Below, in pieces: positions 1-64,000 of a stretch of DNA of 64,000 nt; the stretch's first letter is position 1, and every line of letters starts with the position of its first letter. The DNA is from an uncultured Roseicyclus sp. (GTDB lineage: Bacteria; Pseudomonadota; Alphaproteobacteria; Rhodobacterales; Rhodobacteraceae). The notes below the pieces were generated by a model. The model was not told where the DNA came from. It saw nothing but the letters and a program-made list of their open reading frames with translations, and ran no database searches. Made by a program: the position numbers and the translations under genes. The stretch spans positions 62,001-126,000 of the forward strand of contig CANLLF010000002.1 in assembly GCA_947491935.1 (NCBI GenBank), in the 5' to 3' direction.

Positions 1-178
1 AGGCATAGGCCCACAGTTGTACGGTCTGGTTCAGCGGCCCCAGCTCGGTCATGTAATAGCCCACAAGGTTGCCAAGGATGCGCATTTGTACGTCTCGCGC
101 GCCCGTCTCCTCGTAGAGTTGGAAGAATTTCGGAATCGCGCCGGGGCGGAAATCATAGGTGCGCTGTTCAACAAACAT
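1..178 (-). CDS. NIPSNAP family protein (partial, C-terminus off window)
   Basis: Reading the minus strand from an ATG at 178 gives about 59 residues beginning MFVEQRTYDFRPGAIPKFF and continuing with a YEETG...LGNLVGYY pattern. This is the usual N-terminal half of a NIPSNAP domain, a small ferredoxin-like alpha/beta-barrel found in catabolic clusters. The frame is open to the window edge, so the gene is truncated by the window and not broken. It is the last visible gene of the minus-strand operon that starts with the P450 at 3566 and lies 8 bp after the SDR stop. The family has no single known reaction; a role as a small accessory enzyme in the cluster's pathway is inference. Confidence 0.7.
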   Translation of the reverse strand, partial: MFVEQRTYDFRPGAIPKFFQLYEETGARDVQMRILGNLVGYYMTELGPLNQTVQLWAYA

Positions 179-186
179 TGGGGCTC

Positions 187-951
187 TCACTTGTAACTGA
201 CGCCAAGAGCAAGGCCGCCATCGACCACGATGGAGGCACCGGTGGTCCATTCCGCGCGCAAAAGGTAGTCGACCGCTTCAGCGATCTCTTGCGGGGTGCC
301 GATGCGGCCCAAAGGGTGGTCATCAACCATGGAATTGAGGCGGGCCTTGTTGTCCTCGAAGCTGCCGGCAATACCCGCGCGCACGTTGATTTCGGTCGGC
401 ACGGCGCCCGGCACGATGCAGTTCACGCGGATGCCTTTGGGGCCAAGCTCAGCAGCCAAGACCTGTGCCAGAACCTCGACCGCGCCCTTGGACGCAGCAT
501 AAGGTGAGGCGCCGGGAAACGCGCGGCGCGTGTGGCCGGAGCCTACGAACACGACCGCGCCACCGTACTGTTCCAGGTGCGGCGCGGCCAGGCCCGTCAG
601 TCGCATTCCTGCGACGACGTTGACGTTCATTACCTCTAGAATGTCCTCGGCGGCGAGCGCCGTGATCGGCCCGCGCAACATATTGCCCGCGTTGTTGAAC
701 AGCCCCTGCAGCCCCCCACCATGGGCCACAGCGGTCTGGATCATGCGGATGCGATCCTCTTCAACCGACACATCGCCCGGGGCAATCGCACAATTTGGCC
801 CGATGGCCTGCGCCACCTCTTCCAGCTTTTCCACGCGTCGTCCAGTGATCGTCACCTTCGCGCCGCGCGCCGCCATGTCTTCCGCCACCCCGCGTCCAAG
901 GCCCGAGCCACCGCCGGTGATCAGAACCGAAAAGCCGTCAATGGACTGCAT
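187..951 (-). CDS. SDR family oxidoreductase
   Basis: This 254-residue classical short-chain dehydrogenase/reductase acts in the cytoplasm, probably on an alcohol/ketone intermediate. The NAD(P)-binding glycine motif TGGGSGLG is at residues 12-19 and NNAG at 86-89. The catalytic Ser (about 138), Tyr151 and Lys155 (YAASK) are all present. The arginine-rich segment after beta-2 (TGRR) favours NADP. Its start overlaps the end of the ThuA-like gene by 14 bp, so it is translationally coupled within the P450-SDR-ThuA-SDR-NIPSNAP operon. The substrate cannot be read from sequence. Confidence 0.9.
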   Translation of the reverse strand: MQSIDGFSVLITGGGSGLGRGVAEDMAARGAKVTITGRRVEKLEEVAQAIGPNCAIAPGDVSVEEDRIRMIQTAVAHGGGLQGLFNNAGNMLRGPITALAAEDILEVMNVNVVAGMRLTGLAAPHLEQYGGAVVFVGSGHTRRAFPGASPYAASKGAVEVLAQVLAAELGPKGIRVNCIVPGAVPTEINVRAGIAGSFEDNKARLNSMVDDHPLGRIGTPQEIAEAVDYLLRAEWTTGASIVVDGGLALGVSYK

Positions 952-1609
952 GAAATGCGCCTTTCTGTGAGGTGAGCAGAGCGCCCGCAGCTTGGGTCAA
1001 CAGCTTGAAATGTCCGGGCGTCTGAACAGCGGTGGCGTCGTGGCCAAGGGCCAGGTACGCCGCATTGCCGTGGCGCAGCAGGATGGGCTGCGCTTCTGCG
1101 ACGCCGTCACAGGTGGCCGTCACAAGGACCTCGGCGTCCGGATGAAGCGACATGGAGCAATATAGCTCATCTACGGTGTCGAAGGGCGGGTCTGCGTTGA
1201 CGCGAACGGGGCCGGGCTGCGGGTGGTGCGACGTGCCCCAATCCCATGCAATGCCTAGATACTCGCGCCACTCCGGCCAGTCGTCGAAGCAAATCGCGGC
1301 GGTGTGCAGGCCCAGCAGTTTGCCGCCTGCCTGCAGATGTGCACGGATCGTGACTTTTTCAGTCTCGGAGATCGTGAAGGCATGGTCGGCGCGTTGGGGC
1401 GCGTACTTTTTATCATGCGACATGGTGAAGGCCAGCGCGTTGATCGTCAGCATGTCAAATGCGGTCTCACCGAGACGTGCCAACCCTTCGCGCACGGGGT
1501 GGATGTTCGATTGAATTCCTAAAGGCTCCAACTGCCGCGCGATCAGGGCGGAGGTCTCGTCAAACGGATGGGCGATGCCGCCCGACAGGATGAGGTTGCG
1601 GACGGTCAC
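938..1609 (-). CDS. ThuA-like domain protein
   Basis: The 223-residue protein has the trehalose-utilisation (ThuA) / glutamine-amidotransferase-like fold. Visible signs are an N-terminal beta strand followed by SGG, a central GLHTAAICFDDWPEW segment in place of the family's GLHSA...W element, and a later GTSHHPQ. The GTG start at 1609 is chosen because it overlaps the TGA of the upstream SDR (GTGA); the open frame extends further upstream but only through that gene. ThuA-like proteins occur in sugar and glycoside catabolism, some next to 3-keto-glycoside enzymes, but their reaction is generally unknown. Here it sits between two SDR genes and is probably co-translated with them. Confidence 0.75.
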   Translation of the reverse strand: MTVRNLILSGGIAHPFDETSALIARQLEPLGIQSNIHPVREGLARLGETAFDMLTINALAFTMSHDKKYAPQRADHAFTISETEKVTIRAHLQAGGKLLGLHTAAICFDDWPEWREYLGIAWDWGTSHHPQPGPVRVNADPPFDTVDELYCSMSLHPDAEVLVTATCDGVAEAQPILLRHGNAAYLALGHDATAVQTPGHFKLLTQAAGALLTSQKGAFHAVH

Positions 1610-2349
1610 TTCGCAACCCTTGGAAGCTGAGTCAGCAGGCTGACTGATACGCCACCATCGACCACCAGATGGTGGCCGTTCACGTAAGATGCCTTGTCGC
1701 TCGCCAGATAGGACACGGCGTTGGCGATATCCTCGGACAGGCCCAATCGCCGCGACGGGACCGCGCCGCCCCGCGCGGCACGCACAGCGGGGTCGGCGTA
1801 AAAGGGTGTCGAGATGCCCGCGTCGATAAAGCCCGGCGCAATCGCATTGGTGCGCACACCCAAGGGGCCCCATTCAAGTGCCATCATCTCGGTCAATTTG
1901 GCGAGGCCCGCTTTGGCAGCGGGATAGGAACCCGTGCCCGGCCCCGTGGTGATCGCGTTGATCGAGGTGATGTTGAGGATCACGCCTGAGCCCCGTTCCA
2001 CCATGCCCTTGGCCGCCGCACGCGCCACGATGAACGCGCCCGTCAGGTTGACGTCCAATTGGTGGCGAAAAGTCTCGATCGGCATCTCCAGCAGCGAGGC
2101 GAACCGCCCGATGCCTGCGTTGTTCACGACCACGTCGGGCACAGCACCAAAGGCCTCCAGCGCGCGCTCCACGGCGGGCTCGTCCGTGACATCGGCCACC
2201 AGACCTGTCGCGCCCAACTCATTTGCGGCTGTCATCACCTTGGTCTCGTCCACGTCCAGAAGCCCCACGCGGTGGCCGTCGTCGATCAACACCTGACTAA
2301 TGGCTCGGCCGATGTCACCGCTGCCGCCTGTTACGAGTGCGGTCTTCAT
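1606..2349 (-). CDS. SDR family oxidoreductase
   Basis: This 247-residue classical SDR has TGGSGDIG at residues 7-14, NNAG at 76-79 and the catalytic triad Ser129, Tyr142 and Lys146 (YPAAK). LDVDE after beta-2 ends in an acidic residue, typical of NAD-preferring members. The second of two adjacent ATGs (2349) is preferred: it gives an ATGA overlap with the P450 stop and leaves a 7-base gap after a GAAGG ribosome-binding site, whereas the ATG at 2355 would sit almost on that site. A product of the P450, such as a new hydroxyl group, is a plausible substrate, but this is inference from coupling only. Confidence 0.9.
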   Translation of the reverse strand: MKTALVTGGSGDIGRAISQVLIDDGHRVGLLDVDETKVMTAANELGATGLVADVTDEPAVERALEAFGAVPDVVVNNAGIGRFASLLEMPIETFRHQLDVNLTGAFIVARAAAKGMVERGSGVILNITSINAITTGPGTGSYPAAKAGLAKLTEMMALEWGPLGVRTNAIAPGFIDAGISTPFYADPAVRAARGGAVPSRRLGLSEDIANAVSYLASDKASYVNGHHLVVDGGVSVSLLTQLPRVAK

Positions 2350-3566
2350 TGCCATGCCTTCGTGGAGTCAAAGACGATCGGGTAGTGGCCCCAATTGGGC
2401 CGCTCTGTCTTGGTGGAGCGCTTTGGTGGATCAGCGGGGTCGGGCCGCGCGCCCTTGGAGAAGAGCTCTCGCAACAAAAGGGTGATCGTGCCATAGGGGT
2501 GCGTTTCCGGGTCGACGTCGGCCTTGGGCACAGCGCCACCGTCAAGGTCGCGGCCAAGGCAGGTGTGCACGCCGGTGCCGAACGTATGGCCGAAGGGCAG
2601 GGTGGGGGTTTTGACGGTGCGATGCGGGTTGAACACCTCTGCATCCGGGCCGAAAATTGCAGGGTCCTGGTTGGCCTCGGCGAGGCGGAATTCGACCATC
2701 TCCCCCTCGGCCACGTCGCCTGCACCAGCCAGGTGCATCGGGCAGGTCGCCGCGCGCCACGCCACGGGGCTGGCGGGATGCAGGCGCAGGCTTTCGTGAA
2801 CGCAGCGCTGGAAGAAGATCGGATCGTCGCGCAGGACGTCCCAACGCTCCGGCTGTTCTTCTGCCCAGGTGTAGATGTCGTGGAAGGCGTGGATCGTGGA
2901 GTTCGCGGTCGAATGGGCGCCCGCTTGCAGGTAGAACCCGATCTCTCGCGTCAGAACCTCTGGCGTGAATTCTTCCGGATCACCATCGCGCAGGATCACG
3001 GTCAACACGTCGCGGGGCAGGGCGTCTTCGGTGATCTTCCCCGCCGCATGCTCCGCCAGCAAGGCCCGCCTGCGCGCGACGGAGGCCGCCAGAAACTGCG
3101 GCTCGAAATCCGCCATCGCGGCGCGGACCTCTGCGCGGACCTGGTCCTTGGGGCGCCTGGTGTGGACGATCGTGGCCCCTTCCGAGAACGTCTCCACCAG
3201 TCGCAAGAGGCGCCCGGTTTCTTCCACCGACTGCTCGGGGCGGTCGATGCCTGCGAAGTCAGCCGTCAGGTTCATAGTGACCCGGTAGCCGAGGTCCACC
3301 AGCTCGCTCCGTCCCGCTGCCAGATCATCGCGAATGGTGGCCTGGACCGTCACGGGAAAAACCGTGCGCTCATACCAGTGGAAATAGTCCTTGCGAAATA
3401 CGCGGAATTCCAGCTTGCGGCGTTTGCGGTGCGGCTCTCCATGCAAGGTCAGCAGCGTGTCGGCCATGATCACCGCGCCTTCATCGTAGAGCGCTTGCTT
3501 CAGGTCAGGGTGCCGTAACCCGGCCGAGATATCATGCATGTCCGAGACAGTATGTTGCCGCGCCAA
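2346..3566 (-). CDS. Cytochrome P450 (first of a paralogous pair)
   Basis: This is a haem-thiolate monooxygenase of about 406 residues, soluble, with no membrane anchor. Visible motifs are the I-helix AGAHST (about 215-220), K-helix ESLR (258-261) and haem loop FGTGVHTCLG with Cys336. An insert of about 20 residues follows the Cys loop before helix L. A TTG start at 3566 is chosen because GGGGAGG lies 7 bases upstream and the resulting N-terminus (MARQHTVSD...) lines up with the second P450 at 6640 (MAEHFVNDY...); the alternative is ATG 3539. It leads the minus-strand operon. No ferredoxin or ferredoxin reductase gene is present in the window, so electrons must come from elsewhere. The substrate is unknown. 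Confidence 0.9.
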   Translation of the reverse strand: MARQHTVSDMHDISAGLRHPDLKQALYDEGAVIMADTLLTLHGEPHRKRRKLEFRVFRKDYFHWYERTVFPVTVQATIRDDLAAGRSELVDLGYRVTMNLTADFAGIDRPEQSVEETGRLLRLVETFSEGATIVHTRRPKDQVRAEVRAAMADFEPQFLAASVARRRALLAEHAAGKITEDALPRDVLTVILRDGDPEEFTPEVLTREIGFYLQAGAHSTANSTIHAFHDIYTWAEEQPERWDVLRDDPIFFQRCVHESLRLHPASPVAWRAATCPMHLAGAGDVAEGEMVEFRLAEANQDPAIFGPDAEVFNPHRTVKTPTLPFGHTFGTGVHTCLGRDLDGGAVPKADVDPETHPYGTITLLLRELFSKGARPDPADPPKRSTKTERPNWGHYPIVFDSTKAWQ

Positions 3567-3613
3567 TCTGCAGCCTCCCCAAGCCAAATGCTTCGGAAGG
3601 ATATTACATTCAT

Positions 3614-3625
3614 ATTGATCTTATT
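3614..3625. promoter_or_regulatory. Possible MarR operator, imperfect copy, upstream of P450
   Basis: ATTGATCTTATT matches 9 of 12 positions of the perfect palindrome ATTGATATCAAT found at 12665, with the left half-site intact. It lies about 48 bp upstream of the P450 TTG start and immediately downstream of the MarR gene. The reading depends on the two better copies. Confidence 0.35.
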
Positions 3626-3650
3626 GGCAACAATACTTCTGCGGCACCGC

Positions 3651-4130
3651 TCAGAGTTTGAAATCGCCCTCTTTTGGCAGGCTCTCGAACACCCTCTGCA
3701 ACAGCGCGCTCAACAGCTCGATCTCTGCGTCCGACAGATCGTCCGAGATGGACGCCATAACCTGATCACTCCAGCGATTGCAGGTCTCGGATACCGCTTC
3801 ACCCTTTTCGCTCAACGTGATCACGACCGTGCGGTTGTCGAGATCCGAGCGGTTGCGCTGCACATAGCCGTCCTTCTCCATCCGCTTGAGTTGATGGGAC
3901 ATGGTGGATTGGGGCAGCGCCATCAGGTCAACCAATTGGCCGACTTTCATCGGCCCTCTTTCGGCCAACGCAAAGATAATCCGCGAGGAGTAGAGATCGA
4001 GTTTCAGCGGCCCCAAGATCGGCGAACTCAACTGTTGTAATCGCGCGTTAATGCGATGCGTCAGGAACGAAACGCGCTGCTCCAAAGGGCGCCGCGGCCG
4101 GGTCAGGTGTTTTGATGTCTCATAGCTCAC
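3651..4130 (-). CDS. MarR family transcriptional regulator
   Basis: This is a 159-residue winged-helix regulator. The DNA-binding part is recognisable from VGQLVDLMALPQSTMSHQL (helix-turn-helix) followed by the wing (QRNRSDLDNRTVVITLSEKG). Flanking helices would form the dimer interface. The GTG start at 4130 is preferred because AAGGAGG lies 8 bases upstream; an ATG-initiated frame from 4178 would run through that ribosome-binding site. The gene is divergent from the amidohydrolase operon, with a perfect 12-bp palindrome between them. MarR proteins usually repress and are released by a small pathway ligand, so this is the likely local controller of the P450, amidohydrolase and TRAP operons. 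Confidence 0.88.
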   Translation of the reverse strand: MSYETSKHLTRPRRPLEQRVSFLTHRINARLQQLSSPILGPLKLDLYSSRIIFALAERGPMKVGQLVDLMALPQSTMSHQLKRMEKDGYVQRNRSDLDNRTVVITLSEKGEAVSETCNRWSDQVMASISDDLSDAEIELLSALLQRVFESLPKEGDFKL

Positions 4131-4201
4131 GGCGTGTCCTCCTTGCTTGCACACCCGCATAGACGGTTGCGTTTGCAAATCCCAGCGCGTTGACTAGATA
4201 C

Positions 4202-4213
4202 ATCGATATCGAT
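4202..4213. promoter_or_regulatory. Perfect palindrome, likely MarR operator
   Basis: ATCGATATCGAT is a perfect 12-bp palindrome in the 117-bp divergent gap between marR (start 4130) and the amidohydrolase (start 4248). It differs from the palindrome at 12665 only by one symmetric pair of bases. The placement suits autoregulation plus control of the plus-strand operon. Confidence 0.6.
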
Positions 4214-4247
4214 CATATTCAAAACACAATGATTCTGAGGTGGAACC

Positions 4248-5255
4248 ATGACATCCAAAGCCGCGACCGCTGAGGTCATCGATGTTCATGCCCATGTCGT
4301 ACTGGCCGAGACCTTTGGCGCAGCAGGTTCCGTGTTGGGCCCGGAGATGGGCGGGCAGGACGGTGACACGCCTTGGTTTCGCGTGGGCGATTATCGTTTG
4401 GATGGCGTGCGCTACCAAGGCAGCGCATTCATGGATGCGGGTCTGCGGTTGGAGAGGATGGCGGCGGCGGGCATTGATTATCAAATGCTATCGCCCAATC
4501 CGCTGACGTTCCTGCATTTCGTCGACGCAGCCTTGGCGCAGGATTTCTGCACGATCCACAACGACGCCTTGGCCGCCCTTGTCGAGGTGCACGGCGACCG
4601 CCTTGGCGGAGCAGCAGCCTTGCCAATGCAAGACATCGGCGCGGCAATTGCCGAGCTTGAGCGGTGCGTGGGTAAGTTGGGATTGATGGCCGCCTATATC
4701 GGCACCGACCAGACCCAGCACCTTGATGCGCCCGAGATGGACCGTTTTTTTGAAACTTGCACGCGCCTGAACGTGCCGCTGTTCCTGCACCCGCAACCGG
4801 CGGGCATCGATGGGCCAGCGGGTGACGCGAACCTTGGCGACTATGACCTCGACGTCGTGATCGGATTTGCCGCGCAAGAGGCGCTGGCCGTGGCCCGCCT
4901 GATCTATGGCGGTGTGCTGGATCGGCACCCAGATCTGGACGTTTGCATCAGCCACGGTGGAGGCTCCACCGGGTATCTGTTCGGGCGCATGGCCATGGCG
5001 GCGCGCAAGCGGCCTTGGGCCAGTGACGCGCTGCGAGCGGACGGCGCGTTTGAGGAGCGGCTGTCGCAGATCTGGTTCGACAATCACCTCAACAGCGACG
5101 GCTCGCTGGACCTGTTGACCAGCCTTGTGGGCGATGATCGTCTGGTGTTTGGCACCAACTTCGCCGGGTGGGACGCGCCCGATGACCTGGCCGCGCACAA
5201 ACCGCACGCGAAACTTGCAGACAACGCGCGCAGGCTGCTGCGCCTGACCAATTAG
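4248..5255 (+). CDS. Amidohydrolase family protein (ACMSD-like TIM barrel)
   Basis: This 335-residue member of amidohydrolase family 2 belongs to a group that includes aminocarboxymuconate-semialdehyde decarboxylase and related decarboxylases/hydrolases. The metal motif HAH is at residues 14-16, with further expected ligands His181 (LFLHPQ) and His236 (CISHGGG). The position that is usually a metal-binding Asp (GTD) reads GTN, with Asn304, followed by AGWD. A GAGGTG ribosome-binding site precedes the ATG. It is the first gene of an operon with a second amidohydrolase and a P450. Decarboxylation or C-C/C-N hydrolysis of a pathway intermediate is plausible, but the substrate is unknown. Confidence 0.85.
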   Translation: MTSKAATAEVIDVHAHVVLAETFGAAGSVLGPEMGGQDGDTPWFRVGDYRLDGVRYQGSAFMDAGLRLERMAAAGIDYQMLSPNPLTFLHFVDAALAQDFCTIHNDALAALVEVHGDRLGGAAALPMQDIGAAIAELERCVGKLGLMAAYIGTDQTQHLDAPEMDRFFETCTRLNVPLFLHPQPAGIDGPAGDANLGDYDLDVVIGFAAQEALAVARLIYGGVLDRHPDLDVCISHGGGSTGYLFGRMAMAARKRPWASDALRADGAFEERLSQIWFDNHLNSDGSLDLLTSLVGDDRLVFGTNFAGWDAPDDLAAHKPHAKLADNARRLLRLTN

Positions 5256-5265
5256 GAGCGGATCA

Positions 5266-6627
5266 ATGAGCGATCTGATCATTGAAAACGGACGCATCGT
5301 AGACGGCACCGGGGCACCTGCATTCGAGGGCTCGGTCCTCGTGGAGGGCGGCAAGATAACGGCCTTGGGCGCGGACGCAGACGCGAAGGCCAACCCGGGC
5401 ATCAAGCGCATCGATGCGACAGGCCAAACCGTGATGCCCGGCCTGATCGATACCCACTGCCACTTGTCGTTCGACGATGCCGGGTCCAATTCCGAGATTT
5501 TCCACCAGCGCCGCAATGCGCTGTCAGCCCTGGTGGCCAGCTACAACGCCCGCAAACTGCTGCGCGCGGGAGTGACAGGCCTGCTCGACCCGGATTCGAC
5601 GTTCGAGAATATGATCGACCTGCGCGATGCCATCGATGCCAACATCGTGGAAGGGCCGCGTATGTCCTGCGGCGCCTACGCACTGATCACCGGCGTTGGT
5701 GGCACGGCGGGACGCTTGATCGCGGATGAGGGCGTGAGCGGCTATTACATGCCCGTAAACAACAAGGACGAAATCGTTCAAGAGGTCCGTCGCCAAATCA
5801 AATACGGGGCCGATTGGATCAAGGTCCACGTCACCGGCATCATCCCGCGCCAGTCCCACAAGGGCGAACTCTGCGTCTGGACGATGGATGAGCTGAAGCT
5901 GATCTGTGACACCGCGCATGACCTTGAGACGCCCGTGATGGGTCATTGCCGCGGTGCAGACGCGACGCGCAAAGCGGCGCTGGCAGGCTTTGATCTGATC
6001 TTCCACGGCACCGCCATGGACGATGCCGCCTTGGACGTCATCATTGACCGCAAGATCCCGATCGCTCCGGCCCTGACGTTCCAATACAACATGGTCGAAT
6101 TCGGCAAGAAGATTGGCACCTCCGACAACCTGATGTCGATCTTCGAACGGGAGATTACAGACAGCATCGAGACGATGACCAAAGCCCACAAGGAAGGCGT
6201 GCCGCTGCTGACGGGATCCGAGGCGGGCTTCTCCCTCGTGCCCTACGGCGACTGGCACTATCGGGAGATGGAAGTCTTCGTGAAGTATTTCGGCATGTCG
6301 ACGTTGGAAGCGATCCAATGTGCCACCCAGAAAAGCGCGTTTGGCATCAAGATGGCCGGCGAAGTGGGTGTGATCGCACCCGGCTACCGCGCCGACATCA
6401 TCTGCGTCACAGGCCGCGTCGAGGAAGACCTTAGCCTTTTGGGCAACCCTGACAACATCACAAACGTCATGATCGACGGCGTTGAAAAAGACCTTAGCCC
6501 GCCGCCCAAGCGCAACCCGATCCAAGGCTGGCGACTGGCCTCCATCGGCGACATGCGCCTGACGCGCGAGGTCGCATATGGCGGCGAGCAGCCGACCGCG
6601 ACCCTGAACATCGAAGAACTGCACTGA
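5266..6627 (+). CDS. Amidohydrolase family protein (imidazolonepropionase-like)
   Basis: This 453-residue metal-dependent hydrolase has a composite N-terminal beta domain (residues 1-55) and a TIM barrel. HCH is at residues 64-66 (GLIDTHCHL), the probable carboxylated lysine is Lys186 (DWIKVHVTG), and His227 and His247 follow. The barrel's final catalytic acid, normally Asp in a TDAG motif, is Glu319 here (TGSEAG). The C-terminal GYRADIICV segment is typical of the family. It starts 10 bp after the first amidohydrolase with its own AGGAG site. Related enzymes hydrolyse cyclic amides, lactones or dipeptides; which of these applies cannot be said. Confidence 0.85.
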   Translation: MSDLIIENGRIVDGTGAPAFEGSVLVEGGKITALGADADAKANPGIKRIDATGQTVMPGLIDTHCHLSFDDAGSNSEIFHQRRNALSALVASYNARKLLRAGVTGLLDPDSTFENMIDLRDAIDANIVEGPRMSCGAYALITGVGGTAGRLIADEGVSGYYMPVNNKDEIVQEVRRQIKYGADWIKVHVTGIIPRQSHKGELCVWTMDELKLICDTAHDLETPVMGHCRGADATRKAALAGFDLIFHGTAMDDAALDVIIDRKIPIAPALTFQYNMVEFGKKIGTSDNLMSIFEREITDSIETMTKAHKEGVPLLTGSEAGFSLVPYGDWHYREMEVFVKYFGMSTLEAIQCATQKSAFGIKMAGEVGVIAPGYRADIICVTGRVEEDLSLLGNPDNITNVMIDGVEKDLSPPPKRNPIQGWRLASIGDMRLTREVAYGGEQPTATLNIEELH

Positions 6628-6639
6628 GGAGCGCGTCCC

Positions 6640-7866
6640 ATGGCTGAGCATTTTGTGAACGACTACCGCGCGGCCGAACAGACGCTGCGGCTGCCCGATC
6701 TGCACCAAGCGCTCTACGATGCGGATACGGTGTTTCTGCCCAAGACCGTCGTGTGCCTCCATGGTGAGGCGCACGCGCGCAAGAAGCGGATCTTTTCGGG
6801 TGTCTTCAACCGGCGCTTCTTCAAGCATTACCAGAACCACGTTTTCCCGCGCGCCATCAAGGAAAGCATCGACCCGGTACTGGCGGAGGGGCGCGGCGAC
6901 ATGGCGAAGTTTGCCTACCGGGTGCTGATCAACCTCACCGCCGACAGCGCGGGCATCGACAGGCGGCATACGCAGGACGATACGGACCGCTTGCTGGCGC
7001 TCCTGGCCAAACTGGGCCATGCGCCCACCATGGGGCAGTTGCGAGATCCTTCCGAGCGCGACACGCTGCTGGCTGAGTTGGAGGAGGCGCTGGCCGCCTT
7101 CCGCGACGAATTCTTCGAGCCGTCCCTTGCCCGGCGTCGCGCGCTCGTCGCACAATTTGAGGCTGGAGAGATCGAGAAATCAGACTTGCCCCAAGACGCC
7201 ATCGTGGCGCAGCTTCTGGCTATGCCCACGGATGAGGATATTTCTTATGACGAGCGGATGAAGGACTCCGCCTTCTTCATCCTCGCGGGCGCCTTCACCA
7301 CGGCTAATGTTCTGATGAACTTCACGAAAAACCTGCTGGATTGGTTCGATGATCACCCCGAGGATCGCGCCAACCTTTTGGCTGACCCAATCCTGATGCA
7401 GCGCTTCATCTGGGAGAACACGCGCCTGCACCCCGCCAGCCCCGTCACCAAGCGTCGCGCCTTGTGTCCAATGCAATTGCCCGATGGCCACGACGCCGCG
7501 CAGGACGAATACGTCACGATGGACCTGACCAAGATCAACCGCAACGCGGAGATGTTCGGTGCGGATCCAGAGGCGTTCAATCCCAACCGTGAGCTGGCCG
7601 ACAACATGCCATTGCACGGGCTGTCCTTCGGCGGTGGCGCACATGTGTGCCTTGGCAAACTGCTCGCCGTGGGAGTGAAGATCACCGAAGACAACAAGGA
7701 CGCCGAGGAGACTGAGGTCGGCACCATGGCGCTTGTTGCGCGTGAGCTGCTCCGCCTCGGCATCGCCCGCGACCCGGACCGCGCGGCAGAGATTGATGAA
7801 AGCACCGACCGGCGCCACTTCAAAACCCTGCCGTTTATCTTCGACCCGGCGCTGGCCGTGGGCTAA
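6640..7866 (+). CDS. Cytochrome P450 (second of a paralogous pair)
   Basis: This 408-residue P450 has I-helix AGAFTT (216-221), K-helix ENTR (259-262) and haem loop FGGGAHVCLG with Cys337. It is plainly a paralogue of the P450 at 2346-3566: the N-termini (LPDLHQALYD / HPDLKQALYD), the LHPASPV stretch, the Cys position and the C-terminal FD segment correspond. It also carries the same type of insert after the Cys loop (about residues 347-358). It follows the amidohydrolases by 12 bp with a TGAGGAG site and ends in a 4-bp convergent overlap with the Rieske oxygenase gene. No redox partner is encoded nearby. Sequential oxidation of one substrate by the two P450s is possible but unproven. Confidence 0.9.
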   Translation: MAEHFVNDYRAAEQTLRLPDLHQALYDADTVFLPKTVVCLHGEAHARKKRIFSGVFNRRFFKHYQNHVFPRAIKESIDPVLAEGRGDMAKFAYRVLINLTADSAGIDRRHTQDDTDRLLALLAKLGHAPTMGQLRDPSERDTLLAELEEALAAFRDEFFEPSLARRRALVAQFEAGEIEKSDLPQDAIVAQLLAMPTDEDISYDERMKDSAFFILAGAFTTANVLMNFTKNLLDWFDDHPEDRANLLADPILMQRFIWENTRLHPASPVTKRRALCPMQLPDGHDAAQDEYVTMDLTKINRNAEMFGADPEAFNPNRELADNMPLHGLSFGGGAHVCLGKLLAVGVKITEDNKDAEETEVGTMALVARELLRLGIARDPDRAAEIDESTDRRHFKTLPFIFDPALAVG

Positions 7867-9020
7867 TCGCCGTTGCCCGCAAACTTCGCCACGTTGTCGT
7901 GGTAGTGCTGAAGCGCGGGCTCATTGCGGCCGAACACGAAAGCCTCATTCGCCTTTGAGCGAAGGGTTTTCTGGATCTTGAAGCCCATGTCGTAATCTTC
8001 GTCCTTCACCGCCGTAAGCGTCAGCTGGCTAAACGCTTCCGTCGCGGCTTTTTCTTCGTCCGTCTCGGGCGCCTTGGCGCACATGATAGTCTGCCGCGTC
8101 ACGGTCGTGTCGGGTGTGGGTCCGGGGAAGACCTGACTGACCAAGCAATGATCACCCACCACGCCGGACACAGACGTATTCGGAAAGACCGAATGGATCA
8201 GGCGGACATGGCTGGACGGATCATCCCAATTAGCCTCATCCACTTTCGCAATTTCTTTCAACGACTTGCGTCCAAAGACGATGCGCTGATGCGGTCCGTA
8301 GGTATCGTGGAGCATCAGATTGCCGACGGTATATTTGCCCACTGTATTCGCGTGCAGCGTGTTGTGGTGATACGCCTCCAGATAGCCGTCCCACGCCACC
8401 TTCCAGCCTGGCCCCTCAATATCGCGTTGCTCGTAGAGGTGCCAATTCGCCAAGTCTAACGTGTCCAACTCGTAGGCGAAATCGCCGAGCCATGCGTCGA
8501 TGTCAAAAGTCTTGCCGGGGGTCAGGCAAACCCAGATCATGCCAGACCGCTCCTCACACGGCAGCTCCTTCAGGCCCAATGTCGAAGGGTCGACGTCGCC
8601 GAAAGTTTTGCCGCCATACATGCTGATCAGCGCACCTTTGGTGTCGTAAACCCACGCGTGGTAGGGGCAGGAGAATTGTCGCGCCTCGCCGCGTCCGTGC
8701 GCGCAAACCGGCGCGCCCCGGTGACGGCAAGCGTTGAGGAACGCGTGCGCTTTGCCGTCCGCGTCACGGGTCACGATGACTGGCGTGCCGACGACCTCAG
8801 TGGCGGTGTAGGAATTGGGCCGCGCGATCTCGATCGACATGGCCAAGGCCAGTGGCAGCTCCTTGAAGATCTTCTCAACCTCATGGGCGTAGCGCTCAGG
8901 ATCGGTATAGGCCGAGACACCCAGCGCGTAGGTGCTCTCCGCCTGATCTGTTGTGCGATTGACATAGTGTTCCACCGCGCGACGCGCGAGGTCCATGGTC
9001 TCTTCCATCGGTCTCATCAT
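7863..9020 (-). CDS. Rieske non-haem iron oxygenase, alpha subunit
   Basis: This 385-residue aromatic-ring-hydroxylating-type oxygenase has a Rieske [2Fe-2S] site C98-x-H100...C118-x2-H121 (CRH...CPYH). The mononuclear iron site is read from the segment EAYHHNTLH, giving His218 and His223. The position before them that bridges the two centres is Glu215, where naphthalene dioxygenase types have Asp; Glu there is known from quaternary-amine (CntA-type) oxygenases. ATG 9020 is chosen for AGGGAG 6 bases upstream. No beta subunit, ferredoxin or reductase gene is adjacent. It is the last gene of the dctPQM-SnoaL-Rieske operon. Confidence 0.9.
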   Translation of the reverse strand: MMRPMEETMDLARRAVEHYVNRTTDQAESTYALGVSAYTDPERYAHEVEKIFKELPLALAMSIEIARPNSYTATEVVGTPVIVTRDADGKAHAFLNACRHRGAPVCAHGRGEARQFSCPYHAWVYDTKGALISMYGGKTFGDVDPSTLGLKELPCEERSGMIWVCLTPGKTFDIDAWLGDFAYELDTLDLANWHLYEQRDIEGPGWKVAWDGYLEAYHHNTLHANTVGKYTVGNLMLHDTYGPHQRIVFGRKSLKEIAKVDEANWDDPSSHVRLIHSVFPNTSVSGVVGDHCLVSQVFPGPTPDTTVTRQTIMCAKAPETDEEKAATEAFSQLTLTAVKDEDYDMGFKIQKTLRSKANEAFVFGRNEPALQHYHDNVAKFAGNGD

Positions 9021-9033
9021 GTCTCTCCCTATC

Positions 9034-9600
9034 TTAGGTCTGGCTCACGTATTTCGCGTCAAATTCCTGCCATGCGGGCAGTTTTTCGGGGTAATCCGCG
9101 GCAATGCATCCATCCGGCGTGGACACCCGCGCGGGGGCGTTCAGCGCGCCGTTGTATTTGGATACGGGCACGTAATAGAGGAAGCTGATAGAGCGTTTTG
9201 CAAAGCGCCATTGCCCGTCTTCCACCCGGTATTCGTCGTCATACTTCATCGCGGCCAAGCTGTGAGTGCCGTTTGGCGTGGTTTCGGCATGGCTCAAGAG
9301 CAAGCCCGAGGCGGCAGTGTCAGACCCGCGGTCAAATCGGATCATATGGTCGTGGGTCCAGTGATACCCCGGCCCGCGAATGGCGAGGATCTTGCAGAAC
9401 ATCGCAATGATCTCATCGCGTCCCTGCGCCTGCATCAAACCGTTGGGGCTGTCGAATACCGCATCGTGGGTGAACAGGGACGTCAAGTGGTCAATGTCAT
9501 GCTCGTCACAGGCAATCGCGTATCGGGTGGCCAGATCGCCGATCTCGGTCCTCGCCTCCAACCGCTCAACACGCGCCAACAGGCCATTCAGGTCACTCAT
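9034..9600 (-). CDS. SnoaL-like / NTF2-fold protein
   Basis: The 188-residue protein has the small alpha+beta cone fold of SnoaL-like/nuclear transport factor 2 proteins. The N-terminal pattern EIGDLATRYAIACDEHDID...LFTHDAVFDS and later GRDEIIAMF are characteristic. Members include polyketide cyclases, ketosteroid isomerases, dehydratases and beta subunits of ring-hydroxylating oxygenases. Because a Rieske alpha subunit without a beta subunit follows 13 bp downstream, a structural or enzymatic partnership is possible, though the sequence does not settle it. The start lies 3 bp after the dctM stop, within one transcription unit. Confidence 0.8.
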   Translation of the reverse strand: MSDLNGLLARVERLEARTEIGDLATRYAIACDEHDIDHLTSLFTHDAVFDSPNGLMQAQGRDEIIAMFCKILAIRGPGYHWTHDHMIRFDRGSDTAASGLLLSHAETTPNGTHSLAAMKYDDEYRVEDGQWRFAKRSISFLYYVPVSKYNGALNAPARVSTPDGCIAADYPEKLPAWQEFDAKYVSQT

Positions 9601-9603
9601 CTC

Positions 9604-10899
9604 TCATCTCCCGTAGACTTGTTCCGGCAGCCATGTGGCGATGCCCGGCTGCCAGATCAGCAGCCCCACCAACACCATCATCGCGACCACGAAAGGCGCG
9701 GAGCCGATGCACACATCGCGAAACGGCGCGCCCTCTTTACGGATGCCTTGCACCACAAACAGGTTCACCCCGATGGGGGGTGTGATCAGGGCGGTTTCCA
9801 TCAACAGCACCACAAGGATGCCGAACCAAACCGGGTCGTAGCCCATGGTCATGACCAGCGGGAACACGATGCCGATGGTGGTCAACATCATCGAAAACGT
9901 CTCCATGAACATGCCGATGATGACGTAGAACGCGACGACCAACAGGATCAGTTGCACGGGTGTCAGGCCGAGCTCTCCGATGAAGGTGCTGGCCGCTTGG
10001 ATTGCGCCGAAGAAGCCCACGACGATGTTGAGGATCATGGCCGCGAAGATGATCAGCATGATCATGGAGGTCGTGCGTACAGTGCCCTCGAAAGAGGCCA
10101 TCAACATCTCCGTCGACAGGGATCGGTTCAACGCCGCGAGGATCAAAGAGAGCACGACGCCGATGGAGGCCGCTTCAGTGGGCGTGGCCCACCCAAGATA
10201 GATCGTCCCGATAACGCCGAGAAATATGACGCCGGGCGGGATCAGATCGACGAGTGCGCGGACGCGCTCGCCCCAAGTGGCGAAGATCCGGTCACCGCCC
10301 ATTTCAGGCCGCACGACGCAAATGATCAGGATCATTGCAGAGAAGAACCCCGCCAGCATGATGCCGGGGATTACGCCTGCAAGATATAGCTCTGGCACGG
10401 AGGTTTGGGTGAGAACGCCGTAGACAATCAGCAATACCGAGGGTGGGATCAGGATGCCAAGCGTGCCACCCGCCGCGACGGAGCCGAGGAACAGCCGCTC
10501 ATTGTAGCCGCGCCGCTTAATCTCCGGGTAGGCAACGGTGCCGATTGTGGCGGCGGTTGCCACGGAAGAGCCTGAAGTGGCGGCGAAAATCGCGGAGGTG
10601 CCGATGTTGGAATGCATCAAGCCGCCGGGCAGCCAGCTCATCCATTTGGCGACCGAGTTGTACATCTTCCCGGCCATGCCGGAGCGCAGGTTGATCTCTC
10701 CCAACAGGATGAACAGGGGGATCGAAAGCAGTAGATATTGGTTCGACTTCTCCCACAGGAACCCGCCGAAGGTGCGCTGCAAGCGGCCATCGTTCCAGAA
10801 ATAATCCATGACAATCGCCAGATTGCCGAGGATCGCGGCCACGGGAAGCGACAACAGGATCAGAGCGACAAGGCCCAAGAGAAACGCGGTAGGTTTCAC
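9604..10899 (-). CDS. dctM: TRAP transporter large permease (DctM)
   Basis: This 431-residue integral inner-membrane protein has about 12 hydrophobic segments and family signatures including GTLGILIPPSVLLIVYG and PPIGVNLFVVQG. DctM couples Na+ gradient energy to uptake of the DctP-bound ligand. The GTG start at 10899 is preferred because it overlaps the dctQ stop (GTGA); the open frame continues upstream only in the shadow of dctQ. The substrate is unknown; the operon context (SnoaL, Rieske oxygenase) suggests a carboxylate that is then oxidised. Confidence 0.93.
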   Translation of the reverse strand: MKPTAFLLGLVALILLSLPVAAILGNLAIVMDYFWNDGRLQRTFGGFLWEKSNQYLLLSIPLFILLGEINLRSGMAGKMYNSVAKWMSWLPGGLMHSNIGTSAIFAATSGSSVATAATIGTVAYPEIKRRGYNERLFLGSVAAGGTLGILIPPSVLLIVYGVLTQTSVPELYLAGVIPGIMLAGFFSAMILIICVVRPEMGGDRIFATWGERVRALVDLIPPGVIFLGVIGTIYLGWATPTEAASIGVVLSLILAALNRSLSTEMLMASFEGTVRTTSMIMLIIFAAMILNIVVGFFGAIQAASTFIGELGLTPVQLILLVVAFYVIIGMFMETFSMMLTTIGIVFPLVMTMGYDPVWFGILVVLLMETALITPPIGVNLFVVQGIRKEGAPFRDVCIGSAPFVVAMMVLVGLLIWQPGIATWLPEQVYGR

Positions 10900-11456
10900 C
10901 GATGCGCCTCCGCGTCGTGGGCCGTTGCATGGGGGATGCCCGCGATGCGCGAGACGTCGCCCATGCGGCCTCGGATCAGCAGGACCGTGGCGTAAAGGAC
11001 AAGGAAAGCGGTGCACAGAAGGAAGAACACCAGCCCCGCCAACCAGATGGATTGCGGGATCCATAACGGCGTTTGCATCGTGGTGCGGGCGCGGGCGTCA
11101 AAAAGCAGCGTATCATCCAGCGTCAGCCACGCGCGGTAGCTCAGCACGGTCACGAACAGACCCATCGAAAGCAGCGCAAGGATGTCCGCAAAGGCACGCA
11201 GACGCGCGCCGAAGTGTTGGTAGGCCACGTCGATGCGAACATGGGCGCGCTCGAACAGCACGAAGCAAAAGCCCCATGTGGTGGCAATAGCGAAGAGGTA
11301 ACCTGCGATCTCATAGACGCCGGGGATCGACGCTGAGAACAGGTTACGCAGCACCACGTCCGCGGTCGTCGCGATTGCAATCAGCAGATAACCCGCCCCG
11401 AACAGGCGGACACTCATGCGGGACATGCCGTAAAGAAGAGAGTGAATGTGTTCCAT
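10896..11456 (-). CDS. dctQ: TRAP transporter small permease (DctQ)
   Basis: This 186-residue protein has four hydrophobic segments (about 18-38, 48-68, 88-110 and 132-155) and the conserved pair EIAGYLFAIATTWGF and RAHVRID, typical of DctQ. It forms the membrane complex with DctM, to which its gene is coupled by a 4-bp overlap. It is separated from dctP by 51 bp containing a hairpin. Confidence 0.92.
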   Translation of the reverse strand: MEHIHSLLYGMSRMSVRLFGAGYLLIAIATTADVVLRNLFSASIPGVYEIAGYLFAIATTWGFCFVLFERAHVRIDVAYQHFGARLRAFADILALLSMGLFVTVLSYRAWLTLDDTLLFDARARTTMQTPLWIPQSIWLAGLVFFLLCTAFLVLYATVLLIRGRMGDVSRIAGIPHATAHDAEAHR

Positions 11457-11474
11457 TAGAAGGCCAGTTGCCGC

Positions 11475-11497
11475 GCCCCGACGCTAAAGGCCGGGGC
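11475..11497 (-). terminator. Hairpin between dctP and dctQ
   Basis: GCCCCG (11475-11480) and CGGGGC (11492-11497) form a 6-bp stem with an 11-base loop in the dctP-dctQ gap. No T-run follows, so it more likely attenuates transcription or protects the dctP mRNA 3' end than terminates fully. Such hairpins are common where a binding protein must outnumber its permease. Confidence 0.5.
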
Positions 11498-11507
11498 AGG
11501 TGCTGTG

Positions 11508-12584
11508 TTAGAGCCGGGCCTCATAGCCGAGCAGGGCACCGATGGTCGCGTTCCAGTTCTCAACGCAACCAGGCGACCGCGCTTCGCAGCGCTCTGCCCA
11601 GTTTGCGATCACGCCGCCCTCGATGGAGGCACGCATCTCCTCCAACGCCTCATCGGTCAGGGTGATCTGCGACATGCCGCCAAGGTCGCCGCGCTCGCAG
11701 GGGCCGTCGGCCATGCAGGTTATGCCATCGCTGGTCTCCTGCGCGGTGGCCTCCCACATCGTCTCTTCCAGGATCGCGACCTCCGCCTCGATCAGCGCGC
11801 GCTCGTCGTCCGTGAGGCTTGCCCATGTGTCATTGTTGACCGCCAGGAATGACGCCGTATAGCCGAGGGAGACCTGGATGTCGTGGGTCGCACCTTGGTA
11901 CCAGCTGGCGCTGTAGGCCGACAGCGTGCCCGTGGCCCCGCAATCCAGCGCGCCGCGCTGAAGGCTTGGCAGCACCTCGCCAAACGCCACGGAAACCGGC
12001 ACGGCACCGAGGGTTTCGGTGATGAAATCCCCCATCGACGCGCCGAAGCTACGCACGTTCAGCCCCTCAAACACATCAAGGCCCACATCCGCGCCGGTGC
12101 CTTCCGGCAGGTTGCAGTAAAGGTGCGTTTCGGGCCATGCGTAGAGCATTAGAATGTGGGAATTGAACAGCGTCTGGAATTCTTCTTCCAAGACGGGTTC
12201 ATAGACCTCCATCACTTGGCGGAAGGTGGCCAGATCGGGTGTCACGGCGGTCAGGTCCGATCCCTCGATAACGGGGCTATCACCCGCGACGTACAAGAAA
12301 ACCCCATGTGCGAAGTCGAACGCGCCAGAGCGCAGCTCACGCATCACGGTGGTGCCGTCCATGCCCAGTTCGGTGAGTGGACGCGCGGTGGCGGTCAGCA
12401 GTCCATTGGAGGCGGCGGGCAATTGCTCATTCCAGAACGGGCCCTCGCGCTCCTGCCAGTGGGCCAGAACGCCCCATGTGCCAACGACCGAGAAGTCGCG
12501 GGCATCTTGGGCCTGCATCGGCGCCGCTGTGGTGATCATCGCGGTTACAGCAAGGCTGGCGGCACGTGTGGTGATGGCTCTCAT
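11508..12584 (-). CDS. dctP: TRAP transporter substrate-binding protein (DctP)
   Basis: This 358-residue periplasmic protein has a Sec signal peptide ending near PMQAQDA (about residue 25). The TRAP substrate-binding fold is indicated by the segment ...EGLNVRSFGASMGDFI, whose Arg corresponds to the residue that grips the ligand carboxylate in most DctP proteins, and by SASWYQGATHDI. ATG 12584 is chosen for the GGGAGGAG site just upstream and because it begins the signal peptide. Several Cys residues in the C-terminal part may form disulfides. It is the first gene of the operon, with a palindromic operator candidate about 80 bp upstream. Confidence 0.92.
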   Translation of the reverse strand: MRAITTRAASLAVTAMITTAAPMQAQDARDFSVVGTWGVLAHWQEREGPFWNEQLPAASNGLLTATARPLTELGMDGTTVMRELRSGAFDFAHGVFLYVAGDSPVIEGSDLTAVTPDLATFRQVMEVYEPVLEEEFQTLFNSHILMLYAWPETHLYCNLPEGTGADVGLDVFEGLNVRSFGASMGDFITETLGAVPVSVAFGEVLPSLQRGALDCGATGTLSAYSASWYQGATHDIQVSLGYTASFLAVNNDTWASLTDDERALIEAEVAILEETMWEATAQETSDGITCMADGPCERGDLGGMSQITLTDEALEEMRASIEGGVIANWAERCEARSPGCVENWNATIGALLGYEARL

Positions 12585-12664
12585 ATCGTCTCCTCCCAAA
12601 GATAAAAGATACTTGTGCATGTGGCCCGCTTGCGGGGCCGGTCATGGCGTCATGCTGAACTTAT

Positions 12665-12676
12665 ATTGATATCAAT
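12665..12676. promoter_or_regulatory. Perfect palindrome, likely MarR operator
   Basis: ATTGATATCAAT is a perfect 12-bp palindrome in the 160-bp gap between dctP (start 12584, minus) and the broken SDR gene (start 12745, plus). It matches the palindrome in the marR/amidohydrolase gap except for one symmetric base pair, linking the TRAP operon to the same regulator. Confidence 0.55.
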
Positions 12677-12744
12677 TCAATCCGTTTCGCTATAAAAGTA
12701 CGAATTGGGCAAAGGTTGTAAGAGAAACCAGAAGGGGAGGTGCC

Positions 12745-13524
12745 ATGGATTTGGGCATTTCGGGACGCAAGGCGATCGTTTGTGGATCATCACGCGGCTT
12801 GGGCCGCGCCTGCGCTGAGGCGCTTCTGCATGAAGGGGTGGAGGTTGTCCTAAACGGTCGCAACGCTGAGGCGTTGGAGCCATTGGCCGCGGAATTGACC
12901 GAGCGGACAGGCACCAAGGCCACCGCCGTGGCTGCCGATCTGAACACGCACGAGGGTCGTGACCGCCTCCTGTCCGCGTGCCCCGCGCCGGACATTCTGG
13001 TCAACAACAACGGCGGGCCGCCCTTCAAGGACTTCCGCGATCTGGACCGCGCCGCGATGGAGCAGGGCGTCGCGATGAACATGCTCACGCCCATTGAGCT
13101 GATCCAACGGGTGATCGATGGCATGGCCACGCGCGGCTTTGGCCGCATCGTGAACATCACGTCGATCACGGTGAAAATGCCTGTCTCGGGTCTTGATTTG
13201 TCCAGCGGCGCGCGCGCTGGCTTGACGGCGTTTCTGGCGGGCGTTGCCCGTGACTATGCGGACCGAGGGGTTACCATTAACCAACTGCTGCCGGGCTACT
13301 TTTTGACCTAACGTCTGCAAGAAGGCTTCAAAGCGCAGGCGGACAAGACCGGTGCAGCGTCTGATGATATAGCACGAAGCTGGACCGATCAGGTGCCCGC
13401 CGCGCGCCTGGGGAACCCGGAAGAGTTCGGCCAAACCTGTGCATACCTTTGCGGAGTGCATGCTGGTTACATCACCGGCCAGAACATTCTGATGGACGGC
13501 GGGCTGCACCGAATTGCGTTTTAA
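12745..13524 (+). pseudogene. SDR family gene interrupted by in-frame TAA
   Basis: The reading frame starts at ATG 12745 (GAAGGGGAGG upstream) and has the SDR features CGSSRGLG and NNNGG. It stops at TAA 13309-13311 after LLPGYFLT. The same frame continues without shift to TAA 13522-13524, and that part encodes the expected SDR C-terminus (RLQEGF..., PAARLGNPEEFGQTCAYLC, GQNILMDGG). The full frame would give 259 residues, normal for the family. TAA could derive from GAA (TERLQ) by one base change. Instead of YxxxK the catalytic region reads SSGARAGLTAF, as in an atypical SDR subgroup. The truncated 188-residue product lacks the substrate-binding end. A sequencing error is the alternative. Confidence 0.8.
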
Positions 13525-13682
13525 TGCAACGGAGGAATGAACCGCGCTGGGTTTTGCCCTGTCAGTTTCGTTGACTTTCTATGACGTCAGATTGTGAGGA
13601 TGACCCGTTTAGGTGGGTGCATAGGGTTGAGGGATTTTGCGCGGTCAACGTCCCGCAAAATGCGATGACGGACGCGGAACCG

Positions 13683-14831
13683 CTATGAAAGGTGCCGCAA
13701 TCGAAGGTCCAACGCCATCGCGGCCAGAGCGGTGAAGACTGTAGCGCCAAGCGCGAGACAAACGGCGAGATCGAAGCTTCCCGTCGCGTCGAAAATGGCT
13801 CCCGTTATCCAAGGCGCGAAAAAGCCTGCGACACCCCAGGCTGAGAAGATCAACGCAAACCGGCGCTGGAACATCGCCGCTCCATAGATCGCGCGGGTGA
13901 GCGACGGGATGGCGGAGGCAAGAACGCCATAGCCCGCCGCGATCAGGCACATCCCCGCCGCAAGGGCTGCGCTTGATGCATCAAGACGTGTCAGGATTAT
14001 GCCGACACCTCCGGCGGAGAGCGCGATGAACACGCTGGTGATTGGGCGCATGATTTTTGTGAAGCCCGCGACGGAGATCCGGCCCAACGTGTTTCCCAAG
14101 GCGATCCCCGCCAAGGTGACGCTGGACAGTGCGACGGAGGCGTGGGCGGTCTCCAACATCTTCGCGGCGAGTCCTAGAATCATCAAGCCACCGAAAGATC
14201 CGAATGCGAAGATCAGCCAGATGAGGAAAAGCGTCGTACCATGTACAGGTCGAACGGTCTTGGTGGCAGTCGCGATGGGTGATGCGACCGTTACACCGCT
14301 TTGGGATATGCACCATGCCAACAGCGCGGACAGAGCCAAGGCAATCGCCAGCGGCCACAGCATAGCGATGCCTAATTCCGTCACTTCCAGCAACCGCCAA
14401 GCGGGGCCGAAGACTGCACCGCCGACGCCAAATGCGGCGACCATGAAAGGCGTCGATTGTAGAGGGCTTGCGGATTGCGCCGCCACACCTAGGGACGAGA
14501 TATAGATAGCGCCGCTGAAGGTGCCGAACCCGGCGCTAAAAGACGCCAAGAATAAGAGGTAGTTCGGCGCCATGCTGGCCAACACGATGCTCAAAGCTCC
14601 GCCGGACGCGAATATGGCCAAGCGACGTAGAGGTGCCGTCTGTTGAAGTAAGTGGGGAGCGGTTGTGACGGACAGTGTAAAACACACGATGGCGATGGAA
14701 AACACCAGGCCGGTCTGCGCTGTGGAGACGTCGAAAGCGGCCTGCAAAGGCGCGATCAGGGCGCTCCACCCGTAAAGGCCACCCGCGCAAAAGCAAATCA
14801 GACCCGTGGCGAACAGCCTTATGCGATCCAC
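13683..14831 (-). CDS. MFS transporter
   Basis: This 382-residue protein has 12 predicted transmembrane segments. The N-terminal helix contains CAGGLYGWSALIAPLQ, reminiscent of the oxalate/formate-antiporter-like (OFA) or monocarboxylate branch of the major facilitator superfamily. The start is GTG at 14831; no other in-frame start gives an intact first helix. It is divergent from the thiolase-like operon, and a GntR-type operator candidate (14895-14906) lies between them. Transport of a carboxylate product or substrate of that operon is a reasonable inference, but substrate specificity cannot be read from sequence. Confidence 0.85.
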   Translation of the reverse strand: MDRIRLFATGLICFCAGGLYGWSALIAPLQAAFDVSTAQTGLVFSIAIVCFTLSVTTAPHLLQQTAPLRRLAIFASGGALSIVLASMAPNYLLFLASFSAGFGTFSGAIYISSLGVAAQSASPLQSTPFMVAAFGVGGAVFGPAWRLLEVTELGIAMLWPLAIALALSALLAWCISQSGVTVASPIATATKTVRPVHGTTLFLIWLIFAFGSFGGLMILGLAAKMLETAHASVALSSVTLAGIALGNTLGRISVAGFTKIMRPITSVFIALSAGGVGIILTRLDASSAALAAGMCLIAAGYGVLASAIPSLTRAIYGAAMFQRRFALIFSAWGVAGFFAPWITGAIFDATGSFDLAVCLALGATVFTALAAMALDLRLRHLS

Positions 14832-14894
14832 GAAAGCATCCCGAAAGCATCTGATGTGATCATTCGACGGACTCTCATGCAGCGGAATTCAAAC

Positions 14895-14906
14895 TTGTAT
14901 CTACAA
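14895..14906. promoter_or_regulatory. GntR/HutC-type operator candidate TTGTATCTACAA
   Basis: TTGTA-TC-TACAA is an inverted repeat in the divergent gap between the MFS gene (start 14831) and the thiolase-like gene (start 14965). The identical 12-mer occurs at 31769-31780 in front of the other operon of this locus. HutC-subfamily GntR regulators are known to bind sites of the TTGTA-N2-TACAA kind, and such a regulator is encoded at 19657. Confidence 0.6.
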
Positions 14907-14964
14907 ATATGTTAAGTCAATGTGTGGGCTATGATTGAACCTGGGCCAAGGCACACCTCCCCTG

Positions 14965-16143
14965 ATGCCTCATCATAGCGTTGCTGTCACCGGCGCGTCC
15001 CTGACGCCGTTCAACCGCCGTCGCGACGGGACGGGTTGGCGGGATTGGGTGTTTGACGCCTACAGCACGGCGCTTGCGATGTCGGATCTGGAGCCCATGG
15101 ACATCGACGAGATATTCCTCGCGTCCGAGAGTGATTTCTTCTCACTTCAGTTGAACCCTGCTTCGGTCCTCGCAACGGAGCTGGGTCTGGGTGGCGTTGC
15201 CGTGACCCGTTGCGAGGCCGGCGGTGCGTCGGGCCAGGTTGCGGTGCATGCGGGCGTCCGGGCGATCCGTGCGGGCGGTGCACGGCATGTTCTGGTTCTG
15301 GGCGTCGATCCATCCGCGTCCAGTCTCTCCGGCGATGCAATGCGGGCGTTGTATGGGTTTTCCTTTGATGCTTGGACCGACGGTATGGCTGGGGTCACCT
15401 CAACGGCGCTTTACGCATTGTCCTATCAGGCCTTCGCGGCGCGCCACGGCACGACGGAGGCCGACCTGGCGTCTGTCACCCGGCAAAATCGGGCGAATGC
15501 GATGCACAATCCCGTGGCCCATTTGCCGCGCGAAGACACGGCAGAACAGATCAATGAAAGCCCCATGATCGCGAGCCCGTACCGGAGGCTGCATTGCTCT
15601 CCACTCAGCGACGGAGCGGCGGCTTTGATCCTGTCGCGACACGAGGCTGTGCCCGCAACGCGGCGGTCCGCGCCTGGAATTGCCGGTATCGGCGCATCCA
15701 CGGATCACATGCATCTTGGCGCTCGGCCCGATCCCGGTGCCTTCGCCGCCAAGACCCGCGCCATGGAGCGCGCCTGTGCCGAAGCGGACGTAATGCCAAA
15801 ACAAATCGAACTGGCGGAAATATACGACGCCTATGCCGGGGCCCAATTGCAGGGTGTCATGGCCTTGGGCCTCAGTGATGCGCCGGGGCGTGATCACCAG
15901 GATGGGGCTTTTGCGCCGGATGGTAGATGCCCGGTGAATCTTTCGGGTGGATTGATGGGGCAAGGTGCGCCCGTCGGGGCCACCGGCGTGGGCCAGACCG
16001 CCACCTGCGCGCTTGTTCTCGAAGGTCGCTACCATGCAGGCCTTCAGCCCCAAACGCCGCCGAACTACGCCTTGGCCGATACCCATGGTGGCATTTGCAC
16101 AACGGCGGCCGTCACAATCCTGCAAAGGGAGGCGGCCGTATGA
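14965..16143 (+). CDS. Thiolase-like protein (SCP2/lipid-transfer type)
   Basis: This 392-residue thiolase-fold protein is of the kind that works with a Zn-ribbon/OB partner, encoded directly downstream. Cys83 (VTRCEAGGASG) is the nucleophile position. The C-terminal motif that normally reads GHPxGATG is GAPVGATG here, so the usual active-site His is Ala. The later segment reads HGGICTTAAV and supplies a Cys. Such pairs perform thiolysis/Claisen chemistry or retro-aldol cleavage of CoA esters. ATG 14965 is preferred over a TTG 30 bp upstream because the protein then begins at the first beta strand. The stop overlaps the next start (ATGA). Confidence 0.82.
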   Translation: MPHHSVAVTGASLTPFNRRRDGTGWRDWVFDAYSTALAMSDLEPMDIDEIFLASESDFFSLQLNPASVLATELGLGGVAVTRCEAGGASGQVAVHAGVRAIRAGGARHVLVLGVDPSASSLSGDAMRALYGFSFDAWTDGMAGVTSTALYALSYQAFAARHGTTEADLASVTRQNRANAMHNPVAHLPREDTAEQINESPMIASPYRRLHCSPLSDGAAALILSRHEAVPATRRSAPGIAGIGASTDHMHLGARPDPGAFAAKTRAMERACAEADVMPKQIELAEIYDAYAGAQLQGVMALGLSDAPGRDHQDGAFAPDGRCPVNLSGGLMGQGAPVGATGVGQTATCALVLEGRYHAGLQPQTPPNYALADTHGGICTTAAVTILQREAAV

Positions 16144-16517
16144 TCCGCCGCACTTTATCGCTGGAATATGGCCTGGAGCCTGGCTGGATGGCCCCCTTTG
16201 TTGAGGGGCTGCTGAAGGGCGAAGCGATGGCGCGTCGTTGTGAGGATTGCGGGCGCAAGAGTTTTCCACCGCACCGAACCTGCGCTTGCGGCGGGTCGGG
16301 GGCCGTTTGGGTGTCTCTGCCGGGAACGGCCACAATTCAATTTCATACCAGGGGATCTGATGGAGATTTCGCGCTCGTGCAATTCGACGGGGCGGATACA
16401 TCCACCGTGGTGAGCCTGCAAGGTATCGGAGAGGGTCAGACGAACGGGCGGATCAGCGCCCCGGACGACGCGGTGCCGAGACTGGTCCTTGGCCCGATTG
16501 AGGAAAACAGTCGATGA
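16140..16517 (+). CDS. Zn-ribbon/OB-fold (DUF35-type) acyl-CoA-associated protein
   Basis: This 125-residue protein has an N-terminal helix, then a rubredoxin-like zinc ribbon (C-x2-C...C-x-C in CEDCGRKSFPPHRTCACGG), then a short OB-like beta domain. DUF35/OB_aCoA proteins form stable complexes with thiolase-fold enzymes and are thought to help hold or shuttle CoA substrates. ATGA overlaps on both sides couple it to the thiolase-like gene and the acyl-CoA synthetase gene, which supports the partnership. Confidence 0.82.
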   Translation: MIRRTLSLEYGLEPGWMAPFVEGLLKGEAMARRCEDCGRKSFPPHRTCACGGSGAVWVSLPGTATIQFHTRGSDGDFALVQFDGADTSTVVSLQGIGEGQTNGRISAPDDAVPRLVLGPIEENSR

Positions 16518-18175
16518 CAGACCCAATCGTCATCCCGGCGGCGAGCCTCGCCGCGTTGAACCTTGTCCCTTCCGGTGACGGTTATGCCATCACGTGGCCT
16601 TCGGACACCAACATCTTCCATATGACGGTTGGCAAACACCTCGGCCCCAACACACGCGATCGTCCCGCGCTGATCTATCAGGCACCAGACGGCGCGGTTC
16701 ACACACAAAGCTTCGCCGATATCGACCGGGAGGCAACGAACCTGGCCGCCTATCTCAGGTCGCTCGGATATGGGCGCGGAAGTCTGATCGGCATCCATAC
16801 CGGCCAGCACCCCGATACGGCGATGGCTCATATGGCGGTATGCAAGTTGGGCGGTGTGGCTGTTACTCTGTCTCAACTCTATGGACCAGACACGCTCCGT
16901 CATGCGCTGGAGAATTGCAAGCTGCCGGTGGTTTTGACCGCTGCCGACGCATGGGCGGCAATGCGATCCGTTGAGCTACCGCATTTGATCCACGTCCTGT
17001 CGCGTAACCCTGTAGGCGACGATATCGACTTGGGGACCGTGCTGGAAACCGACGCGCAGGGTTTCGTACCGGACTACACCGGCGCCGGCGATCCGGCGCT
17101 GCTGATGTATACGTCCGGCTCCACCGGAAAGCCTAAGGGCATCCTGCATGGCCACCGGATTCTTGCGGCCTATACGCCCTCGATCAACCTGTTCTTCAAT
17201 CTGAGCATGGAAGATGAAGACGCTGTCTTCTACTCCCCGTCTGATTGGGCGTGGGTTGGCGGATTGCTGGACATGCTGTTCCCGGCCTGGATGGCGGGGC
17301 GGCCCATCGCGACCTCGCTGGACCGGTTTACCGCCGACACCGCCTATGAGTTTATGGCGCGCCACAAGGTGACGCACACCTTCCTCGCCCCCACAGCGAT
17401 CAAGCGCTTGGCCCAAACCGCGGACCCGAATGCGCTATACGACCTGTCCCTGCGCGTGATCTGCACGGGCGGCGAAGCGTTGGCGGCGGAAACACTCAAT
17501 TGGGCAGAACAGGACCTGGGGGTCGTCTGCAACGAGTTCTATGGAATGACCGAGGTGAACCACCTGATTGGCAATTGCGCGGCGCTTTTCCCGCGCAAGC
17601 CGGGGTCCATGGGCCGTGCCTATCCCGGCCACAAGGTGCTTCTGGTCGATGCGGATGGGGAGGAGGTCGCGCCCGGTGAGCCGGGGGAAGTCGTTACGCT
17701 GCAAACCTCACCCACCCGGTATCTGGGCTATCTCAACAATCCGGACAAAGAGGCGGACCTGCTGCACGGTCCGTTCATGCGCACCCATGATTTGGCCGTG
17801 CGCGATACAGACGGGTACTTTTGGTACAAGGGGCGCTCGGATGATCTGATAAAGTCGTCGGGCTTTCGGATTGGCCCGGCTGAGATCGAGGAATGCTTGC
17901 TGTCCCATTCCTCCGTGGCCGAGGTTGCCGTGGTCGGCAAGCCCGATGTGGATCGCGGTTCGATTGTGAAGGCGTTTGTGAAGCTGCGCGCAGGTGTGGC
18001 TGAGACGGACGATCTGAAAGTGGAACTGCGCGAACACGTCAAGACGCGGCTCGCGGGCTACAAGGCGCCGCGCGAAGTGGCGTTTGTGACGGGGTTTGAG
18101 ATGACGTCCTCTGGCAAGATCAACCGTCGCGCTCTGCGCGATGCAGAACGTCTGGCCGCGGAGGGCACGCCATGA
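16514..18175 (+). CDS. AMP-forming acyl-CoA synthetase
   Basis: This 553-residue ANL-superfamily enzyme activates a carboxylic acid to its CoA thioester with ATP. The P-loop-like motif MYTSGSTGKPKG is at about residues 198-209, the adenylate motif YGMTE follows, the hinge region is KSSGFRIGPAEIE and the C-terminal catalytic lysine is in TSSGKINRR. It resembles acetyl-/propionyl-CoA synthetases and medium-chain ligases more than aryl-CoA ligases, but the acid is not identifiable. Coupled by ATGA overlaps to the OB protein and the aldehyde dehydrogenase, it would activate the acid made by that dehydrogenase and pass the CoA ester to the thiolase-like enzyme. Confidence 0.9.
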   Translation: MTDPIVIPAASLAALNLVPSGDGYAITWPSDTNIFHMTVGKHLGPNTRDRPALIYQAPDGAVHTQSFADIDREATNLAAYLRSLGYGRGSLIGIHTGQHPDTAMAHMAVCKLGGVAVTLSQLYGPDTLRHALENCKLPVVLTAADAWAAMRSVELPHLIHVLSRNPVGDDIDLGTVLETDAQGFVPDYTGAGDPALLMYTSGSTGKPKGILHGHRILAAYTPSINLFFNLSMEDEDAVFYSPSDWAWVGGLLDMLFPAWMAGRPIATSLDRFTADTAYEFMARHKVTHTFLAPTAIKRLAQTADPNALYDLSLRVICTGGEALAAETLNWAEQDLGVVCNEFYGMTEVNHLIGNCAALFPRKPGSMGRAYPGHKVLLVDADGEEVAPGEPGEVVTLQTSPTRYLGYLNNPDKEADLLHGPFMRTHDLAVRDTDGYFWYKGRSDDLIKSSGFRIGPAEIEECLLSHSSVAEVAVVGKPDVDRGSIVKAFVKLRAGVAETDDLKVELREHVKTRLAGYKAPREVAFVTGFEMTSSGKINRRALRDAERLAAEGTP

Positions 18176-19644
18176 GCACCATCGCCCTCCTGCCGGAGGT
18201 TTCGCGATTCATTGGCCGCACCCAAGGCCTTCGTATCAATGGCCAAGAAGTGATGGCGGAGGAGGCGCTCACTGTCCTCAATCCCTCGACCGGAGGCCCT
18301 CTTGCACAGGTCGCCAAGGCCGGCGCGCGGGAAGTTGATCTGGCAGTGACTTCAGCGTCCCAAGCCTTTCATGATGGTCTTTGGACCGCTATGGGCCCGG
18401 ACGCCCGCAGCCGAATCTTATGGCGCTTGGCCGATCTGATGGAGGAGCGCGCTGCGATTTTCGGGCAGCTGGATGCGCTCGACAACGGCAAGCCATTTGC
18501 TGTTGCACGCGACGTCGATGCGATGTGGTCGGCGCGGCATTTTCGCTATTTTGCGGGCTGGCCCGACAAGATTGAAGGCGCAACCATCCCGGTCAATATT
18601 CCCGACCGCCTTAACTACACCCTGATCAGACCGGTCGGCGTTTGCGGGCTGATCACACCGTGGAACTACCCGCTTCTGATGGCGTCGTGGAAGCTGGCGC
18701 CCGCCCTGGCGGCGGGAAACACGGTTGTGCTGAAACCGTCGGAAGAGACCCCCTTGTCAGTGCTCTACCTCGCCGACCTGGCGCTTGAGGCGGGCCTACC
18801 TCCGGGTGTTTTGAATGTGATCCCCGGATTGGGCCACGAGGCGGGGGCCGCATTGGCGGTCCATCCCGGGGTCGCCAAAGTGGGCTTTACCGGCAGCACC
18901 CGTACCGGTCGGGCGATTGTTGAGGCCTCGGCGGGAAACCTCAAACGGGTCTCTCTGGAACTCGGCGGAAAGGCGGCCAACATCCTCTTCGCCGATGCGG
19001 ATTTGAGCCGTGCCATTCCCGGGGCCTTCTGGGCCAATTTCGGCAACAATGGCCAAAGCTGCACCGCGGGTTCGCGTTTGTTTGTTCACGCGGATATCCA
19101 TGATGAGGTGGTCGCAGGCCTGTCTGAGATCGCGGCAGGCCTACGCGTGGGGCCGGGCATGGACCACCCCGCCCACGACCTTGGCCCTGTGATCAGTGAG
19201 AAACAGATGCGGATGATCCTTGGCCATGTCGACAACGCCCAAGCGCAGGGCGCGACATGCCTCGTGGGCGGCGCGCGGGCGGGTGATAGAGGCTGGTTTA
19301 TCCCGCCCACGATCATAGGCGATGTCACAGACGACATGACGATTGCGCGTGAGGAGGTTTTCGGCCCCGTCCTGTCCGTCCTGAAATTTGCCGACGATGC
19401 CGAGGTCTTGGCCCGCGCTAATAGCTCTGACTACGGTCTTGCCGCGGGCCTTTGGAGCCAGGACATCACGCGCGTGCGGCGTATGGCAGATGCGCTTCAG
19501 GCCGGCACTGTCTGGGTGAATTGCTGGGGTGAAACCGACGCCGCATCGCCATTTGGAGGCGTCAAGCAATCGGGTTATGGCCGCGAGATGGGACGCGATG
19601 CCATTGCACTTTATAGCGAGACGAAAAGCGTTTGGATCGCCTGA
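18172..19644 (+). CDS. NAD(P)-dependent aldehyde dehydrogenase
   Basis: This 490-residue ALDH-superfamily enzyme carries all catalytic residues: Asn164 (PWNYP), Glu263 (LELGGK) and Cys297 (GQSCTAGS), plus the cofactor motif FTGSTRTG and EEVFGPV. It oxidises an aldehyde to a carboxylate in the cytoplasm. The family cannot be narrowed to a substrate, although the betaine-aldehyde/gamma-aminobutyraldehyde type is closest in motif spelling. In context it could oxidise the aldehyde released by the LacD-type aldolase in the opposing operon and supply acid to the acyl-CoA synthetase next to it. Confidence 0.93.
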   Translation: MSTIALLPEVSRFIGRTQGLRINGQEVMAEEALTVLNPSTGGPLAQVAKAGAREVDLAVTSASQAFHDGLWTAMGPDARSRILWRLADLMEERAAIFGQLDALDNGKPFAVARDVDAMWSARHFRYFAGWPDKIEGATIPVNIPDRLNYTLIRPVGVCGLITPWNYPLLMASWKLAPALAAGNTVVLKPSEETPLSVLYLADLALEAGLPPGVLNVIPGLGHEAGAALAVHPGVAKVGFTGSTRTGRAIVEASAGNLKRVSLELGGKAANILFADADLSRAIPGAFWANFGNNGQSCTAGSRLFVHADIHDEVVAGLSEIAAGLRVGPGMDHPAHDLGPVISEKQMRMILGHVDNAQAQGATCLVGGARAGDRGWFIPPTIIGDVTDDMTIAREEVFGPVLSVLKFADDAEVLARANSSDYGLAAGLWSQDITRVRRMADALQAGTVWVNCWGETDAASPFGGVKQSGYGREMGRDAIALYSETKSVWIA

Positions 19645-19656
19645 GGAACGGAAAAC

Positions 19657-20403
19657 ATGCAACCTGAAGCAACGCCAAAATACGAGCAGGCCTACCGGGT
19701 CATCCTGCAACGGTTGAAGGCCGGGCGCTATCCTGTCGGCGGCCGAATGCCCACGGAAAGTGAACTGGCCGCGCATTTCGAGGTGAGCCGCGTCACCATC
19801 CGCCGCGCGCTCGATATGCTGGTGCAGGATGGCTATGTCGAAAGCAAGCAAGGCAGCGGCTATACCGTGCTGACCCTGTCGCCGGCCTCGGATACCTGCC
19901 TGACCTCCTTCACCGATGCGATGCTGCGCGCCGGCCATGAGCCGACATCGCGGTTCCTGTCGTTGGACCATTTCGCGCCGGGTGCGCCCGAAATCGCGGA
20001 TTTACCCCCGGAATTGGCCGATACCCCGATCACACGACTGATCCGGTTGCGTCTGGTCGATGGCGCGCCGCGCATGTTGGTGATGACCTATGCGCCAAGC
20101 CATCTCTTGAAGGACGCGACGGAAGCGGACTTTCCCGAAACGGGCCCCGAGCAGTCGATCCTGCGCATCCTGAGCAGCCGGTTTCAGCTTGAGTGGTCCG
20201 CCGCCTGCGAAGATATCAGTCCGGTTCTGGCGGATGCGGAGATGGCGGGGATATTCGAGATGGAGCCCGGTTTGCCGCTTCTGAAGCAGGCTTGCTCGGC
20301 CTTCGACGATGTGGGCCGGATGGTCTTCCATGAGGATGTGTTCCGCAATGGACGCGTCAGTTTCAACCTGTCGCAACGCTCGCGAACGCCGCGCCACCAT
20401 TGA
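19657..20403 (+). CDS. GntR family regulator, HutC/UTRA type
   Basis: This 248-residue regulator has an N-terminal winged helix (residues about 8-72, with PTESELAAHFEVSRVTIRRAL as recognition region and SKQGSGYTV as wing) and a C-terminal UTRA ligand domain (about 90-240). Members sense a pathway metabolite, often a sugar phosphate or amino acid derivative, and release DNA. It sits inside the operon it probably controls, between aldehyde dehydrogenase and nucleoside hydrolase. TTGTATCTACAA, which suits a HutC-type dimer, occurs ahead of this operon and of the 31.7-21.5 kb operon, so it is the best candidate for a shared local repressor. Confidence 0.9.
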   Translation: MQPEATPKYEQAYRVILQRLKAGRYPVGGRMPTESELAAHFEVSRVTIRRALDMLVQDGYVESKQGSGYTVLTLSPASDTCLTSFTDAMLRAGHEPTSRFLSLDHFAPGAPEIADLPPELADTPITRLIRLRLVDGAPRMLVMTYAPSHLLKDATEADFPETGPEQSILRILSSRFQLEWSAACEDISPVLADAEMAGIFEMEPGLPLLKQACSAFDDVGRMVFHEDVFRNGRVSFNLSQRSRTPRHH

Positions 20404-20417
20404 AAAGGGGAACAACC

Positions 20418-21500
20418 GTGCCAGACTTCACGAAACTCTCGCCGGAGCTGATGAACGAGCGCCTTGCCCTGCCGCAGGGCGGCCCTGTTCGGCTGCTGAT
20501 CGACACCGACACCGCCAATGAGATCGACGATCAATATGCGCTGGCATGGGCGTTGCTGTCGCCTGAGAAGATGACGGTGGAGGCGATCACGGCCGAGCCT
20601 TTTTCCTTTGCACATCACCAGCCGGAGCTTCTCAAGGCCGAGCGTGCGATTGAAGACGGATCCGAGCACAAGGAACATCTGGTGGGCGGCTTTCAGGGCT
20701 GGATCGACCGGTTGCATGCCCAAGGACGCCGGGCCGCGGATCTGACCTTCGTAGGACCCGCAGAGGGGATGGAGCTGAGTTACCGTGAGATTCTGACGAT
20801 CTACGACAAGCTGGGCCTGCCATCCGAAGGAAAGGTTTTTCGCGGCGCAACCCACTATATGCGCGATGCGGACGATATCGTGGAGGCCGACGCGGTGGAT
20901 ACAATCATCGACCTCGCGAAATCCGGCGATGCGCCGCTTTACATCGCGGCCATGGGTTGCGTCACCAACATCGCAGCAGCACTACTGAAAGCGCCCGAGA
21001 TCGTTGAGCGGATCGTGGTGATTTGGACTTCGGCCTACCCGTCATCAGCGCCGCATTGCAATCGCCCGTCTCTAAATCTTGTACAAGATATTCACGCTTC
21101 GCGACTGATCTTCGACAGCGGTGTGCCGCATGTCTATCTGCCGGGGTATCATGTCGGGGCGCAGCTCAAGATTTCGCGGCCGGAGATGGAGGCGCACGTG
21201 AAAGGGAAGGGCGCCATTGGCGATTATCTGCACCACCTCTACACCCACAATCCGCTCCACGACATGTTCGCGATCACCGATCGGGACCGACGCACTTGGG
21301 TGATCTGGGATATCATCAATATCGCTTGGCTCATCAATCCCAACTGGGTGCCGACGCATCTGACGACATCGCCAATCTTGGATGATGATCTCTATTGGCG
21401 GCATGACGCCACACGGCACCAAATGCGTGAGGCACATGATGTGCAACGAGATGAGATTTTCCTCGATTTCTACGACAAGCTCGTGCGCGCGGCTAAGTGA
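20418..21500 (+). CDS. Nucleoside hydrolase family protein
   Basis: This 360-residue protein has the N-terminal calcium/ribose-binding motif DTDTANEIDDQ (Asp29, Asp31, Asp37, Asp38), the family's DxDxxxxxDD signature. These enzymes hydrolyse the N-glycosidic bond of ribonucleosides and related riboside-like compounds. GTG 20418 is preferred over a TTG at 20400, because the TTG overlaps the gntR stop and leaves the AAAGGGG site inside the gene. A perfect 14-bp palindrome lies within the gene at 21076-21089. The stop overlaps the convergent isomerase-like gene by 8 bp. It is longer than the classical 310-residue enzymes, so the substrate may not be a canonical nucleoside. Confidence 0.87.
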   Translation: MPDFTKLSPELMNERLALPQGGPVRLLIDTDTANEIDDQYALAWALLSPEKMTVEAITAEPFSFAHHQPELLKAERAIEDGSEHKEHLVGGFQGWIDRLHAQGRRAADLTFVGPAEGMELSYREILTIYDKLGLPSEGKVFRGATHYMRDADDIVEADAVDTIIDLAKSGDAPLYIAAMGCVTNIAAALLKAPEIVERIVVIWTSAYPSSAPHCNRPSLNLVQDIHASRLIFDSGVPHVYLPGYHVGAQLKISRPEMEAHVKGKGAIGDYLHHLYTHNPLHDMFAITDRDRRTWVIWDIINIAWLINPNWVPTHLTTSPILDDDLYWRHDATRHQMREAHDVQRDEIFLDFYDKLVRAAK

Positions 21501-22914
21501 AATCCCGCGCGTCCAGATGACCGCGCATCACGCGTTTGCCCAGAATATCCATCCCCGTCCACGCGCCAAACTCTGCCAGTGCGCCAAGGTGATCGCCGGG
21601 GACGAGGACGAAATGATGCTCCAATCCATGGGCCATGACCGTGGCCAAGACGTCTTCAAGCGTCGCCGCCGAACCGTCTACCGTGAATTGCTCCAGCCAT
21701 CCGCGGCACCCCGTAAAACCGCTCGGATCTCGACCTGAAACCTCCGCACCCATGGTGAACAAAGCGCTGGCATTGCGTGCGATGCGAAAGACGCTGACCG
21801 GGCCGTCACGGAATACGAGATCACTGATCGCGCCATAGATTGGGCCTTCTTCGGTGCCACGGCCGATCATCGGGTGGTTGATCCATTTGACCCCGTTCCC
21901 GTCCGCCAGATAAAGTGGTCCGCCACCGCCGTGCCACATCAGGAGTTGCGCCGCGTCCAGATCAGGCTCTGTCATGTCCAGAAGATAGCCGACGCGACCG
22001 GTGAGGGATTTCGCCACAAGTTGGGTGACCGCGCCCAAGACATCCCCTTCGGAGGCCACGGGCAAGCCATGCGCCTCCTCCAACCAGGTGAACGCCGCGC
22101 CGGGATGCATACCGGGATCCGCTTGCAAGGCCGGCCAGTCGCTGACGGCGAGCGCGTCGTAACCGCCATCCTCTGCCATGGCGCGCAGGGCAAGGGACGC
22201 CCGCCCAGTCAGCTCCATTTGCGCGTCGGAAACGCCATCAATCTGCGCGGCATCCGCCATCAACGCGACCTCCGCCGCCACGGCACCTTCGTCCAACGCC
22301 GTCATCCGGCCGGTCAGTTCATGAATATCGTGATGTGCCACCTCCACGCCCAAACGCGCACGCAACTCGGACGTCGACACTTCCATATTGTAGAAGGTCA
22401 TCGCCAAACCACCGACGACGCCGATCCGCGCGCCATCCAGCGCGCGGGCGGCCTTGATCGCGCGGAATGTGTTGCGCATGCGGTTAAGCAGGGCCGGGCT
22501 GTCCGGGGCGCCGTGATACCATTGTACCGGTCGCGCCGTGAGGTTGCGCACCTGCCGCGCGATGGACATCGACATGTTGAGGGAGACGAAATTGTTGAGC
22601 TGAACATCGCCGGTACGGACAGGCTCAGGCACCGACCAGAAACCGCAGCGGAACTCCGATGCGGCAACGGTCTGGGCCACGTCACCCATGGTAAAGCCGC
22701 CGTGGAGGAGAAGTATGAAATCGACGCCCTCTTCCCTGCACCCCTCCAGCGCGTGCAGGGTATCGCGCGCGTCCATCGGGATCTCCGGCACGACAAATAG
22801 CTGCGCCTCCTCCGCATCACACAATGCGCCGAGCCCGTCTTGAGCCGCTTCCCAGACCCCGTGTTTGTCCGGGAAGTAGCTGGGCAGGGATGCCCGGATC
22901 AGACCGATCTTCAT
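21493..22914 (-). CDS. L-fucose/L-arabinose isomerase-fold protein
   Basis: This 473-residue protein is similar in layout to the fucose/arabinose isomerase superfamily: an N-terminal Rossmann-like domain with LLHGGFTMGD, a middle domain (RIGVVGG) and a C-terminal domain with ASEGDVLGAVTQ, where the Glu corresponds to a metal-binding acid of the isomerases, then WHGGGGPLYLAD. Such enzymes interconvert aldoses and ketoses using Mn2+. ATG 22914 gives an ATGA overlap with the SDR stop. It is the last gene of the 31.7-21.5 kb operon and would supply a ketose for the DhaK/DhaL kinase. The exact sugar is unknown. Confidence 0.78.
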   Translation of the reverse strand: MKIGLIRASLPSYFPDKHGVWEAAQDGLGALCDAEEAQLFVVPEIPMDARDTLHALEGCREEGVDFILLLHGGFTMGDVAQTVAASEFRCGFWSVPEPVRTGDVQLNNFVSLNMSMSIARQVRNLTARPVQWYHGAPDSPALLNRMRNTFRAIKAARALDGARIGVVGGLAMTFYNMEVSTSELRARLGVEVAHHDIHELTGRMTALDEGAVAAEVALMADAAQIDGVSDAQMELTGRASLALRAMAEDGGYDALAVSDWPALQADPGMHPGAAFTWLEEAHGLPVASEGDVLGAVTQLVAKSLTGRVGYLLDMTEPDLDAAQLLMWHGGGGPLYLADGNGVKWINHPMIGRGTEEGPIYGAISDLVFRDGPVSVFRIARNASALFTMGAEVSGRDPSGFTGCRGWLEQFTVDGSAATLEDVLATVMAHGLEHHFVLVPGDHLGALAEFGAWTGMDILGKRVMRGHLDARDFT

Positions 22915-23675
22915 ATCCGCAAATATCCCCCATCGACGATCAGAGACGTCCCCATGACATATTTCGCGAGGTCCGAGGCGAGGTAGATGCACGCATCGGC
23001 GACTTCCGATGGCTCTCCCCAACGGCGCGCCGGGATCATGTCGAGATAGCCCTCGCCGGTCTCGGTCCCGATCACCGGATCGTCCTGCACATTCATCTGG
23101 GTGCGCATGATGCCGGGGTTTACATTGTTCACACGGATACCCATCGGCCCAAGCTCATCTGCCAGCGAATAGGTTAGCAACCGCACGGCGCCCTTGGACA
23201 TGTTATAGTGGCAGAACCCACCCGTGCCGCGCATGCCCGCGATAGAGCACAGGTTGATGATGACCCCGCTCTTGCGCTTCGCCATCGCCCGCGCCGCCAT
23301 CTGGGACCCGAAGAAGACGCTTTTGACGTTCACGTCCAGCATCCTCTGATAGGTCGCCTCGGTCGCGTCCAGAAACGGCTCTTTCTGCAAGATGCCCGCG
23401 TTATTGACCATGATGTCGAGCCCGCCCCAATCCTCGGCCACCTGCACCAAAGCCTCAAGCTGATCGATCTGGCTGACATCGCACTTCACAAACCGCGCCA
23501 TGCCTGGCGATGCTGTGTTGATTACATCCGCCGTGGGTGGGCCGCCCTCGCGCCCCTCCGCTGACAGGTCTGCCACGACAACCTTGGCGCCCTGTTTTAC
23601 GAAACCTTCCGCAATCGCTCGGCCATTGCCGCTGGATCCACCGGTGACGATAGCGATCTTGCCCTCTAGCAACAT
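22911..23675 (-). CDS. SDR family oxidoreductase
   Basis: This 254-residue classical SDR has TGGSSGNG for nucleotide binding, VADLS after beta-2 (an acidic residue that favours NAD), NNAG, and the catalytic Ser and YNMSK. Polyol/sugar dehydrogenases of this type interconvert a ring or chain hydroxyl and a ketone. It lies 9 bp after the aldolase gene and is ATGA-coupled to the isomerase-fold gene, so it probably acts on the sugar or polyol handled by the operon. Confidence 0.9.
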   Translation of the reverse strand: MLLEGKIAIVTGGSSGNGRAIAEGFVKQGAKVVVADLSAEGREGGPPTADVINTASPGMARFVKCDVSQIDQLEALVQVAEDWGGLDIMVNNAGILQKEPFLDATEATYQRMLDVNVKSVFFGSQMAARAMAKRKSGVIINLCSIAGMRGTGGFCHYNMSKGAVRLLTYSLADELGPMGIRVNNVNPGIMRTQMNVQDDPVIGTETGEGYLDMIPARRWGEPSEVADACIYLASDLAKYVMGTSLIVDGGYLRI

Positions 23676-23684
23676 ATCTTTCTC

Positions 23685-24581
23685 CTATCCTACCGCTTCG
23701 ACCAGCTTCTCCAAGCGCTGGGTTCCAGTGTCGTGTAGCCAACTGCGTAACGCCTTCTCTCCGCCCGCGCCAAAGACGCCAACAGCATCTGACCAGATGG
23801 CGCGGCCACACATGAATCCGTTGAAGGGCACACCGGCTTCCACGGCCATTTTCAAGGACGCTTCGAACCGCTCGAACGTCACGCCCGCGCTGAGGTAGAC
23901 GAGATCAATTCCCTCCGCCGCGTCGCCCGCGGCGCGAAACGCGTTCAAGGCATCGGCGTGGGAAAAAACGGGCGTGCCGAAACCGTCCACGAAGTCGAGA
24001 TCCACCGGGATTTCGACCTTCAGAACATCGGCCTGAAACCTCTGATCCGCGAACGTCGCCGTTGCGCGGCGCACCAGGTCGGGTTTGGCGCGGGCGTAGC
24101 CTTCCGTTCCCGGTTCCAGCGTGGGATGATAGACCAGCGGCTCCATCAGGAATTGCACGCCTGCGTCCCGACAGCGTTGACCGATATCTGCCACCATATC
24201 CTGCTTGCGAATGTTTAGGGCGTGCTCGTCGTCAGGGGCATAGTAGATGAAGAATTTCAGCAACCCGACATCCATCGCCGGATAGTCGGAAACCTGCAAA
24301 TTTTCCGGCAGAACCGTGATCCTGTCCGCGTCCGAAATGTGGTAAACGTCGGCCTCGAACGCGACCATGCGCGCGCATCCTTCAGGGTAGCTCTGTAGTA
24401 AGTCGGGGCCACACGTCGCGTCCACAAGAACAGTGCTCGCGTCCGGCCCCAGCTCCTCGAGTACCGCGCGCTTGAAGGTCAGCAGATCGTCGTCCCGCGC
24501 TGCTGCACCCCGCGCGTCCGCCAGCGCGGCGGCAAGGCCACTGCCTGCATCCACCGCCACCCCGTGAAACGCGCGCTGCAT
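23685..24581 (-). CDS. Class I aldolase, LacD / YihT type
   Basis: This 298-residue protein has the tagatose-1,6-bisphosphate aldolase (LacD) fold, which also includes sulfofructose-phosphate aldolases such as YihT. Lys188 in VLKVEIPVD fits the Schiff-base lysine. LLKFFIYY, FLMEPLVY and YLSAGVTFERF...FNGFMCGRAIW follow the family pattern. It would cleave a ketose phosphate into dihydroxyacetone phosphate (or a related ketone) and an aldehyde. The gene lies 2 bp from dhaK, fitting a kinase-aldolase sequence. Which ketose phosphate is used is not visible. Confidence 0.83.
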   Translation of the reverse strand: MQRAFHGVAVDAGSGLAAALADARGAAARDDDLLTFKRAVLEELGPDASTVLVDATCGPDLLQSYPEGCARMVAFEADVYHISDADRITVLPENLQVSDYPAMDVGLLKFFIYYAPDDEHALNIRKQDMVADIGQRCRDAGVQFLMEPLVYHPTLEPGTEGYARAKPDLVRRATATFADQRFQADVLKVEIPVDLDFVDGFGTPVFSHADALNAFRAAGDAAEGIDLVYLSAGVTFERFEASLKMAVEAGVPFNGFMCGRAIWSDAVGVFGAGGEKALRSWLHDTGTQRLEKLVEAVG

Positions 24582-24583
24582 GG

Positions 24584-25600
24584 CTATCCTCCCTGCCGGT
24601 CGATGTGAGGAAATTGCGGCGCAGCGTGCGGTGCCAGCCAGAACTCGGCCATCTGGGCCGTTGGTGTGAACAGCGAGATTGAAAACCCGCCCATCTCCTG
24701 GGTCGTGGAATAGCTTCCGATCATCGGCGCGGTGGGCGTGATCCGGTGGGTTGCAAGATGGGCCGTGACCTCACGGTAGATCGTCAGCAGCTCCATCATC
24801 GTGGTTCCCCCGCTGCCGTTGATCAGCGCGATGGTGGGTGTGCCGGAGGCGATGGGGCGATCCTCCAGGAGCTCAGCGACCATGAAGCGCACGAGATCCT
24901 TCGCAGGGCCAACCTTGCGGCGGCCCACGCCTGGCTCTCCATGGACCCCCATACCGATGAAGACCTCATCGTTGGGCAGGGTGAACATCAATTCGCCGCT
25001 CAGCGGGGACACGCCGGGGGAAACGGCAACGCCCAGGGTCCGTGTGGCGGCGCGCACCTCTTCGCCGAGTGTCATGAGGTCGTCGAGGCCCATCCCCGAC
25101 TCTGCGGCCGCGCCGAGAATCTTATAGATGAACATCGTGCCCGCGGCGCCGCGACGCTCGTCCTCTTGGCCCTTGGGGGCGGAAGATATGTCGTCATACA
25201 TCAGCAGGGGCCGTACGTTCAGCCCGTCCTCCTGCGCCATCATGGCTGCTGCATTGCCGTTGATAACGTCACCCTCATGGCGAGAGATCAGAAGGATCGC
25301 GCCTGCGTCGCCAGTCACTTCCTCGATCCCCTCAAGGATCATGTCGGGGGACGGCGCGGCGAAGACATCGCCCACGACATTGGCATCCAGCAGGCCTTGG
25401 CCCACGAAGCCCATGGCAATCGGTTCATGCCCGCAGCCATTGCCGATCAACAGAGCGACCTTCCCGTCTTTCGTCCGCAGGATTTTGCGGCGCACCACGC
25501 GCGGGTTGTCGCCGCGCGCCACGATGCCGGGATAGGCCGCAATGAACCCGTCAATCATGTCGTCGGGCATCCGATCTTTGGAGTTAAACAGCTTCTTCAT
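24584..25600 (-). CDS. Dihydroxyacetone kinase-like protein, DhaK subunit
   Basis: This 338-residue protein has the DhaK domain: GNGCGHEP at residues 53-60 and His220 in MGVHGEPG, the histidine that binds the ketone substrate covalently as a hemiaminal. Paired with DhaL it phosphorylates dihydroxyacetone or larger ketoses such as tetruloses (erythrulose kinases are of this type). No phosphotransferase subunit DhaM is nearby, so phosphate probably comes from ATP. The dhaL stop is tightly linked, and the aldolase gene follows by 2 bp. The name DhaK is kept off the symbol field because the true ketose may not be dihydroxyacetone. Confidence 0.88.
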   Translation of the reverse strand: MKKLFNSKDRMPDDMIDGFIAAYPGIVARGDNPRVVRRKILRTKDGKVALLIGNGCGHEPIAMGFVGQGLLDANVVGDVFAAPSPDMILEGIEEVTGDAGAILLISRHEGDVINGNAAAMMAQEDGLNVRPLLMYDDISSAPKGQEDERRGAAGTMFIYKILGAAAESGMGLDDLMTLGEEVRAATRTLGVAVSPGVSPLSGELMFTLPNDEVFIGMGVHGEPGVGRRKVGPAKDLVRFMVAELLEDRPIASGTPTIALINGSGGTTMMELLTIYREVTAHLATHRITPTAPMIGSYSTTQEMGGFSISLFTPTAQMAEFWLAPHAAPQFPHIDRQGG

Positions 25601-26106
25601 GTCGCCCGTTCCTGAAAGGCCGCCAGTATCTCCGCGACGGAGGTTGCACCCGCATCCACATGGCCCACGCCTGCGCCTTCGACGTATTTCGCACGGCCGC
25701 GTTTGGCGGCCATATCGCGTGTTGCGTCCCGGCCGTCTGCGGCAGCCTTGGCCGGGTCGTCAGAGACGGAGGCCGGGATCAGTGCATCTAGCATCGTCTT
25801 GTCGCCCGCTTTCGCCTGCCCCAGAATCGCGACCTTGTCCGCGGCCTCCGCCAATGCCTCGCTCAATGGTGTCCCCGAGTCCGCCTTGCCCAAAGCCGCG
25901 ATCAGCACTGCAAAGAGAGAGCCGCTGGCGCCACCCGCCGCCCGGCGAAAGGCCTTTTCGGGCGCCTCGTCCGTGCCTGCTGCCGCACGCAGGCCTTTCA
26001 GAATCGTCGTACCGTGGTCGCCGTCGCCCGTTGCCGCATCCAGCGCGTTCAGACTGTCCTCCAGCGCCTCGAAACGGGTCGCCACATCTGCCCAGAACGC
26101 CTTCAT
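25597..26106 (-). CDS. Dihydroxyacetone kinase-like protein, DhaL subunit
   Basis: This 169-residue all-alpha nucleotide-binding subunit has the signature GDGDHGTTI at about residues 27-35, whose aspartates bind two Mg2+ ions and the nucleotide. It transfers phosphate to the ketose held by DhaK. The length is somewhat below the usual 200-210 residues of E. coli DhaL but includes the full helical core. The gene has 4-bp overlaps with both the epimerase-like gene upstream and dhaK downstream. Confidence 0.86.
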   Translation of the reverse strand: MKAFWADVATRFEALEDSLNALDAATGDGDHGTTILKGLRAAAGTDEAPEKAFRRAAGGASGSLFAVLIAALGKADSGTPLSEALAEAADKVAILGQAKAGDKTMLDALIPASVSDDPAKAAADGRDATRDMAAKRGRAKYVEGAGVGHVDAGATSVAEILAAFQERAT

Positions 26107-26939
26107 CCGAATGTCTTCCGCATGAAGGCCAGCGCACGACGCGCGGCATCTGTCGGCTGGGGTTCGATGTTGCGCCAGATGTTAAGATCTGCACTGGCCG
26201 GGTTGCCCGCGATCACGAACATCTCCGCCACGATCCAACCGTCATATCCCGCCGCATCCAACCCCGCCTTCACACTGTCCCACGGCAAATGCCCGGACCC
26301 AGGCACGCCCCGGTCGTTGTCGGAGACGTGGAAATGCACCAGTTTGTCCGACGCGCCCGCAATTGCCGCCGCCATGTCCTTTTCTTCCATGTTCAGGTGG
26401 AAGGTATCCAACAGCGCGCCAACCCGATCCGAACCGGACGCGCGCGCAATCGCGCAAGCCTCATCTGCGGTGTTCACAAGATCCGTCTCGAACCGATTCA
26501 GCGCTTCGATGCCGAGGGTTACGTCATGGTCCTCCAGCGTGGCGTGCAACTGGCCCAGACATTCCGCCGACCGTGCCGCGCGTGCGGGCTTGTTGAGCGG
26601 GTCGAATACACCCCAGGGTGCGAAGACAACCCCCGCGAGGCCGCGCGAGCCAATACGTGCCGTCGTCTCGATCGCCCATTTCAGATAGTGCACGCCAGCC
26701 GCGCGGACGTCTGCGTCCTCTGACGTGATGTCCTTGTCCGGCGCCAACCCGTCCGAGCAGGTGACGCCTAGCCCATGGTCCCGCACGGCGCGGCCCAAAG
26801 CTTCTGCCTTTTCATCGCTCATGCCGAGGAGCGAGACCTCCACACCGTCAAAGCCAAGATCGGCAATTGTTTTCAGGATCGGTGTGATTTCGTCCGTCCA
26901 GCGGGCCTGCCACAGCCCTGCGTGAATGCCGTACTTCAT
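26103..26939 (-). CDS. Sugar phosphate isomerase/epimerase (tagatose-3-epimerase-like TIM barrel)
   Basis: This 278-residue TIM barrel has metal ligands placed as in D-tagatose/D-allulose 3-epimerases: Glu145 (GIEALNRFE), Asp178 (LLDTFHLN), His204 (HFHVSDNDR) and Glu239 (IVAEMF), with Arg210 nearby for substrate contact. These enzymes epimerise free ketoses at C3. ATG 26939 is chosen for its ATGA overlap with the ABC ATPase stop; the frame opens 12 bp earlier. Position just ahead of dhaL-dhaK suggests that it adjusts ketose stereochemistry before phosphorylation. Confidence 0.87.
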   Translation of the reverse strand: MKYGIHAGLWQARWTDEITPILKTIADLGFDGVEVSLLGMSDEKAEALGRAVRDHGLGVTCSDGLAPDKDITSEDADVRAAGVHYLKWAIETTARIGSRGLAGVVFAPWGVFDPLNKPARAARSAECLGQLHATLEDHDVTLGIEALNRFETDLVNTADEACAIARASGSDRVGALLDTFHLNMEEKDMAAAIAGASDKLVHFHVSDNDRGVPGSGHLPWDSVKAGLDAAGYDGWIVAEMFVIAGNPASADLNIWRNIEPQPTDAARRALAFMRKTFG

Positions 26940-27970
26940 GAGATCACCCATAATGTTTGCGGGGGCAGGTGGATCGGAACGATGTCGCCGGGCTTGAACC
27001 CTTCCACTTCATTGGGGTTCACCACCGCGTCGATTTCCGTCTCACCGACGCGCAACTTCAGACGGGTCTGCGTGCCAAGGTAGATGACGTCGGCAACCCG
27101 TGCCGATAGGTTGTTGCCGTCTCCTTGGCCCACCCGCACATTCTCGGGTCGAAAGGTCAGCTTGCCTGCGCCTTCAACCGCACCATCGGCCAGGGTTAGC
27201 TGCCCCAACGGGCCATCGAATGTGCCGCCTACAGACTTGCCGGGGATGAAGTTGTGGCCACCGAAGAAGCGCGCCGTCGCTTCGTCGACGGGGCGTTTAT
27301 AGAAAGCGTCCGCGCGGTCGTATTGCTTCATCTGCCCGTCGAGGATCAGCGCCACGCGGTCGGCCAGCACCACGGCCTCTTCCTGGTCGTGGGTCACGAA
27401 GATCGTGGTGATCCCCATTTCCTGCTGCAACGACCGGATCAGGTCGCGCATCTCGAACCGCAAATGGGCGTCGAGGTTCGATAGCGGCTCATCCAGCAGC
27501 AGGACCTCTGGTTGAACGATCAGCGCGCGGGCCAAGGCAATGCGCTGCTGCTGGCCGCCGGACAGGGCGCTTGGCCGACGGTCGCCCACATCGGGCAGTT
27601 TCACCAGATCCAGCATCTCGCTCACGCGGCGCTTGATCTCGGTCGGGTCCGTCTTGCGCATTTTGAGGCCAAACCCAACATTGTCGGCCACGGACATGTA
27701 GGGGAACAACAGGTAGTTCTGAAACACCATCACGACGCCCCGATGCTCGGGCTTGTCGCGCAGGATGGAGCGGTCGTCGAACCGCACATCGCCCGATGTC
27801 GGCTCCAGCAGGCCCGCGATCATCTTCATCGTCGTGGTCTTGCCACAGCCCGACGGACCCAGAAGCGCGGTCAACTCGCCCGATGCGATTTCAAGGCTGA
27901 GACGGTCCAGCGCAGGGGTATCGGCCCCGGGGTAGACTTTGGTCAGCTCTTGGATGGAAACATGCGTCAT
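26936..27970 (-). CDS. ABC transporter ATP-binding protein
   Basis: This 344-residue importer ATPase has Walker A GPSGCGKTT, signature LSGGQQQRIALARAL, Walker B VLLLDEPLSNLD, the H-loop (FVTHDQEE) and a C-terminal TOBE-like regulatory domain from about residue 240. It resembles PotA/UgpC-class ATPases and energises the two permeases, to which it is coupled by 4-bp overlaps. Confidence 0.93.
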   Translation of the reverse strand: MTHVSIQELTKVYPGADTPALDRLSLEIASGELTALLGPSGCGKTTTMKMIAGLLEPTSGDVRFDDRSILRDKPEHRGVVMVFQNYLLFPYMSVADNVGFGLKMRKTDPTEIKRRVSEMLDLVKLPDVGDRRPSALSGGQQQRIALARALIVQPEVLLLDEPLSNLDAHLRFEMRDLIRSLQQEMGITTIFVTHDQEEAVVLADRVALILDGQMKQYDRADAFYKRPVDEATARFFGGHNFIPGKSVGGTFDGPLGQLTLADGAVEGAGKLTFRPENVRVGQGDGNNLSARVADVIYLGTQTRLKLRVGETEIDAVVNPNEVEGFKPGDIVPIHLPPQTLWVIS

Positions 27971-28791
27971 ATGCGGCCAAAGCCTCCGACAGCGCCGGAG
28001 CGGCCCGAAAGCTGTTTGGCGGTGAGTGTCAGGATCAGGATGCCAGGCAGGATGTAGATCATGCCGATGGCTCCGGTGATGTCATTGCGCCCGGATGTGG
28101 CGAAGTTGAACAGCAGCAGCGGCAGGGTCACGACGCGACCACCGCCGACCAGGAGCGTCAGGATGTATTGGCTCCACGAGACGAGGAACGCAAAGAGGCC
28201 GCCGACAATGATGCCGGGCATGATCGCGGGCAGCGTGACGTACCAGAAGGTTTTGAGCGGTGACGCCCCGAGCGAGCGTGCCTGCGCCTCGAATGCCGGG
28301 TCGTAATTGGAAAAGATGCCCGCCATCACCAGTGTCATATAGGGCAGCGTCGGGATCAGGTGGACAAGGATCACACCGTGGACGGTGTTGGTCAGGCCCA
28401 GATAGATGAAGACGGTATGGACGCCGAGGACCACGGCAATCCCCGGCACGATGGTGGGGGCAAGGATCATCAACTCGATCACTTCCTTGCCCTTGAACTT
28501 GTACATGCCCAGCGCGCGGCCAGCGGGCACGCCCACCAGGATAGACAGCACGGTTGCTGCGAGCGATATCCCGATTGTCAGCCAAAGCGCGTCCAGCACA
28601 CCGGATGTGTCCGAAAGCGCATAGCGCCAGGCGTCCAACGTCCACATGCGCGGCAAGATGTCGGGGAAGAACCACCCCCGTGCCACTGACCAGATCGCCA
28701 GCGGGATCAACGGCAGCACCAGCCAGGTCACCAGCAACAGGCAGGTGATGTAGCGGAAGGTTTTGGTCCACAGACCGTCTTGGCCGATCAT
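27967..28791 (-). CDS. ABC transporter permease
   Basis: This 274-residue inner-membrane protein has six predicted helices and the cytoplasmic EAA-type loop FEAQARSLGASPLKTFWYVTLP, which contacts the ATPase. It is the second permease of the YnjB-type importer. In E. coli the corresponding YnjC is a single fused double-length permease; here the two halves are separate genes. Confidence 0.9.
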   Translation of the reverse strand: MIGQDGLWTKTFRYITCLLLVTWLVLPLIPLAIWSVARGWFFPDILPRMWTLDAWRYALSDTSGVLDALWLTIGISLAATVLSILVGVPAGRALGMYKFKGKEVIELMILAPTIVPGIAVVLGVHTVFIYLGLTNTVHGVILVHLIPTLPYMTLVMAGIFSNYDPAFEAQARSLGASPLKTFWYVTLPAIMPGIIVGGLFAFLVSWSQYILTLLVGGGRVVTLPLLLFNFATSGRNDITGAIGMIYILPGILILTLTAKQLSGRSGAVGGFGRI

Positions 28792-28792
28792 C

Positions 28793-29650
28793 TCAGCTCC
28801 TCACCCGTTTGCGAGAATAGCGAATGTAGATGAAGATCATCACCGCGCTCAGGATCGCGATGATGATGGCGAGCGCCATCGCCTCGGGGCGCGCGGCAAG
28901 ATCCACGTCGGTGTAGCTACGGTATGCCAGAACCGGCAGGGCGGCGGGGTAGTTGGCCCCTAAAAGCGCCGGGATTTCGTAGGCGCCAAAGGTGAACGCG
29001 AACACGATGACCGAGGCCGACAGGATCCCCGGAAAGATCAGCGGCAACAACACGTGGCGAAAAGTCTGCCACTTGGAAGCGCCAAGCGATCGCGCGACGC
29101 TCTCGTAGTTTTCGCCCAGGGCCTGCATGTTGGCCAGCACAATGACCCCGATGAACGGCACCTCTTTCCAGACATATTGCAAGATGATGCCGATGGCGAA
29201 GGGGTCGAAGACCATGGCCGGGAAATCGGCGGGCCGCTGGATCAGATCGACCTCCGCCGCGAGGCGGGCGAAGACGCCCGATTGCGAGAAGAGGTAAAGG
29301 ATGCCGATCGCACCCACGAGGTGGGGAACCGTCAGGTTGAGCTGAAACAGGAAGTTGATCACCGCGCGCCCGATGAAAGCGCGTCTAAGTAGTAGCGCCG
29401 CACCGACAGCGAGGATGCAGGAGATCAGCGTGGAAGTGAACGAGATGTGGAAGCTCAGCAGGAAGGACCAGTAGAATTCCTCGTCCGTGAAAACGTTGAT
29501 ATAGGCCTGCAAGTTCGGTTCGGTCAGGCCGATGACCGGCATGTAATTGAAACTGCGCATCAACCCGATCAGCAGGCCGCCGAAGAACAGCAGCACGATG
29601 ACTGACATCGCGGGCAGCAGCAGCAGGATGATCTTGAGACGGTCGGACAA
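28793..29650 (-). CDS. ABC transporter permease
   Basis: This 285-residue protein has six predicted transmembrane helices and an EAA-type loop (YESVARSLGASKWQTFRHVLLP). It heterodimerises with the permease encoded 1 bp downstream. The gap of 71 bp to the binding-protein gene upstream contains an imperfect GC-rich inverted repeat (about 29681-29707), likely to reduce permease expression relative to the binding protein. Confidence 0.9.
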   Translation of the reverse strand: MSDRLKIILLLLPAMSVIVLLFFGGLLIGLMRSFNYMPVIGLTEPNLQAYINVFTDEEFYWSFLLSFHISFTSTLISCILAVGAALLLRRAFIGRAVINFLFQLNLTVPHLVGAIGILYLFSQSGVFARLAAEVDLIQRPADFPAMVFDPFAIGIILQYVWKEVPFIGVIVLANMQALGENYESVARSLGASKWQTFRHVLLPLIFPGILSASVIVFAFTFGAYEIPALLGANYPAALPVLAYRSYTDVDLAARPEAMALAIIIAILSAVMIFIYIRYSRKRVRS

Positions 29651-29721
29651 GGGGCGGAGTCTTCTCTGCGGAGTGTTGTTCCCCCGCGACCCGCTGCGAG
29701 CCGCGAGGGATGGGAGAGGCT

Positions 29722-30954
29722 TTAATTGCCGACGTTTTCGATCCAGCCCTGCTCAATCGCGGAAATCCACGAGGCTTGCAGCTCGGGGAGCGCCGTCGCC
29801 GCCAGATCCTCAGCAGGGACCACATTCGGATGACGTTCGATGGCATCGAAGATCTCGCGGATTTCCCCCTCGACGCGGGTCATGTCGATACCGGGCTGGG
29901 TACCCCAGACATCAGGCTGTGCCTTTTCGACCTGCGCCTCAGCCGACAGAAGCACATTCTGCAACACCAACGCGGCGGCCTTGTTGGGGGAATTGAACGG
30001 GATCAGCGTGTAGTTCGTGTTGCCGATAGTCCCATCTGTCATCGCATAACCTTGCGTGGTCGGTGGGAAGGTCCCGTTCTCGATATTGATGCCGACGCCC
30101 GCCGGCTCGTAGTTGAAGACGATGCCGACTTCCTGGTTGGCATAAAGCTGCTCCAACGCGGCGATGGTGGTCGGGTAGGTCTCGCCCTCGCGCCAGAGAT
30201 AGGGCTCGATATCGTTGAGGATCTGCCACGTTGCCGCCGCCGCCTCGTCATACCGTTCCTGATCGAACTCACCCAACAGGTTCTCCACGCCACCGGCGGC
30301 GTGGTAGAAGACGTGCCGCACGAAGACGGAGCCGTTGAAATCGGGCGGCGCGGGGTAGGTGAATTGGCCCGGATTGGCCTCGATCCATTCCAGCAATTCG
30401 GGGATGGACGTGGGCGGCGCATCGTAGAGCGCGGTGTTGTATGCAAAGGCAAATTGCGCCGTGGACCACGGCACCTCGCACCCGTTGACGGGCACGCCGA
30501 AATCGTTGGCAATCGCCGGATTGTCCCAGTCGACCAACACATTGTTCGGCAACACATCGGTGTAGCCGCAGTAGGCCAGATCGGCCTGCTGCATGGTGCG
30601 GAAGTTCTCGCCGTTGATCCAGATCATGTCGACGGAGCCTTCGTCCATGACGCCGGCTTCCCGCTCGCCCAAGACGATGTTGACCACGGAGGCCGTGTCG
30701 GAAACGCCCACGCGGTTGAGCGTGATGTCATACTCCTCCTCAAGGATACCTCCGATGTATTCCGAGACGTATTGGTTGATCGTGTCCGACCCGCCCCACA
30801 TCAACCAGTTTACTTCGCCGCCGCGCGCAAGCTCGACAATTTCGTCCCACTCCATGTTGTTGAGGGCTTCACCGTCAGCGGTGTCAGCCATCGCCGTGAA
30901 AGGCAGCATCGCCGCTGTCGCCGCGAGCGCGGCCCATTTCGATAAATGTCTCAT
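29722..30954 (-). CDS. ABC transporter substrate-binding protein, YnjB type
   Basis: This 410-residue periplasmic protein has a signal peptide (about 1-23, ending near TAMADTA) and the segment VNWLMWGGSDTINQYVSEYI, typical of the YnjB (COG4134) family, plus NGCEVPWSTAQFAFAYN. The YnjBCD substrate has not been firmly established. ATG 30954 is preferred because GGGAGGAAAG precedes it and it begins the signal peptide. In this operon the ligand is probably the glycosidic or nucleoside-like compound degraded by the neighbouring enzymes. Confidence 0.86.
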   Translation of the reverse strand: MRHLSKWAALAATAAMLPFTAMADTADGEALNNMEWDEIVELARGGEVNWLMWGGSDTINQYVSEYIGGILEEEYDITLNRVGVSDTASVVNIVLGEREAGVMDEGSVDMIWINGENFRTMQQADLAYCGYTDVLPNNVLVDWDNPAIANDFGVPVNGCEVPWSTAQFAFAYNTALYDAPPTSIPELLEWIEANPGQFTYPAPPDFNGSVFVRHVFYHAAGGVENLLGEFDQERYDEAAAATWQILNDIEPYLWREGETYPTTIAALEQLYANQEVGIVFNYEPAGVGINIENGTFPPTTQGYAMTDGTIGNTNYTLIPFNSPNKAAALVLQNVLLSAEAQVEKAQPDVWGTQPGIDMTRVEGEIREIFDAIERHPNVVPAEDLAATALPELQASWISAIEQGWIENVGN

Positions 30955-30981
30955 CTTTCCTCCCAAAGGTTGATGTCAGGT

Positions 30982-31734
30982 CTATGTCGCGCTCGCCGCC
31001 TCCACGACGTGTAGGGCCACATCGAAGACAATCTCGTTGGATCGTTTCAATCTTGCAGCATCGTCCGGTTCCAAGGAGTCCATGAAGGTCCGCCCGAGGG
31101 GCAGGGCATCCCAGACCGACAGCATGGATAGCGTCCTGGCACCGTATTTGTTGCCCGCGGCAATCACGGCGGACGTTTCCATATCAATCGAGACCAGCCC
31201 CTCTGCCGTCCAGCTTGCACACATCTCATCGGATTGGGCAAAAAGGGACGGCCATGTCAGGTGTTTGGTGCGGGTTGTGCCGACGTCCCGGGCGCCGAGG
31301 GCCGTTTCGGCCACATCCACCAGCTCGGGCGCGGTGTAGACCGTCTCGCTCGCACCATAATATTGCGACACGCCATCGCGGGCAGCACAGCTTCCCGGCA
31401 AGGCGACCATACCTGTTGATACGTCCACATCCAACGTCCCGCAGGTGCCGATCTGGATCAGCAGGGGCGTCCCCATCTGCGCGAAGATATGCGCAGGCTC
31501 CACGGCGCGCGCGGCCCCGTAGGCGCAACAATAGGCGACGCTTAGGCCATTCCAGGTGCCCACAAACATATCCGGAAAGGGCAGTTCGCGCACGTGGTCG
31601 AGTTTGCCCAACCGCGCTTTCGTCGCCGTACCGCGCCACCAGGTCCCCTCGAGGATCAGGGCATCCGGCTCCTGACCTTGAGGCATCTCAAGGGCGTCTC
31701 GCCATATCTGGGCAGAGTAATCCAAGATCGCCAT
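30982..31734 (-). CDS. Nucleoside phosphorylase (PNP/UDP family)
   Basis: This 250-residue protein resembles uridine/purine nucleoside phosphorylases. IQIGTCGTLD is the phosphate/ribose-region motif and SIDMETSAVIAAG matches the family motif whose Met-Glu binds the ribose hydroxyls. The enzyme cleaves a nucleoside with phosphate to base and pentose-1-phosphate. ATG 31734 is preferred; an ORF from 31794 would run through the operator. It is the first gene of the 31.7-21.5 kb operon, with the operator candidate about 35 bp upstream. Confidence 0.85.
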   Translation of the reverse strand: MAILDYSAQIWRDALEMPQGQEPDALILEGTWWRGTATKARLGKLDHVRELPFPDMFVGTWNGLSVAYCCAYGAARAVEPAHIFAQMGTPLLIQIGTCGTLDVDVSTGMVALPGSCAARDGVSQYYGASETVYTAPELVDVAETALGARDVGTTRTKHLTWPSLFAQSDEMCASWTAEGLVSIDMETSAVIAAGNKYGARTLSMLSVWDALPLGRTFMDSLEPDDAARLKRSNEIVFDVALHVVEAASAT

Positions 31735-31768
31735 GACGCAGCGGCCCCCAGTCGGTCGACAATCATAT

Positions 31769-31780
31769 TTGTATCTACAA
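31769..31780. promoter_or_regulatory. GntR/HutC-type operator candidate TTGTATCTACAA
   Basis: This 12-mer is identical to that at 14895-14906 and lies about 35 bp upstream of the nucleoside phosphorylase start. It is followed at once by CTTGATAGGAACAAG, a weaker CTTG/CAAG inverted repeat that could be a second half-occupied site. Confidence 0.62.
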
Positions 31781-31794
31781 CTTGATAGGAACAA

Positions 31795-32311
31795 GTTTGA
31801 TCCGTCAAGCAGTACCTTTACGTGGTGCCTTGGTGCTGAGCTGGAGCATAATTGGTTGAGGCTCTAACAGGCTCGCGTCCCGGTCCGCTCCGCAAGGTAA
31901 ACTCACGTCCGTCAACTGGTGATGTTATCAACCTCACGTGGCTGCTCTCGCTCCATTAAACCCTGCCTCGGTCATTCGAAACGCAAAGCGCACCGGTCCG
32001 AAGCGATACATCCAAACCAACGGAGTATCCCATTCTCTGTCTCCCATTCTAACGGCTATAGGGAGCTCGAATTCAGAGATGGGGCAGCCCAACTACGCAT
32101 ACCTTGAGCCCAAGTTACTAGCTTGTTTGGAGGATGATCATCGTACAAATGTCGGTAATCGGTGGTAAATAGGCCGTCGCCAAAGAGCAGAGAACAGGCG
32201 ATGATGGGAAGGTTCTGGCTTGCGGGTCTATCCCCACAAACTAGGCGTACTAAACATGGGAGACCGGTCGGCTTACGCCGTACTGGAACCAAAGTAGTAC
32301 AATTTGAATAC
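31795..32311. other. Gene-less stretch beside tRNA-Met
   Basis: No open frame with a plausible protein was found on either strand, and base composition is visibly less GC-rich than in the flanking genes. It lies exactly at the 3' end of the tRNA-Met gene, the side where integrative elements usually insert. No integrase, transposase or direct repeat of the tRNA end was seen. Confidence 0.5.
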
Positions 32312-32388
32312 TGGTAGCGGAGGAGGGACTTGAACCCCCGACACGCGGATTATGATTCCGCTGCTCTAACCAACTGAGCTACTCCGCC
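32312..32388 (-). tRNA. tRNA-Met (anticodon CAT)
   Basis: The minus strand folds as a 77-nt tRNA with encoded CCA. The acceptor is GGCGGAG/CTCCGCT, the D-arm GCTCAGTTGGTTAGAGC, the anticodon stem GCGGA/TCCGC with loop ATCATAA (anticodon CAT), and the T-arm is GGGGGTTCAAGTCCCTC. The sequence has the form of alphaproteobacterial elongator tRNA-Met; it lacks initiator hallmarks. A lysidine-modified tRNA-Ile(CAT) is less likely but not excluded. Confidence 0.92.
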
Positions 32389-32400
32389 ACAACAGCGCGG

Positions 32401-32429
32401 TGGGTATGACAGCGCGCGCGTTGCGTCAA
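32401..32429 (-). promoter_or_regulatory. Promoter of tRNA-Met
   Basis: On the minus strand TTGACG (32429-32424) and TACCCA (32406-32401) are separated by 17 bp, a good sigma-70 spacing. The -10 ends 12 bases before the tRNA 5' end. Confidence 0.5.
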
Positions 32430-32454
32430 CACGAAAAATCGCCGCCGCGGTGCC

Positions 32455-33147
32455 CTAATCGGTCCTGAGCCCCGCACCCTCCACCGCGAGTTTCAGGACC
32501 TGACGGGCGATCGCCTCGCCAGCTGCGTTCCGTGCTGTGAACGTCACGCGGAGGAGCGCGGTGTGCCGATCAACGGACAGGGCGACCGATTGCGCCATAT
32601 CTGTCATCTCGGCCTGAACGCGCGTGGTGATCTTGGCAGGCATCAGGCCGTGTGCCTCAAGCAGTTCGGAAAAGTCGCTTGGTGCCATTTCGTCGAATGC
32701 AGGTATGGAGGCTTCGGGAGCTGTGATCTCGTCCATGGCGGCGCGATTGCCTTTCCATTTCAAGGTGCGCTCCAACGTGGCAAGGCGGGCAGTGCCGAAA
32801 AGGTCGGCTTCCTCGGCAGTGGCGCCGCGTGTCCCGGCGCGGGCCCGAAACGGTTCGAGCACAAGGGGCTGGCCGGCTGACCCCTCCAGACGCGGGACCG
32901 CCACGGAGCCGGAAGAACTGTCGACCGGTGCGTTTGCCGCAACCAATGTGCCGCGGCCCGGCTTGCGGTTCAGGTAGCCCATCCCTTCCAGCGAGATAAG
33001 TGCGCGCCGCATGGTGCCCTGGCTGACGCCGAATTCCTCGGCCAGCTCAAACTCGTTAGGGAGGCGGCGGCCAACCTCCCAATCGCCGCGTCCGATGCGG
33101 GCAATCATCTCGGTCTCGGCGGTCTTGTAGAGCGGTGTGCGCGCCAT
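32455..33147 (-). CDS. GntR family regulator, HutC/UTRA type
   Basis: This 230-residue regulator has an N-terminal winged helix (PNEFELAEEFGVSQGTMRRAL; wing RKPGRGTLV) and a UTRA-like ligand domain (about residues 75-225). It stands alone between the tRNA and the exonuclease gene, so its targets are unclear. It could bind the TTGTATCTACAA sites as an alternative to the GntR at 19657, since both belong to the same subfamily. Confidence 0.88.
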   Translation of the reverse strand: MARTPLYKTAETEMIARIGRGDWEVGRRLPNEFELAEEFGVSQGTMRRALISLEGMGYLNRKPGRGTLVAANAPVDSSSGSVAVPRLEGSAGQPLVLEPFRARAGTRGATAEEADLFGTARLATLERTLKWKGNRAAMDEITAPEASIPAFDEMAPSDFSELLEAHGLMPAKITTRVQAEMTDMAQSVALSVDRHTALLRVTFTARNAAGEAIARQVLKLAVEGAGLRTD

Positions 33148-33224
33148 GATTTCTGGCTCCGTTGGGTACTATACGAATTATGCCGCGGCGCAGCATTGAC
33201 CGCAATCGCTGTCTTGTCGCAGGC

Positions 33225-35192
33225 TCAGTTCAAATGCTCGATCAGGCGCTTGTGCCGGTCAAATCCGGCAATCAGGGTGGACAATGTGTTGATCTCGATA
33301 CCGGCGAGCATCGGGATCATCCGCGCCATGGCCTCTGCCGTCCCAATCGCGTCGCCAAGGGCCGTGTGCCGTTCCGCTTCGGGAATGACGATGCTGAGCC
33401 GATCGCAAAGCGCGTCGAGCGTGTGTTCGGCCGACTGGCCGTAAAGGATTGCAGAGCAGAGGACTGTGTCGAGGATCGGTTGGTCGAACCTCGCGCCGAT
33501 CTCAGCCTCCCGCCGACGCAGGAAAGCCATGTCAAAGGGCGCATTATGGGCCACGAGAACCGCGCCTTGCGCAAATGTGTGAAACCGCTTCAAGGCCTCA
33601 CCAACGGAAGCAGCGTCCGCGACCATCTCATCGGTGATATGATGCACCGCGGTGGAGGCGGCGGGGATCGGACGATCGGGGTTCACGAGCATGTCGAACC
33701 GCTCCTCTGCGCGCATCTTGCCATTCACGATCCGTACGGCAGCGATCTGGCAGATTTCATCCGCGGCGGGATTCAGGCCGGTGGTCTCGGTGTCGAAGAC
33801 AACGTAGCTAAGGGCGGGCAGGGCGGCGTCCGCCAAGCGTTCGGGCAGGGCTGCATTCAACAGATCGAAATCATACAGGACCTCTCGCATCGGGCCTTTG
33901 GTTTTCGGTTCAGCCCGTGGCAGAGATAAGCGTAGCGCCGCGCGCCCTTCGCCGGCGGGCTCCGGGCTGAGCGTGGTGCCGTGGCAGACCAGAACATCGC
34001 GTCCGGCAAACCCCGACAGTCCGGGGGACAAGGGCGTTTCCAACCAAGCGGGCCACCCCCCCGGCAGGTCGCCATCTGCTTCGAGGCTCAGGATCAGCGC
34101 CTCTGGCGTTTCCGAGGCAAGGGTCAGGCGCATCCCCGTGGCGCCCCGGTTCGACCAATCCAATGCCAACCGCTCCAGAAGACGTGTCACCGCGAAGCCG
34201 TCGCACCGCAGAGCATCGGGCCCGAGGCTGCAATCCAGAGGCACGCCTTTACGGGACATTCTTGCCGACAAGGCCGCGCCCAGATCGCTCGCGGCCAGCA
34301 CCTCCATCGGCCACCATTTGGTATCTGTGGCGGCTTTACGCGCGGCAATATCATCGGCGAGCTTAATCAACCCGCCCGCCCGCGCGCCATTCAAGAGTTC
34401 TTCCAGCAAATGCGCGCGTTCTGCCAGCACCGGCAGGTCGCCCGACACGTCGCGGAGCGCCAGAATATAGCCTGGACGATCCGTTTCCTGCCCCTCCAGC
34501 CGCAAGAGACGCATCCGCGCCTCCAGCAGCCGGGCGCCGGCCCGTGTGGTCACCAGAATATCGGCCCCCTGATCTTCGCCCGCTGCGATCAGGCGTTCGT
34601 ATGCCATCTTCACCGGCCCGATCCGCAAGAGGCCTGACAGGGGCCGGTTCAGGCCCAAGGCCTCGGAGGTACCGAGGATCTCCCGCACCCGCCCGTTGTA
34701 AAGCGCTAGACCGTGATCCGGGGTGCAGAACAGAACGCCGTCCGGTATCTCGCTGAGCAGCGCTTCCAACCGCGCGGTTTCGGTCGCCATCCGGGCGGTT
34801 TCGCGGGCGACGGCCATCGCCATCGCGTTGCGCGTCTCATTGAGATTCTGCGTCACGGCCGCCGCGGCCGGGCCGAGGTCGCCCAGATGTTGCGCGGCAC
34901 CTTCGTCGAGATCCTGATCCACCCCGCCATGGGCGCGGGCGCGCATTTCTGCGGCCAGCCGTTCCACCGGTTTGGCGACGTTTTCATCAAACATAACCCA
35001 GACCCAAGTGGTCAGGGCGAAGATCGCAAAGATGCCGATAACGCCGGAAATCACAAAGGCCGACAGCGCGTGCGCCTCGCCCAGACGCATATAGCCCAAC
35101 GTCAGGCCCGCAATCGCCAAGACGCTGGTGGCGGCGGCCAGAAACGCGAAGAACAGGAAAATGCGCAGACGCAACGATAGGTGTTGGAACAT
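33225..35192 (-). CDS. Membrane sensor-like protein fused to DnaQ-type 3'-5' exonuclease
   Basis: The 655-residue protein has two N-terminal membrane helices (about 9-32 and 43-66), a HAMP-like/coiled segment, a PAS-like domain (about 135-255), a kinase-like region lacking an obvious phospho-accepting His, then a DEDDh exonuclease from about residue 466. That domain carries Asp467/Glu469 (FDTETTG), Asp554 (HNAPFDMAF) and His609/Asp614 (HTALGD), so all catalytic residues are present. ATG 35192 is preferred over the frame opening at 35225. It is the distal gene of the DUF294/symporter/acs neighbourhood. The nucleic acid substrate, and what the sensor part perceives, are unknown. Confidence 0.85.
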   Translation of the reverse strand: MFQHLSLRLRIFLFFAFLAAATSVLAIAGLTLGYMRLGEAHALSAFVISGVIGIFAIFALTTWVWVMFDENVAKPVERLAAEMRARAHGGVDQDLDEGAAQHLGDLGPAAAAVTQNLNETRNAMAMAVARETARMATETARLEALLSEIPDGVLFCTPDHGLALYNGRVREILGTSEALGLNRPLSGLLRIGPVKMAYERLIAAGEDQGADILVTTRAGARLLEARMRLLRLEGQETDRPGYILALRDVSGDLPVLAERAHLLEELLNGARAGGLIKLADDIAARKAATDTKWWPMEVLAASDLGAALSARMSRKGVPLDCSLGPDALRCDGFAVTRLLERLALDWSNRGATGMRLTLASETPEALILSLEADGDLPGGWPAWLETPLSPGLSGFAGRDVLVCHGTTLSPEPAGEGRAALRLSLPRAEPKTKGPMREVLYDFDLLNAALPERLADAALPALSYVVFDTETTGLNPAADEICQIAAVRIVNGKMRAEERFDMLVNPDRPIPAASTAVHHITDEMVADAASVGEALKRFHTFAQGAVLVAHNAPFDMAFLRRREAEIGARFDQPILDTVLCSAILYGQSAEHTLDALCDRLSIVIPEAERHTALGDAIGTAEAMARMIPMLAGIEINTLSTLIAGFDRHKRLIEHLN

Positions 35193-35258
35193 ATCTCGGG
35201 GCCTCCTCCTTGCCCCAAATCCCAAGGCCCCGACGGTCGCGCAGCGCCGGGGCAGGGG

Positions 35259-35792
35259 TCAGCTTGCCGGCGGCTCCCCCCCGCAGACGGTCGCAATGAT
35301 GGTGTCGTTCTCTCCCTCGCCGGACCATCGCACCTCGTCAGGTTGGCCCTGATCATTGAAGGTGGTTCCAGGCAGGATGTCGCCGCGCAGCGCTTGCGTG
35401 CAATCGATCAGCACGGGCCGGATCATCGCAGGCTGCCAGCGCTCGCGGATATGGGCCTGAATGACGAAGATGCCGGAGTTATCCGCCGTCTCTACCGTTT
35501 CTTCAGGCGAATAGGCGATGAAGCCGCGCACCCAGGGGCGGATAAAGGTCCACGGTTGGTAGATCGCTTGTTGTTCACGTTCCGACAGAACCACGGCATC
35601 CCCCGGCAGATCGTCCAGATTGTTGGGATACCACGCATATTCCTGACCGACGGTCGCTACGATCATCATGACACCGGCCATGACCGGAATGATGCCTTTG
35701 GGCAGCCGATCACCTGTCAGCTTGCGCAGGCCCATGCCGATCCCGGCCCCGGCGAGGCCCGCGAAAACGGCGGCGATAAGGGTCCAGAACAT
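35259..35792 (-). CDS. Hypothetical membrane-anchored protein
   Basis: The 177-residue protein has two N-terminal hydrophobic segments (about 2-22 and 33-51) flanking a short basic loop (RKLTGDRLPKG), followed by a soluble, probably periplasmic domain with two Cys (TQALRG region and TVCGGE). I do not recognise a named family. It lies between the exonuclease and DUF294 genes, 8 bp from the latter, and is probably co-transcribed with them. Confidence 0.75.
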   Translation of the reverse strand: MFWTLIAAVFAGLAGAGIGMGLRKLTGDRLPKGIIPVMAGVMMIVATVGQEYAWYPNNLDDLPGDAVVLSEREQQAIYQPWTFIRPWVRGFIAYSPEETVETADNSGIFVIQAHIRERWQPAMIRPVLIDCTQALRGDILPGTTFNDQGQPDEVRWSGEGENDTIIATVCGGEPPAS

Positions 35793-35800
35793 CTCAGCTC

Positions 35801-37618
35801 CTAGCTCAGATATCCGCGGCCCGAGGCGGCGGCGGATTGCATGGTTTTCACAACAACGAACGCGTCACGCAGGTGGCTGCGCTCAAAATCCGAAAGGCTG
35901 GCGGGGGCCATGAAATTGCTCGGTGCCTCACCACGTTTGATCTGGGCGGCCTGATGCTCCAGCCGCATCTCGGCAATCAGGTCATAGGCGTCCAGAAGGT
36001 CACGGCCGCCCGGGCCGGACACGGCGCCGGCCTCAATCCCACCTACAATCCGCGCCCGCGTATTGGCCTGTGCCAACTTGCCGGTCAGGGCGTAGATGCG
36101 CCCCAGATCGACAACAGGAACCACGCCTGCATGTTTCATATCGACGGTATTCTTATGCTCGCCCGATCGCGCCGTTGCGAAGCCCCGAAAAAGACCCAGG
36201 GGCGGCTGATGCTTAAGCGAATTGCTCACCATGTGGGCCACGAAGATGGAGTTCTTCGCCGCGGCCTCCAACGTGTTTGCCTGAAGGCCATCGAACAGGC
36301 GCGCATCGCCACCGATGGGGCGCAGGTCGAACATGACGGAGGCCAGCATCTGCGCCTCGGGATCGGGCCGTGCGATCCAGCCCGCGAAGTATTCCCGCCA
36401 GATGTGCAAGGGTTGCCGCCATTTCGGGTTCGTCGCCATCATGTCGCCTGGGCAGTAGAAGTACCCGACCACGTCCAGCCCGTCGCTGACATATTTGGCC
36501 AATGCGGCGAAATAGGCATCGTGCTCCGGCGCAAAATCATCTGACAGCATCAGGCAGTTATCCTGGTCGGACACACCTGTCTGCTCCTGTCGGCCTTGCG
36601 ATCCGCAGGCGAGCCACAGATACGGCACAGGTGGTGCACCAAGCTCTGCCTCGGCCAAGGTCAGCAGGCGCCGCGTGGCCGCGTCTCCGATATCTGTGAT
36701 GAGGCGGGTGACAACTTGATGCGGGTTCTGAGCGCCGACCAGTTGCACCAGAAGTTCCGGGATTTTTGCAGTCACTTTGGCAATCGCGGCGGCGTCAGGG
36801 GCGCGAGCGATCTCCTGGATCAGCGCGGCGGACGATGTCGCCTGAAACCGCGTCAGATCGGTCTGGGTCAGGATTCCCACCAGCTTGCCCGCTTCGACAA
36901 CAGGCATGTGGGTGATCCCACGCTCAACCATCGTATGAAGAACGTCCGCCACCAACGCCGTCGGTGGCAAGGTGATCGGATCTGCCGTCATGATCTGGGC
37001 CACGGGCGTTTCGGGGGATAGCCCCTCGGCCACCGCGCGCGATGTGATGTCACCGGTGGTTAGGATGCCGCGCACCACGTCATCGTCGGCGACAATGATG
37101 CAAGACACGTGTTTTTCGCGCATCGCCCGGGCGGCGTCGATCAGCGGTGTCGCCGGCGGGCATGTCATCGGGTTGGGCGTCATCAGATCGGCCAGCGCCA
37201 TCGTGGTAATGTCCTGCCGCCGCGCCGTCTGGGGGCGGCTGCGATCAAAGAACCGACGGGCAACGGGATGGTCAGCGATGAGGGTCTGAAACGCCTCCGC
37301 CGGGATCGTGACGACACGCGCGGCCTCCACGGCGACGGCATTGACCGGGGCGATGCCATCGCGCATCAGGCCGCGTTCGCCGAAAGAGTTTCCCGGCCCT
37401 AGCATCGACAGGATCTCGCCGTGCTCGTCCGTGATGTCCACACGCCCGCTTTCGATCAGGCAAAGCGCGGTGACGGGGGTGCCGAGCCGGTAGATCACGG
37501 CACCAGCCTCGTAGTCCGACACCGTTGCCGCTTGCGCCACAGCCTGCCGGTCGGCCTCGGGCAGAGCATCATAGGGATGCGTCTGGGCCAGAAGGGCGTC
37601 GATGGGCGAGTTCGGCAT
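35801..37618 (-). CDS. cNMP-binding / CBS / DUF294 nucleotidyltransferase-like protein
   Basis: This 605-residue cytoplasmic regulator has four parts: a cyclic-nucleotide-binding-type beta roll (about 15-130, LSMLGPGNSFGERGLM), a CBS pair (about 145-265, starting LADLMTPNPMT), a DUF294 nucleotidyltransferase-like domain with GSQGRQEQTGVSDQDN (about 340-360), and a helical DUF294_C domain. The GS...SDxD pattern is that of the nucleotidyltransferase fold seen in GlnD/GlnE. It is commonly encoded next to acetate-type symporters and DnaQ exonucleases, as here, but its target protein is not known. Confidence 0.9.
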   Translation of the reverse strand: MPNSPIDALLAQTHPYDALPEADRQAVAQAATVSDYEAGAVIYRLGTPVTALCLIESGRVDITDEHGEILSMLGPGNSFGERGLMRDGIAPVNAVAVEAARVVTIPAEAFQTLIADHPVARRFFDRSRPQTARRQDITTMALADLMTPNPMTCPPATPLIDAARAMREKHVSCIIVADDDVVRGILTTGDITSRAVAEGLSPETPVAQIMTADPITLPPTALVADVLHTMVERGITHMPVVEAGKLVGILTQTDLTRFQATSSAALIQEIARAPDAAAIAKVTAKIPELLVQLVGAQNPHQVVTRLITDIGDAATRRLLTLAEAELGAPPVPYLWLACGSQGRQEQTGVSDQDNCLMLSDDFAPEHDAYFAALAKYVSDGLDVVGYFYCPGDMMATNPKWRQPLHIWREYFAGWIARPDPEAQMLASVMFDLRPIGGDARLFDGLQANTLEAAAKNSIFVAHMVSNSLKHQPPLGLFRGFATARSGEHKNTVDMKHAGVVPVVDLGRIYALTGKLAQANTRARIVGGIEAGAVSGPGGRDLLDAYDLIAEMRLEHQAAQIKRGEAPSNFMAPASLSDFERSHLRDAFVVVKTMQSAAASGRGYLS

Positions 37619-37641
37619 GGATCAATGTCCGTTCGTGAAAA

Positions 37642-37670
37642 GGCGCACCCCGAGGGTGTCGGGATGCGCC
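37642..37670 (-). terminator. Rho-independent terminator downstream of symporter gene
   Basis: GGCGCA (37642-37647) pairs with TGCGCC (37665-37670), extended by CCCGA/TCGGG inside. On the minus strand the hairpin is followed by TTTT. It lies after the symporter stop (37714) and before the DUF294 start, ending or attenuating the acs-symporter transcript. Confidence 0.65.
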
Positions 37671-37713
37671 GGAGGGTTCAAGTGGGCCGAGTGATGCACC
37701 CGGCCCGACAAGA

Positions 37714-39498
37714 TCACTTGGCCAATGCGCCGCCGGCACCACGCGGGATGCGAACGGATTCGACCAGGTCCTGGATTTCCTGCGGCGGCTCTGCCGTTGC
37801 GCGGGAGACAAGGAACGCCACACCGAAGTTGAACAGCGCGCCGATCGGGCCGAAATGCGTCGGCGGGATGCCGAACAGATACTGGCTCGAGTCGAGCATG
37901 TTCGTGCCCGGCACAAAGAACCAACCCAGATAGAGGAACAGGTACAAGCAGGTCGAGATCAGACCGGCCAGCATACCCGCGATCGCCCCGGCGGAGTTCA
38001 TCCGCTTGGAGAAGATCCCCATCATCAGCGTCGGGAACAGCGTTGCCGCCGCCAGACCGAAGGCCAGCGCCACAACCTGTGCCGCGAAGCCCGGCGGGTT
38101 CAGACCCAGATAGACCGCCACGACGATTGCACCGGCCATCGAGATTCGGGCGGCCAGAAGCTCGCCTTTCTCTGAAATGCCCGGGTTCATCACCGATTTG
38201 ATCAGGTCATGGGAGATCGCAGAGGAGATTGCCAGAAGCAGACCCGCCGCAGTGGACAGGGCAGCTGCAATACCACCGGCAGCGATCAGGGCGATCACCC
38301 AGCCCGGCAGGTTTGCAATCTCGGGGTTGGCCAGCACCAGGATGTCACGGTTGAACGTGACAAGCTCGTTGCCTTCCAGACCGTTGGCTTCGGCAAACGC
38401 CTGACCTTCGGCGGACCCTTCGTTGTAGTACTGGATGCGACCATCACCGTTCAGGTCCTCGGTACCAAGAAGGCCGGTAACCTCCCAGGTGTTGAACCAA
38501 TCCGGCAGGTCTTCCTGCGCCACAGCTTCGCCCTGCGTGCCTTCCGGCCACATCGTGGTGATGATATTCAGGCGCGCCATTGCGCCCACGGCCGGAGCCG
38601 TCAGGTACAGCAGAGCGATGAACACCAGGGCCCAACCGGCGGACCAGCGGGCATCGGCAACCTTAGGCACCGTGAAGAAGCGGATGATCACGTGGGGCAG
38701 GCCCGCGGTACCGATCATCAGCGACAGGGTGTAAAGCGCCATCAGCCAAGGGTTCGTGGTGGCCGTGTACTCGTTGAAGCCCAGATCGGTCAGCAGACCA
38801 TCCAACGTCGTCAGAAGCGGAACGCCCGCTTCCACACCGCCAGCCACACCTTCGTTCATCGAGCTGAAGAGGCCCAGGCCCGGGATCGGGTTACCGGTCA
38901 GCTGCAGCGAGATGAAGATTGCAGGGATGGTGTAGGCGATGATGAGCACGCAATACTGTGCCACCTGGGTGTAGGTGATGCCCTTCATGCCGCCCAGAAC
39001 TGCGTAGACAAACACGACCGCGCCCGCGATGTAGAGGCCGGTATCCCGGTCCACTTCGAGGAAACGTGCGAACGCAACGCCGGCACCCGACATCTGGCCG
39101 ATCACGTAGGTCACCGAGATGACGATCAGGCAGATAACGGCCACGACGCGTGCAGTGTTCGAATAGTAACGGTCGCCCACGAATTCGGGCACGGTGTATT
39201 TGCCGAACTTCCGCAGATAGGGAGCAAGCAGCATCGCCATCAGAACGTAGCCACCGGTCCAACCCATCAAGAAGAGCGAGTTGTTGTAGCCCACAAAGGC
39301 AATCAGGCCCGCCATCGAAATGAACGAGGCCGCCGACATCCAGTCAGCCGCCGTTGCCATCCCGTTGACGACAGGGTTAACGCCGCGACCCGCAGCGTAG
39401 AATTCCGCGGTCGAGCCCGCACGGGCCCAGATCGCGATCCCGAAGTAGAGCGCGAATGACAGCCCCACCACGATGAAATTGAGTGTTGTCTGATCCAT
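37714..39498 (-). CDS. Sodium:solute symporter, acetate type (VC_2705 subfamily)
   Basis: This 594-residue membrane protein of the SSS family has about 13 predicted helices. The N-terminal pattern EFYAAGRGVNPVVNGMATAADWMSAASFI and GQMSGAGVAFARF are hallmarks of the acetate/monocarboxylate symporters related to ActP. A small DUF4212 protein encoded directly upstream is the regular partner of this subfamily. With acetyl-CoA synthetase next in line, Na+-coupled uptake of acetate or a similar short acid is the probable role. Confidence 0.9.
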   Translation of the reverse strand: MDQTTLNFIVVGLSFALYFGIAIWARAGSTAEFYAAGRGVNPVVNGMATAADWMSAASFISMAGLIAFVGYNNSLFLMGWTGGYVLMAMLLAPYLRKFGKYTVPEFVGDRYYSNTARVVAVICLIVISVTYVIGQMSGAGVAFARFLEVDRDTGLYIAGAVVFVYAVLGGMKGITYTQVAQYCVLIIAYTIPAIFISLQLTGNPIPGLGLFSSMNEGVAGGVEAGVPLLTTLDGLLTDLGFNEYTATTNPWLMALYTLSLMIGTAGLPHVIIRFFTVPKVADARWSAGWALVFIALLYLTAPAVGAMARLNIITTMWPEGTQGEAVAQEDLPDWFNTWEVTGLLGTEDLNGDGRIQYYNEGSAEGQAFAEANGLEGNELVTFNRDILVLANPEIANLPGWVIALIAAGGIAAALSTAAGLLLAISSAISHDLIKSVMNPGISEKGELLAARISMAGAIVVAVYLGLNPPGFAAQVVALAFGLAAATLFPTLMMGIFSKRMNSAGAIAGMLAGLISTCLYLFLYLGWFFVPGTNMLDSSQYLFGIPPTHFGPIGALFNFGVAFLVSRATAEPPQEIQDLVESVRIPRGAGGALAK

Positions 39499-39513
39499 GG
39501 TTCCCAGCGCCCC

Positions 39514-39762
39514 TTATTCGTCTACGCCGTGATCCCGATCAATCTTGTTCATGCGCCAGGCATAAAAGAAGATCAGGAACAGGAAGACGAGGATGGATCC
39601 TTGCTGGGCAAACCAGAAGCCCAGATCGGTGCCGCCGACTTCGATGCCGCTGATCAGCGGCCGAAGCAGGATGGCGAAGCCGTACGAGGCAAGCGCCCAG
39701 ATCACCAAACAAATGGTCACCAGGCGCAGGTTCGCAGACCAATACGCATTGTTTTCCGACAT
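39514..39762 (-). CDS. DUF4212 small membrane protein
   Basis: This 82-residue protein has two transmembrane helices (about 13-33 and 46-66) and ends in a charged tail (RMNKIDRDHGVDE). DUF4212 proteins are almost always encoded immediately before a VC_2705-type symporter, as here with a 15-bp gap, and are presumed to be its small subunit. Confidence 0.88.
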   Translation of the reverse strand: MSENNAYWSANLRLVTICLVIWALASYGFAILLRPLISGIEVGGTDLGFWFAQQGSILVFLFLIFFYAWRMNKIDRDHGVDE

Positions 39763-39876
39763 TTATTGTTCTCCCTTCGAGGTTTTCGCCCATCCGATCC
39801 CTCCTGGCCCGGTCAGGCGTTATCGCCGCCGCCCGATGTCGTATCCGGACGGCGGAGGTTTGGTGCCGCGGCGGCG

Positions 39877-41814
<1,938 letters not shown>

Positions 41815-42250
41815 GGGTGTCTCTCCTAATTCTCGCTGTGGACGGCATGCGTGCGGGAAGGACACTGAAGTGCCGTCCGTGAGGGGGCGCGGCCCGCCTC
41901 GCGTGTCCTACCTTGTGATCCTTGGCGGGCGCACCCACCGATCTCGGCTTGCTTTGCTGGTCAAATCTGCAGGTCGGCCTCCACCCCGATCCTCCATGCG
42001 CCTCCTCCGAAGCGGTCCGTATTGCCGCGCCCGATCCGGGGGGCTGCAACGGTCGCTCATGGCACCTGCGGCGATCTCCCGAGCCGCTTGATGCGCACGT
42101 TAACCATGACAGCAGGCGCATGGATCGTCCCCAACAAGTTGGCGGGTGATCGGCATTCTGTAAGGAGACTTCACAACTGTGACTGCAGGATGTAAAAATA
42201 TTTACATGACAGGGTAGCGAGCAGGGTAAGATGAGTTTGTCTGGTTGGCT
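41815..42250. promoter_or_regulatory. acs upstream region with two inverted repeats
   Basis: This 436-bp gap holds no credible gene. Two symmetric sites lie about 360-390 bp upstream of acs: TCACAACTGTGA (42171-42182; TCACA-N2-TGTGA) and TGTAAAAATATTTACA (42191-42206; TGTAAA-N4-TTTACA). They are also downstream of the SnoaL-like gene's stop. ATGCGC/GCGCAT arms around 42090-42120 could form a weak hairpin. Regulator identity is not known. Confidence 0.4.
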
Positions 42251-43240
42251 TCAGCGCTTCCCAAGCGTTTCCAGCACGTCCACACCCATCTGTGACAAAA
42301 GGTCGATGTAGTCGAGAAGCACCCAATTCTCGGCGATGAGCTCGCCGTCACAGCGATAAAAGTCCATGACCCTCAGGGTCAGGTTTCGGTTGGTGGCGGG
42401 CACGCCAAGGTATGTATCGCGATGAGTCATCGTCATGGATGGCCAGCCCGAGACAGCCGCGTAGTTTCCATCGCCGATCCGGCAATAATGGTTGCCACCC
42501 TTGCGGTCTGGGAAGGCGCGCAGAAAGGGCGCGCGGTGGTGGTCCACAAACCCCTCCCAGGCGACCGTCGATCCGATCCCACCCGGGCCATACCAGCCAA
42601 AATCGGGTGTCCACGTGCCGCCTGCGCCGACCTGACCGTCGGAGCCATAAGTGTCAGGGTTGTAGACGTGGAGCGCGGACAGCATCGCTTCGACCACGTC
42701 GAGCGCGGCGGCACCGTCGGCGCGGTTGGCCGGACATAAGCCGTCCTGGGTGACTGGGGCGGGGAAGAGCGTCGGGCTGCCGTAGTGGGTGTCGGCAAGC
42801 GGCCAGATGCCGGTCTGGTGGAGCAGATCGAGCAGATCCACGATCACCCGGCCCTCCACGATGCGGCCATCTTCGACGCGCCAGAACTCCCCCATCCGCA
42901 GGTAGACCAGCTTGCCATGGGGCGGGATGCCCCAGAGCGGTTCCGTGAAGAGCCCCGTCAGATGAGTGAGCGACACCACCCATTGCCCGCCATAGTCGCG
43001 GCGATTCTCTCCTCCGATCACCATCAGATCCCGCCGCCGCGCCGGCTTCAGCGCTGCCCGCAGCGGCGCCACCAAGCCCTCGACGATCTCATCCGAGCCG
43101 GTCAGGGTGCCGATCGGTGTGGAGAAATCGATCTGAGCATCTGCTGCAAATCCCTTTGACGCAAAGGCTGAAAGCTCTGCGGGATCAACAGTGTAAAGGC
43201 CAGCCAGAAAGGTTTGGATATCTCGGCGGGGGTCGGTCAT
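42251..43240 (-). CDS. Two-domain SnoaL-like (NTF2-fold) protein
   Basis: The 329-residue protein contains two tandem SnoaL/polyketide-cyclase-like halves: about 1-165 (with LRMGEFWRVEDGRIVEG) and about 180-325 (with HYCRIGDGNYAAVSGWPSM...DFYRCDGELIAENW). Single-domain homologues act as cyclases, isomerases or dehydratases, and tandem ones are found in catabolic ABC-transporter loci. ATG 43240 is preferred because an upstream ATG at 43297 would add sequence without domain features. It is divergent from the ABC importer genes, so it probably acts on the imported compound. Confidence 0.75.
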   Translation of the reverse strand: MTDPRRDIQTFLAGLYTVDPAELSAFASKGFAADAQIDFSTPIGTLTGSDEIVEGLVAPLRAALKPARRRDLMVIGGENRRDYGGQWVVSLTHLTGLFTEPLWGIPPHGKLVYLRMGEFWRVEDGRIVEGRVIVDLLDLLHQTGIWPLADTHYGSPTLFPAPVTQDGLCPANRADGAAALDVVEAMLSALHVYNPDTYGSDGQVGAGGTWTPDFGWYGPGGIGSTVAWEGFVDHHRAPFLRAFPDRKGGNHYCRIGDGNYAAVSGWPSMTMTHRDTYLGVPATNRNLTLRVMDFYRCDGELIAENWVLLDYIDLLSQMGVDVLETLGKR

Positions 43241-43308
43241 GCTGAGCCTCGTGATGATGGACGCCACAAAGGCTTGCCAGAACGCCGCCTGCCGCACTAG
43301 CGTATTCT

Positions 43309-43324
43309 TGCAAACCTATGCAAA
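43309..43324. promoter_or_regulatory. TGCAAA direct repeat in divergent promoter region
   Basis: TGCAAA occurs at 43309-43314 and 43319-43324, exactly one helical turn apart, between the divergent SnoaL-like and ABC binding-protein genes. The spacing suits a dimeric regulator, possibly the LysR protein encoded at 47147-48112. Confidence 0.3.
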
Positions 43325-43434
43325 TTCGGCAGACTGGACCTGAGACAGGCCGGTTCATGGCCCGAACGCCAACAAACAAGTGGGGATCCGGCCCTCCAAG
43401 CCGGACGCCGAAAGATACACAGGGAGAGACCTTA

Positions 43435-44667
43435 ATGTTTGTCAAACGCCTTGCCCTTGCGGGTGCGGTCAGCCTCGCGGCCACGACCGCCTATGCCGAT
43501 GGCCACGCAACCTGCAGCTTTGAAAACGAAACCGAAGTCACGATGCTGAGCGCTGCGTTCGAGGCCTGGGTTGCCGTCACGGACGCCATGGTTGCCTGCG
43601 GGAACTTCGAGCCCGAGCTGGATCAGGAATTCCGCACCAAGCAGCCCGAAGGCTTTGCAGCCAACCCGTCGCTTTATCAGCTGGGTGGTGTGTCCAACGG
43701 CACGATCACGCCGCTGCTAAATGCCGGCACCATCCGCCCGCTTGATGATCTGATCGAAGCCTATGGCGAAAACCTGACGCCCAACCAGCTGATCCAGATC
43801 GACGGACAGACCATGGCCGTCGCCATGATGGTGAACACGCAGCACATGATGTACCGCTCCGATATCTTTGCGGATCTGGGCCTCGAAGTACCCACCGCCT
43901 GGGAAGACGTGCTGGCGGCCGCCGCCGCGATCCAAGAGGCCGGCGTGGTCGATTATCCGTTGGGTGCCACGATGGCGTCGGGCTGGAACCTCGCGCAGGA
44001 CTTCAACAACATGTTCGTGGGCTTCGGCGGCACGTTCGTGAACGATGACAATACGCCGAATGTGAATTCGGAGGCCGGTCTTGCCGCCCTCGATATGATG
44101 ATGCGTATGACCGAGTACATGGATCCGGAATTCCTGGTTTCTGACTCTACCTATGTGCAGCAACAGTTCCAGCAGGGCCGTATTGCCATGGCAAACCTCT
44201 GGGCCAGCCGTGCCGCGGCCATGAACAATGCCGAAGAAAGCCAAGTGGTGGGCCTGATCGCCACATCGGCCGCTCCGCTTGCGATGGAGGGCGGCGCGCC
44301 GGCCACCACGCTGTGGTGGGATGGCATCGTCGTGGCGGCCAATATCTCGGATGCGGAGGCAGAAAATGCGTTCCGGCTTGCGATGGAAGGGATCAACCCC
44401 GCCACCGTCGAAGCGGCACCGGATGCGGCGATCTGGCTGATCCCGGGATATGAGCCGAACGACATGTCGGCGGGCGCGATCGCGACGGCCACGGCCGACC
44501 CCGCGCCTCCCTCCTATCCGTCCACCACGCAGATGGGCCTGATGCACACGGCTCTCGGCAATGAACTGGCGGCTTTCTTCACCGGCGACGTGTCGGCCGA
44601 AGAGGCCTTGGCAGCGGTGGAGGCCTCCTACACGGTCGCCGCTCAGGAAGCAGGCCTGCTGGAGTAA
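43435..44667 (+). CDS. ABC transporter sugar-type substrate-binding protein
   Basis: This 410-residue periplasmic protein has a signal peptide (MFVKRL...TTAYADGH, cleavage about residue 22). The sequence pattern (RSDIFADLGLEVPTAWEDVLAAA, then WNLAQDFNNMFVGFGG) belongs to the extracellular solute-binding family 1, used mostly for sugars and oligosaccharides. ATG 43435 is preferred because AGGGAGAG precedes it and it opens the signal peptide. It is followed by two permease genes, separated by 102 bp containing two hairpins. Confidence 0.9.
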   Translation: MFVKRLALAGAVSLAATTAYADGHATCSFENETEVTMLSAAFEAWVAVTDAMVACGNFEPELDQEFRTKQPEGFAANPSLYQLGGVSNGTITPLLNAGTIRPLDDLIEAYGENLTPNQLIQIDGQTMAVAMMVNTQHMMYRSDIFADLGLEVPTAWEDVLAAAAAIQEAGVVDYPLGATMASGWNLAQDFNNMFVGFGGTFVNDDNTPNVNSEAGLAALDMMMRMTEYMDPEFLVSDSTYVQQQFQQGRIAMANLWASRAAAMNNAEESQVVGLIATSAAPLAMEGGAPATTLWWDGIVVAANISDAEAENAFRLAMEGINPATVEAAPDAAIWLIPGYEPNDMSAGAIATATADPAPPSYPSTTQMGLMHTALGNELAAFFTGDVSAEEALAAVEASYTVAAQEAGLLE

Positions 44668-44670
44668 TCC

Positions 44671-44743
44671 AATGCGTCACCGGGCGCCGAGAGGCTCCGG
44701 TGACGCGTTCGAGACCCGCCGGGGCCGCTAATGTGGCCCCGGC
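44671..44743 (+). terminator. Two tandem hairpins after the binding-protein gene
   Basis: Stem 1 pairs GCGTCACCGG (44674-44683) with CCGGTGACGC (44697-44706). Stem 2 pairs GCCGGGGCC (44718-44726) with GGCCCCGGC (44735-44743). There is no T-run, so partial termination or mRNA 3'-end protection of the binding-protein message is more likely than full termination. Confidence 0.6.
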
Positions 44744-44769
44744 ACCACGGTGACCGGGGGGGCATATCC

Positions 44770-45798
44770 ATGAAGTTCAAGACATTCATCTGGTTTGTGG
44801 GGCCCTCGCTGTTCCTGATGCTGCTGTTCATCGCCGCCCCGCTGGTGTCGGTGTTCCTCGACAGCTTCCGCATCACTCAACCCGTCGTCCAAACGGTCGA
44901 AACCGAGACCTGCAGTGCGGGTTTCCTGCAACAGACCTGCACCACCACGATCAACACTGTCCCTGTTATCGACGAGGAAACGGGCCGCGTGGTGACGACC
45001 ACCGAATGGGTCGGCTGGCTGTCCTACGAACGGGTGCTCGAACCCCGGCGGGCCTGGGACGCGATCCGCTCCTTCGACTATAACGGGCTGATGCAGATCG
45101 ACTTCTGGGCCGCACTGCGCTTTACCGTGATGTTCACGCTGGTCACCCTGCCGCTTGTGATCGGCGTCGGTCTCGCCATCGCGCTGGCCGTTAACAACGC
45201 TGCCAAGAGCTTGCGTGGCCCGATTATCTTCGTTTCGCTTCTGCCATTCATCATCACGCCCGTCATCGGCTCTTTGTCGATCTACTGGCTGTTCGTGGGC
45301 GACGGCATTCTGACCCGCGGGCTGGAGGCCTGGTTGGATCGCGACATCGCCATGTTCGCTCAGGCCTGGACGATCGAGCTATTGATGCTGTTCTACCGGG
45401 TCTGGCACGTGGCGCCCTTTGCTTTCGTTATCTTCTACGCCGGCCTGCAAACGGTGAATCAGGACACGCTGGAATCCGCCATCATCGACGGCGCCTCGCG
45501 GTGGGACCGCCTGCGCTACGTCATCATCCCGCACCTGATGCCGCTCATTGTCTTCATCGCCTTGATCCACCTGATGGACAGCTACCGGGTCTTTGACGAA
45601 ATCGTCGGTTTCCGCGCTCAGGCATACGTGATTTCCCTGCAATGGCTCACGTTCGATTTTCTGGCTGCCGACGATGCGGGCAATCGCGCGTTCAGCCGCG
45701 CCTCCGCCTCGGCCATGCTGACGATGATCGGGATCGTGATCCTTCTGATCCCGCTCCTGCGCCGCACGTGGCGCGATCACAAGGGAGGGTCGCACTGA
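44770..45798 (+). CDS. ABC transporter permease (MalF type)
   Basis: This 342-residue sugar-importer permease has a first helix at about 7-29 and a long periplasmic loop of about 80 residues containing a Cys pair (TCSAGFLQQTC). Further helices follow, and the EAA loop reads ESAIIDGASRWDRLRYVIIPHL. ATG 44770 is chosen because it directly precedes the first hydrophobic helix. The stop TGATG overlaps the start of a 10-codon mini-ORF that leads into the next permease. Confidence 0.9.
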   Translation: MKFKTFIWFVGPSLFLMLLFIAAPLVSVFLDSFRITQPVVQTVETETCSAGFLQQTCTTTINTVPVIDEETGRVVTTTEWVGWLSYERVLEPRRAWDAIRSFDYNGLMQIDFWAALRFTVMFTLVTLPLVIGVGLAIALAVNNAAKSLRGPIIFVSLLPFIITPVIGSLSIYWLFVGDGILTRGLEAWLDRDIAMFAQAWTIELLMLFYRVWHVAPFAFVIFYAGLQTVNQDTLESAIIDGASRWDRLRYVIIPHLMPLIVFIALIHLMDSYRVFDEIVGFRAQAYVISLQWLTFDFLAADDAGNRAFSRASASAMLTMIGIVILLIPLLRRTWRDHKGGSH

Positions 45799-45822
45799 TG
45801 GCCGACAATAAGGAGCCACAGC

Positions 45823-46983
45823 ATGAGTGATATCCCCCGCGCCATGCGGCAGCCCTTCGCACTGAAATTCGGCTCTGCCGCGTTTCTGGCCTTCTGGTGC
45901 CTTCTGGCGGCCTTCCCGATCTTCTGGATCGCGGTGATGAGCTTCAAGTCACCGGTGGATGCCTTCGCGGCCAGCCCTTTCGACGTCATCTTCGGGCCCG
46001 CCACCCGCGCGGCGGGCGACGGCCTGTCGATCCTCGATATCGTAGTTGGCGTCGTGGTGCTCTTCTATACCGTCAAGCTGGCGTTGGGCTGGCTGCCCCG
46101 CAAGGTCGTCGAATGGGCGCCCGGCGGTCAGGTCTGGGCCGGCTGGATCATCGGCGTAATCGGCTATGCGCTCGGCTTCGTGCTGTTCTTCTTCTTTGTT
46201 TTGCCCGCTGTTCTGGGTGTTTTGAACCCGATCCTCGGACCCCTTGGAAATCCGGTCTTGGGTCTCACCACCATCCATTACCAAAGCGTCTGGGTCGACA
46301 ATCAGTTTTATCAGAACTTCCTGAACTCGCTTCTTGTCACCGGCGGCGTTGTCACGGTCTCGCTGACAGTCGGCACCCTTGCGGGCTATGGCCTTGCGCG
46401 ATCCGGTTCCAACATCGCGTTCTGGCTCTTGATCATCGCGCTGATTTTCCGGGCCCTGCCGCATTCCGTTCTGGTGGCGGGCTACTTGCCGGTCTTTATC
46501 AACTCGGCCGAAATCCTGCGGCCGATCCTTGGTGAGAACGCCCCGACGCTCTATGGCCAGCCGCTTGCCGTGATTGCCGTGCTGGTGTCGATCAACCAGC
46601 CCTTCACCATCTGGATGCTGCGCAGTTTCTTCCAGAACATCCCAAACGAGCTCGACGAGGCCGCGCGCGTGGATGGCTGCACCCATTTCCAGGCATTCCG
46701 CTGGGTGATTATGCCGGTCATGTGGCCCGGCGTGATCACCACCGGTCTGTTTTCGTTCCTCTTGGCCTACAACGACTTCCTCGTGACGTCGCTGCTGCTG
46801 GACGCCACCAACCAGACGATGGTTCCCGCCATTGCGGGCTATTTCAACCGCGAGACGACGACGACCGATCAGGTGGAGGCCGTGGCCGCCGCGGTTTCCA
46901 TCACCGCGCCGCTGTTTCTTCTGGTCATGGTCTTCCAGCGTCAGATCGTGTCGGGCTTGACCGCAGGGGCTGTCAAAGGCTGA
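45823..46983 (+). CDS. ABC transporter permease (MalG type)
   Basis: This 386-residue partner permease has the EAA loop DEAARVDGCTHFQAFRWVIMPVM and seven or eight predicted helices, including an extra hydrophobic region (about 60-120) beyond the usual 280-residue MalG length. No ATP-binding subunit follows; the operon ends here with paired hairpins. A shared ATPase encoded elsewhere must drive it, as is known for MsmK/MsmX-type systems. Confidence 0.9.
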   Translation: MSDIPRAMRQPFALKFGSAAFLAFWCLLAAFPIFWIAVMSFKSPVDAFAASPFDVIFGPATRAAGDGLSILDIVVGVVVLFYTVKLALGWLPRKVVEWAPGGQVWAGWIIGVIGYALGFVLFFFFVLPAVLGVLNPILGPLGNPVLGLTTIHYQSVWVDNQFYQNFLNSLLVTGGVVTVSLTVGTLAGYGLARSGSNIAFWLLIIALIFRALPHSVLVAGYLPVFINSAEILRPILGENAPTLYGQPLAVIAVLVSINQPFTIWMLRSFFQNIPNELDEAARVDGCTHFQAFRWVIMPVMWPGVITTGLFSFLLAYNDFLVTSLLLDATNQTMVPAIAGYFNRETTTTDQVEAVAAAVSITAPLFLLVMVFQRQIVSGLTAGAVKG

Positions 46984-47041
46984 CCTTCTCACGAGTCGGC
47001 GGACATCCGTAGGCCCCATGCCGCGTCTTCACCTTGGCGGA

Positions 47042-47113
47042 AAACTCTCAGGGAGAGTTTGAGAGGGGCCGACAGCCCCTCTCAACAGGAGGTTTGGAGG
47101 AAAGCTCCTCCAA
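47042..47113. terminator. Hairpin cluster between convergent genes
   Basis: Three inverted repeats follow the permease stop: AAACTCTC/GAGAGTTT (47042-47060), TTGAGAGGGGC/GCCCCTCTCAA (47059-47085, 11-bp stem, 5-base loop) and TTGGAGGA/TCCTCCAA (47094-47113). The first two share bases 47059-47060. They lie between the convergent permease and LysR genes and probably form a bidirectional terminator. Confidence 0.6.
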
Positions 47114-47146
47114 GCCCCCGGCGACCGCGAGAGCTGGCGCAATACC

Positions 47147-48112
47147 TTAGCTCAACACCTGAAAGGAGTTCCCCAACCACGGCATCTGCTCCAGCCCCGG
47201 TTCGGCAAAGTGCTCTCCGATCAGCTCTCGTGCCAATTCCGCGATCTGCTCGGGGATCCCACCGGCCCAATCCGTCGTTGCGAACAGAACGATGCGCCGC
47301 GACATCGAGACGCCGGGAAGCGGATGGGCGTCGATGCGGCTCGCGAACCGCCCGCCCCGCAGGAGCGACAGCGGCGTGGTGATTGTCCAGCCCTTGCCGC
47401 GGGCGACCAGAGCCGAGATCGATTGGTTGGAATCCATCTCGAACCGACGGGCGGGAATGATACCCGACTGGTCCAGATACGCCTCGATCTGCTGCCCCAT
47501 CACCTGATCCATGTCGCGCCGCAGGAGTGGCAGGCCGCGCAGCCCGGCCAAACCCGCCGACACATCCACATCCTTGGGGACCGCCAGAATGTAGGGATCA
47601 TTCAGCAGGGGAAGTTCCACAATGCCGTCCGGCGGTGGCTGGACAGCGGCGCAGATCGCGATGTCCAGTTCCCGGGCCCGCACCATCGCGTGGAGCAGAT
47701 GGCTCGCGCCTGTCTTGAGCACAAAGGCACATTGGCTCATCGCTTCCGCCAAACGGGTCGCCAGAAGGGGCGTTACCTCATTCTCGAAATCCTCGATCAC
47801 TCCCAGCGACAGACTCGACAAATGGGTCAGGTCGAGGGAGGTCAGGTCCCGCTGTCCGGCGCGCAGGGCCTTTAGGGCGGTGGTCGCCTGATCCAGAAAC
47901 AAGCGCCCCGCAGGCGTGACAACCATCGGCCGCCGCGAATGATCGACAAGTTCCACCCCAAGCGCCGCTGCCAGGTTCTTCATCTGTTGCGATACTGCGG
48001 GCGCGCTCATGCCCAACTCAGCCGCCGTCGCCGCCACCGATCCGGTCCGTGCTAGCGTCTCGAAGACCTCCAGCCCTCGCAACGTCAACCCTTTCAGAAG
48101 CGGCGTTGGCAT
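47147..48112 (-). CDS. LysR family transcriptional regulator
   Basis: This 321-residue regulator has an N-terminal winged helix (GLEVFETLARTGSVAATAAELGMSAPAVSQQMKNL at about 10-45) and a periplasmic-binding-type effector domain (about 95-300). Convergent with the ABC importer operon and 3 bp after the Ldh2-like gene, it may control the importer and its divergent SnoaL gene. The effector is unknown. Confidence 0.9.
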   Translation of the reverse strand: MPTPLLKGLTLRGLEVFETLARTGSVAATAAELGMSAPAVSQQMKNLAAALGVELVDHSRRPMVVTPAGRLFLDQATTALKALRAGQRDLTSLDLTHLSSLSLGVIEDFENEVTPLLATRLAEAMSQCAFVLKTGASHLLHAMVRARELDIAICAAVQPPPDGIVELPLLNDPYILAVPKDVDVSAGLAGLRGLPLLRRDMDQVMGQQIEAYLDQSGIIPARRFEMDSNQSISALVARGKGWTITTPLSLLRGGRFASRIDAHPLPGVSMSRRIVLFATTDWAGGIPEQIAELARELIGEHFAEPGLEQMPWLGNSFQVLS

Positions 48113-48115
48113 GGA

Positions 48116-48814
48116 TCAGGCGTTCACGATCTGCGCCAGCAGGTCCGGCGCCACGGCAATTCCGCCCGTTGTCTTTCCCGACGTCACCGATGTTTGCGCA
48201 AGTAAGTCGCCAATCGCCGTTACCTCGGGATCGAGCGCCGTGAGCCATGCGGTGTGGGCCACCGGCCCGTCCAAGGGCGAATCCGTAACAGGCGGGGCCA
48301 GCGACAACAGCGATTCCAGCATTCCCGGTGCGCCGCTTGCCAGTGGTACGATATGTGCATTTCGTGGGCCGATCGCGTAGGTCGACCCGTCCGAGCGCAA
48401 GGCAACGGCGGCCAGATCCGCGTTGGCAAAGTCAATCATGGCACCGGCCATGCAGCCCGGATCACTCGCGCGGGTCAGATGGATAAGCCCCATCCCCTCC
48501 TTGCGCGCAATATCGGTCAGCAGCTCCTGCGCCCCGGCGATCGCCGGGGCTGCGAAACCGTGTCCCGCATCGATCTGGACGATTGCAGGCGCTGGATGGG
48601 TGATCACGGGAGATGCATCCAGATGCAGGCGGCCGTAGCGGATCAGACGAACATCACGGAGCAGCGCGACAAACCCGCTCTCCGCTTCGCCACAGGCTTC
48701 GGCGAGCGCCACGTCGCGAGCAACGATGGCCGCCGCAGCTGCCCCAACACCGGCGCGGGTGAGGCAATCGCGGGCGAGCATCTCCAGATCGCTCAAATCA
48801 TAGATATGGGTCAT
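48116..48814 (-). CDS. Short Ldh2 (malate/lactate dehydrogenase)-like protein, catalytic residues replaced
   Basis: The 232-residue protein begins like the YlbC/ComC malate/L-lactate/sulfolactate dehydrogenases (AGVGAAAAAIVARDVALAEACGEAESG) and has VQIDAGHGFAAPAI where the family has a Gly-rich strand-turn. The family's SHG motif reads ESG here, and the later substrate/NAD region His (…HxG) reads ASDPG. Length is about 100 residues below the family norm. It may be a binding protein or a decayed enzyme. The family assignment rests on weak pattern resemblance. It is co-directional with LysR 47147, 3 bp away. Confidence 0.5.
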   Translation of the reverse strand: MTHIYDLSDLEMLARDCLTRAGVGAAAAAIVARDVALAEACGEAESGFVALLRDVRLIRYGRLHLDASPVITHPAPAIVQIDAGHGFAAPAIAGAQELLTDIARKEGMGLIHLTRASDPGCMAGAMIDFANADLAAVALRSDGSTYAIGPRNAHIVPLASGAPGMLESLLSLAPPVTDSPLDGPVAHTAWLTALDPEVTAIGDLLAQTSVTSGKTTGGIAVAPDLLAQIVNA

Positions 48815-48899
48815 GTCGCGACTGTTTAGATGCTGAAGGGGAACGTCAATCTCTCAGGGTTTTCGTGCCAAATCCCGGCGATGCCACGCTTGAGATATG

Positions 48900-49838
48900 T
48901 CATCCCTCCAGTACCAGTTCCGGAAAGCGCCGCGCGGTATCCCGGATCGCCGAAGCCAGGCCCTCAAAAGCCGGGGCCGCGCCGGAACTGGCGCGCCAGA
49001 CCAGCCCGATTGATCGCGAGAACCGCCGCCCGCGGAACGGCCGCACAACCACATCATTGGCCCGCCCCTCGATCTCGGAGCGCACATATAAGGCGGGCAG
49101 AAAGGTCAGCCCCATATCCAGCGCCACCATCTGGCGCAACGCGTCGAGCGATGTGCCCTCATAGTCGCGGGACATATGGGCGCCGATCTCGATGCACAGC
49201 GCACTGATCTGATCGTGCAACGTGTAGGCCGGAGACAGCGACAGGATGGTCTGCCCCGAGAGCTCCGGCCCCTCCACACCGTCCTTTTGCGTCAGCGCGT
49301 GATCCACCGGCATGGCCACGCCCAACGGCTCGCGGAACAGGCGCGCCACGGTCAGGCGGGCGCCGGCGACGGGAAGTTGTGTCAGGATAAGATCATGGGT
49401 CCCGTCATTGAGTTCCCGCAGCAGGGTCGCGGGCGCGGCTTCTCGAATATAGAGCCGCAGATCGGGATGGGATTTGTGGAGATCGCCCACGACGTGAGGC
49501 ATCAGGTAGGGCCCCAACGTGGTTGACGTCCCCATCCGCAACGTGCCGCCAAGGCCCGATTGGAGTGTTGCGGAGAGATCAACAATGCCTTGGCCCGCAT
49601 CCAGGATGTCACGGGCCCGTCGCGCCACTTCACGCCCGGCCTGCGTCAGGCGCACGGGGCCACGCCCGCGTTCCACTAGCACCAGCCCCAACGCATCCTC
49701 CAAGGACTTGATCTGAACCGACAACGAAGGCTGCGAAATCCCGCAGGCCTCGGCGGCTTCGCGGAAATGCCGGGTGTCTTCCAGCGCCGTCAGGTATCTG
49801 AGCTGTCTCAGCGTGAAGGGCAGGGAGGCGTTCTGCAT
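48900..49838 (-). CDS. LysR family regulator, OxyR-like
   Basis: This 312-residue LysR protein has an N-terminal helix-turn-helix (FREAAEACGISQPSLSVQIKSLE) and an effector domain whose spelling and length follow OxyR. In OxyR the redox switch is Cys199...Cys208 in GHCLRDQ...C. The equivalent segment here is AYTLHDQISALC, with Thr206 in the first Cys position and only Cys215 retained. Peroxide sensing by the known disulfide switch is therefore unlikely. No catalase or peroxidase gene is adjacent. Confidence 0.85.
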   Translation of the reverse strand: MQNASLPFTLRQLRYLTALEDTRHFREAAEACGISQPSLSVQIKSLEDALGLVLVERGRGPVRLTQAGREVARRARDILDAGQGIVDLSATLQSGLGGTLRMGTSTTLGPYLMPHVVGDLHKSHPDLRLYIREAAPATLLRELNDGTHDLILTQLPVAGARLTVARLFREPLGVAMPVDHALTQKDGVEGPELSGQTILSLSPAYTLHDQISALCIEIGAHMSRDYEGTSLDALRQMVALDMGLTFLPALYVRSEIEGRANDVVVRPFRGRRFSRSIGLVWRASSGAAPAFEGLASAIRDTARRFPELVLEG

Positions 49839-50355
49839 GGCGCGATAGCTTTTTCCAATTGAAATCTTGGCAGGTCTGCACTTTTACCTATGCCTGTCGT
49901 GGGTTAGATCAAGGCTACCGAGCAATCGGTTCGGAACCGAAGGGGCACGTCTTCGCTTCCGGAGTTATCCTGCTGCGCTGGCGAGTTGTCCCTTATCAGC
50001 GCTCGACCGGCAGGATGGCACTCCCGGACGGGGACGGGTGGCTCTTGCCGTCAGCTGCCCCCACCCGTCCGGGGACGCCATACGTTCGATTTCCCACTTG
50101 TTTTCCACCTGCGACGCCGCCTCATATCCGGATCGGTACAAGAAGATCAATAGCTATTGGCTATCATAAATATGAAGTCAAAAGGATTGACCTATCAAAG
50201 TTTCAACCCTATCTGCCCCAGAACCCGATTACGATGGCAATCCATCACTTCGGGCTGGACCTTTCGGCCTCTCGCGCCAAGTAACGGGCAACGACCGGCC
50301 GAAAGAAACGTGGACACGCCGCCCGAAGGGGTGGTGAGTTGAAGGGCGAGGGAAC
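49839..50355. other. Intergenic region between LysR gene and mrp operon
   Basis: This 517-bp region has no convincing gene. It contains a strong hairpin, GGACGGGTGG (50032-50041) pairing with CCACCCGTCC (50061-50070), an AATAGCTATT palindrome at 50149-50158, and an AT-richer stretch holding a promoter candidate upstream of mrpA. Confidence 0.55.
50187..50215 (+). promoter_or_regulatory. Candidate promoter of mrp operon
   Basis: TTGACC (50187-50192) and TATCTG (50210-50215) are separated by 17 bp, about 140 bp upstream of the mrpA GTG. The -10 is imperfect, so this is tentative. Confidence 0.35.
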
Positions 50356-52656
50356 GTGGCAACAGGCGGCGTGGAAGTGCCACGGCTGGCGGGCGGGCCA
50401 GCCGGATGGCTGTCGGTCATTATTCCGGCTGTTCTGTTCGCGTGGTTCGCGCAATTCCTGCCTGCGGTGGCCGATGGGCAAACCCCTCTGATCGGCATCG
50501 ATTGGGTTCCGTCCCTCGATATTCGCCTTGAAATGCTGCTCGATGGGTTGTCGCTAACCTTCGCGCTTCTGATCACAGGCATCGGCACGCTGGTGACGCT
50601 CTATTCCACCAAGTATCTGGGTAACCACCCGGAATACCCGCGCTTCGTGCTCTATCTGATGATTTTCATGGTGGGCATGTTGGGCCTTGTCCTGGCCGAC
50701 AACCTCATCGCGCTCTTCGTGTTCTGGGAAGTCACGACCATCTCGTCTTACCTGCTTATCGGTTTCACGTCCGACAGCGCCAAATCCCGCCGGTCCGCCC
50801 TTCAGGCGCTGCTATTGACGGGGACTGGGGGCCTGGCGCTACTGGCGGGTATGATCATGCTCGGGTCTGCGGCAGGCACGTTCAGCCTGATGGAAATCCG
50901 CGGGATGGGCGACGCCATTCGGGACCACGAATACTACATTCCGATCCTGATCCTGTTCCTGGCCGGGGCCTTCACTAAATCGGCCCAATTCCCGTTCCAC
51001 TTCTGGCTGCCCAACGCCATGGCCGCGCCCACACCGGTCAGCGCCTATCTGCATTCTGCCACGATGGTGAAAGGCGGTGTCTACCTGATGGCGCGGATGA
51101 ATCCGACGCTGGGGGGCACCGAGCCGTGGTTCTGGGCGCTGGTGATCGCGGGCGGCTTCACTACGGTTTTCGCCAGCGTGCTCGCCATCCGCCAGACCGA
51201 CATCAAACAGGTGCTGGCCTACACCACGTTGATGGCGCTTGGCGCGCTGACGCTGTTTATCGGGGCGGGTAGCTCGCATGCGATCAAGGCGGCGATGCTG
51301 TTCCTTGTGGTCCATTCGCTTTACAAGGCGGCTCTCTTCCTGATGATCGGCATCGTGGACCATGAGACCGGCACGCGGGAGGTCGCAGATTTGCGCGGTC
51401 TGGCGCGGAAAATGCCGATCACCTTCCTTGCGGGCGCGCTCGCTGCGATCTCCATGGCAGGCATCCCACCGTTCTTCGGCTTCATCGGCAAGGAATTCCT
51501 CTACAAGGCGGGCCTTGAGGCTGACGTCGCAGGCCTATGGATCACCGGTTGTATCTTCGCAGCATCCGTTCTGATGTTTATGGCGGCCGGTATCTCGGTG
51601 GCGCGCCCGTTCCTTGGCCGGGTGCCGGAGCGGTTTGCCGATGTGCATGAGGGCCCCACGCCGATGTGGATCGGCCCGTTCCTGCTCGGTGCGCTATCGC
51701 TCTTTTTCGGGATCTACTCCGACATCCCCGAATTTTGGCTTGTCGGCCCGGCAACGGATGCCGTTTACGGCTCGGATGTATCGGTCGATCTCTACCTCTT
51801 CCGGGAGGTCAACGATGCCTTCATCCTGTCGATGATCACCTTTGCCGTGGGCTTCGTCCTTTATCTGGGCCATGGCCGCATCCGAAACGCTCTCGGCCGG
51901 ATCATCACCGCTAATCCGATCAAGTTCGATCCTGGCTGGGATCGGACGCTCGATGGCCTTAAGGTGCTGGCCGGGTGGCAGACCAACCTTCTGCAATCGG
52001 GCATCCTGCAGCGCTACATCTTCATCATCTTCGCCACGCTCGCCATCGGCGTCGGCGTCACCATCTACCTTCAGGATGCCCTTAACTTCCGCATGGACAT
52101 CGCGGCGGAGCTGGACGGGTTGTTGTTCAAGCACTGGGCGATCCTGACATTCATCACCGCCGGTGCGATCCTGACGGCGCTGACGGGCAGCCGGATGGTC
52201 GCGATCGTGGCGCTCGGCGTTGTCGGTATCGGGGTTGCGCTTCTCTTCATCATCTTCTCGGCGCCGGATGTGGCGATCACGCAGTTGCTGGTGGAAACCC
52301 TGGTCGTGGTGCTCGTGGCCGTCGCGATGCTGAAACTGCCGCATCTGGGCGTCCGAACCGACGAATCGAACCGTCCCGTCCACGCCATGCTATCCATTTC
52401 CGTCGGCGTCATCACGACGCTGGTGCTGGTCGCGGTACTGCAATCCGATCTCGACCTGCGCCTGACCGAGTATTTTGGCGAAACCTCCTGGTCCGAGGCC
52501 TTTGGGCGCAACATCGTCAACGTGATCCTCGTCGATTTTCGGGCCCTGGATACATTTGGTGAGATTGCCGTGGTCGTCGTTGCCGCCCTGTCGGCCTATG
52601 CGCTTCTGCGCGGAACGCGCTACGGCTCCATTCGCGATGAAGGGGAGGAGAAGTAG
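50356..52656 (+). CDS. mrpA: Mrp Na+/H+ antiporter subunit A
   Basis: This 766-residue inner-membrane protein is related to NuoL of complex I. The proton-antiporter core includes FWEVTTISSYLLIGF, FHFWLPNAMAAPTPVSAYLHSATMVK and HSLYKAALF, and the C-terminal part has the DUF4040/MbhD-like segment FSAPDVAITQLLVETL. With MrpD it forms the ion-translocating pair of the seven-subunit antiporter used for Na+ and pH homeostasis. GTG 50356 follows AGGGCGAGGG. It starts a complete A-G operon. Confidence 0.95.
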   Translation: MATGGVEVPRLAGGPAGWLSVIIPAVLFAWFAQFLPAVADGQTPLIGIDWVPSLDIRLEMLLDGLSLTFALLITGIGTLVTLYSTKYLGNHPEYPRFVLYLMIFMVGMLGLVLADNLIALFVFWEVTTISSYLLIGFTSDSAKSRRSALQALLLTGTGGLALLAGMIMLGSAAGTFSLMEIRGMGDAIRDHEYYIPILILFLAGAFTKSAQFPFHFWLPNAMAAPTPVSAYLHSATMVKGGVYLMARMNPTLGGTEPWFWALVIAGGFTTVFASVLAIRQTDIKQVLAYTTLMALGALTLFIGAGSSHAIKAAMLFLVVHSLYKAALFLMIGIVDHETGTREVADLRGLARKMPITFLAGALAAISMAGIPPFFGFIGKEFLYKAGLEADVAGLWITGCIFAASVLMFMAAGISVARPFLGRVPERFADVHEGPTPMWIGPFLLGALSLFFGIYSDIPEFWLVGPATDAVYGSDVSVDLYLFREVNDAFILSMITFAVGFVLYLGHGRIRNALGRIITANPIKFDPGWDRTLDGLKVLAGWQTNLLQSGILQRYIFIIFATLAIGVGVTIYLQDALNFRMDIAAELDGLLFKHWAILTFITAGAILTALTGSRMVAIVALGVVGIGVALLFIIFSAPDVAITQLLVETLVVVLVAVAMLKLPHLGVRTDESNRPVHAMLSISVGVITTLVLVAVLQSDLDLRLTEYFGETSWSEAFGRNIVNVILVDFRALDTFGEIAVVVVAALSAYALLRGTRYGSIRDEGEEK

Positions 52657-53079
52657 ATGGTCAATTCCGTCATCCTCAACGCCGCGACGCGCCTTCTTGT
52701 GGCGATCCTGCTGCTGTTTTCCGTCTACATGCTGTTGCGCGGCCATAACCTGCCGGGCGGAGGGTTCATCGGTGGGCTGATCGGGTCTACGGGCTTCATC
52801 CTTTATGCTATTGCACAGGGCGCGGAGGCGACCCGTGAAGCGCTGCGGGCCGAGCCACAGAACATCGCCATGATCGGCCTTGGCATCGCGCTGGCGTCAG
52901 GTGTCTACGCCGTGTTCTTCGGGGATGCGTTCTTTACCGGCCAGTGGTGGTTCATCGGTGACAGGGAAAGTGGCGACTACATCCCAATATCCTCGGTCTT
53001 GTTCTTTGATATCGGTGTATATTTGGTGGTCTTCGGCTCGATCCTCACCCTCGTTCTGGCGTTGGAGGAGGAGGTCTGA
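52657..53079 (+). CDS. mrpB: Mrp Na+/H+ antiporter subunit B
   Basis: This 140-residue protein has four predicted helices and the MnhB signature RGHNLPGGGFIGGLI. It starts immediately after the mrpA stop and shares one base with mrpC (TGATG). It is a structural subunit of the Mrp complex. Confidence 0.93.
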   Translation: MVNSVILNAATRLLVAILLLFSVYMLLRGHNLPGGGFIGGLIGSTGFILYAIAQGAEATREALRAEPQNIAMIGLGIALASGVYAVFFGDAFFTGQWWFIGDRESGDYIPISSVLFFDIGVYLVVFGSILTLVLALEEEV

Positions 53080-53486
53080 TGGAGCTTCTTGTCGCCATTA
53101 TGGTTGGTGTCCTCGTCGCAGCATCGGTGCACCTGATGCTGGCCCGCAACGTGTTGCGGTTCCTCTTCGGGCTCGTGCTGATCTCGAATGCGGCCAACCT
53201 CACGATCTTTGTGGCAGGGCGGCTTACGCCGGAATCGCCGCCACTGATCCCCTACGACGCCGACGTGCCGGTGGCCGATGTGGCCAACGCCCTGCCGCAG
53301 GCGCTGGTGCTGACGGCCATCGTGATCGGTTTCGGCCTCTTTGCCTTTGCGCTGACGTTGGTCTACCGGACCTACCAGAACCTCGGCACACTCAATTCCG
53401 ACGAAATGCGCCTGGCCGAACCGGAAGACGACACGCACGTCGCGGCGGAGAACAAGACCTATATCGCACGCGAGGCCGGACAATGA
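53079..53486 (+). CDS. mrpC: Mrp Na+/H+ antiporter subunit C
   Basis: This 135-residue NuoK-like protein has three helices (about 2-22, 30-50 and 73-95), with LARNVLRFLFGLVLISNAANL and LPQALVLTAIVIGF as family signatures. The C-terminal tail is hydrophilic. It overlaps mrpD by 4 bp (ATGA). Confidence 0.93.
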   Translation: MELLVAIMVGVLVAASVHLMLARNVLRFLFGLVLISNAANLTIFVAGRLTPESPPLIPYDADVPVADVANALPQALVLTAIVIGFGLFAFALTLVYRTYQNLGTLNSDEMRLAEPEDDTHVAAENKTYIAREAGQ

Positions 53487-55012
53487 GCTGGATCCTCGCC
53501 GCCCCGATCATCATCCCCTTCGCCACCGCTGTCTTGGCCTTTCTCTTCCGCCACGGGCCGGAGGGGCGCTGGATCTCGGTCTTGGGCAGCGCGGCGCTGC
53601 TGGTCTCGGCGGCGATCCTGATGACGAATGTGCTGGCCGGTGGCGTCGTGGCCGCGCAGATGGGCCAATGGCCTGCGCCGTTCGGTATCACCCTCGTCGC
53701 CGATCTCCTATCGGCCGTCATGGTGGTGATCACGGGCATCACCGGCCTTGCGGTTGCGATCTATGCCTTGGCTGACGTGGATGAGCGCAAGGAACAGCTT
53801 GGGTATCACGCCCTTTATCAGGTGCTTCTGGCGGGCGTCTGTGGTGCCTTCCTGACCGGTGACCTCTTCAACCTCTACGTCTGGTTCGAGGTGATGTTGA
53901 TCTCGTCCTTCGGCCTTCTGGTGATGGGCGGCAATCGGCAGCAGCTTGATGGCGGGATCAAGTACGTCACGCTCAATCTGGTTTCGACGATCCTGTTCCT
54001 GTCGGGTATCGGCCTTCTTTACGGGATGACCGGGACCCTCAACATGGCGGATCTGCATTCCGCAGTCCAAAATGTGGAAAACCCCGGCCTGCTGGTGGTG
54101 GTCGCGGTGATGTTCATGATTGCCTTCGGGGTGAAGGCCGCCGTCTTCCCGCTGTTCTTCTGGCTGCCCGCCAGCTACCACACACCTGCGATTTCCGTCT
54201 CGGCGATCTTTGCGGGGCTGCTGACCAAGGTTGGCGTCTACGCGCTCTTCCGGATGTTCACGCTCGTCTTCACCACGGACGTCGCCTACACCCACACGAT
54301 CCTCCTCTGGGTCGCGGGCTTCACCATGGTGACGGGCGTTCTGGGGGCGGCTGCGATGAATGATTTCCGCCGCATCCTGAGCTTTCATATCGTGAGCCAG
54401 ATTGGTTATATGATCCTTGGCCTGGCGCTCTTCACGCCGCTCGCGCTGGTCGGTGCGGTATTCTATCTCGTGCACCATATCATCGTGAAGGCGAACCTGT
54501 TTCTGGTGGCAGGCGTGGCACGGCGTATCGCCGGCTCCACGGAACTGAGCCAGATCGGCGGACTTTACAAAACCGCGCCTTTATTGGCGCTCCTTTTCCT
54601 CATCCCGGCCTTCTCTCTTGCAGGTTTTCCGCCTTTGTCCGGGTTTTGGGCAAAGTACGTTCTGGTCAAAGCCGCGTTGGAAGATGGTGGGTATGTGATT
54701 GCCGGTGTGGCCCTCGTCGTGGGGCTTCTGACAATCTATTCGATGACAAAAATCTGGGGCAATGCGTTTTGGAAACCGCACCCGGCAGGTGTTCATCCCA
54801 CGCTCTCAAGCATCGCACCCAAGGACCTTGCCGCGCTGATCCTGCCGATTGCGGCGCTGGCGACCTTGACATGCATCATTGGCCTTTTCCCGGAACCCTT
54901 CATTCAGTTCGCGACCGCGTCCGCCGATCAGCTTCTGAACCCTGAGGCCTATATCCAAGCCGTCCTTGGTGCTGATGCGCCGGGTCTCGCGCTGGCAGAG
55001 GTGACGCCATGA
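53483..55012 (+). CDS. mrpD: Mrp Na+/H+ antiporter subunit D
   Basis: This 509-residue NuoN/NuoM-like proton-channel subunit shows FEVMLISSFGLLVMG, FPLFFWLPASYHTPAISVSAIFAGLLTKVG and VHHIIVKANLFLVAG, carrying the conserved Glu and Lys residues of the antiporter core. ATG 53483 overlaps the mrpC stop; the frame is open further upstream, but only antisense to nothing and within mrpB/mrpC coding sequence. Confidence 0.94.
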   Translation: MSWILAAPIIIPFATAVLAFLFRHGPEGRWISVLGSAALLVSAAILMTNVLAGGVVAAQMGQWPAPFGITLVADLLSAVMVVITGITGLAVAIYALADVDERKEQLGYHALYQVLLAGVCGAFLTGDLFNLYVWFEVMLISSFGLLVMGGNRQQLDGGIKYVTLNLVSTILFLSGIGLLYGMTGTLNMADLHSAVQNVENPGLLVVVAVMFMIAFGVKAAVFPLFFWLPASYHTPAISVSAIFAGLLTKVGVYALFRMFTLVFTTDVAYTHTILLWVAGFTMVTGVLGAAAMNDFRRILSFHIVSQIGYMILGLALFTPLALVGAVFYLVHHIIVKANLFLVAGVARRIAGSTELSQIGGLYKTAPLLALLFLIPAFSLAGFPPLSGFWAKYVLVKAALEDGGYVIAGVALVVGLLTIYSMTKIWGNAFWKPHPAGVHPTLSSIAPKDLAALILPIAALATLTCIIGLFPEPFIQFATASADQLLNPEAYIQAVLGADAPGLALAEVTP

Positions 55013-55485
55013 ATATTTTCGCCCTGAACATTGCGCTGGCCGTCATCTGGGCGGCGTTAACCGGCGAGATCACCCTGATGAACCTGCTCGTGGGCTTTGC
55101 CCTTGGCTCCGCGGCGCTCTACGTCACCCGCCCGCTCTTTCCGGGATGTGATCGTTACTTCACCCGCGCCACCCGGTGGATCATGCTGATCGTCACCTTC
55201 CTATGGGAGCTTATCGTCTCCTCCATCCAGGTGGTGTGGGATGTTCTTACACCGGCGCACAAGGCGCGGCCCGGCATCATCTCGGTGCCGCTCGATATCC
55301 AGGGCGAGATGGAGATCCTCGTGCTCACCAACTATATCTCGCTCACGCCCGGCACGCTGAGCCTTGACGTGACCGAGGATTGCAAGACGCTCTACATCCA
55401 CGCGATGTTTGCGGATGATCCCGATGAAATCCGGCGGTCGATCAAGGAAGGTGTCGAGCAACGTGTGAAGGAGGCGTTCGAATGA
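55009..55485 (+). CDS. mrpE: Mrp Na+/H+ antiporter subunit E
   Basis: This 158-residue protein has two or three N-terminal helices and a soluble C-terminal domain with the typical SLTPGTLSLDV motif. It overlaps mrpD and mrpF by 4 bp each and belongs to the same complex. Confidence 0.93.
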   Translation: MNIFALNIALAVIWAALTGEITLMNLLVGFALGSAALYVTRPLFPGCDRYFTRATRWIMLIVTFLWELIVSSIQVVWDVLTPAHKARPGIISVPLDIQGEMEILVLTNYISLTPGTLSLDVTEDCKTLYIHAMFADDPDEIRRSIKEGVEQRVKEAFE

Positions 55486-55808
55486 GCCCGGTTCTGACCA
55501 TCGCCATCGATATCTGCTTCGTCCTTGTCATGCTGGGGGTCGTGGGGGCGTTTGTCCGGTTGGTCCGGGGCCCCAGCCTGCCAGACCGCATTGTTGCGCT
55601 GGATATGATGACGATCTTGATCGTCAGCTTCTGCGGCCTCTACGCGATCCAATCCGGCGAGACGGCTTTTGTGGACGTCGCCATCGTATTGGCCCTGATC
55701 GGTTTTCTTGCCACCGTCGCGCTCGCTCGCTTCGTCGAGCGCCGCCAGATCCGCGATGATCGTGGCAAACCGCCATCATCTCCAAGCCCTGGGGAGGGCG
55801 TGAAATGA
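55482..55808 (+). CDS. mrpF: Mrp Na+/H+ antiporter subunit F
   Basis: This 108-residue protein has three helices and the MnhF signature RLVRGPSLPDRIVALDMM. The tail after residue 90 (RGKPPSSPSPGEG) is low-complexity and hydrophilic. It overlaps mrpG by 4 bp. Confidence 0.92.
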   Translation: MSPVLTIAIDICFVLVMLGVVGAFVRLVRGPSLPDRIVALDMMTILIVSFCGLYAIQSGETAFVDVAIVLALIGFLATVALARFVERRQIRDDRGKPPSSPSPGEGVK

Positions 55809-56137
55809 TCGCCGACTATATCATGGCCGGTTTGATCCTGCTTGGCGGCTTTTTCTGTTTCGTGGCGGGGCTTGGCGTGCTGCGCCTGCCCGATGTGCTG
55901 ATCCGCATGCATGCGTCCACCAAGGCCGGCACGCTTGGCGCTGGCCTGATCCTTGCTGCCGTCGCGGTCTTTTTCGCGGATACCGCAACCATCACCCGGG
56001 CGGTTGCCACCATCGTTTTCCTGCTGATCACAGCCCCGGTTGCGGCCCACATGATCGGGCGCGCCGCGTTCCGGTCCGGCGTGCCGCTCTGGCGCACGAA
56101 AATCGAAGAGGGTGCTGAGGAGACGTTGCAGCGTTAG
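55805..56137 (+). CDS. mrpG: Mrp Na+/H+ antiporter subunit G
   Basis: This 110-residue protein has three helices and the MnhG segment RLPDVLIRMHASTKAGTLG. It is the last gene of the operon, 45 bp from the convergent metallophosphatase; no clear terminator hairpin was seen between them. Confidence 0.92.
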   Translation: MIADYIMAGLILLGGFFCFVAGLGVLRLPDVLIRMHASTKAGTLGAGLILAAVAVFFADTATITRAVATIVFLLITAPVAAHMIGRAAFRSGVPLWRTKIEEGAEETLQR

Positions 56138-56182
56138 GCCTGTGGGCTCTATTCCAGCACGCCGTCGCCGTTTCAACGCAGC

Positions 56183-56995
56183 CTAGGTTTGCAAGAAATC
56201 GTAGCGCCCATTAGGCCGGATTGCGCAGGCCGTCAGGCGCCCTGTCCGCCACGCTCCCGTATCGGTGGCGATGCGCCCCTCATGGGCCAGCGGCGCGTCC
56301 ATCTCCGTATGGCCGTGGGCGACCCAAACCCCGTCCGCGCGCGCAGCGCCGTCAAATTCCGGATGCCCCCATAGTAAGACACGGGCCGACTGCTCATCCA
56401 TGTCATGCCCCGGATCGGCGCCCGCATGAACCGCCCACAGGTTCCCGGATGCCCAACTCAGTGGCAGGTTCTCCAGCCAGGGCACCGTGCCTTTGGGCAG
56501 ACGGCGGCGCAGGGAATGGGCGGCGGCCGGGAAGGCATCGAATTCCGCGCCATCCTCCAGATCTGCCGTAGCGACCCCGAAGCTGCGCAGAGTCTCCGCC
56601 GCGCCCGCGCGCATCCAGCGCGGCCCCCGCGTGGCCGGGTCCGCGAGGAAATCGAGCATCATGCGTTCGTGATTGCCCATCAGGCAGGTGACGTTGTCCG
56701 GGTAGCTTTCCTGCAACTCCCGCATCCGGGCCAGAACAACGGCGGAATCGGCGCCCAAATCGATATAGTCGCCCACGAAGACAAGTTGCGGATTGTCCGC
56801 TGCCGTCCCGCCAATATGCGCGTCGATCAGTTCCAGCATCAATTCCAGAAGGTCTGCGCGGCCGTGGATGTCGCCTATGATGTAGGTTGCTTGCGCCGGG
56901 CACGGCAAATCTTGCGCCTCGGCTGCCGGTCTGTCCGCTGCCGGGTTGGTCTTGGATTTCCGCCCCAGGATGGACCGCATCGCCTTCAACATCAT
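56183..56995 (-). CDS. Calcineurin-like metallophosphatase (PPP-type)
   Basis: This 270-residue phosphoprotein-phosphatase-like enzyme shows the classical motifs in order: GDIHGRADL, GDYIDLG and MGNHE, then a C-terminal HGH-type motif (VAHGHTEMD). These bind two metal ions for phosphoester hydrolysis. Bacterial members act on Ser/Thr phosphoproteins or on small phosphate esters and dinucleotides; no choice is possible here. The N-terminal 30 residues (MLKAMRSILGRKSKTN...) are basic and probably disordered; a start at a later ATG is possible. Confidence 0.87.
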   Translation of the reverse strand: MMLKAMRSILGRKSKTNPAADRPAAEAQDLPCPAQATYIIGDIHGRADLLELMLELIDAHIGGTAADNPQLVFVGDYIDLGADSAVVLARMRELQESYPDNVTCLMGNHERMMLDFLADPATRGPRWMRAGAAETLRSFGVATADLEDGAEFDAFPAAAHSLRRRLPKGTVPWLENLPLSWASGNLWAVHAGADPGHDMDEQSARVLLWGHPEFDGAARADGVWVAHGHTEMDAPLAHEGRIATDTGAWRTGRLTACAIRPNGRYDFLQT

Positions 56996-57039
56996 TCATC
57001 AGGTGCGCATTCCGGCCGCGATTGGCAAGGGGAAAGGCG

Positions 57040-59559
57040 CTATTCCCGCGCCCTGAGAACCTGCGCAGGCCGTGCAGCAAGGGGGCGCCACGCAAAGGCG
57101 AGGCCCGCGATCAGCGTGGCAAGCGCGCCGCCGATGACGATGGCCAGCGCCGAGATTGGTTCAAACCTGTAATCCGTGTCCATGACAAAGGTCATCACCG
57201 CCCACCCACCCAAGGCGCCCGTTGCAATGGCCACGATCCCGGCCGCCGCGCCAAGCATGGCGGCGCGCATGGCGAAGCTGCCCAACACGGTCCCCCGTGA
57301 GGCGCCGAGCGTTTTCAGGACGGCCGCCTCGAATACCCGTCGTCGTTCCCCGGCGGCTGCCGCCCCGATCAAGACGATGAAGCCGGTGAGCAGGGTCGCC
57401 GCCGCGGCATAGGACGTGGCCGACGCGATGCCGCGGAGCGCTTCGGCCACTTGATCCAGCGCATCCCGCACCCGGATGGCCGTGATGTTGGGCGCGGCGC
57501 TGGCCACGTCGCGCAGGATCTGCGCCTCGGCCTCAACCGCCGCGTAGACGGTGGCGATATGGGTATGCGGCGCACCGGCAAGGGCCGCCTCGTTCATGGT
57601 CAGGATGAACCCAATCCCGGCATTCTCGAACGATACTTCGCGCAGGGCGGCGATCTCGGCCTCGATGTCGCGCCCTAGAATGTTGACCGTTATCGTGTCG
57701 CCAATGCCGAGCCCGATTTCCATCGCTTCTTCCGCCGCGAAGGCCACCAACGGCGGCCCGGTGTAATCATCCGGCCACCATGCGCCCGCGATGATTTCAT
57801 CATCCGGTGGAGCCCCGGCCATGTAGGTCACGCCCCGATCGCCTTGAATGACCCAATGATCCCCCGCCACATCGGTGGCGCGCTGCCCGTTGATCTGCGT
57901 GATGATCCCGCGCAGCATTGGCGCGGTGTCGACCCGGCTGACCATAGGATCGCCATTGACGCGGGCCAGGAAGGGCGCGAGTTGATCGGGCTGGATATCG
58001 ACGAAGAAGTAGGATGGCGCCACATCGGGTAGGTCACGCTGAATGGCGCTGCGCAGGTTTGTGTCGATCTGCCCGACAGCGGCCAGAACGGCCAATCCCA
58101 GCCCGAGAGAGAGCACCACGGAACCGGCTTCGGATCCCGGACCGCCCACCGCCCCAAAGGCCGCGCGCAGGGCCGTGCGGCCCCTTGCCATTCGGCCGCG
58201 CGCCAGATGGCGGGCCAGCATCCGGATCGCCCGGGCCGCGATCGCCAATATGGCCAGTGCGCCCATCAGGCCCGCGGCCGTGCCCAAGGCCAATCTCGGA
58301 AGGCCCGACAACCAAACTGCCGCCGCCACCAAAATCGTAGCCAGCACTCCGATCAGCAGCACGAACACCGGTTCCGGCCACTGTCTTGCGCCGCCTGATG
58401 CATCGCGAAAGAGAGCGGCCGCGCGCACCTGGCGCGTCCGGGCCAGGGGCCACAAGGTGAAGATGAGCGCTGTCAGCGCACCGTAAAGCGCGGCCTCTGC
58501 CAGCGGGGCGGGATAGACGCTGATCGCCACCGGCACGGGCAACTGCGCTTGGATCAGCGGGCCGAACAGGATTGGCGCGCCGGCCCCCAGAAGCAGACCG
58601 AGGGCAATTCCGACAAGTGTCAGCAAACCAACCTGCGCGAAATAGGCCGTGAAGATTACGCGGGCTTCGGCTCCAAGTGTTTTCAGCGTTGCGATGGTGG
58701 CGATCTTTCCATCGAGGTAGGCCCGTACGGCCGACGACACGCCCACCCCGCCCACGGCCAGCCCGGCCAAGCCGACAAGCACCAGAAACGCGCCGATCCG
58801 GTCGACGAATTCCGCCACGCCCGGCGCGCCGTTTCGCGCATCGCGCCAACGGGCGCCGCTGGCCTCAAATGCTTGCGCGTCAGCCTCCAGCGCCGCGATG
58901 TTGTGTCCGTCGGGCAGGGCCATCCGGTACTGGCTGTCGAAAAGCGTTCCGGGCTGCAAAAGGCCGGAGCCTTCGAGCCCATCCAGAGTGACGATTGTGC
59001 GTGGACCCAGCCCGAAGCCCGAGGCCGCCCCGTCGGGTTCGTCCACCAAGGCGGCACGGAGCTCGAATTCCTGCGTTCCAAGGCGGAACCGATCACCGAC
59101 CTGCAAGGCGAGCCGGTCCATCAGCAAAGGCGCCATGACGGCGCCGGGCAGGTCGCGGGTTTCCAGCGCATCAGCCACAGATATCGGGGGATCAAGGCCG
59201 GCTTCGCCATAGAGCGGCCAGTTGTCATCTACGCCACGAACCTGTGTGAGCCCGCGTTCCGGCACCTCTCGGTCCACCACAACCATGGAGCGGAAGTCGA
59301 CCGTTTCCGACACCGCGACGGCGATGTCCTCCATGAACGCCCGCTCTTCGGGCGCGGCGAAGCGATAAGTGAACGACATCTCGGCATCCCCGCCAAGGAT
59401 CACCGCACCTTCGCGGGCCAGGCCCTCCTCGATGGAGACGCGCACCGATCCGACCGCCGCAATCGCCGCCACGCCAAGGGCGATGCACGCCAGAAATACG
59501 CGGAACCCGCGCAGGCCACCGCGCAGTTCGCGCCGGGCGATGCGCAGCGCAACGCTCAT
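57040..59559 (-). CDS. FtsX-like ABC transporter permease (YbbP type)
   Basis: This 839-residue inner-membrane protein has one N-terminal helix (about 18-42), a large periplasmic domain, then about nine further helices arranged as two FtsX domains, ending in FAWRPLAARPAQVLRARE. This is the architecture of YbbP, the partner of the YbbA ATPase. Such MacB-like mechanotransmission systems move lipophilic compounds or proteins from the inner membrane, with the natural cargo of YbbAP unknown. It overlaps the ATPase gene by 4 bp. Confidence 0.9.
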   Translation of the reverse strand: MSVALRIARRELRGGLRGFRVFLACIALGVAAIAAVGSVRVSIEEGLAREGAVILGGDAEMSFTYRFAAPEERAFMEDIAVAVSETVDFRSMVVVDREVPERGLTQVRGVDDNWPLYGEAGLDPPISVADALETRDLPGAVMAPLLMDRLALQVGDRFRLGTQEFELRAALVDEPDGAASGFGLGPRTIVTLDGLEGSGLLQPGTLFDSQYRMALPDGHNIAALEADAQAFEASGARWRDARNGAPGVAEFVDRIGAFLVLVGLAGLAVGGVGVSSAVRAYLDGKIATIATLKTLGAEARVIFTAYFAQVGLLTLVGIALGLLLGAGAPILFGPLIQAQLPVPVAISVYPAPLAEAALYGALTALIFTLWPLARTRQVRAAALFRDASGGARQWPEPVFVLLIGVLATILVAAAVWLSGLPRLALGTAAGLMGALAILAIAARAIRMLARHLARGRMARGRTALRAAFGAVGGPGSEAGSVVLSLGLGLAVLAAVGQIDTNLRSAIQRDLPDVAPSYFFVDIQPDQLAPFLARVNGDPMVSRVDTAPMLRGIITQINGQRATDVAGDHWVIQGDRGVTYMAGAPPDDEIIAGAWWPDDYTGPPLVAFAAEEAMEIGLGIGDTITVNILGRDIEAEIAALREVSFENAGIGFILTMNEAALAGAPHTHIATVYAAVEAEAQILRDVASAAPNITAIRVRDALDQVAEALRGIASATSYAAAATLLTGFIVLIGAAAAGERRRVFEAAVLKTLGASRGTVLGSFAMRAAMLGAAAGIVAIATGALGGWAVMTFVMDTDYRFEPISALAIVIGGALATLIAGLAFAWRPLAARPAQVLRARE

Positions 59560-60245
59560 TCTGCTGCGTCCCTCAATGCGCTGTCCAGATGCCCATCGCG
59601 CAGGCGCACCTCGCGGTCGCAGCGCGCCGCCAAGTCGGTTGAGTGGGTTACAAGGATCAGGGTCGCGCCGTGCCGGTCGCGTAAATCCATCAGCAGATCC
59701 ATGATCTGCGTGCCCGTTGCCCCGTCCAGATTGCCGGTTGGTTCATCGGCCAGAAGGATATCGGGGCGTGGCGCAGCGGCGCGGGCCAAGGCAACCCTTT
59801 GCTGTTCGCCGCCAGACATCTGCGACGGGTAATGCCCCGCGCGGTGGTCAAGCCCCATGGCTTGCAACTCCTCCTCCGCGCGCTCAAACGCATCGCTGAC
59901 CCCCGCCAGTTCCAACGGAGTGGCTACGTTTTCTAAGGCTGTCATCGTGGGGATCAGGTGGAAGCTTTGGAATACCACCCCCATATGATCCCTGCGAAAC
60001 CGGGCCAGTTGATCCTCGGACATCGCGGTCAAGTCGTGGCCGAGTGCCGTGACCGCGCCGCCGGTGGCCCGCTCCAGACCGCCCATCAGCATCAGGAGAG
60101 ACGACTTGCCAGAACCCGACGGCCCCGTCAGCGCCAGCGTTTCGCCCCGCTCGACCTCCAACGTGATGCCGTGCAGAATATCGACGCGGCCAGCATTGCC
60201 GTCGAGCGACAGTTTCGCGTCGGTAAGGGAAAGGATCGCCGCCAT
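59556..60245 (-). CDS. ABC transporter ATP-binding protein (YbbA type)
   Basis: This 229-residue LolD/MacB-class ATPase has Walker A GPSGSGKSSL, signature MSGGEQQRVALARA, Walker B ILLADEPTGNLDG and H-loop VTHSTD. It powers the FtsX-type permease. ATG 60245 is chosen; the longer open frame upstream lies antisense to the esterase gene. Its start codon overlaps that of the divergent esterase gene by two bases. Confidence 0.92.
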   Translation of the reverse strand: MAAILSLTDAKLSLDGNAGRVDILHGITLEVERGETLALTGPSGSGKSSLLMLMGGLERATGGAVTALGHDLTAMSEDQLARFRRDHMGVVFQSFHLIPTMTALENVATPLELAGVSDAFERAEEELQAMGLDHRAGHYPSQMSGGEQQRVALARAAAPRPDILLADEPTGNLDGATGTQIMDLLMDLRDRHGATLILVTHSTDLAARCDREVRLRDGHLDSALRDAAE

Positions 60246-60933
60246 GACTAAACGCTTTCGTTCACTTGGTTCACTGGCATATGGGGCCGTGCGCCGATGG
60301 GGCAAGGTGGCATGTCTTGCATGTGTGGCCACATCGGCCCTGGCGGAGCCGACCACAATAGCGGCCCTCGGCGATAGCCTGACGCAAGGCTACGGCCTGG
60401 TTCAGGAAGAGGGGTTTGTGCCGCAACTGGAAGGTTGGTTGCGGGCGCGAGGCCATGACGTGGTTGTTGTGAATGCGGGCGTGTCCGGAGACACGACAGC
60501 GGGCGGCCTGGCCCGCGTGGACTGGACGCTGAGCCCCGAGGTTGACGCCATGATCGTCGCATTGGGCGGCAATGACCTGTTGCGGGGCCTCCCTCCCGAG
60601 GCCTCCCGCGCCAATCTCGCAGGCATACTGGACGCGGCGGAGGCGGCGGAGGTTGAAGTATTGCTGGTTGGTCTGAATGCACCGGGGAACTACGGGCCGG
60701 ACTATCAACAGGCCTTCGACAGCATGTATCCTGAACTGGCCGAAGCCTATGGCGTGTTGCACGCGGAGAGTTTCCTGTCCGGTCTGCAAGATGCGGTCGA
60801 GGGCGATCAGGCCGAGGCGGTCCGGCGTTACATCCAGCCCGATGGAATTCATCCGAATGCCGCAGGTGTCTCGGTGATCGTAGAGGCCCTTGGGCCGCGG
60901 GTTGAGGCCCTGATCGCGCGCACCCAACCCTGA
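60244..60933 (+). CDS. tesA: Periplasmic arylesterase / lysophospholipase (TesA type)
   Basis: This 229-residue SGNH hydrolase has a Sec signal peptide (residues about 1-34, ...CVATSALAE). The catalytic blocks are GDSLTQGYGL (Ser), the Gly and Asn of VALGGNDLLRGL, and DGIHPN (Asp and His). It hydrolyses thioesters, aryl esters or lysophospholipids in the periplasm. Divergence from ybbA-ybbP is conserved in E. coli (tesA-ybbAP). Confidence 0.9.
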   Translation: MTKRFRSLGSLAYGAVRRWGKVACLACVATSALAEPTTIAALGDSLTQGYGLVQEEGFVPQLEGWLRARGHDVVVVNAGVSGDTTAGGLARVDWTLSPEVDAMIVALGGNDLLRGLPPEASRANLAGILDAAEAAEVEVLLVGLNAPGNYGPDYQQAFDSMYPELAEAYGVLHAESFLSGLQDAVEGDQAEAVRRYIQPDGIHPNAAGVSVIVEALGPRVEALIARTQP

Positions 60934-60999
60934 CCGACCATCGGGGCCATCGCGCTCAATTGTGGAGAGGGGACTACATAGCCGCAGAGCGAAGAAAAC

Positions 61000-61043
61000 C
61001 GAACAGAAAAATTGACAAAACGAACATGAGGTGAAACTACAAT
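61000..61043 (+). promoter_or_regulatory. glpD promoter region with repeated CGAACA
   Basis: TTGACA (61012-61017) is a perfect -35; TACAAT (61038-61043) could be the -10, although the 20-bp spacing is long. CGAACA occurs at 61000-61005 and 61021-61026, two helical turns apart, flanking the -35, as expected for a DeoR-type GlpR repressor. Confidence 0.4.
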
Positions 61044-61061
61044 CTCATGGAGGGGCGCAAC

Positions 61062-62630
61062 ATGGATAAGCCATACGACCTGTTCGTGATTGGTGGCGGC
61101 ATCAATGGCTGCGGTATTGCGCGGGATGCGACGGGTCGCGGCCTGAGCGTGTGTCTGGCTGAAATGGGCGATCTGGCAGGTGCCACGTCGTCGGCTTCCA
61201 CCAAGCTGTTCCACGGCGGGTTACGATACTTGGAGTATTTCGAGTTCAAGTTGGTGCGCCACGCGCTGGAGGAGCGAGAAACCCTGCTGCGGGCAATGCC
61301 TCATATTTCTTGGCCGATGCGCTTCGTCCTCCCGCTGAGCCAGGACATGCGGTTCGACAACACGACCCCCACGTCCAAGATACTTGGCACCGTGATGCCG
61401 TGGATGAAGGGGAGGCGGCCCAATTGGCTGATCCGGTTGGGTCTGTTCTTGTATGACAATCTGGGCGGTCGAAAGATCCTGCCGGGCACGAAGTCGGTGT
61501 CGCTTGATGGCACGCCGGAGGGTGCGCCACTGAAGGATCGGTTCACCAAGGCCTATGAGTATTCGGATTGCTGGGTCGAGGATTCGCGGTTGGTCGTTCT
61601 GAACGCGCGGGACGCCGAAAACCGCGGCGCGCGCATCCTTGTCGGAACGAAGGTAGTGAGCGCCGCGCGGGACGGCGACGTCTGGCGCATCGAGTTGGAC
61701 GGAGACGCCGGGGCGGAGACGGTGTTCGCGCGAGGTCTGGTCAATGCTGGAGGCCCGTGGGTTGCCGACGTGGTGCGGAACGTCGCCCGGCAGAATTCCA
61801 GCGAAGGCGTGCGCCTCGTACGCGGCTCCCACATCGTGACCCGGCGGCTCTACGACCATGACAAATGCTATTTCTTTCAGGGTTCTGACGGCCGTATCAT
61901 CTTTGCGATCCCCTACGAGACGGATTACACCCTGATCGGCACCACGGATGCGGAGCATCTGGAGGATCCGCGCACGGCGAAGTGCACACCCGCCGAACGG
62001 GACTACCTGCTTGACTTCGCCAATGAGTATTTCGCCAAGACCCTGACCCTCGAAGATGTGGTCTGGACCTATTCCGGCGTCCGTCCGCTCTACGATGACG
62101 GAGCAAAATCCGCGACGGCCGCCACGCGGGATTACGTGTTGTCGCTCGACGATGCTGGTGCGCCGATGCTCAATGTCTTTGGCGGCAAGATCACAACCTA
62201 TCGTGTGCTGGCCGAGGATGCGTGGGACAAGTTGGCTCGGTTCTACCCCAATGCAGGTGGTCACTGGACCGCGGGCGTGCCCCTTCCCGGGGGCGATTTT
62301 GCGGTGGAGGGTGTGTCCGCCTTGATTGCCGATTTGCAATCGTCCTACCCGTTCCTGACCGACCGGTGGGCCAAGCGCCTGATCCGCGCCTATGGCACCG
62401 AGGCGCGCATTCTGTTGGGTGACGCGACAACGCTTGCCGATTTGGGCCGCGATTTCGGCGCAAGCCTGACCGAGGCTGAAGTGCGCTGGCTGATGACTCG
62501 CGAATATGCCCGTTCGGCGGCCGATGTAGTCTGGCGTCGCTCGAAACTTGGTCTCAAACTGACACCGGATCAGATTGCCGCGCTGGATGAGTACATGGGC
62601 GCAGCCGTGGCCCCGGAGGCCGCGCAATAG
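61062..62630 (+). CDS. glpD: Aerobic glycerol-3-phosphate dehydrogenase
   Basis: This 522-residue FAD enzyme is membrane-associated and oxidises glycerol-3-phosphate to dihydroxyacetone phosphate, passing electrons to quinone. The FAD-binding GGGINGCGIARDA is at about residues 12-24, followed by TSSASTKLFHGGLRYLE; WTYSGVRPLYDD and the C-terminal helical DAO_C domain are typical. ATG 61062 is chosen for the GGAGGGG site 6-7 bases upstream. It is 12 bp ahead of glpK. Confidence 0.95.
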   Translation: MDKPYDLFVIGGGINGCGIARDATGRGLSVCLAEMGDLAGATSSASTKLFHGGLRYLEYFEFKLVRHALEERETLLRAMPHISWPMRFVLPLSQDMRFDNTTPTSKILGTVMPWMKGRRPNWLIRLGLFLYDNLGGRKILPGTKSVSLDGTPEGAPLKDRFTKAYEYSDCWVEDSRLVVLNARDAENRGARILVGTKVVSAARDGDVWRIELDGDAGAETVFARGLVNAGGPWVADVVRNVARQNSSEGVRLVRGSHIVTRRLYDHDKCYFFQGSDGRIIFAIPYETDYTLIGTTDAEHLEDPRTAKCTPAERDYLLDFANEYFAKTLTLEDVVWTYSGVRPLYDDGAKSATAATRDYVLSLDDAGAPMLNVFGGKITTYRVLAEDAWDKLARFYPNAGGHWTAGVPLPGGDFAVEGVSALIADLQSSYPFLTDRWAKRLIRAYGTEARILLGDATTLADLGRDFGASLTEAEVRWLMTREYARSAADVVWRRSKLGLKLTPDQIAALDEYMGAAVAPEAAQ

Positions 62631-62642
62631 GGAGGCGAAAAG

Positions 62643-64000
62643 ATGACCCAAATCCTAGCCATCGACCAGGGCACGACTTCATCCCGCGCGATTGTCTTTG
62701 ATGGCGATCTGCGCCCCACAGCGAGTGCCCAGAAGGAATTCACGCAACATTTTCCCGCCTCCGGCTGGGTCGAACATGACCCGGATGAAATCTGGGATAC
62801 GGTGCTTGAGACGTGCCGTGGCGCGCTGGACAAGGGCGGCGATGTCGCCGCCATCGGGATCACCAATCAACGCGAAACAGTTGTGTTGTGGGATCGCGAA
62901 ACGGGCGCACCCGTTCACAATGCCATCGTCTGGCAGGATCGCCGCACGGCGGAGCTTTGCGCGCAGCTAAAGGCCGATGGCCATGAGCCGATGGTGCAGG
63001 AAAAGACCGGCCTGCTGCTCGACCCCTATTTCAGCGGCACCAAGCTGGCATGGCTCTTGGATAACGTGGATGGGGCGCGGGCCCGCGCCGAAGCCGGAAC
63101 CCTTGCCTTCGGCACCATCGACAGCTTCCTGATCTGGCGGCTGACCGGGGGCGAGCGCCACGTGACGGACGCGACCAATGCGGCGCGGACGCTTCTTTAC
63201 AACATCCGTGACGGGCGATGGGATGACGAGATCCTGTCGATGCTGAACATACCCGCCGCGATCCTGCCCGAGGTGTTGGACAGCGGCGCGGATTTTGGCG
63301 AGACGACGCTTTTCGGCGGCGCATTGCCGATCTTGGGCGTGGCGGGTGACCAGCAGGCCGCAACCGTTGGGCAGGCATGTTTCCAGCCGGGCATGCTGAA
63401 GTCGACTTACGGAACCGGGTGCTTCGCGTTGTTGAACACGGGTGACACGCTGGTGACGTCACAAAACCGGATGCTGGGGACCATTGCGTACCAGTTCGAT
63501 GGCAAGCCAACTTATGCGCTGGAGGGCTCCATCTTCATCGCAGGCGCGGTTGTGCAATGGCTGCGTGATGGATTGAAGATCATCGACGATGCCTCACAAA
63601 GCGCCGGACTGGCAGAGGCGGCGGACCCCACCCAGGCGCTCTATCTTGTGCCGGCCTTTACCGGTTTGGGGGCACCATATTGGGACCCGGACGCGCGGGG
63701 TGCCATTTATGGGCTGACGCGCAACTCCGGCCCGGCCGAGATCGCGCGCGCGGCGTTGGAATCCGTCGGGTTCCAGACGCGGGACCTGTTGGAAGCAATG
63801 TTGGCCGACTATGACGGCGGCGATGGCGGCAACGTTCGGGTGGATGGCGGTATGACGGCCAGCGACTGGACCATGCAGTTCCTGTCGGACATCCTCGGTG
63901 CGCCCGTGGATCGCCCGCAGGTGCTTGAGACCACGGCGCTTGGGGCGGCATGGATTGCCGGGAACCGCGCCGGGATTTATCCCGATCAGTCGGGGTTCGC
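62643..64000 (+). CDS. glpK: Glycerol kinase (partial, C-terminus off window)
   Basis: The first 452 residues are present. The enzyme phosphorylates glycerol with ATP, giving the substrate of Glp[14 protein letters not shown] is the phosphate-binding N-terminus; [37 protein letters not shown] and [10 protein letters not shown] are standard glycerol-kinase blocks. About 40 residues remain beyond the window edge. The operon order glpD-glpK is common in Rhodobacteraceae. Confidence 0.95.

What the first reader, a model, noticed from the sequence alone, without database searches (positions are those of the whole stretch)
14965..31734. Possible undescribed nucleoside/glycoside catabolic pathway
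Within one apparent regulon are a YnjB-type ABC importer, nucleoside hydrolase, nucleoside phosphorylase, fucose-isomerase-fold protein, ketose 3-epimerase-like protein, DhaK+DhaL, LacD-type aldolase, two oxidoreductases (SDR, ALDH), acyl-CoA synthetase and a thiolase/OB pair. A consistent order is: import, removal of a base or aglycone, aldose-ketose isomerisation, C3 epimerisation, ketose phosphorylation, cleavage to a triose phosphate and an aldehyde, oxidation to acid, CoA activation, thiolytic or retro-aldol step. I know of no described pathway with this enzyme set.
Basis: inference. Interest (0 to 1): 0.75.

Follow-up and report, generated by a model that had tools for sequence, protein, structure and literature searches.

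The report
Marine regulon for an unknown sugar-like compound
A set of about eighteen genes that appear to be switched together, kept as a unit in many marine bacteria and on three plasmids, seems to import an unknown sugar-containing compound and break it down by a route that matches no described pathway we found; the compound itself has not been identified.

Summary
Every named enzyme type is present at 14965-31734. The plus and minus operons carry the same near-palindrome, TTGTATCTACAA, in their promoter regions; exact copies occur nowhere else in the 4.65-Mb genome. Similar sites lie before target genes in 53 of 62 related loci (19 permuted controls: mean 2.4, largest 7). Ten core genes lie together in 44 of 66 loci: one collinear order in 22, convergent as here in 17, other in 5. 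Three plasmids, the only ones of 72,556 with the key proteins, carry the unit.

Corrections: the 'thiolase' lacks the thiolase Cys (Gly in 53 of 53) and has the Y-D-x-Y/F motif of Sal/Ltp2 retro-aldolases plus a zinc/OB partner. The 'fucose isomerase' folds like arabinose/fucose isomerases and keeps metal ligands. ALDH, SDR and the phosphorylase-like gene are optional. An MFS transporter often belongs.

Most likely: furanoside import, hydrolysis, isomerisation, epimerisation, 1-phosphorylation, splitting to DHAP plus an aldehyde, and a CoA ligase/retro-aldolase arm. Whether that arm takes the aldehyde or an aglycone acid is open. Substrate unknown; arsenosugars are a bold candidate.

The parts
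13683..14831 (-). MFS transporter (SfMCT/oxalate-formate-like), divergent from the thiolase-like gene
   Evidence: NF049980 111 bits, cut-off 320 not met; found in 16-17 of 66 loci, next to the thiolase-like gene in the maps, mostly with the operator-like site between them
14895..14906 (.). operator-like near-palindrome TTGTATCTACAA, copy 1
14965..16143 (+). thiolase-fold protein without the thiolase cysteine; predicted acyl-CoA retro-aldolase
   Evidence: Gly87 53/53, Tyr287 53/53, Ala335 53/53; alignments; PMC12329534 passages
16140..16517 (+). zinc-ribbon/OB (DUF35-like, ChsH2-like) partner
   Evidence: zf-ChsH2 19.9 bits, under the 23.2 cut-off; C33, C36, C47, C49 in 38/38
16514..18175 (+). 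AMP-forming acyl-CoA ligase
   Evidence: AMP-binding 214 bits; 54 of 66 loci
18172..19644 (+). aldehyde dehydrogenase (optional)
   Evidence: Aldedh 562 bits; 23 of 66 loci, 21 of 44 complete ones
19657..20403 (+). GntR/UTRA (HutC-type) regulator, probable owner of the operator-like site (inference)
   Evidence: GntR 72.5 and UTRA 65.4 bits; 50 of 66 loci
20400..21500 (+). nucleoside-hydrolase-fold enzyme with altered sugar-binding residues (start codon uncertain)
   Evidence: IU_nuc_hydro 60.7 bits; Asp27 (one undetermined), Asp29, Asp35, Asp36 kept, Ser216 54/54 where solved relatives have Glu
21493..22914 (-). arabinose/fucose-isomerase-fold aldose isomerase (FucI1)
   Evidence: model and fold search; E292, D316, H436/H437 invariant in 10 sequences
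22911..23675 (-). SDR oxidoreductase (optional)
   Evidence: 15 of 66 loci
23685..24581 (-). LacD-type class I aldolase
   Evidence: NF009498 231 bits over the 184 cut-off; Lys188 49/49
24584..25600 (-). DhaK-type kinase subunit
   Evidence: Dak1 314.9 bits; His220 59/59
25597..26106 (-). DhaL-type kinase subunit
   Evidence: Dak2 80.7 bits
26103..26939 (-). ketose 3-epimerase-like protein
   Evidence: PF01261 149.9 bits; NF051856 218 bits, cut-off 300 not met; best PDB relatives are tagatose/psicose 3-epimerases
26936..27970 (-). ABC importer ATPase
27967..28791 (-). ABC permease
28793..29650 (-). ABC permease
29722..30954 (-). YnjB-type binding protein
   Evidence: NF008633 460 bits over the 203 cut-off; no PDB relative at E 0.001
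30982..31734 (-). phosphorylase-superfamily protein (nucleosidase or phosphorylase; optional)
   Evidence: PNP_UDP_1 54.3 bits; a relative at 39% or more in 17 of 66 loci, of which seven are 40-44% copies lying between ATPase and epimerase; Gln94 18/18 at the position of the PNP phosphate-binding Arg (role recalled)
31769..31780 (.). operator-like near-palindrome TTGTATCTACAA, copy 2, about 35 bp upstream of the phosphorylase-like gene

Best explanation
One GntR/HutC-type regulon for the use of a small furanosidic, nucleoside-like compound. Shown by sequence: gene set, shared operator-like site, joint inheritance, conserved catalytic residues in FucI1, DhaK and LacD, and loss of thiolase residues in the thiolase-like protein. 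Inferred: the YnjB-type importer takes the compound up; the nucleoside-hydrolase-like enzyme (in some strains also the phosphorylase-like one, a GH51-like furanosidase or a sulfatase) releases a free aldose; FucI1 makes the ketose; the 3-epimerase adjusts C3; DhaKL phosphorylates C1; LacD splits the ketose 1-phosphate into DHAP and an aldehyde R-CHO; ALDH (own or housekeeping) makes R-COOH; the AMP ligase makes R-CO-CoA; the cysteine-less thiolase-fold protein with its OB/zinc partner cleaves this beta-hydroxyacyl-CoA (or isostere) by a retro-aldol reaction to acyl-CoA plus a carbonyl product; the MFS protein exports an end product. Confidence about 0.75 for one regulon with a sugar arm to DHAP and a CoA ligase/retro-aldolase arm; about 0.45 for the strictly linear order given here.
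For: Shared operator-like site. One collinear order thiolase-like-OB-ligase-epimerase-DhaL-DhaK-LacD-(ALDH)-GntR-FucI-ABC-hydrolase in 22 of 44 complete loci (maps) and, with an MFS in front, on three plasmids. Co-occurrence: 9 of 9 family genomes with the thiolase-like orthologue also hold FucI1; the same 3 of 72,556 plasmids hold thiolase-like, FucI1 and hydrolase. In 12 genomes examined, eight of them with split or variant clusters, a hydrolase orthologue (56% or more) is present in 11 and LacD in 11, nine at 54% or more and two at 40-41%; G401 lacks both. FucI1 fold and metal ligands. Retro-aldolase signature: Cys to Gly and Y-D-x-Y/F plus DUF35-like partner; in two genomes thiolase-like and ligase genes (with an OB gene called in one) lie beside acyl-CoA dehydrogenase-like and enoyl-CoA hydratase-like genes, which could supply a beta-hydroxyacyl-CoA (by eye). 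ALDH sits next to LacD in one gene order and next to the ligase in the other, as a linear route expects.
Against: No ALDH orthologue lies in 23 of 44 complete loci. The ligase/aldolase block lies apart from the sugar block in several genomes and without any sugar gene in the stretches read from two, which a strictly linear route does not predict. Common pentoses or hexoses would not give a beta-hydroxy acid that needs this arm. The hydrolase lacks the Asp of the HD pair in 45 of 54 aligned sequences, so its reaction is uncertain. The second acid/base residue of Ltp2 (Tyr) or Sal (Cys) is not conserved here. No substrate was identified.
Confidence: 0.45

Rival explanations
1. Branched route: the hydrolase splits an imported glycoside into a pentose or hexose, which goes through isomerase, epimerase, kinase and aldolase to DHAP plus a common aldehyde, and an acidic aglycone, which the ligase and retro-aldolase degrade separately.
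For: ALDH optional; ligase/aldolase block without sugar genes, beside TRAP, acyl-CoA dehydrogenase-like and enoyl-CoA hydratase-like genes in two genomes (by eye); block separate from the sugar block; thiolase-like gene missing and a TPP E1 pair in its place in two genomes while the sugar genes stay; a GH51-like arabinofuranosidase in the sugar block in four genomes, with a second isomerase in three of them.
Against: FucI1 keeps company with the ligase/aldolase block rather than the sugar block in split clusters; ALDH positions fit a linear route; no natural furanoside of a beta-hydroxy acid is known to me as abundant in seawater.
Confidence: 0.35
2. Ordinary nucleoside use: the hydrolase frees ribose from nucleosides, which is split to DHAP and glycolaldehyde; the CoA genes are side genes.
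For: Nucleoside-hydrolase and phosphorylase folds.
Against: The CoA genes share the operator-like site and the gene order and occur in 52-54 of 66 loci; hydrolase sugar-binding residues are changed in all 54 aligned sequences at one position and 45 at another.
Confidence: 0.08
3. Two unrelated pathways that merely lie side by side.
For: Two convergent operons in the window.
Against: Shared operator-like site, one collinear order in 22 loci, plasmid-borne units.
Confidence: 0.03

Closest known systems
Sulfoglycolysis of the sulfo-EMP type (isomerase, kinase, LacD/YihT-type aldolase, aldehyde dehydrogenase)
   Same: SftI-like isomerase fold, sugar-phosphate aldolase giving DHAP and an aldehyde (pathway recalled); a paralogous cluster that looks like this occurs in the same family (L043: FucI-like, LacD-like, PfkB, ALDH, TRAP, read by eye)
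   Different: DhaKL kinase, 3-epimerase, furanoside hydrolases, CoA ligase and retro-aldolase; FucI1 reaches SftI with 91 bits against a 700-bit cut-off
Sal/Ltp2-DUF35 steroid side-chain aldolases
   Same: nucleophilic Cys replaced by Gly, catalytic-base Tyr in Y-D-x-Y/F, DUF35-type partner
   Different: sequence nearer to PDB acetyl-CoA acetyltransferase 7yvy and acetoacetyl-CoA thiolase 6esq (153 and 114 bits) than to lipid-transfer protein 6ok1 (38 bits); second catalytic residue not conserved; sugar operon
DhaK-type tetrulose kinase pathways and the DHAP shunt for 5-deoxyribose and methylthioribose (recalled, not tested)
   Same: ketose phosphate split to DHAP and an aldehyde, nucleosidase entry
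   Different: other isomerase, kinase and aldolase families; no CoA arm
ArsK arsenite exporter
   Same: the MFS upstream of the thiolase-like gene in 17 loci has ArsK as best NCBIfam hit in 11 of 11 scanned
   Different: 59-107 bits against a 400-bit cut-off; the window's own MFS is of another subfamily

Membership tests
Sal/Ltp2-type acyl-CoA retro-aldolase | thiolase nucleophile Cys replaced | tested here: met
   Gly87 in 53 of 53
Sal/Ltp2-type acyl-CoA retro-aldolase | catalytic-base Tyr in Y-D-x-Y/F motif | tested here: met
   Tyr287 53/53, Asp288 52/53 (one undetermined), Tyr290 51/53 with two Phe; motif from PMC12329534 passages
Sal/Ltp2-type acyl-CoA retro-aldolase | second acid residue (Tyr344 of Ltp2 or Cys304 of Sal) | tested here: not met
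   the window protein reads Y-D-A-Y; Ala335 is invariant at the GHP site; the position of Ltp2 Tyr344 was not aligned directly; His374 is an untested candidate
Sal/Ltp2-type acyl-CoA retro-aldolase | DUF35/zinc-ribbon partner | tested here: met
   four Cys in 38/38; partner found in 51 of 66 loci; Pfam zf-ChsH2 just under its cut-off
Sal/Ltp2-type acyl-CoA retro-aldolase | retro-aldol activity | not testable with these tools
   needs an assay
Thiolase | nucleophilic Cys, catalytic His of GHP and HDAF motifs | tested here: not met
   Gly87, Ala335, Tyr287
L-arabinose/L-fucose isomerase superfamily | fold and Glu/Asp/His metal ligands | tested here: met
   TM 0.79/0.76; E292, D316, H436/H437 invariant in 10 sequences; ligand roles recalled
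Sulfoquinovose isomerase SftI (NF048012) | curated score | tested here: not met
   91 against 700 bits
Inosine-uridine nucleoside hydrolase | calcium-site aspartates and sugar-contacting Glu and Asp | tested here: inconclusive
   N-terminal Asp residues kept; Glu to Ser216 54/54, HD Asp kept in 9 of 54; residue roles recalled
LacD tagatose-1,6-bisphosphate aldolase | Schiff-base Lys and family score | tested here: inconclusive
   Lys188 49/49 (role recalled); NF009498 met, TIGR01232 161 of 432 bits not met
ArsK (NF033733) | curated score | tested here: not met
   71-107 bits and 59 bits for the L101 copy, against 400
Sulfo-EMP sulfoglycolysis | sulfoquinovosidase and sulfolactaldehyde-specific genes | not tested
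   no such family was named among the hits of the regulon proteins, but this was not searched for

The most novel reading that the evidence does not exclude
The regulon degrades arsenosugars (5-deoxy-5-dimethylarsinoyl-ribofuranosides and their nucleoside and sulfate forms). The hydrolase and phosphorylase-like enzyme free 5-dimethylarsinoyl-ribose; isomerase, epimerase, DhaKL and LacD give DHAP and dimethylarsinoylacetaldehyde; ALDH and ligase give dimethylarsinoylacetyl-CoA; the cysteine-less thiolase-fold enzyme breaks the C-As bond as an isosteric retro-aldol, giving acetyl-CoA and dimethylarsinate, which an ArsK-like MFS exports. Points in favour: an ArsK-like MFS directly upstream of the thiolase-like gene in 17 loci; a sulfatase with the operator-like site in two SAR116 loci; dimethylarsenoacetic acid (thio form) is a reported arsenosugar metabolite; a TPP enzyme could equally expel such a leaving group from the aldehyde (inference). 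Points against: low abundance of arsenosugars (recalled), ArsK scores far under the cut-off, no other arsenic gene recognised among the flanking genes that I read by eye, no ArsK-like MFS in the window's own cluster, and acyl-CoA dehydrogenase-like genes beside the ligase/aldolase block elsewhere, which suggest ordinary carbon substrates.
Probability: 0.13. Interest if true: 0.9.

Novelty: new variant of a known kind. Interest (0 to 1): 0.62.

Why it matters
A compact catabolic unit, on plasmids in three cases and found from Roseobacter relatives to SAR116 assemblies, points to a dissolved compound that marine bacteria use and for which no degradation route was found in the searches made. It joins a DHAP-yielding ketose-phosphate route to a cysteine-less thiolase-fold, retro-aldolase-like enzyme. 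Naming the substrate would link a gene marker to a carbon (perhaps sulfur or arsenic) flux in the sea, and the shared operator-like site gives a direct way to screen for it.

Tried and rejected
Thiolytic step: rejected. Ordinary nucleoside use: judged unlikely because the CoA genes share operator-like site and gene order. Sulfoquinovose: SftI score far under the cut-off; a separate FucI/LacD/PfkB/ALDH/TRAP cluster in relatives looks like that pathway (by eye). 5-deoxyribose with X = H: would need no aldolase after the ligase. Methylthioadenosine: I see no plausible CoA-ester cleavage without prior S-oxidation. Apiose, gonyol, carnitine and galactofuranose were considered from memory and not tested.

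Distant hydrolase homologues in other genomes (L165-L168) sit in unrelated contexts and told nothing. The FMO/OYE clusters around FucI1 relatives (L068, L075, L077) could not be interpreted. Literature: six searches listed no paper with this gene set or with enzymes of arsenosugar breakdown; only listings were seen apart from the papers named in the report; one query was rejected for its wording. In PMC6656958 artificial digestion with gut bacteria gave thio-arsenosugar and no dimethylarsinate, which lends no support to bacterial cleavage.

With one mismatch allowed the operator pattern is not enriched genome-wide (4 matches against 7 for the reversed control); the case rests on the two exact copies and on conservation in relatives. 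Gene calls in relatives come from a simple ORF picker of my own plus BLAST to window proteins; ORFs were dropped when they overlapped a better one or failed identity thresholds, and some contigs are truncated, so absences there are weak. One search counts (ORF-based) differ (tblastn): 22 against 23 ALDH, 37 against 51 OB, 48 against 51 LacD, 43 against 50 GntR1.
Full report
WHAT IS THERE. The window lies at G000:C2:62001-126000 in a 4.65-Mb genome; its named relatives in this search are Alphaproteobacteria for the most part, mostly Rhodobacteraceae-type by record title, with many marine names. Plus strand: thiolase-like 14965-16143, OB/zinc-ribbon 16140-16517, AMP ligase 16514-18175, ALDH 18172-19644, GntR/UTRA 19657-20403, nucleoside-hydrolase-like to 21500. 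Minus strand: phosphorylase-like 31734-30982, YnjB-type binding protein, two permeases, ATPase, 3-epimerase-like, DhaL, DhaK, LacD, SDR, arabinose/fucose-isomerase-like to 21493. Many neighbours overlap by four bases.

ONE REGULON. The two promoter regions share the 12-base near-palindrome TTGTATCTACAA (14895-14906 and 31769-31780); with up to one mismatch, 0.02 matches are expected in the window by shuffling and two exact ones are found. In the whole genome exact copies occur only at these two places; with one mismatch there are 4 matches against 7 for a reversed control, so only the exact copies count. In 62 related loci with target genes, TTGTA-N2-TACAA with at most one arm mismatch lies near the start of a target gene in 53; 19 permuted arms gave a mean of 2.4 and at most 7 loci; exact arms 14 against 0. 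The sites lie before the thiolase-like gene and its divergent MFS, before the phosphorylase-like or binding-protein gene, before the ATPase or epimerase in the other gene order, and between thiolase-like gene and sulfatase in two SAR116 loci (L081, L114). That GntR1 binds them is inferred.

ONE INHERITED UNIT. A genome-contig scan with a FucI1 alignment (A1, 10 sequences) gave 66 loci. All ten core genes lie in one locus in 44 of 66: 22 in one collinear order, 17 in the window's convergent order, 5 otherwise. The binding protein of the collinear group is only about 31-36% identical to the window's. Of 388 family genomes 9 hold the thiolase-like orthologue (52% identity or more; next 37%) and all 9 are among the 12 of 394 with FucI1 at 55% or more; the other three are two fragmented assemblies (G158, G227) and G312, a paralogous cluster. 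Among 72,556 plasmids three hold the thiolase-like protein (E 1e-50), three FucI1 and three the hydrolase (E 1e-40): the same three records, with the whole unit in Paracoccus seriniphilus p599725 and Marinovum algicola pMaD8 and all but ALDH in Parasedimentitalea marina pW43B. Twelve genomes, eight with split or variant clusters and four others, were searched for missing parts: hydrolase in 11, LacD in 11 (two at 40-41%), thiolase-like orthologue (53% or more) in 9.

THE ENZYMES. FucI1 has no Pfam or PDB sequence match but its model fits L-arabinose isomerase (TM 0.79) and L-fucose isomerase (0.76), and Glu292, Asp316 and His436/437 are invariant in ten sequences. LacD keeps Lys188 (49/49), DhaK His220 (59/59). 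The hydrolase keeps the N-terminal aspartates but has Ser216 where solved relatives have Glu, and the Asp of the HD pair in only 9 of 54; in known enzymes these contact the ribose (recalled), so its sugar or leaving group is probably not that of a common nucleoside. The phosphorylase-like protein has Gln94 (18/18) at the position of the phosphate-binding Arg of PNP (recalled), so it may be a hydrolase; not settled. The thiolase-like protein lacks the Cys nucleophile (Gly87, 53/53), the GHP His (Ala335) and the HDAF His (Tyr287) and has Y-D-x-Y/F. PMC12329534 (abstract, outline and passages seen) reports that Sal has Gly in place of the nucleophilic Cys and that Tyr of YDHF or YDCY is the base of the retro-aldol reaction, with a DUF35 partner; the same features are met here, but the second acid residue is not, and by sequence the protein is nearer to an acetyl-CoA acetyltransferase and an acetoacetyl-CoA thiolase (153 and 114 bits) than to a lipid-transfer protein (38 bits). 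It may work like Sal/Ltp2; it is not filed as a member.

VARIANTS THAT INFORM THE MECHANISM. ALDH is present in 21, the phosphorylase-like gene in 15 and SDR in 11 of the 44 complete loci. In L110 and L113 a TPP-dependent E1 alpha/beta pair (L113 alpha by Pfam E1_dh; beta and the L110 copies by eye) precedes GntR1-FucI1, and their genomes have no thiolase-like match at E 0.001. In G394, G395, G397 and G400 a GH51-like arabinofuranosidase (G397 copy: NF051901 255 bits, cut-off 625, and Alpha-L-AF_C; the others 71-72% identical to it) lies in the sugar block, in three of them with a second isomerase in the same stretch. In G888 and G983 thiolase-like (45-47%) and two ligase genes, with an OB gene called in G983, lie with TRAP, acyl-CoA dehydrogenase-like and enoyl-CoA hydratase-like genes and no sugar genes in the stretch read (by eye). 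A sulfatase-like gene clusters in five loci, L071, L074, L081, L108 and L114 (Pfam Sulfatase tested for L114 only). These show a sugar block and a CoA block that can part, which leaves the link between them open: linear (aldehyde from LacD oxidised and activated) or branched (aglycone acid activated).

TRANSPORTER. In 17 named loci an MFS gene lies directly before the thiolase-like gene, the aligned parts 12-156 bases apart; on the three plasmids the annotated MFS and thiolase genes overlap by 4-11 bases (plasmid copies not scanned). ArsK (NF033733) is the best NCBIfam hit in 11 of 11 scanned (71-107 bits, next family at most 32). Of seven other MFS proteins ArsK is absent from five complete lists and from the 25 best of two longer lists, and it is not hit by the window's MFS at E 1e-8. 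By coordinates the cluster copy is the best ArsK-like protein of its genome in 12 of the 15 genomes with such a copy among 20 searched; three genomes hold a better one elsewhere. All cluster copies are far under the 400-bit cut-off. This, the sulfatase, and arsenosugar metabolites reported in human urine (dimethylarsinate, thio-dimethylarsenoethanol, thio-dimethylarsenoacetic acid; PMC6656958, passages; a reference title on arsenobetaine degradation via dimethylarsinoylacetate in PMC12608789, passages) suggest the arsenosugar reading, which I hold at 0.13. [quoted passage not shown]

VERDICT. A real, single catabolic unit, sometimes plasmid-borne, with no described counterpart in the listings of the searches made (open-access library). 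The enzyme kinds are known, the combination appears new, the substrate is not identified.

Noticed in passing
window 32312-32388: tRNA-Met gene on the minus strand between the unit and the next GntR gene (32455-33147); that GntR had no tblastn match at E 1e-15 in the 66 loci, so it probably does not belong to the unit, and the tRNA may mark its edge.
   Followed up: partly
L068 5560-19555, L075 410-13028, L077 3736-13392: FucI1-like genes (56-67%) in another cluster with flavin-monooxygenase-like and OYE-type genes; L075 also has an acetoacetyl-CoA ligase over the TIGR01217 cut-off and class II aldolase-like and PfkB-like genes (by eye): a second, uninterpreted pathway.
   Followed up: partly
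L043 5526-13288: FucI-like/LacD-like/PfkB/ALDH/mutarotase-like cluster near a TRAP transporter that looks like sulfoquinovose breakdown (by eye).
   Followed up: no
window 9604-12620: TRAP-transporter-like genes beside the unit (read by eye); no operator-like site was found there at up to one mismatch.
   Followed up: no
L098 17134-18342: CmlA/FloR-family MFS efflux protein (over the NF033134 cut-off) next to the unit in Nitratireductor alexandrii.
   Followed up: no
L062 11522-12142, L110 6341-6970, L165 2507 onwards: YnjF-like CDP-alcohol transferases near the unit or a hydrolase homologue, recalling the E. coli ynjBCDEF neighbourhood (recalled, by eye).
   Followed up: no
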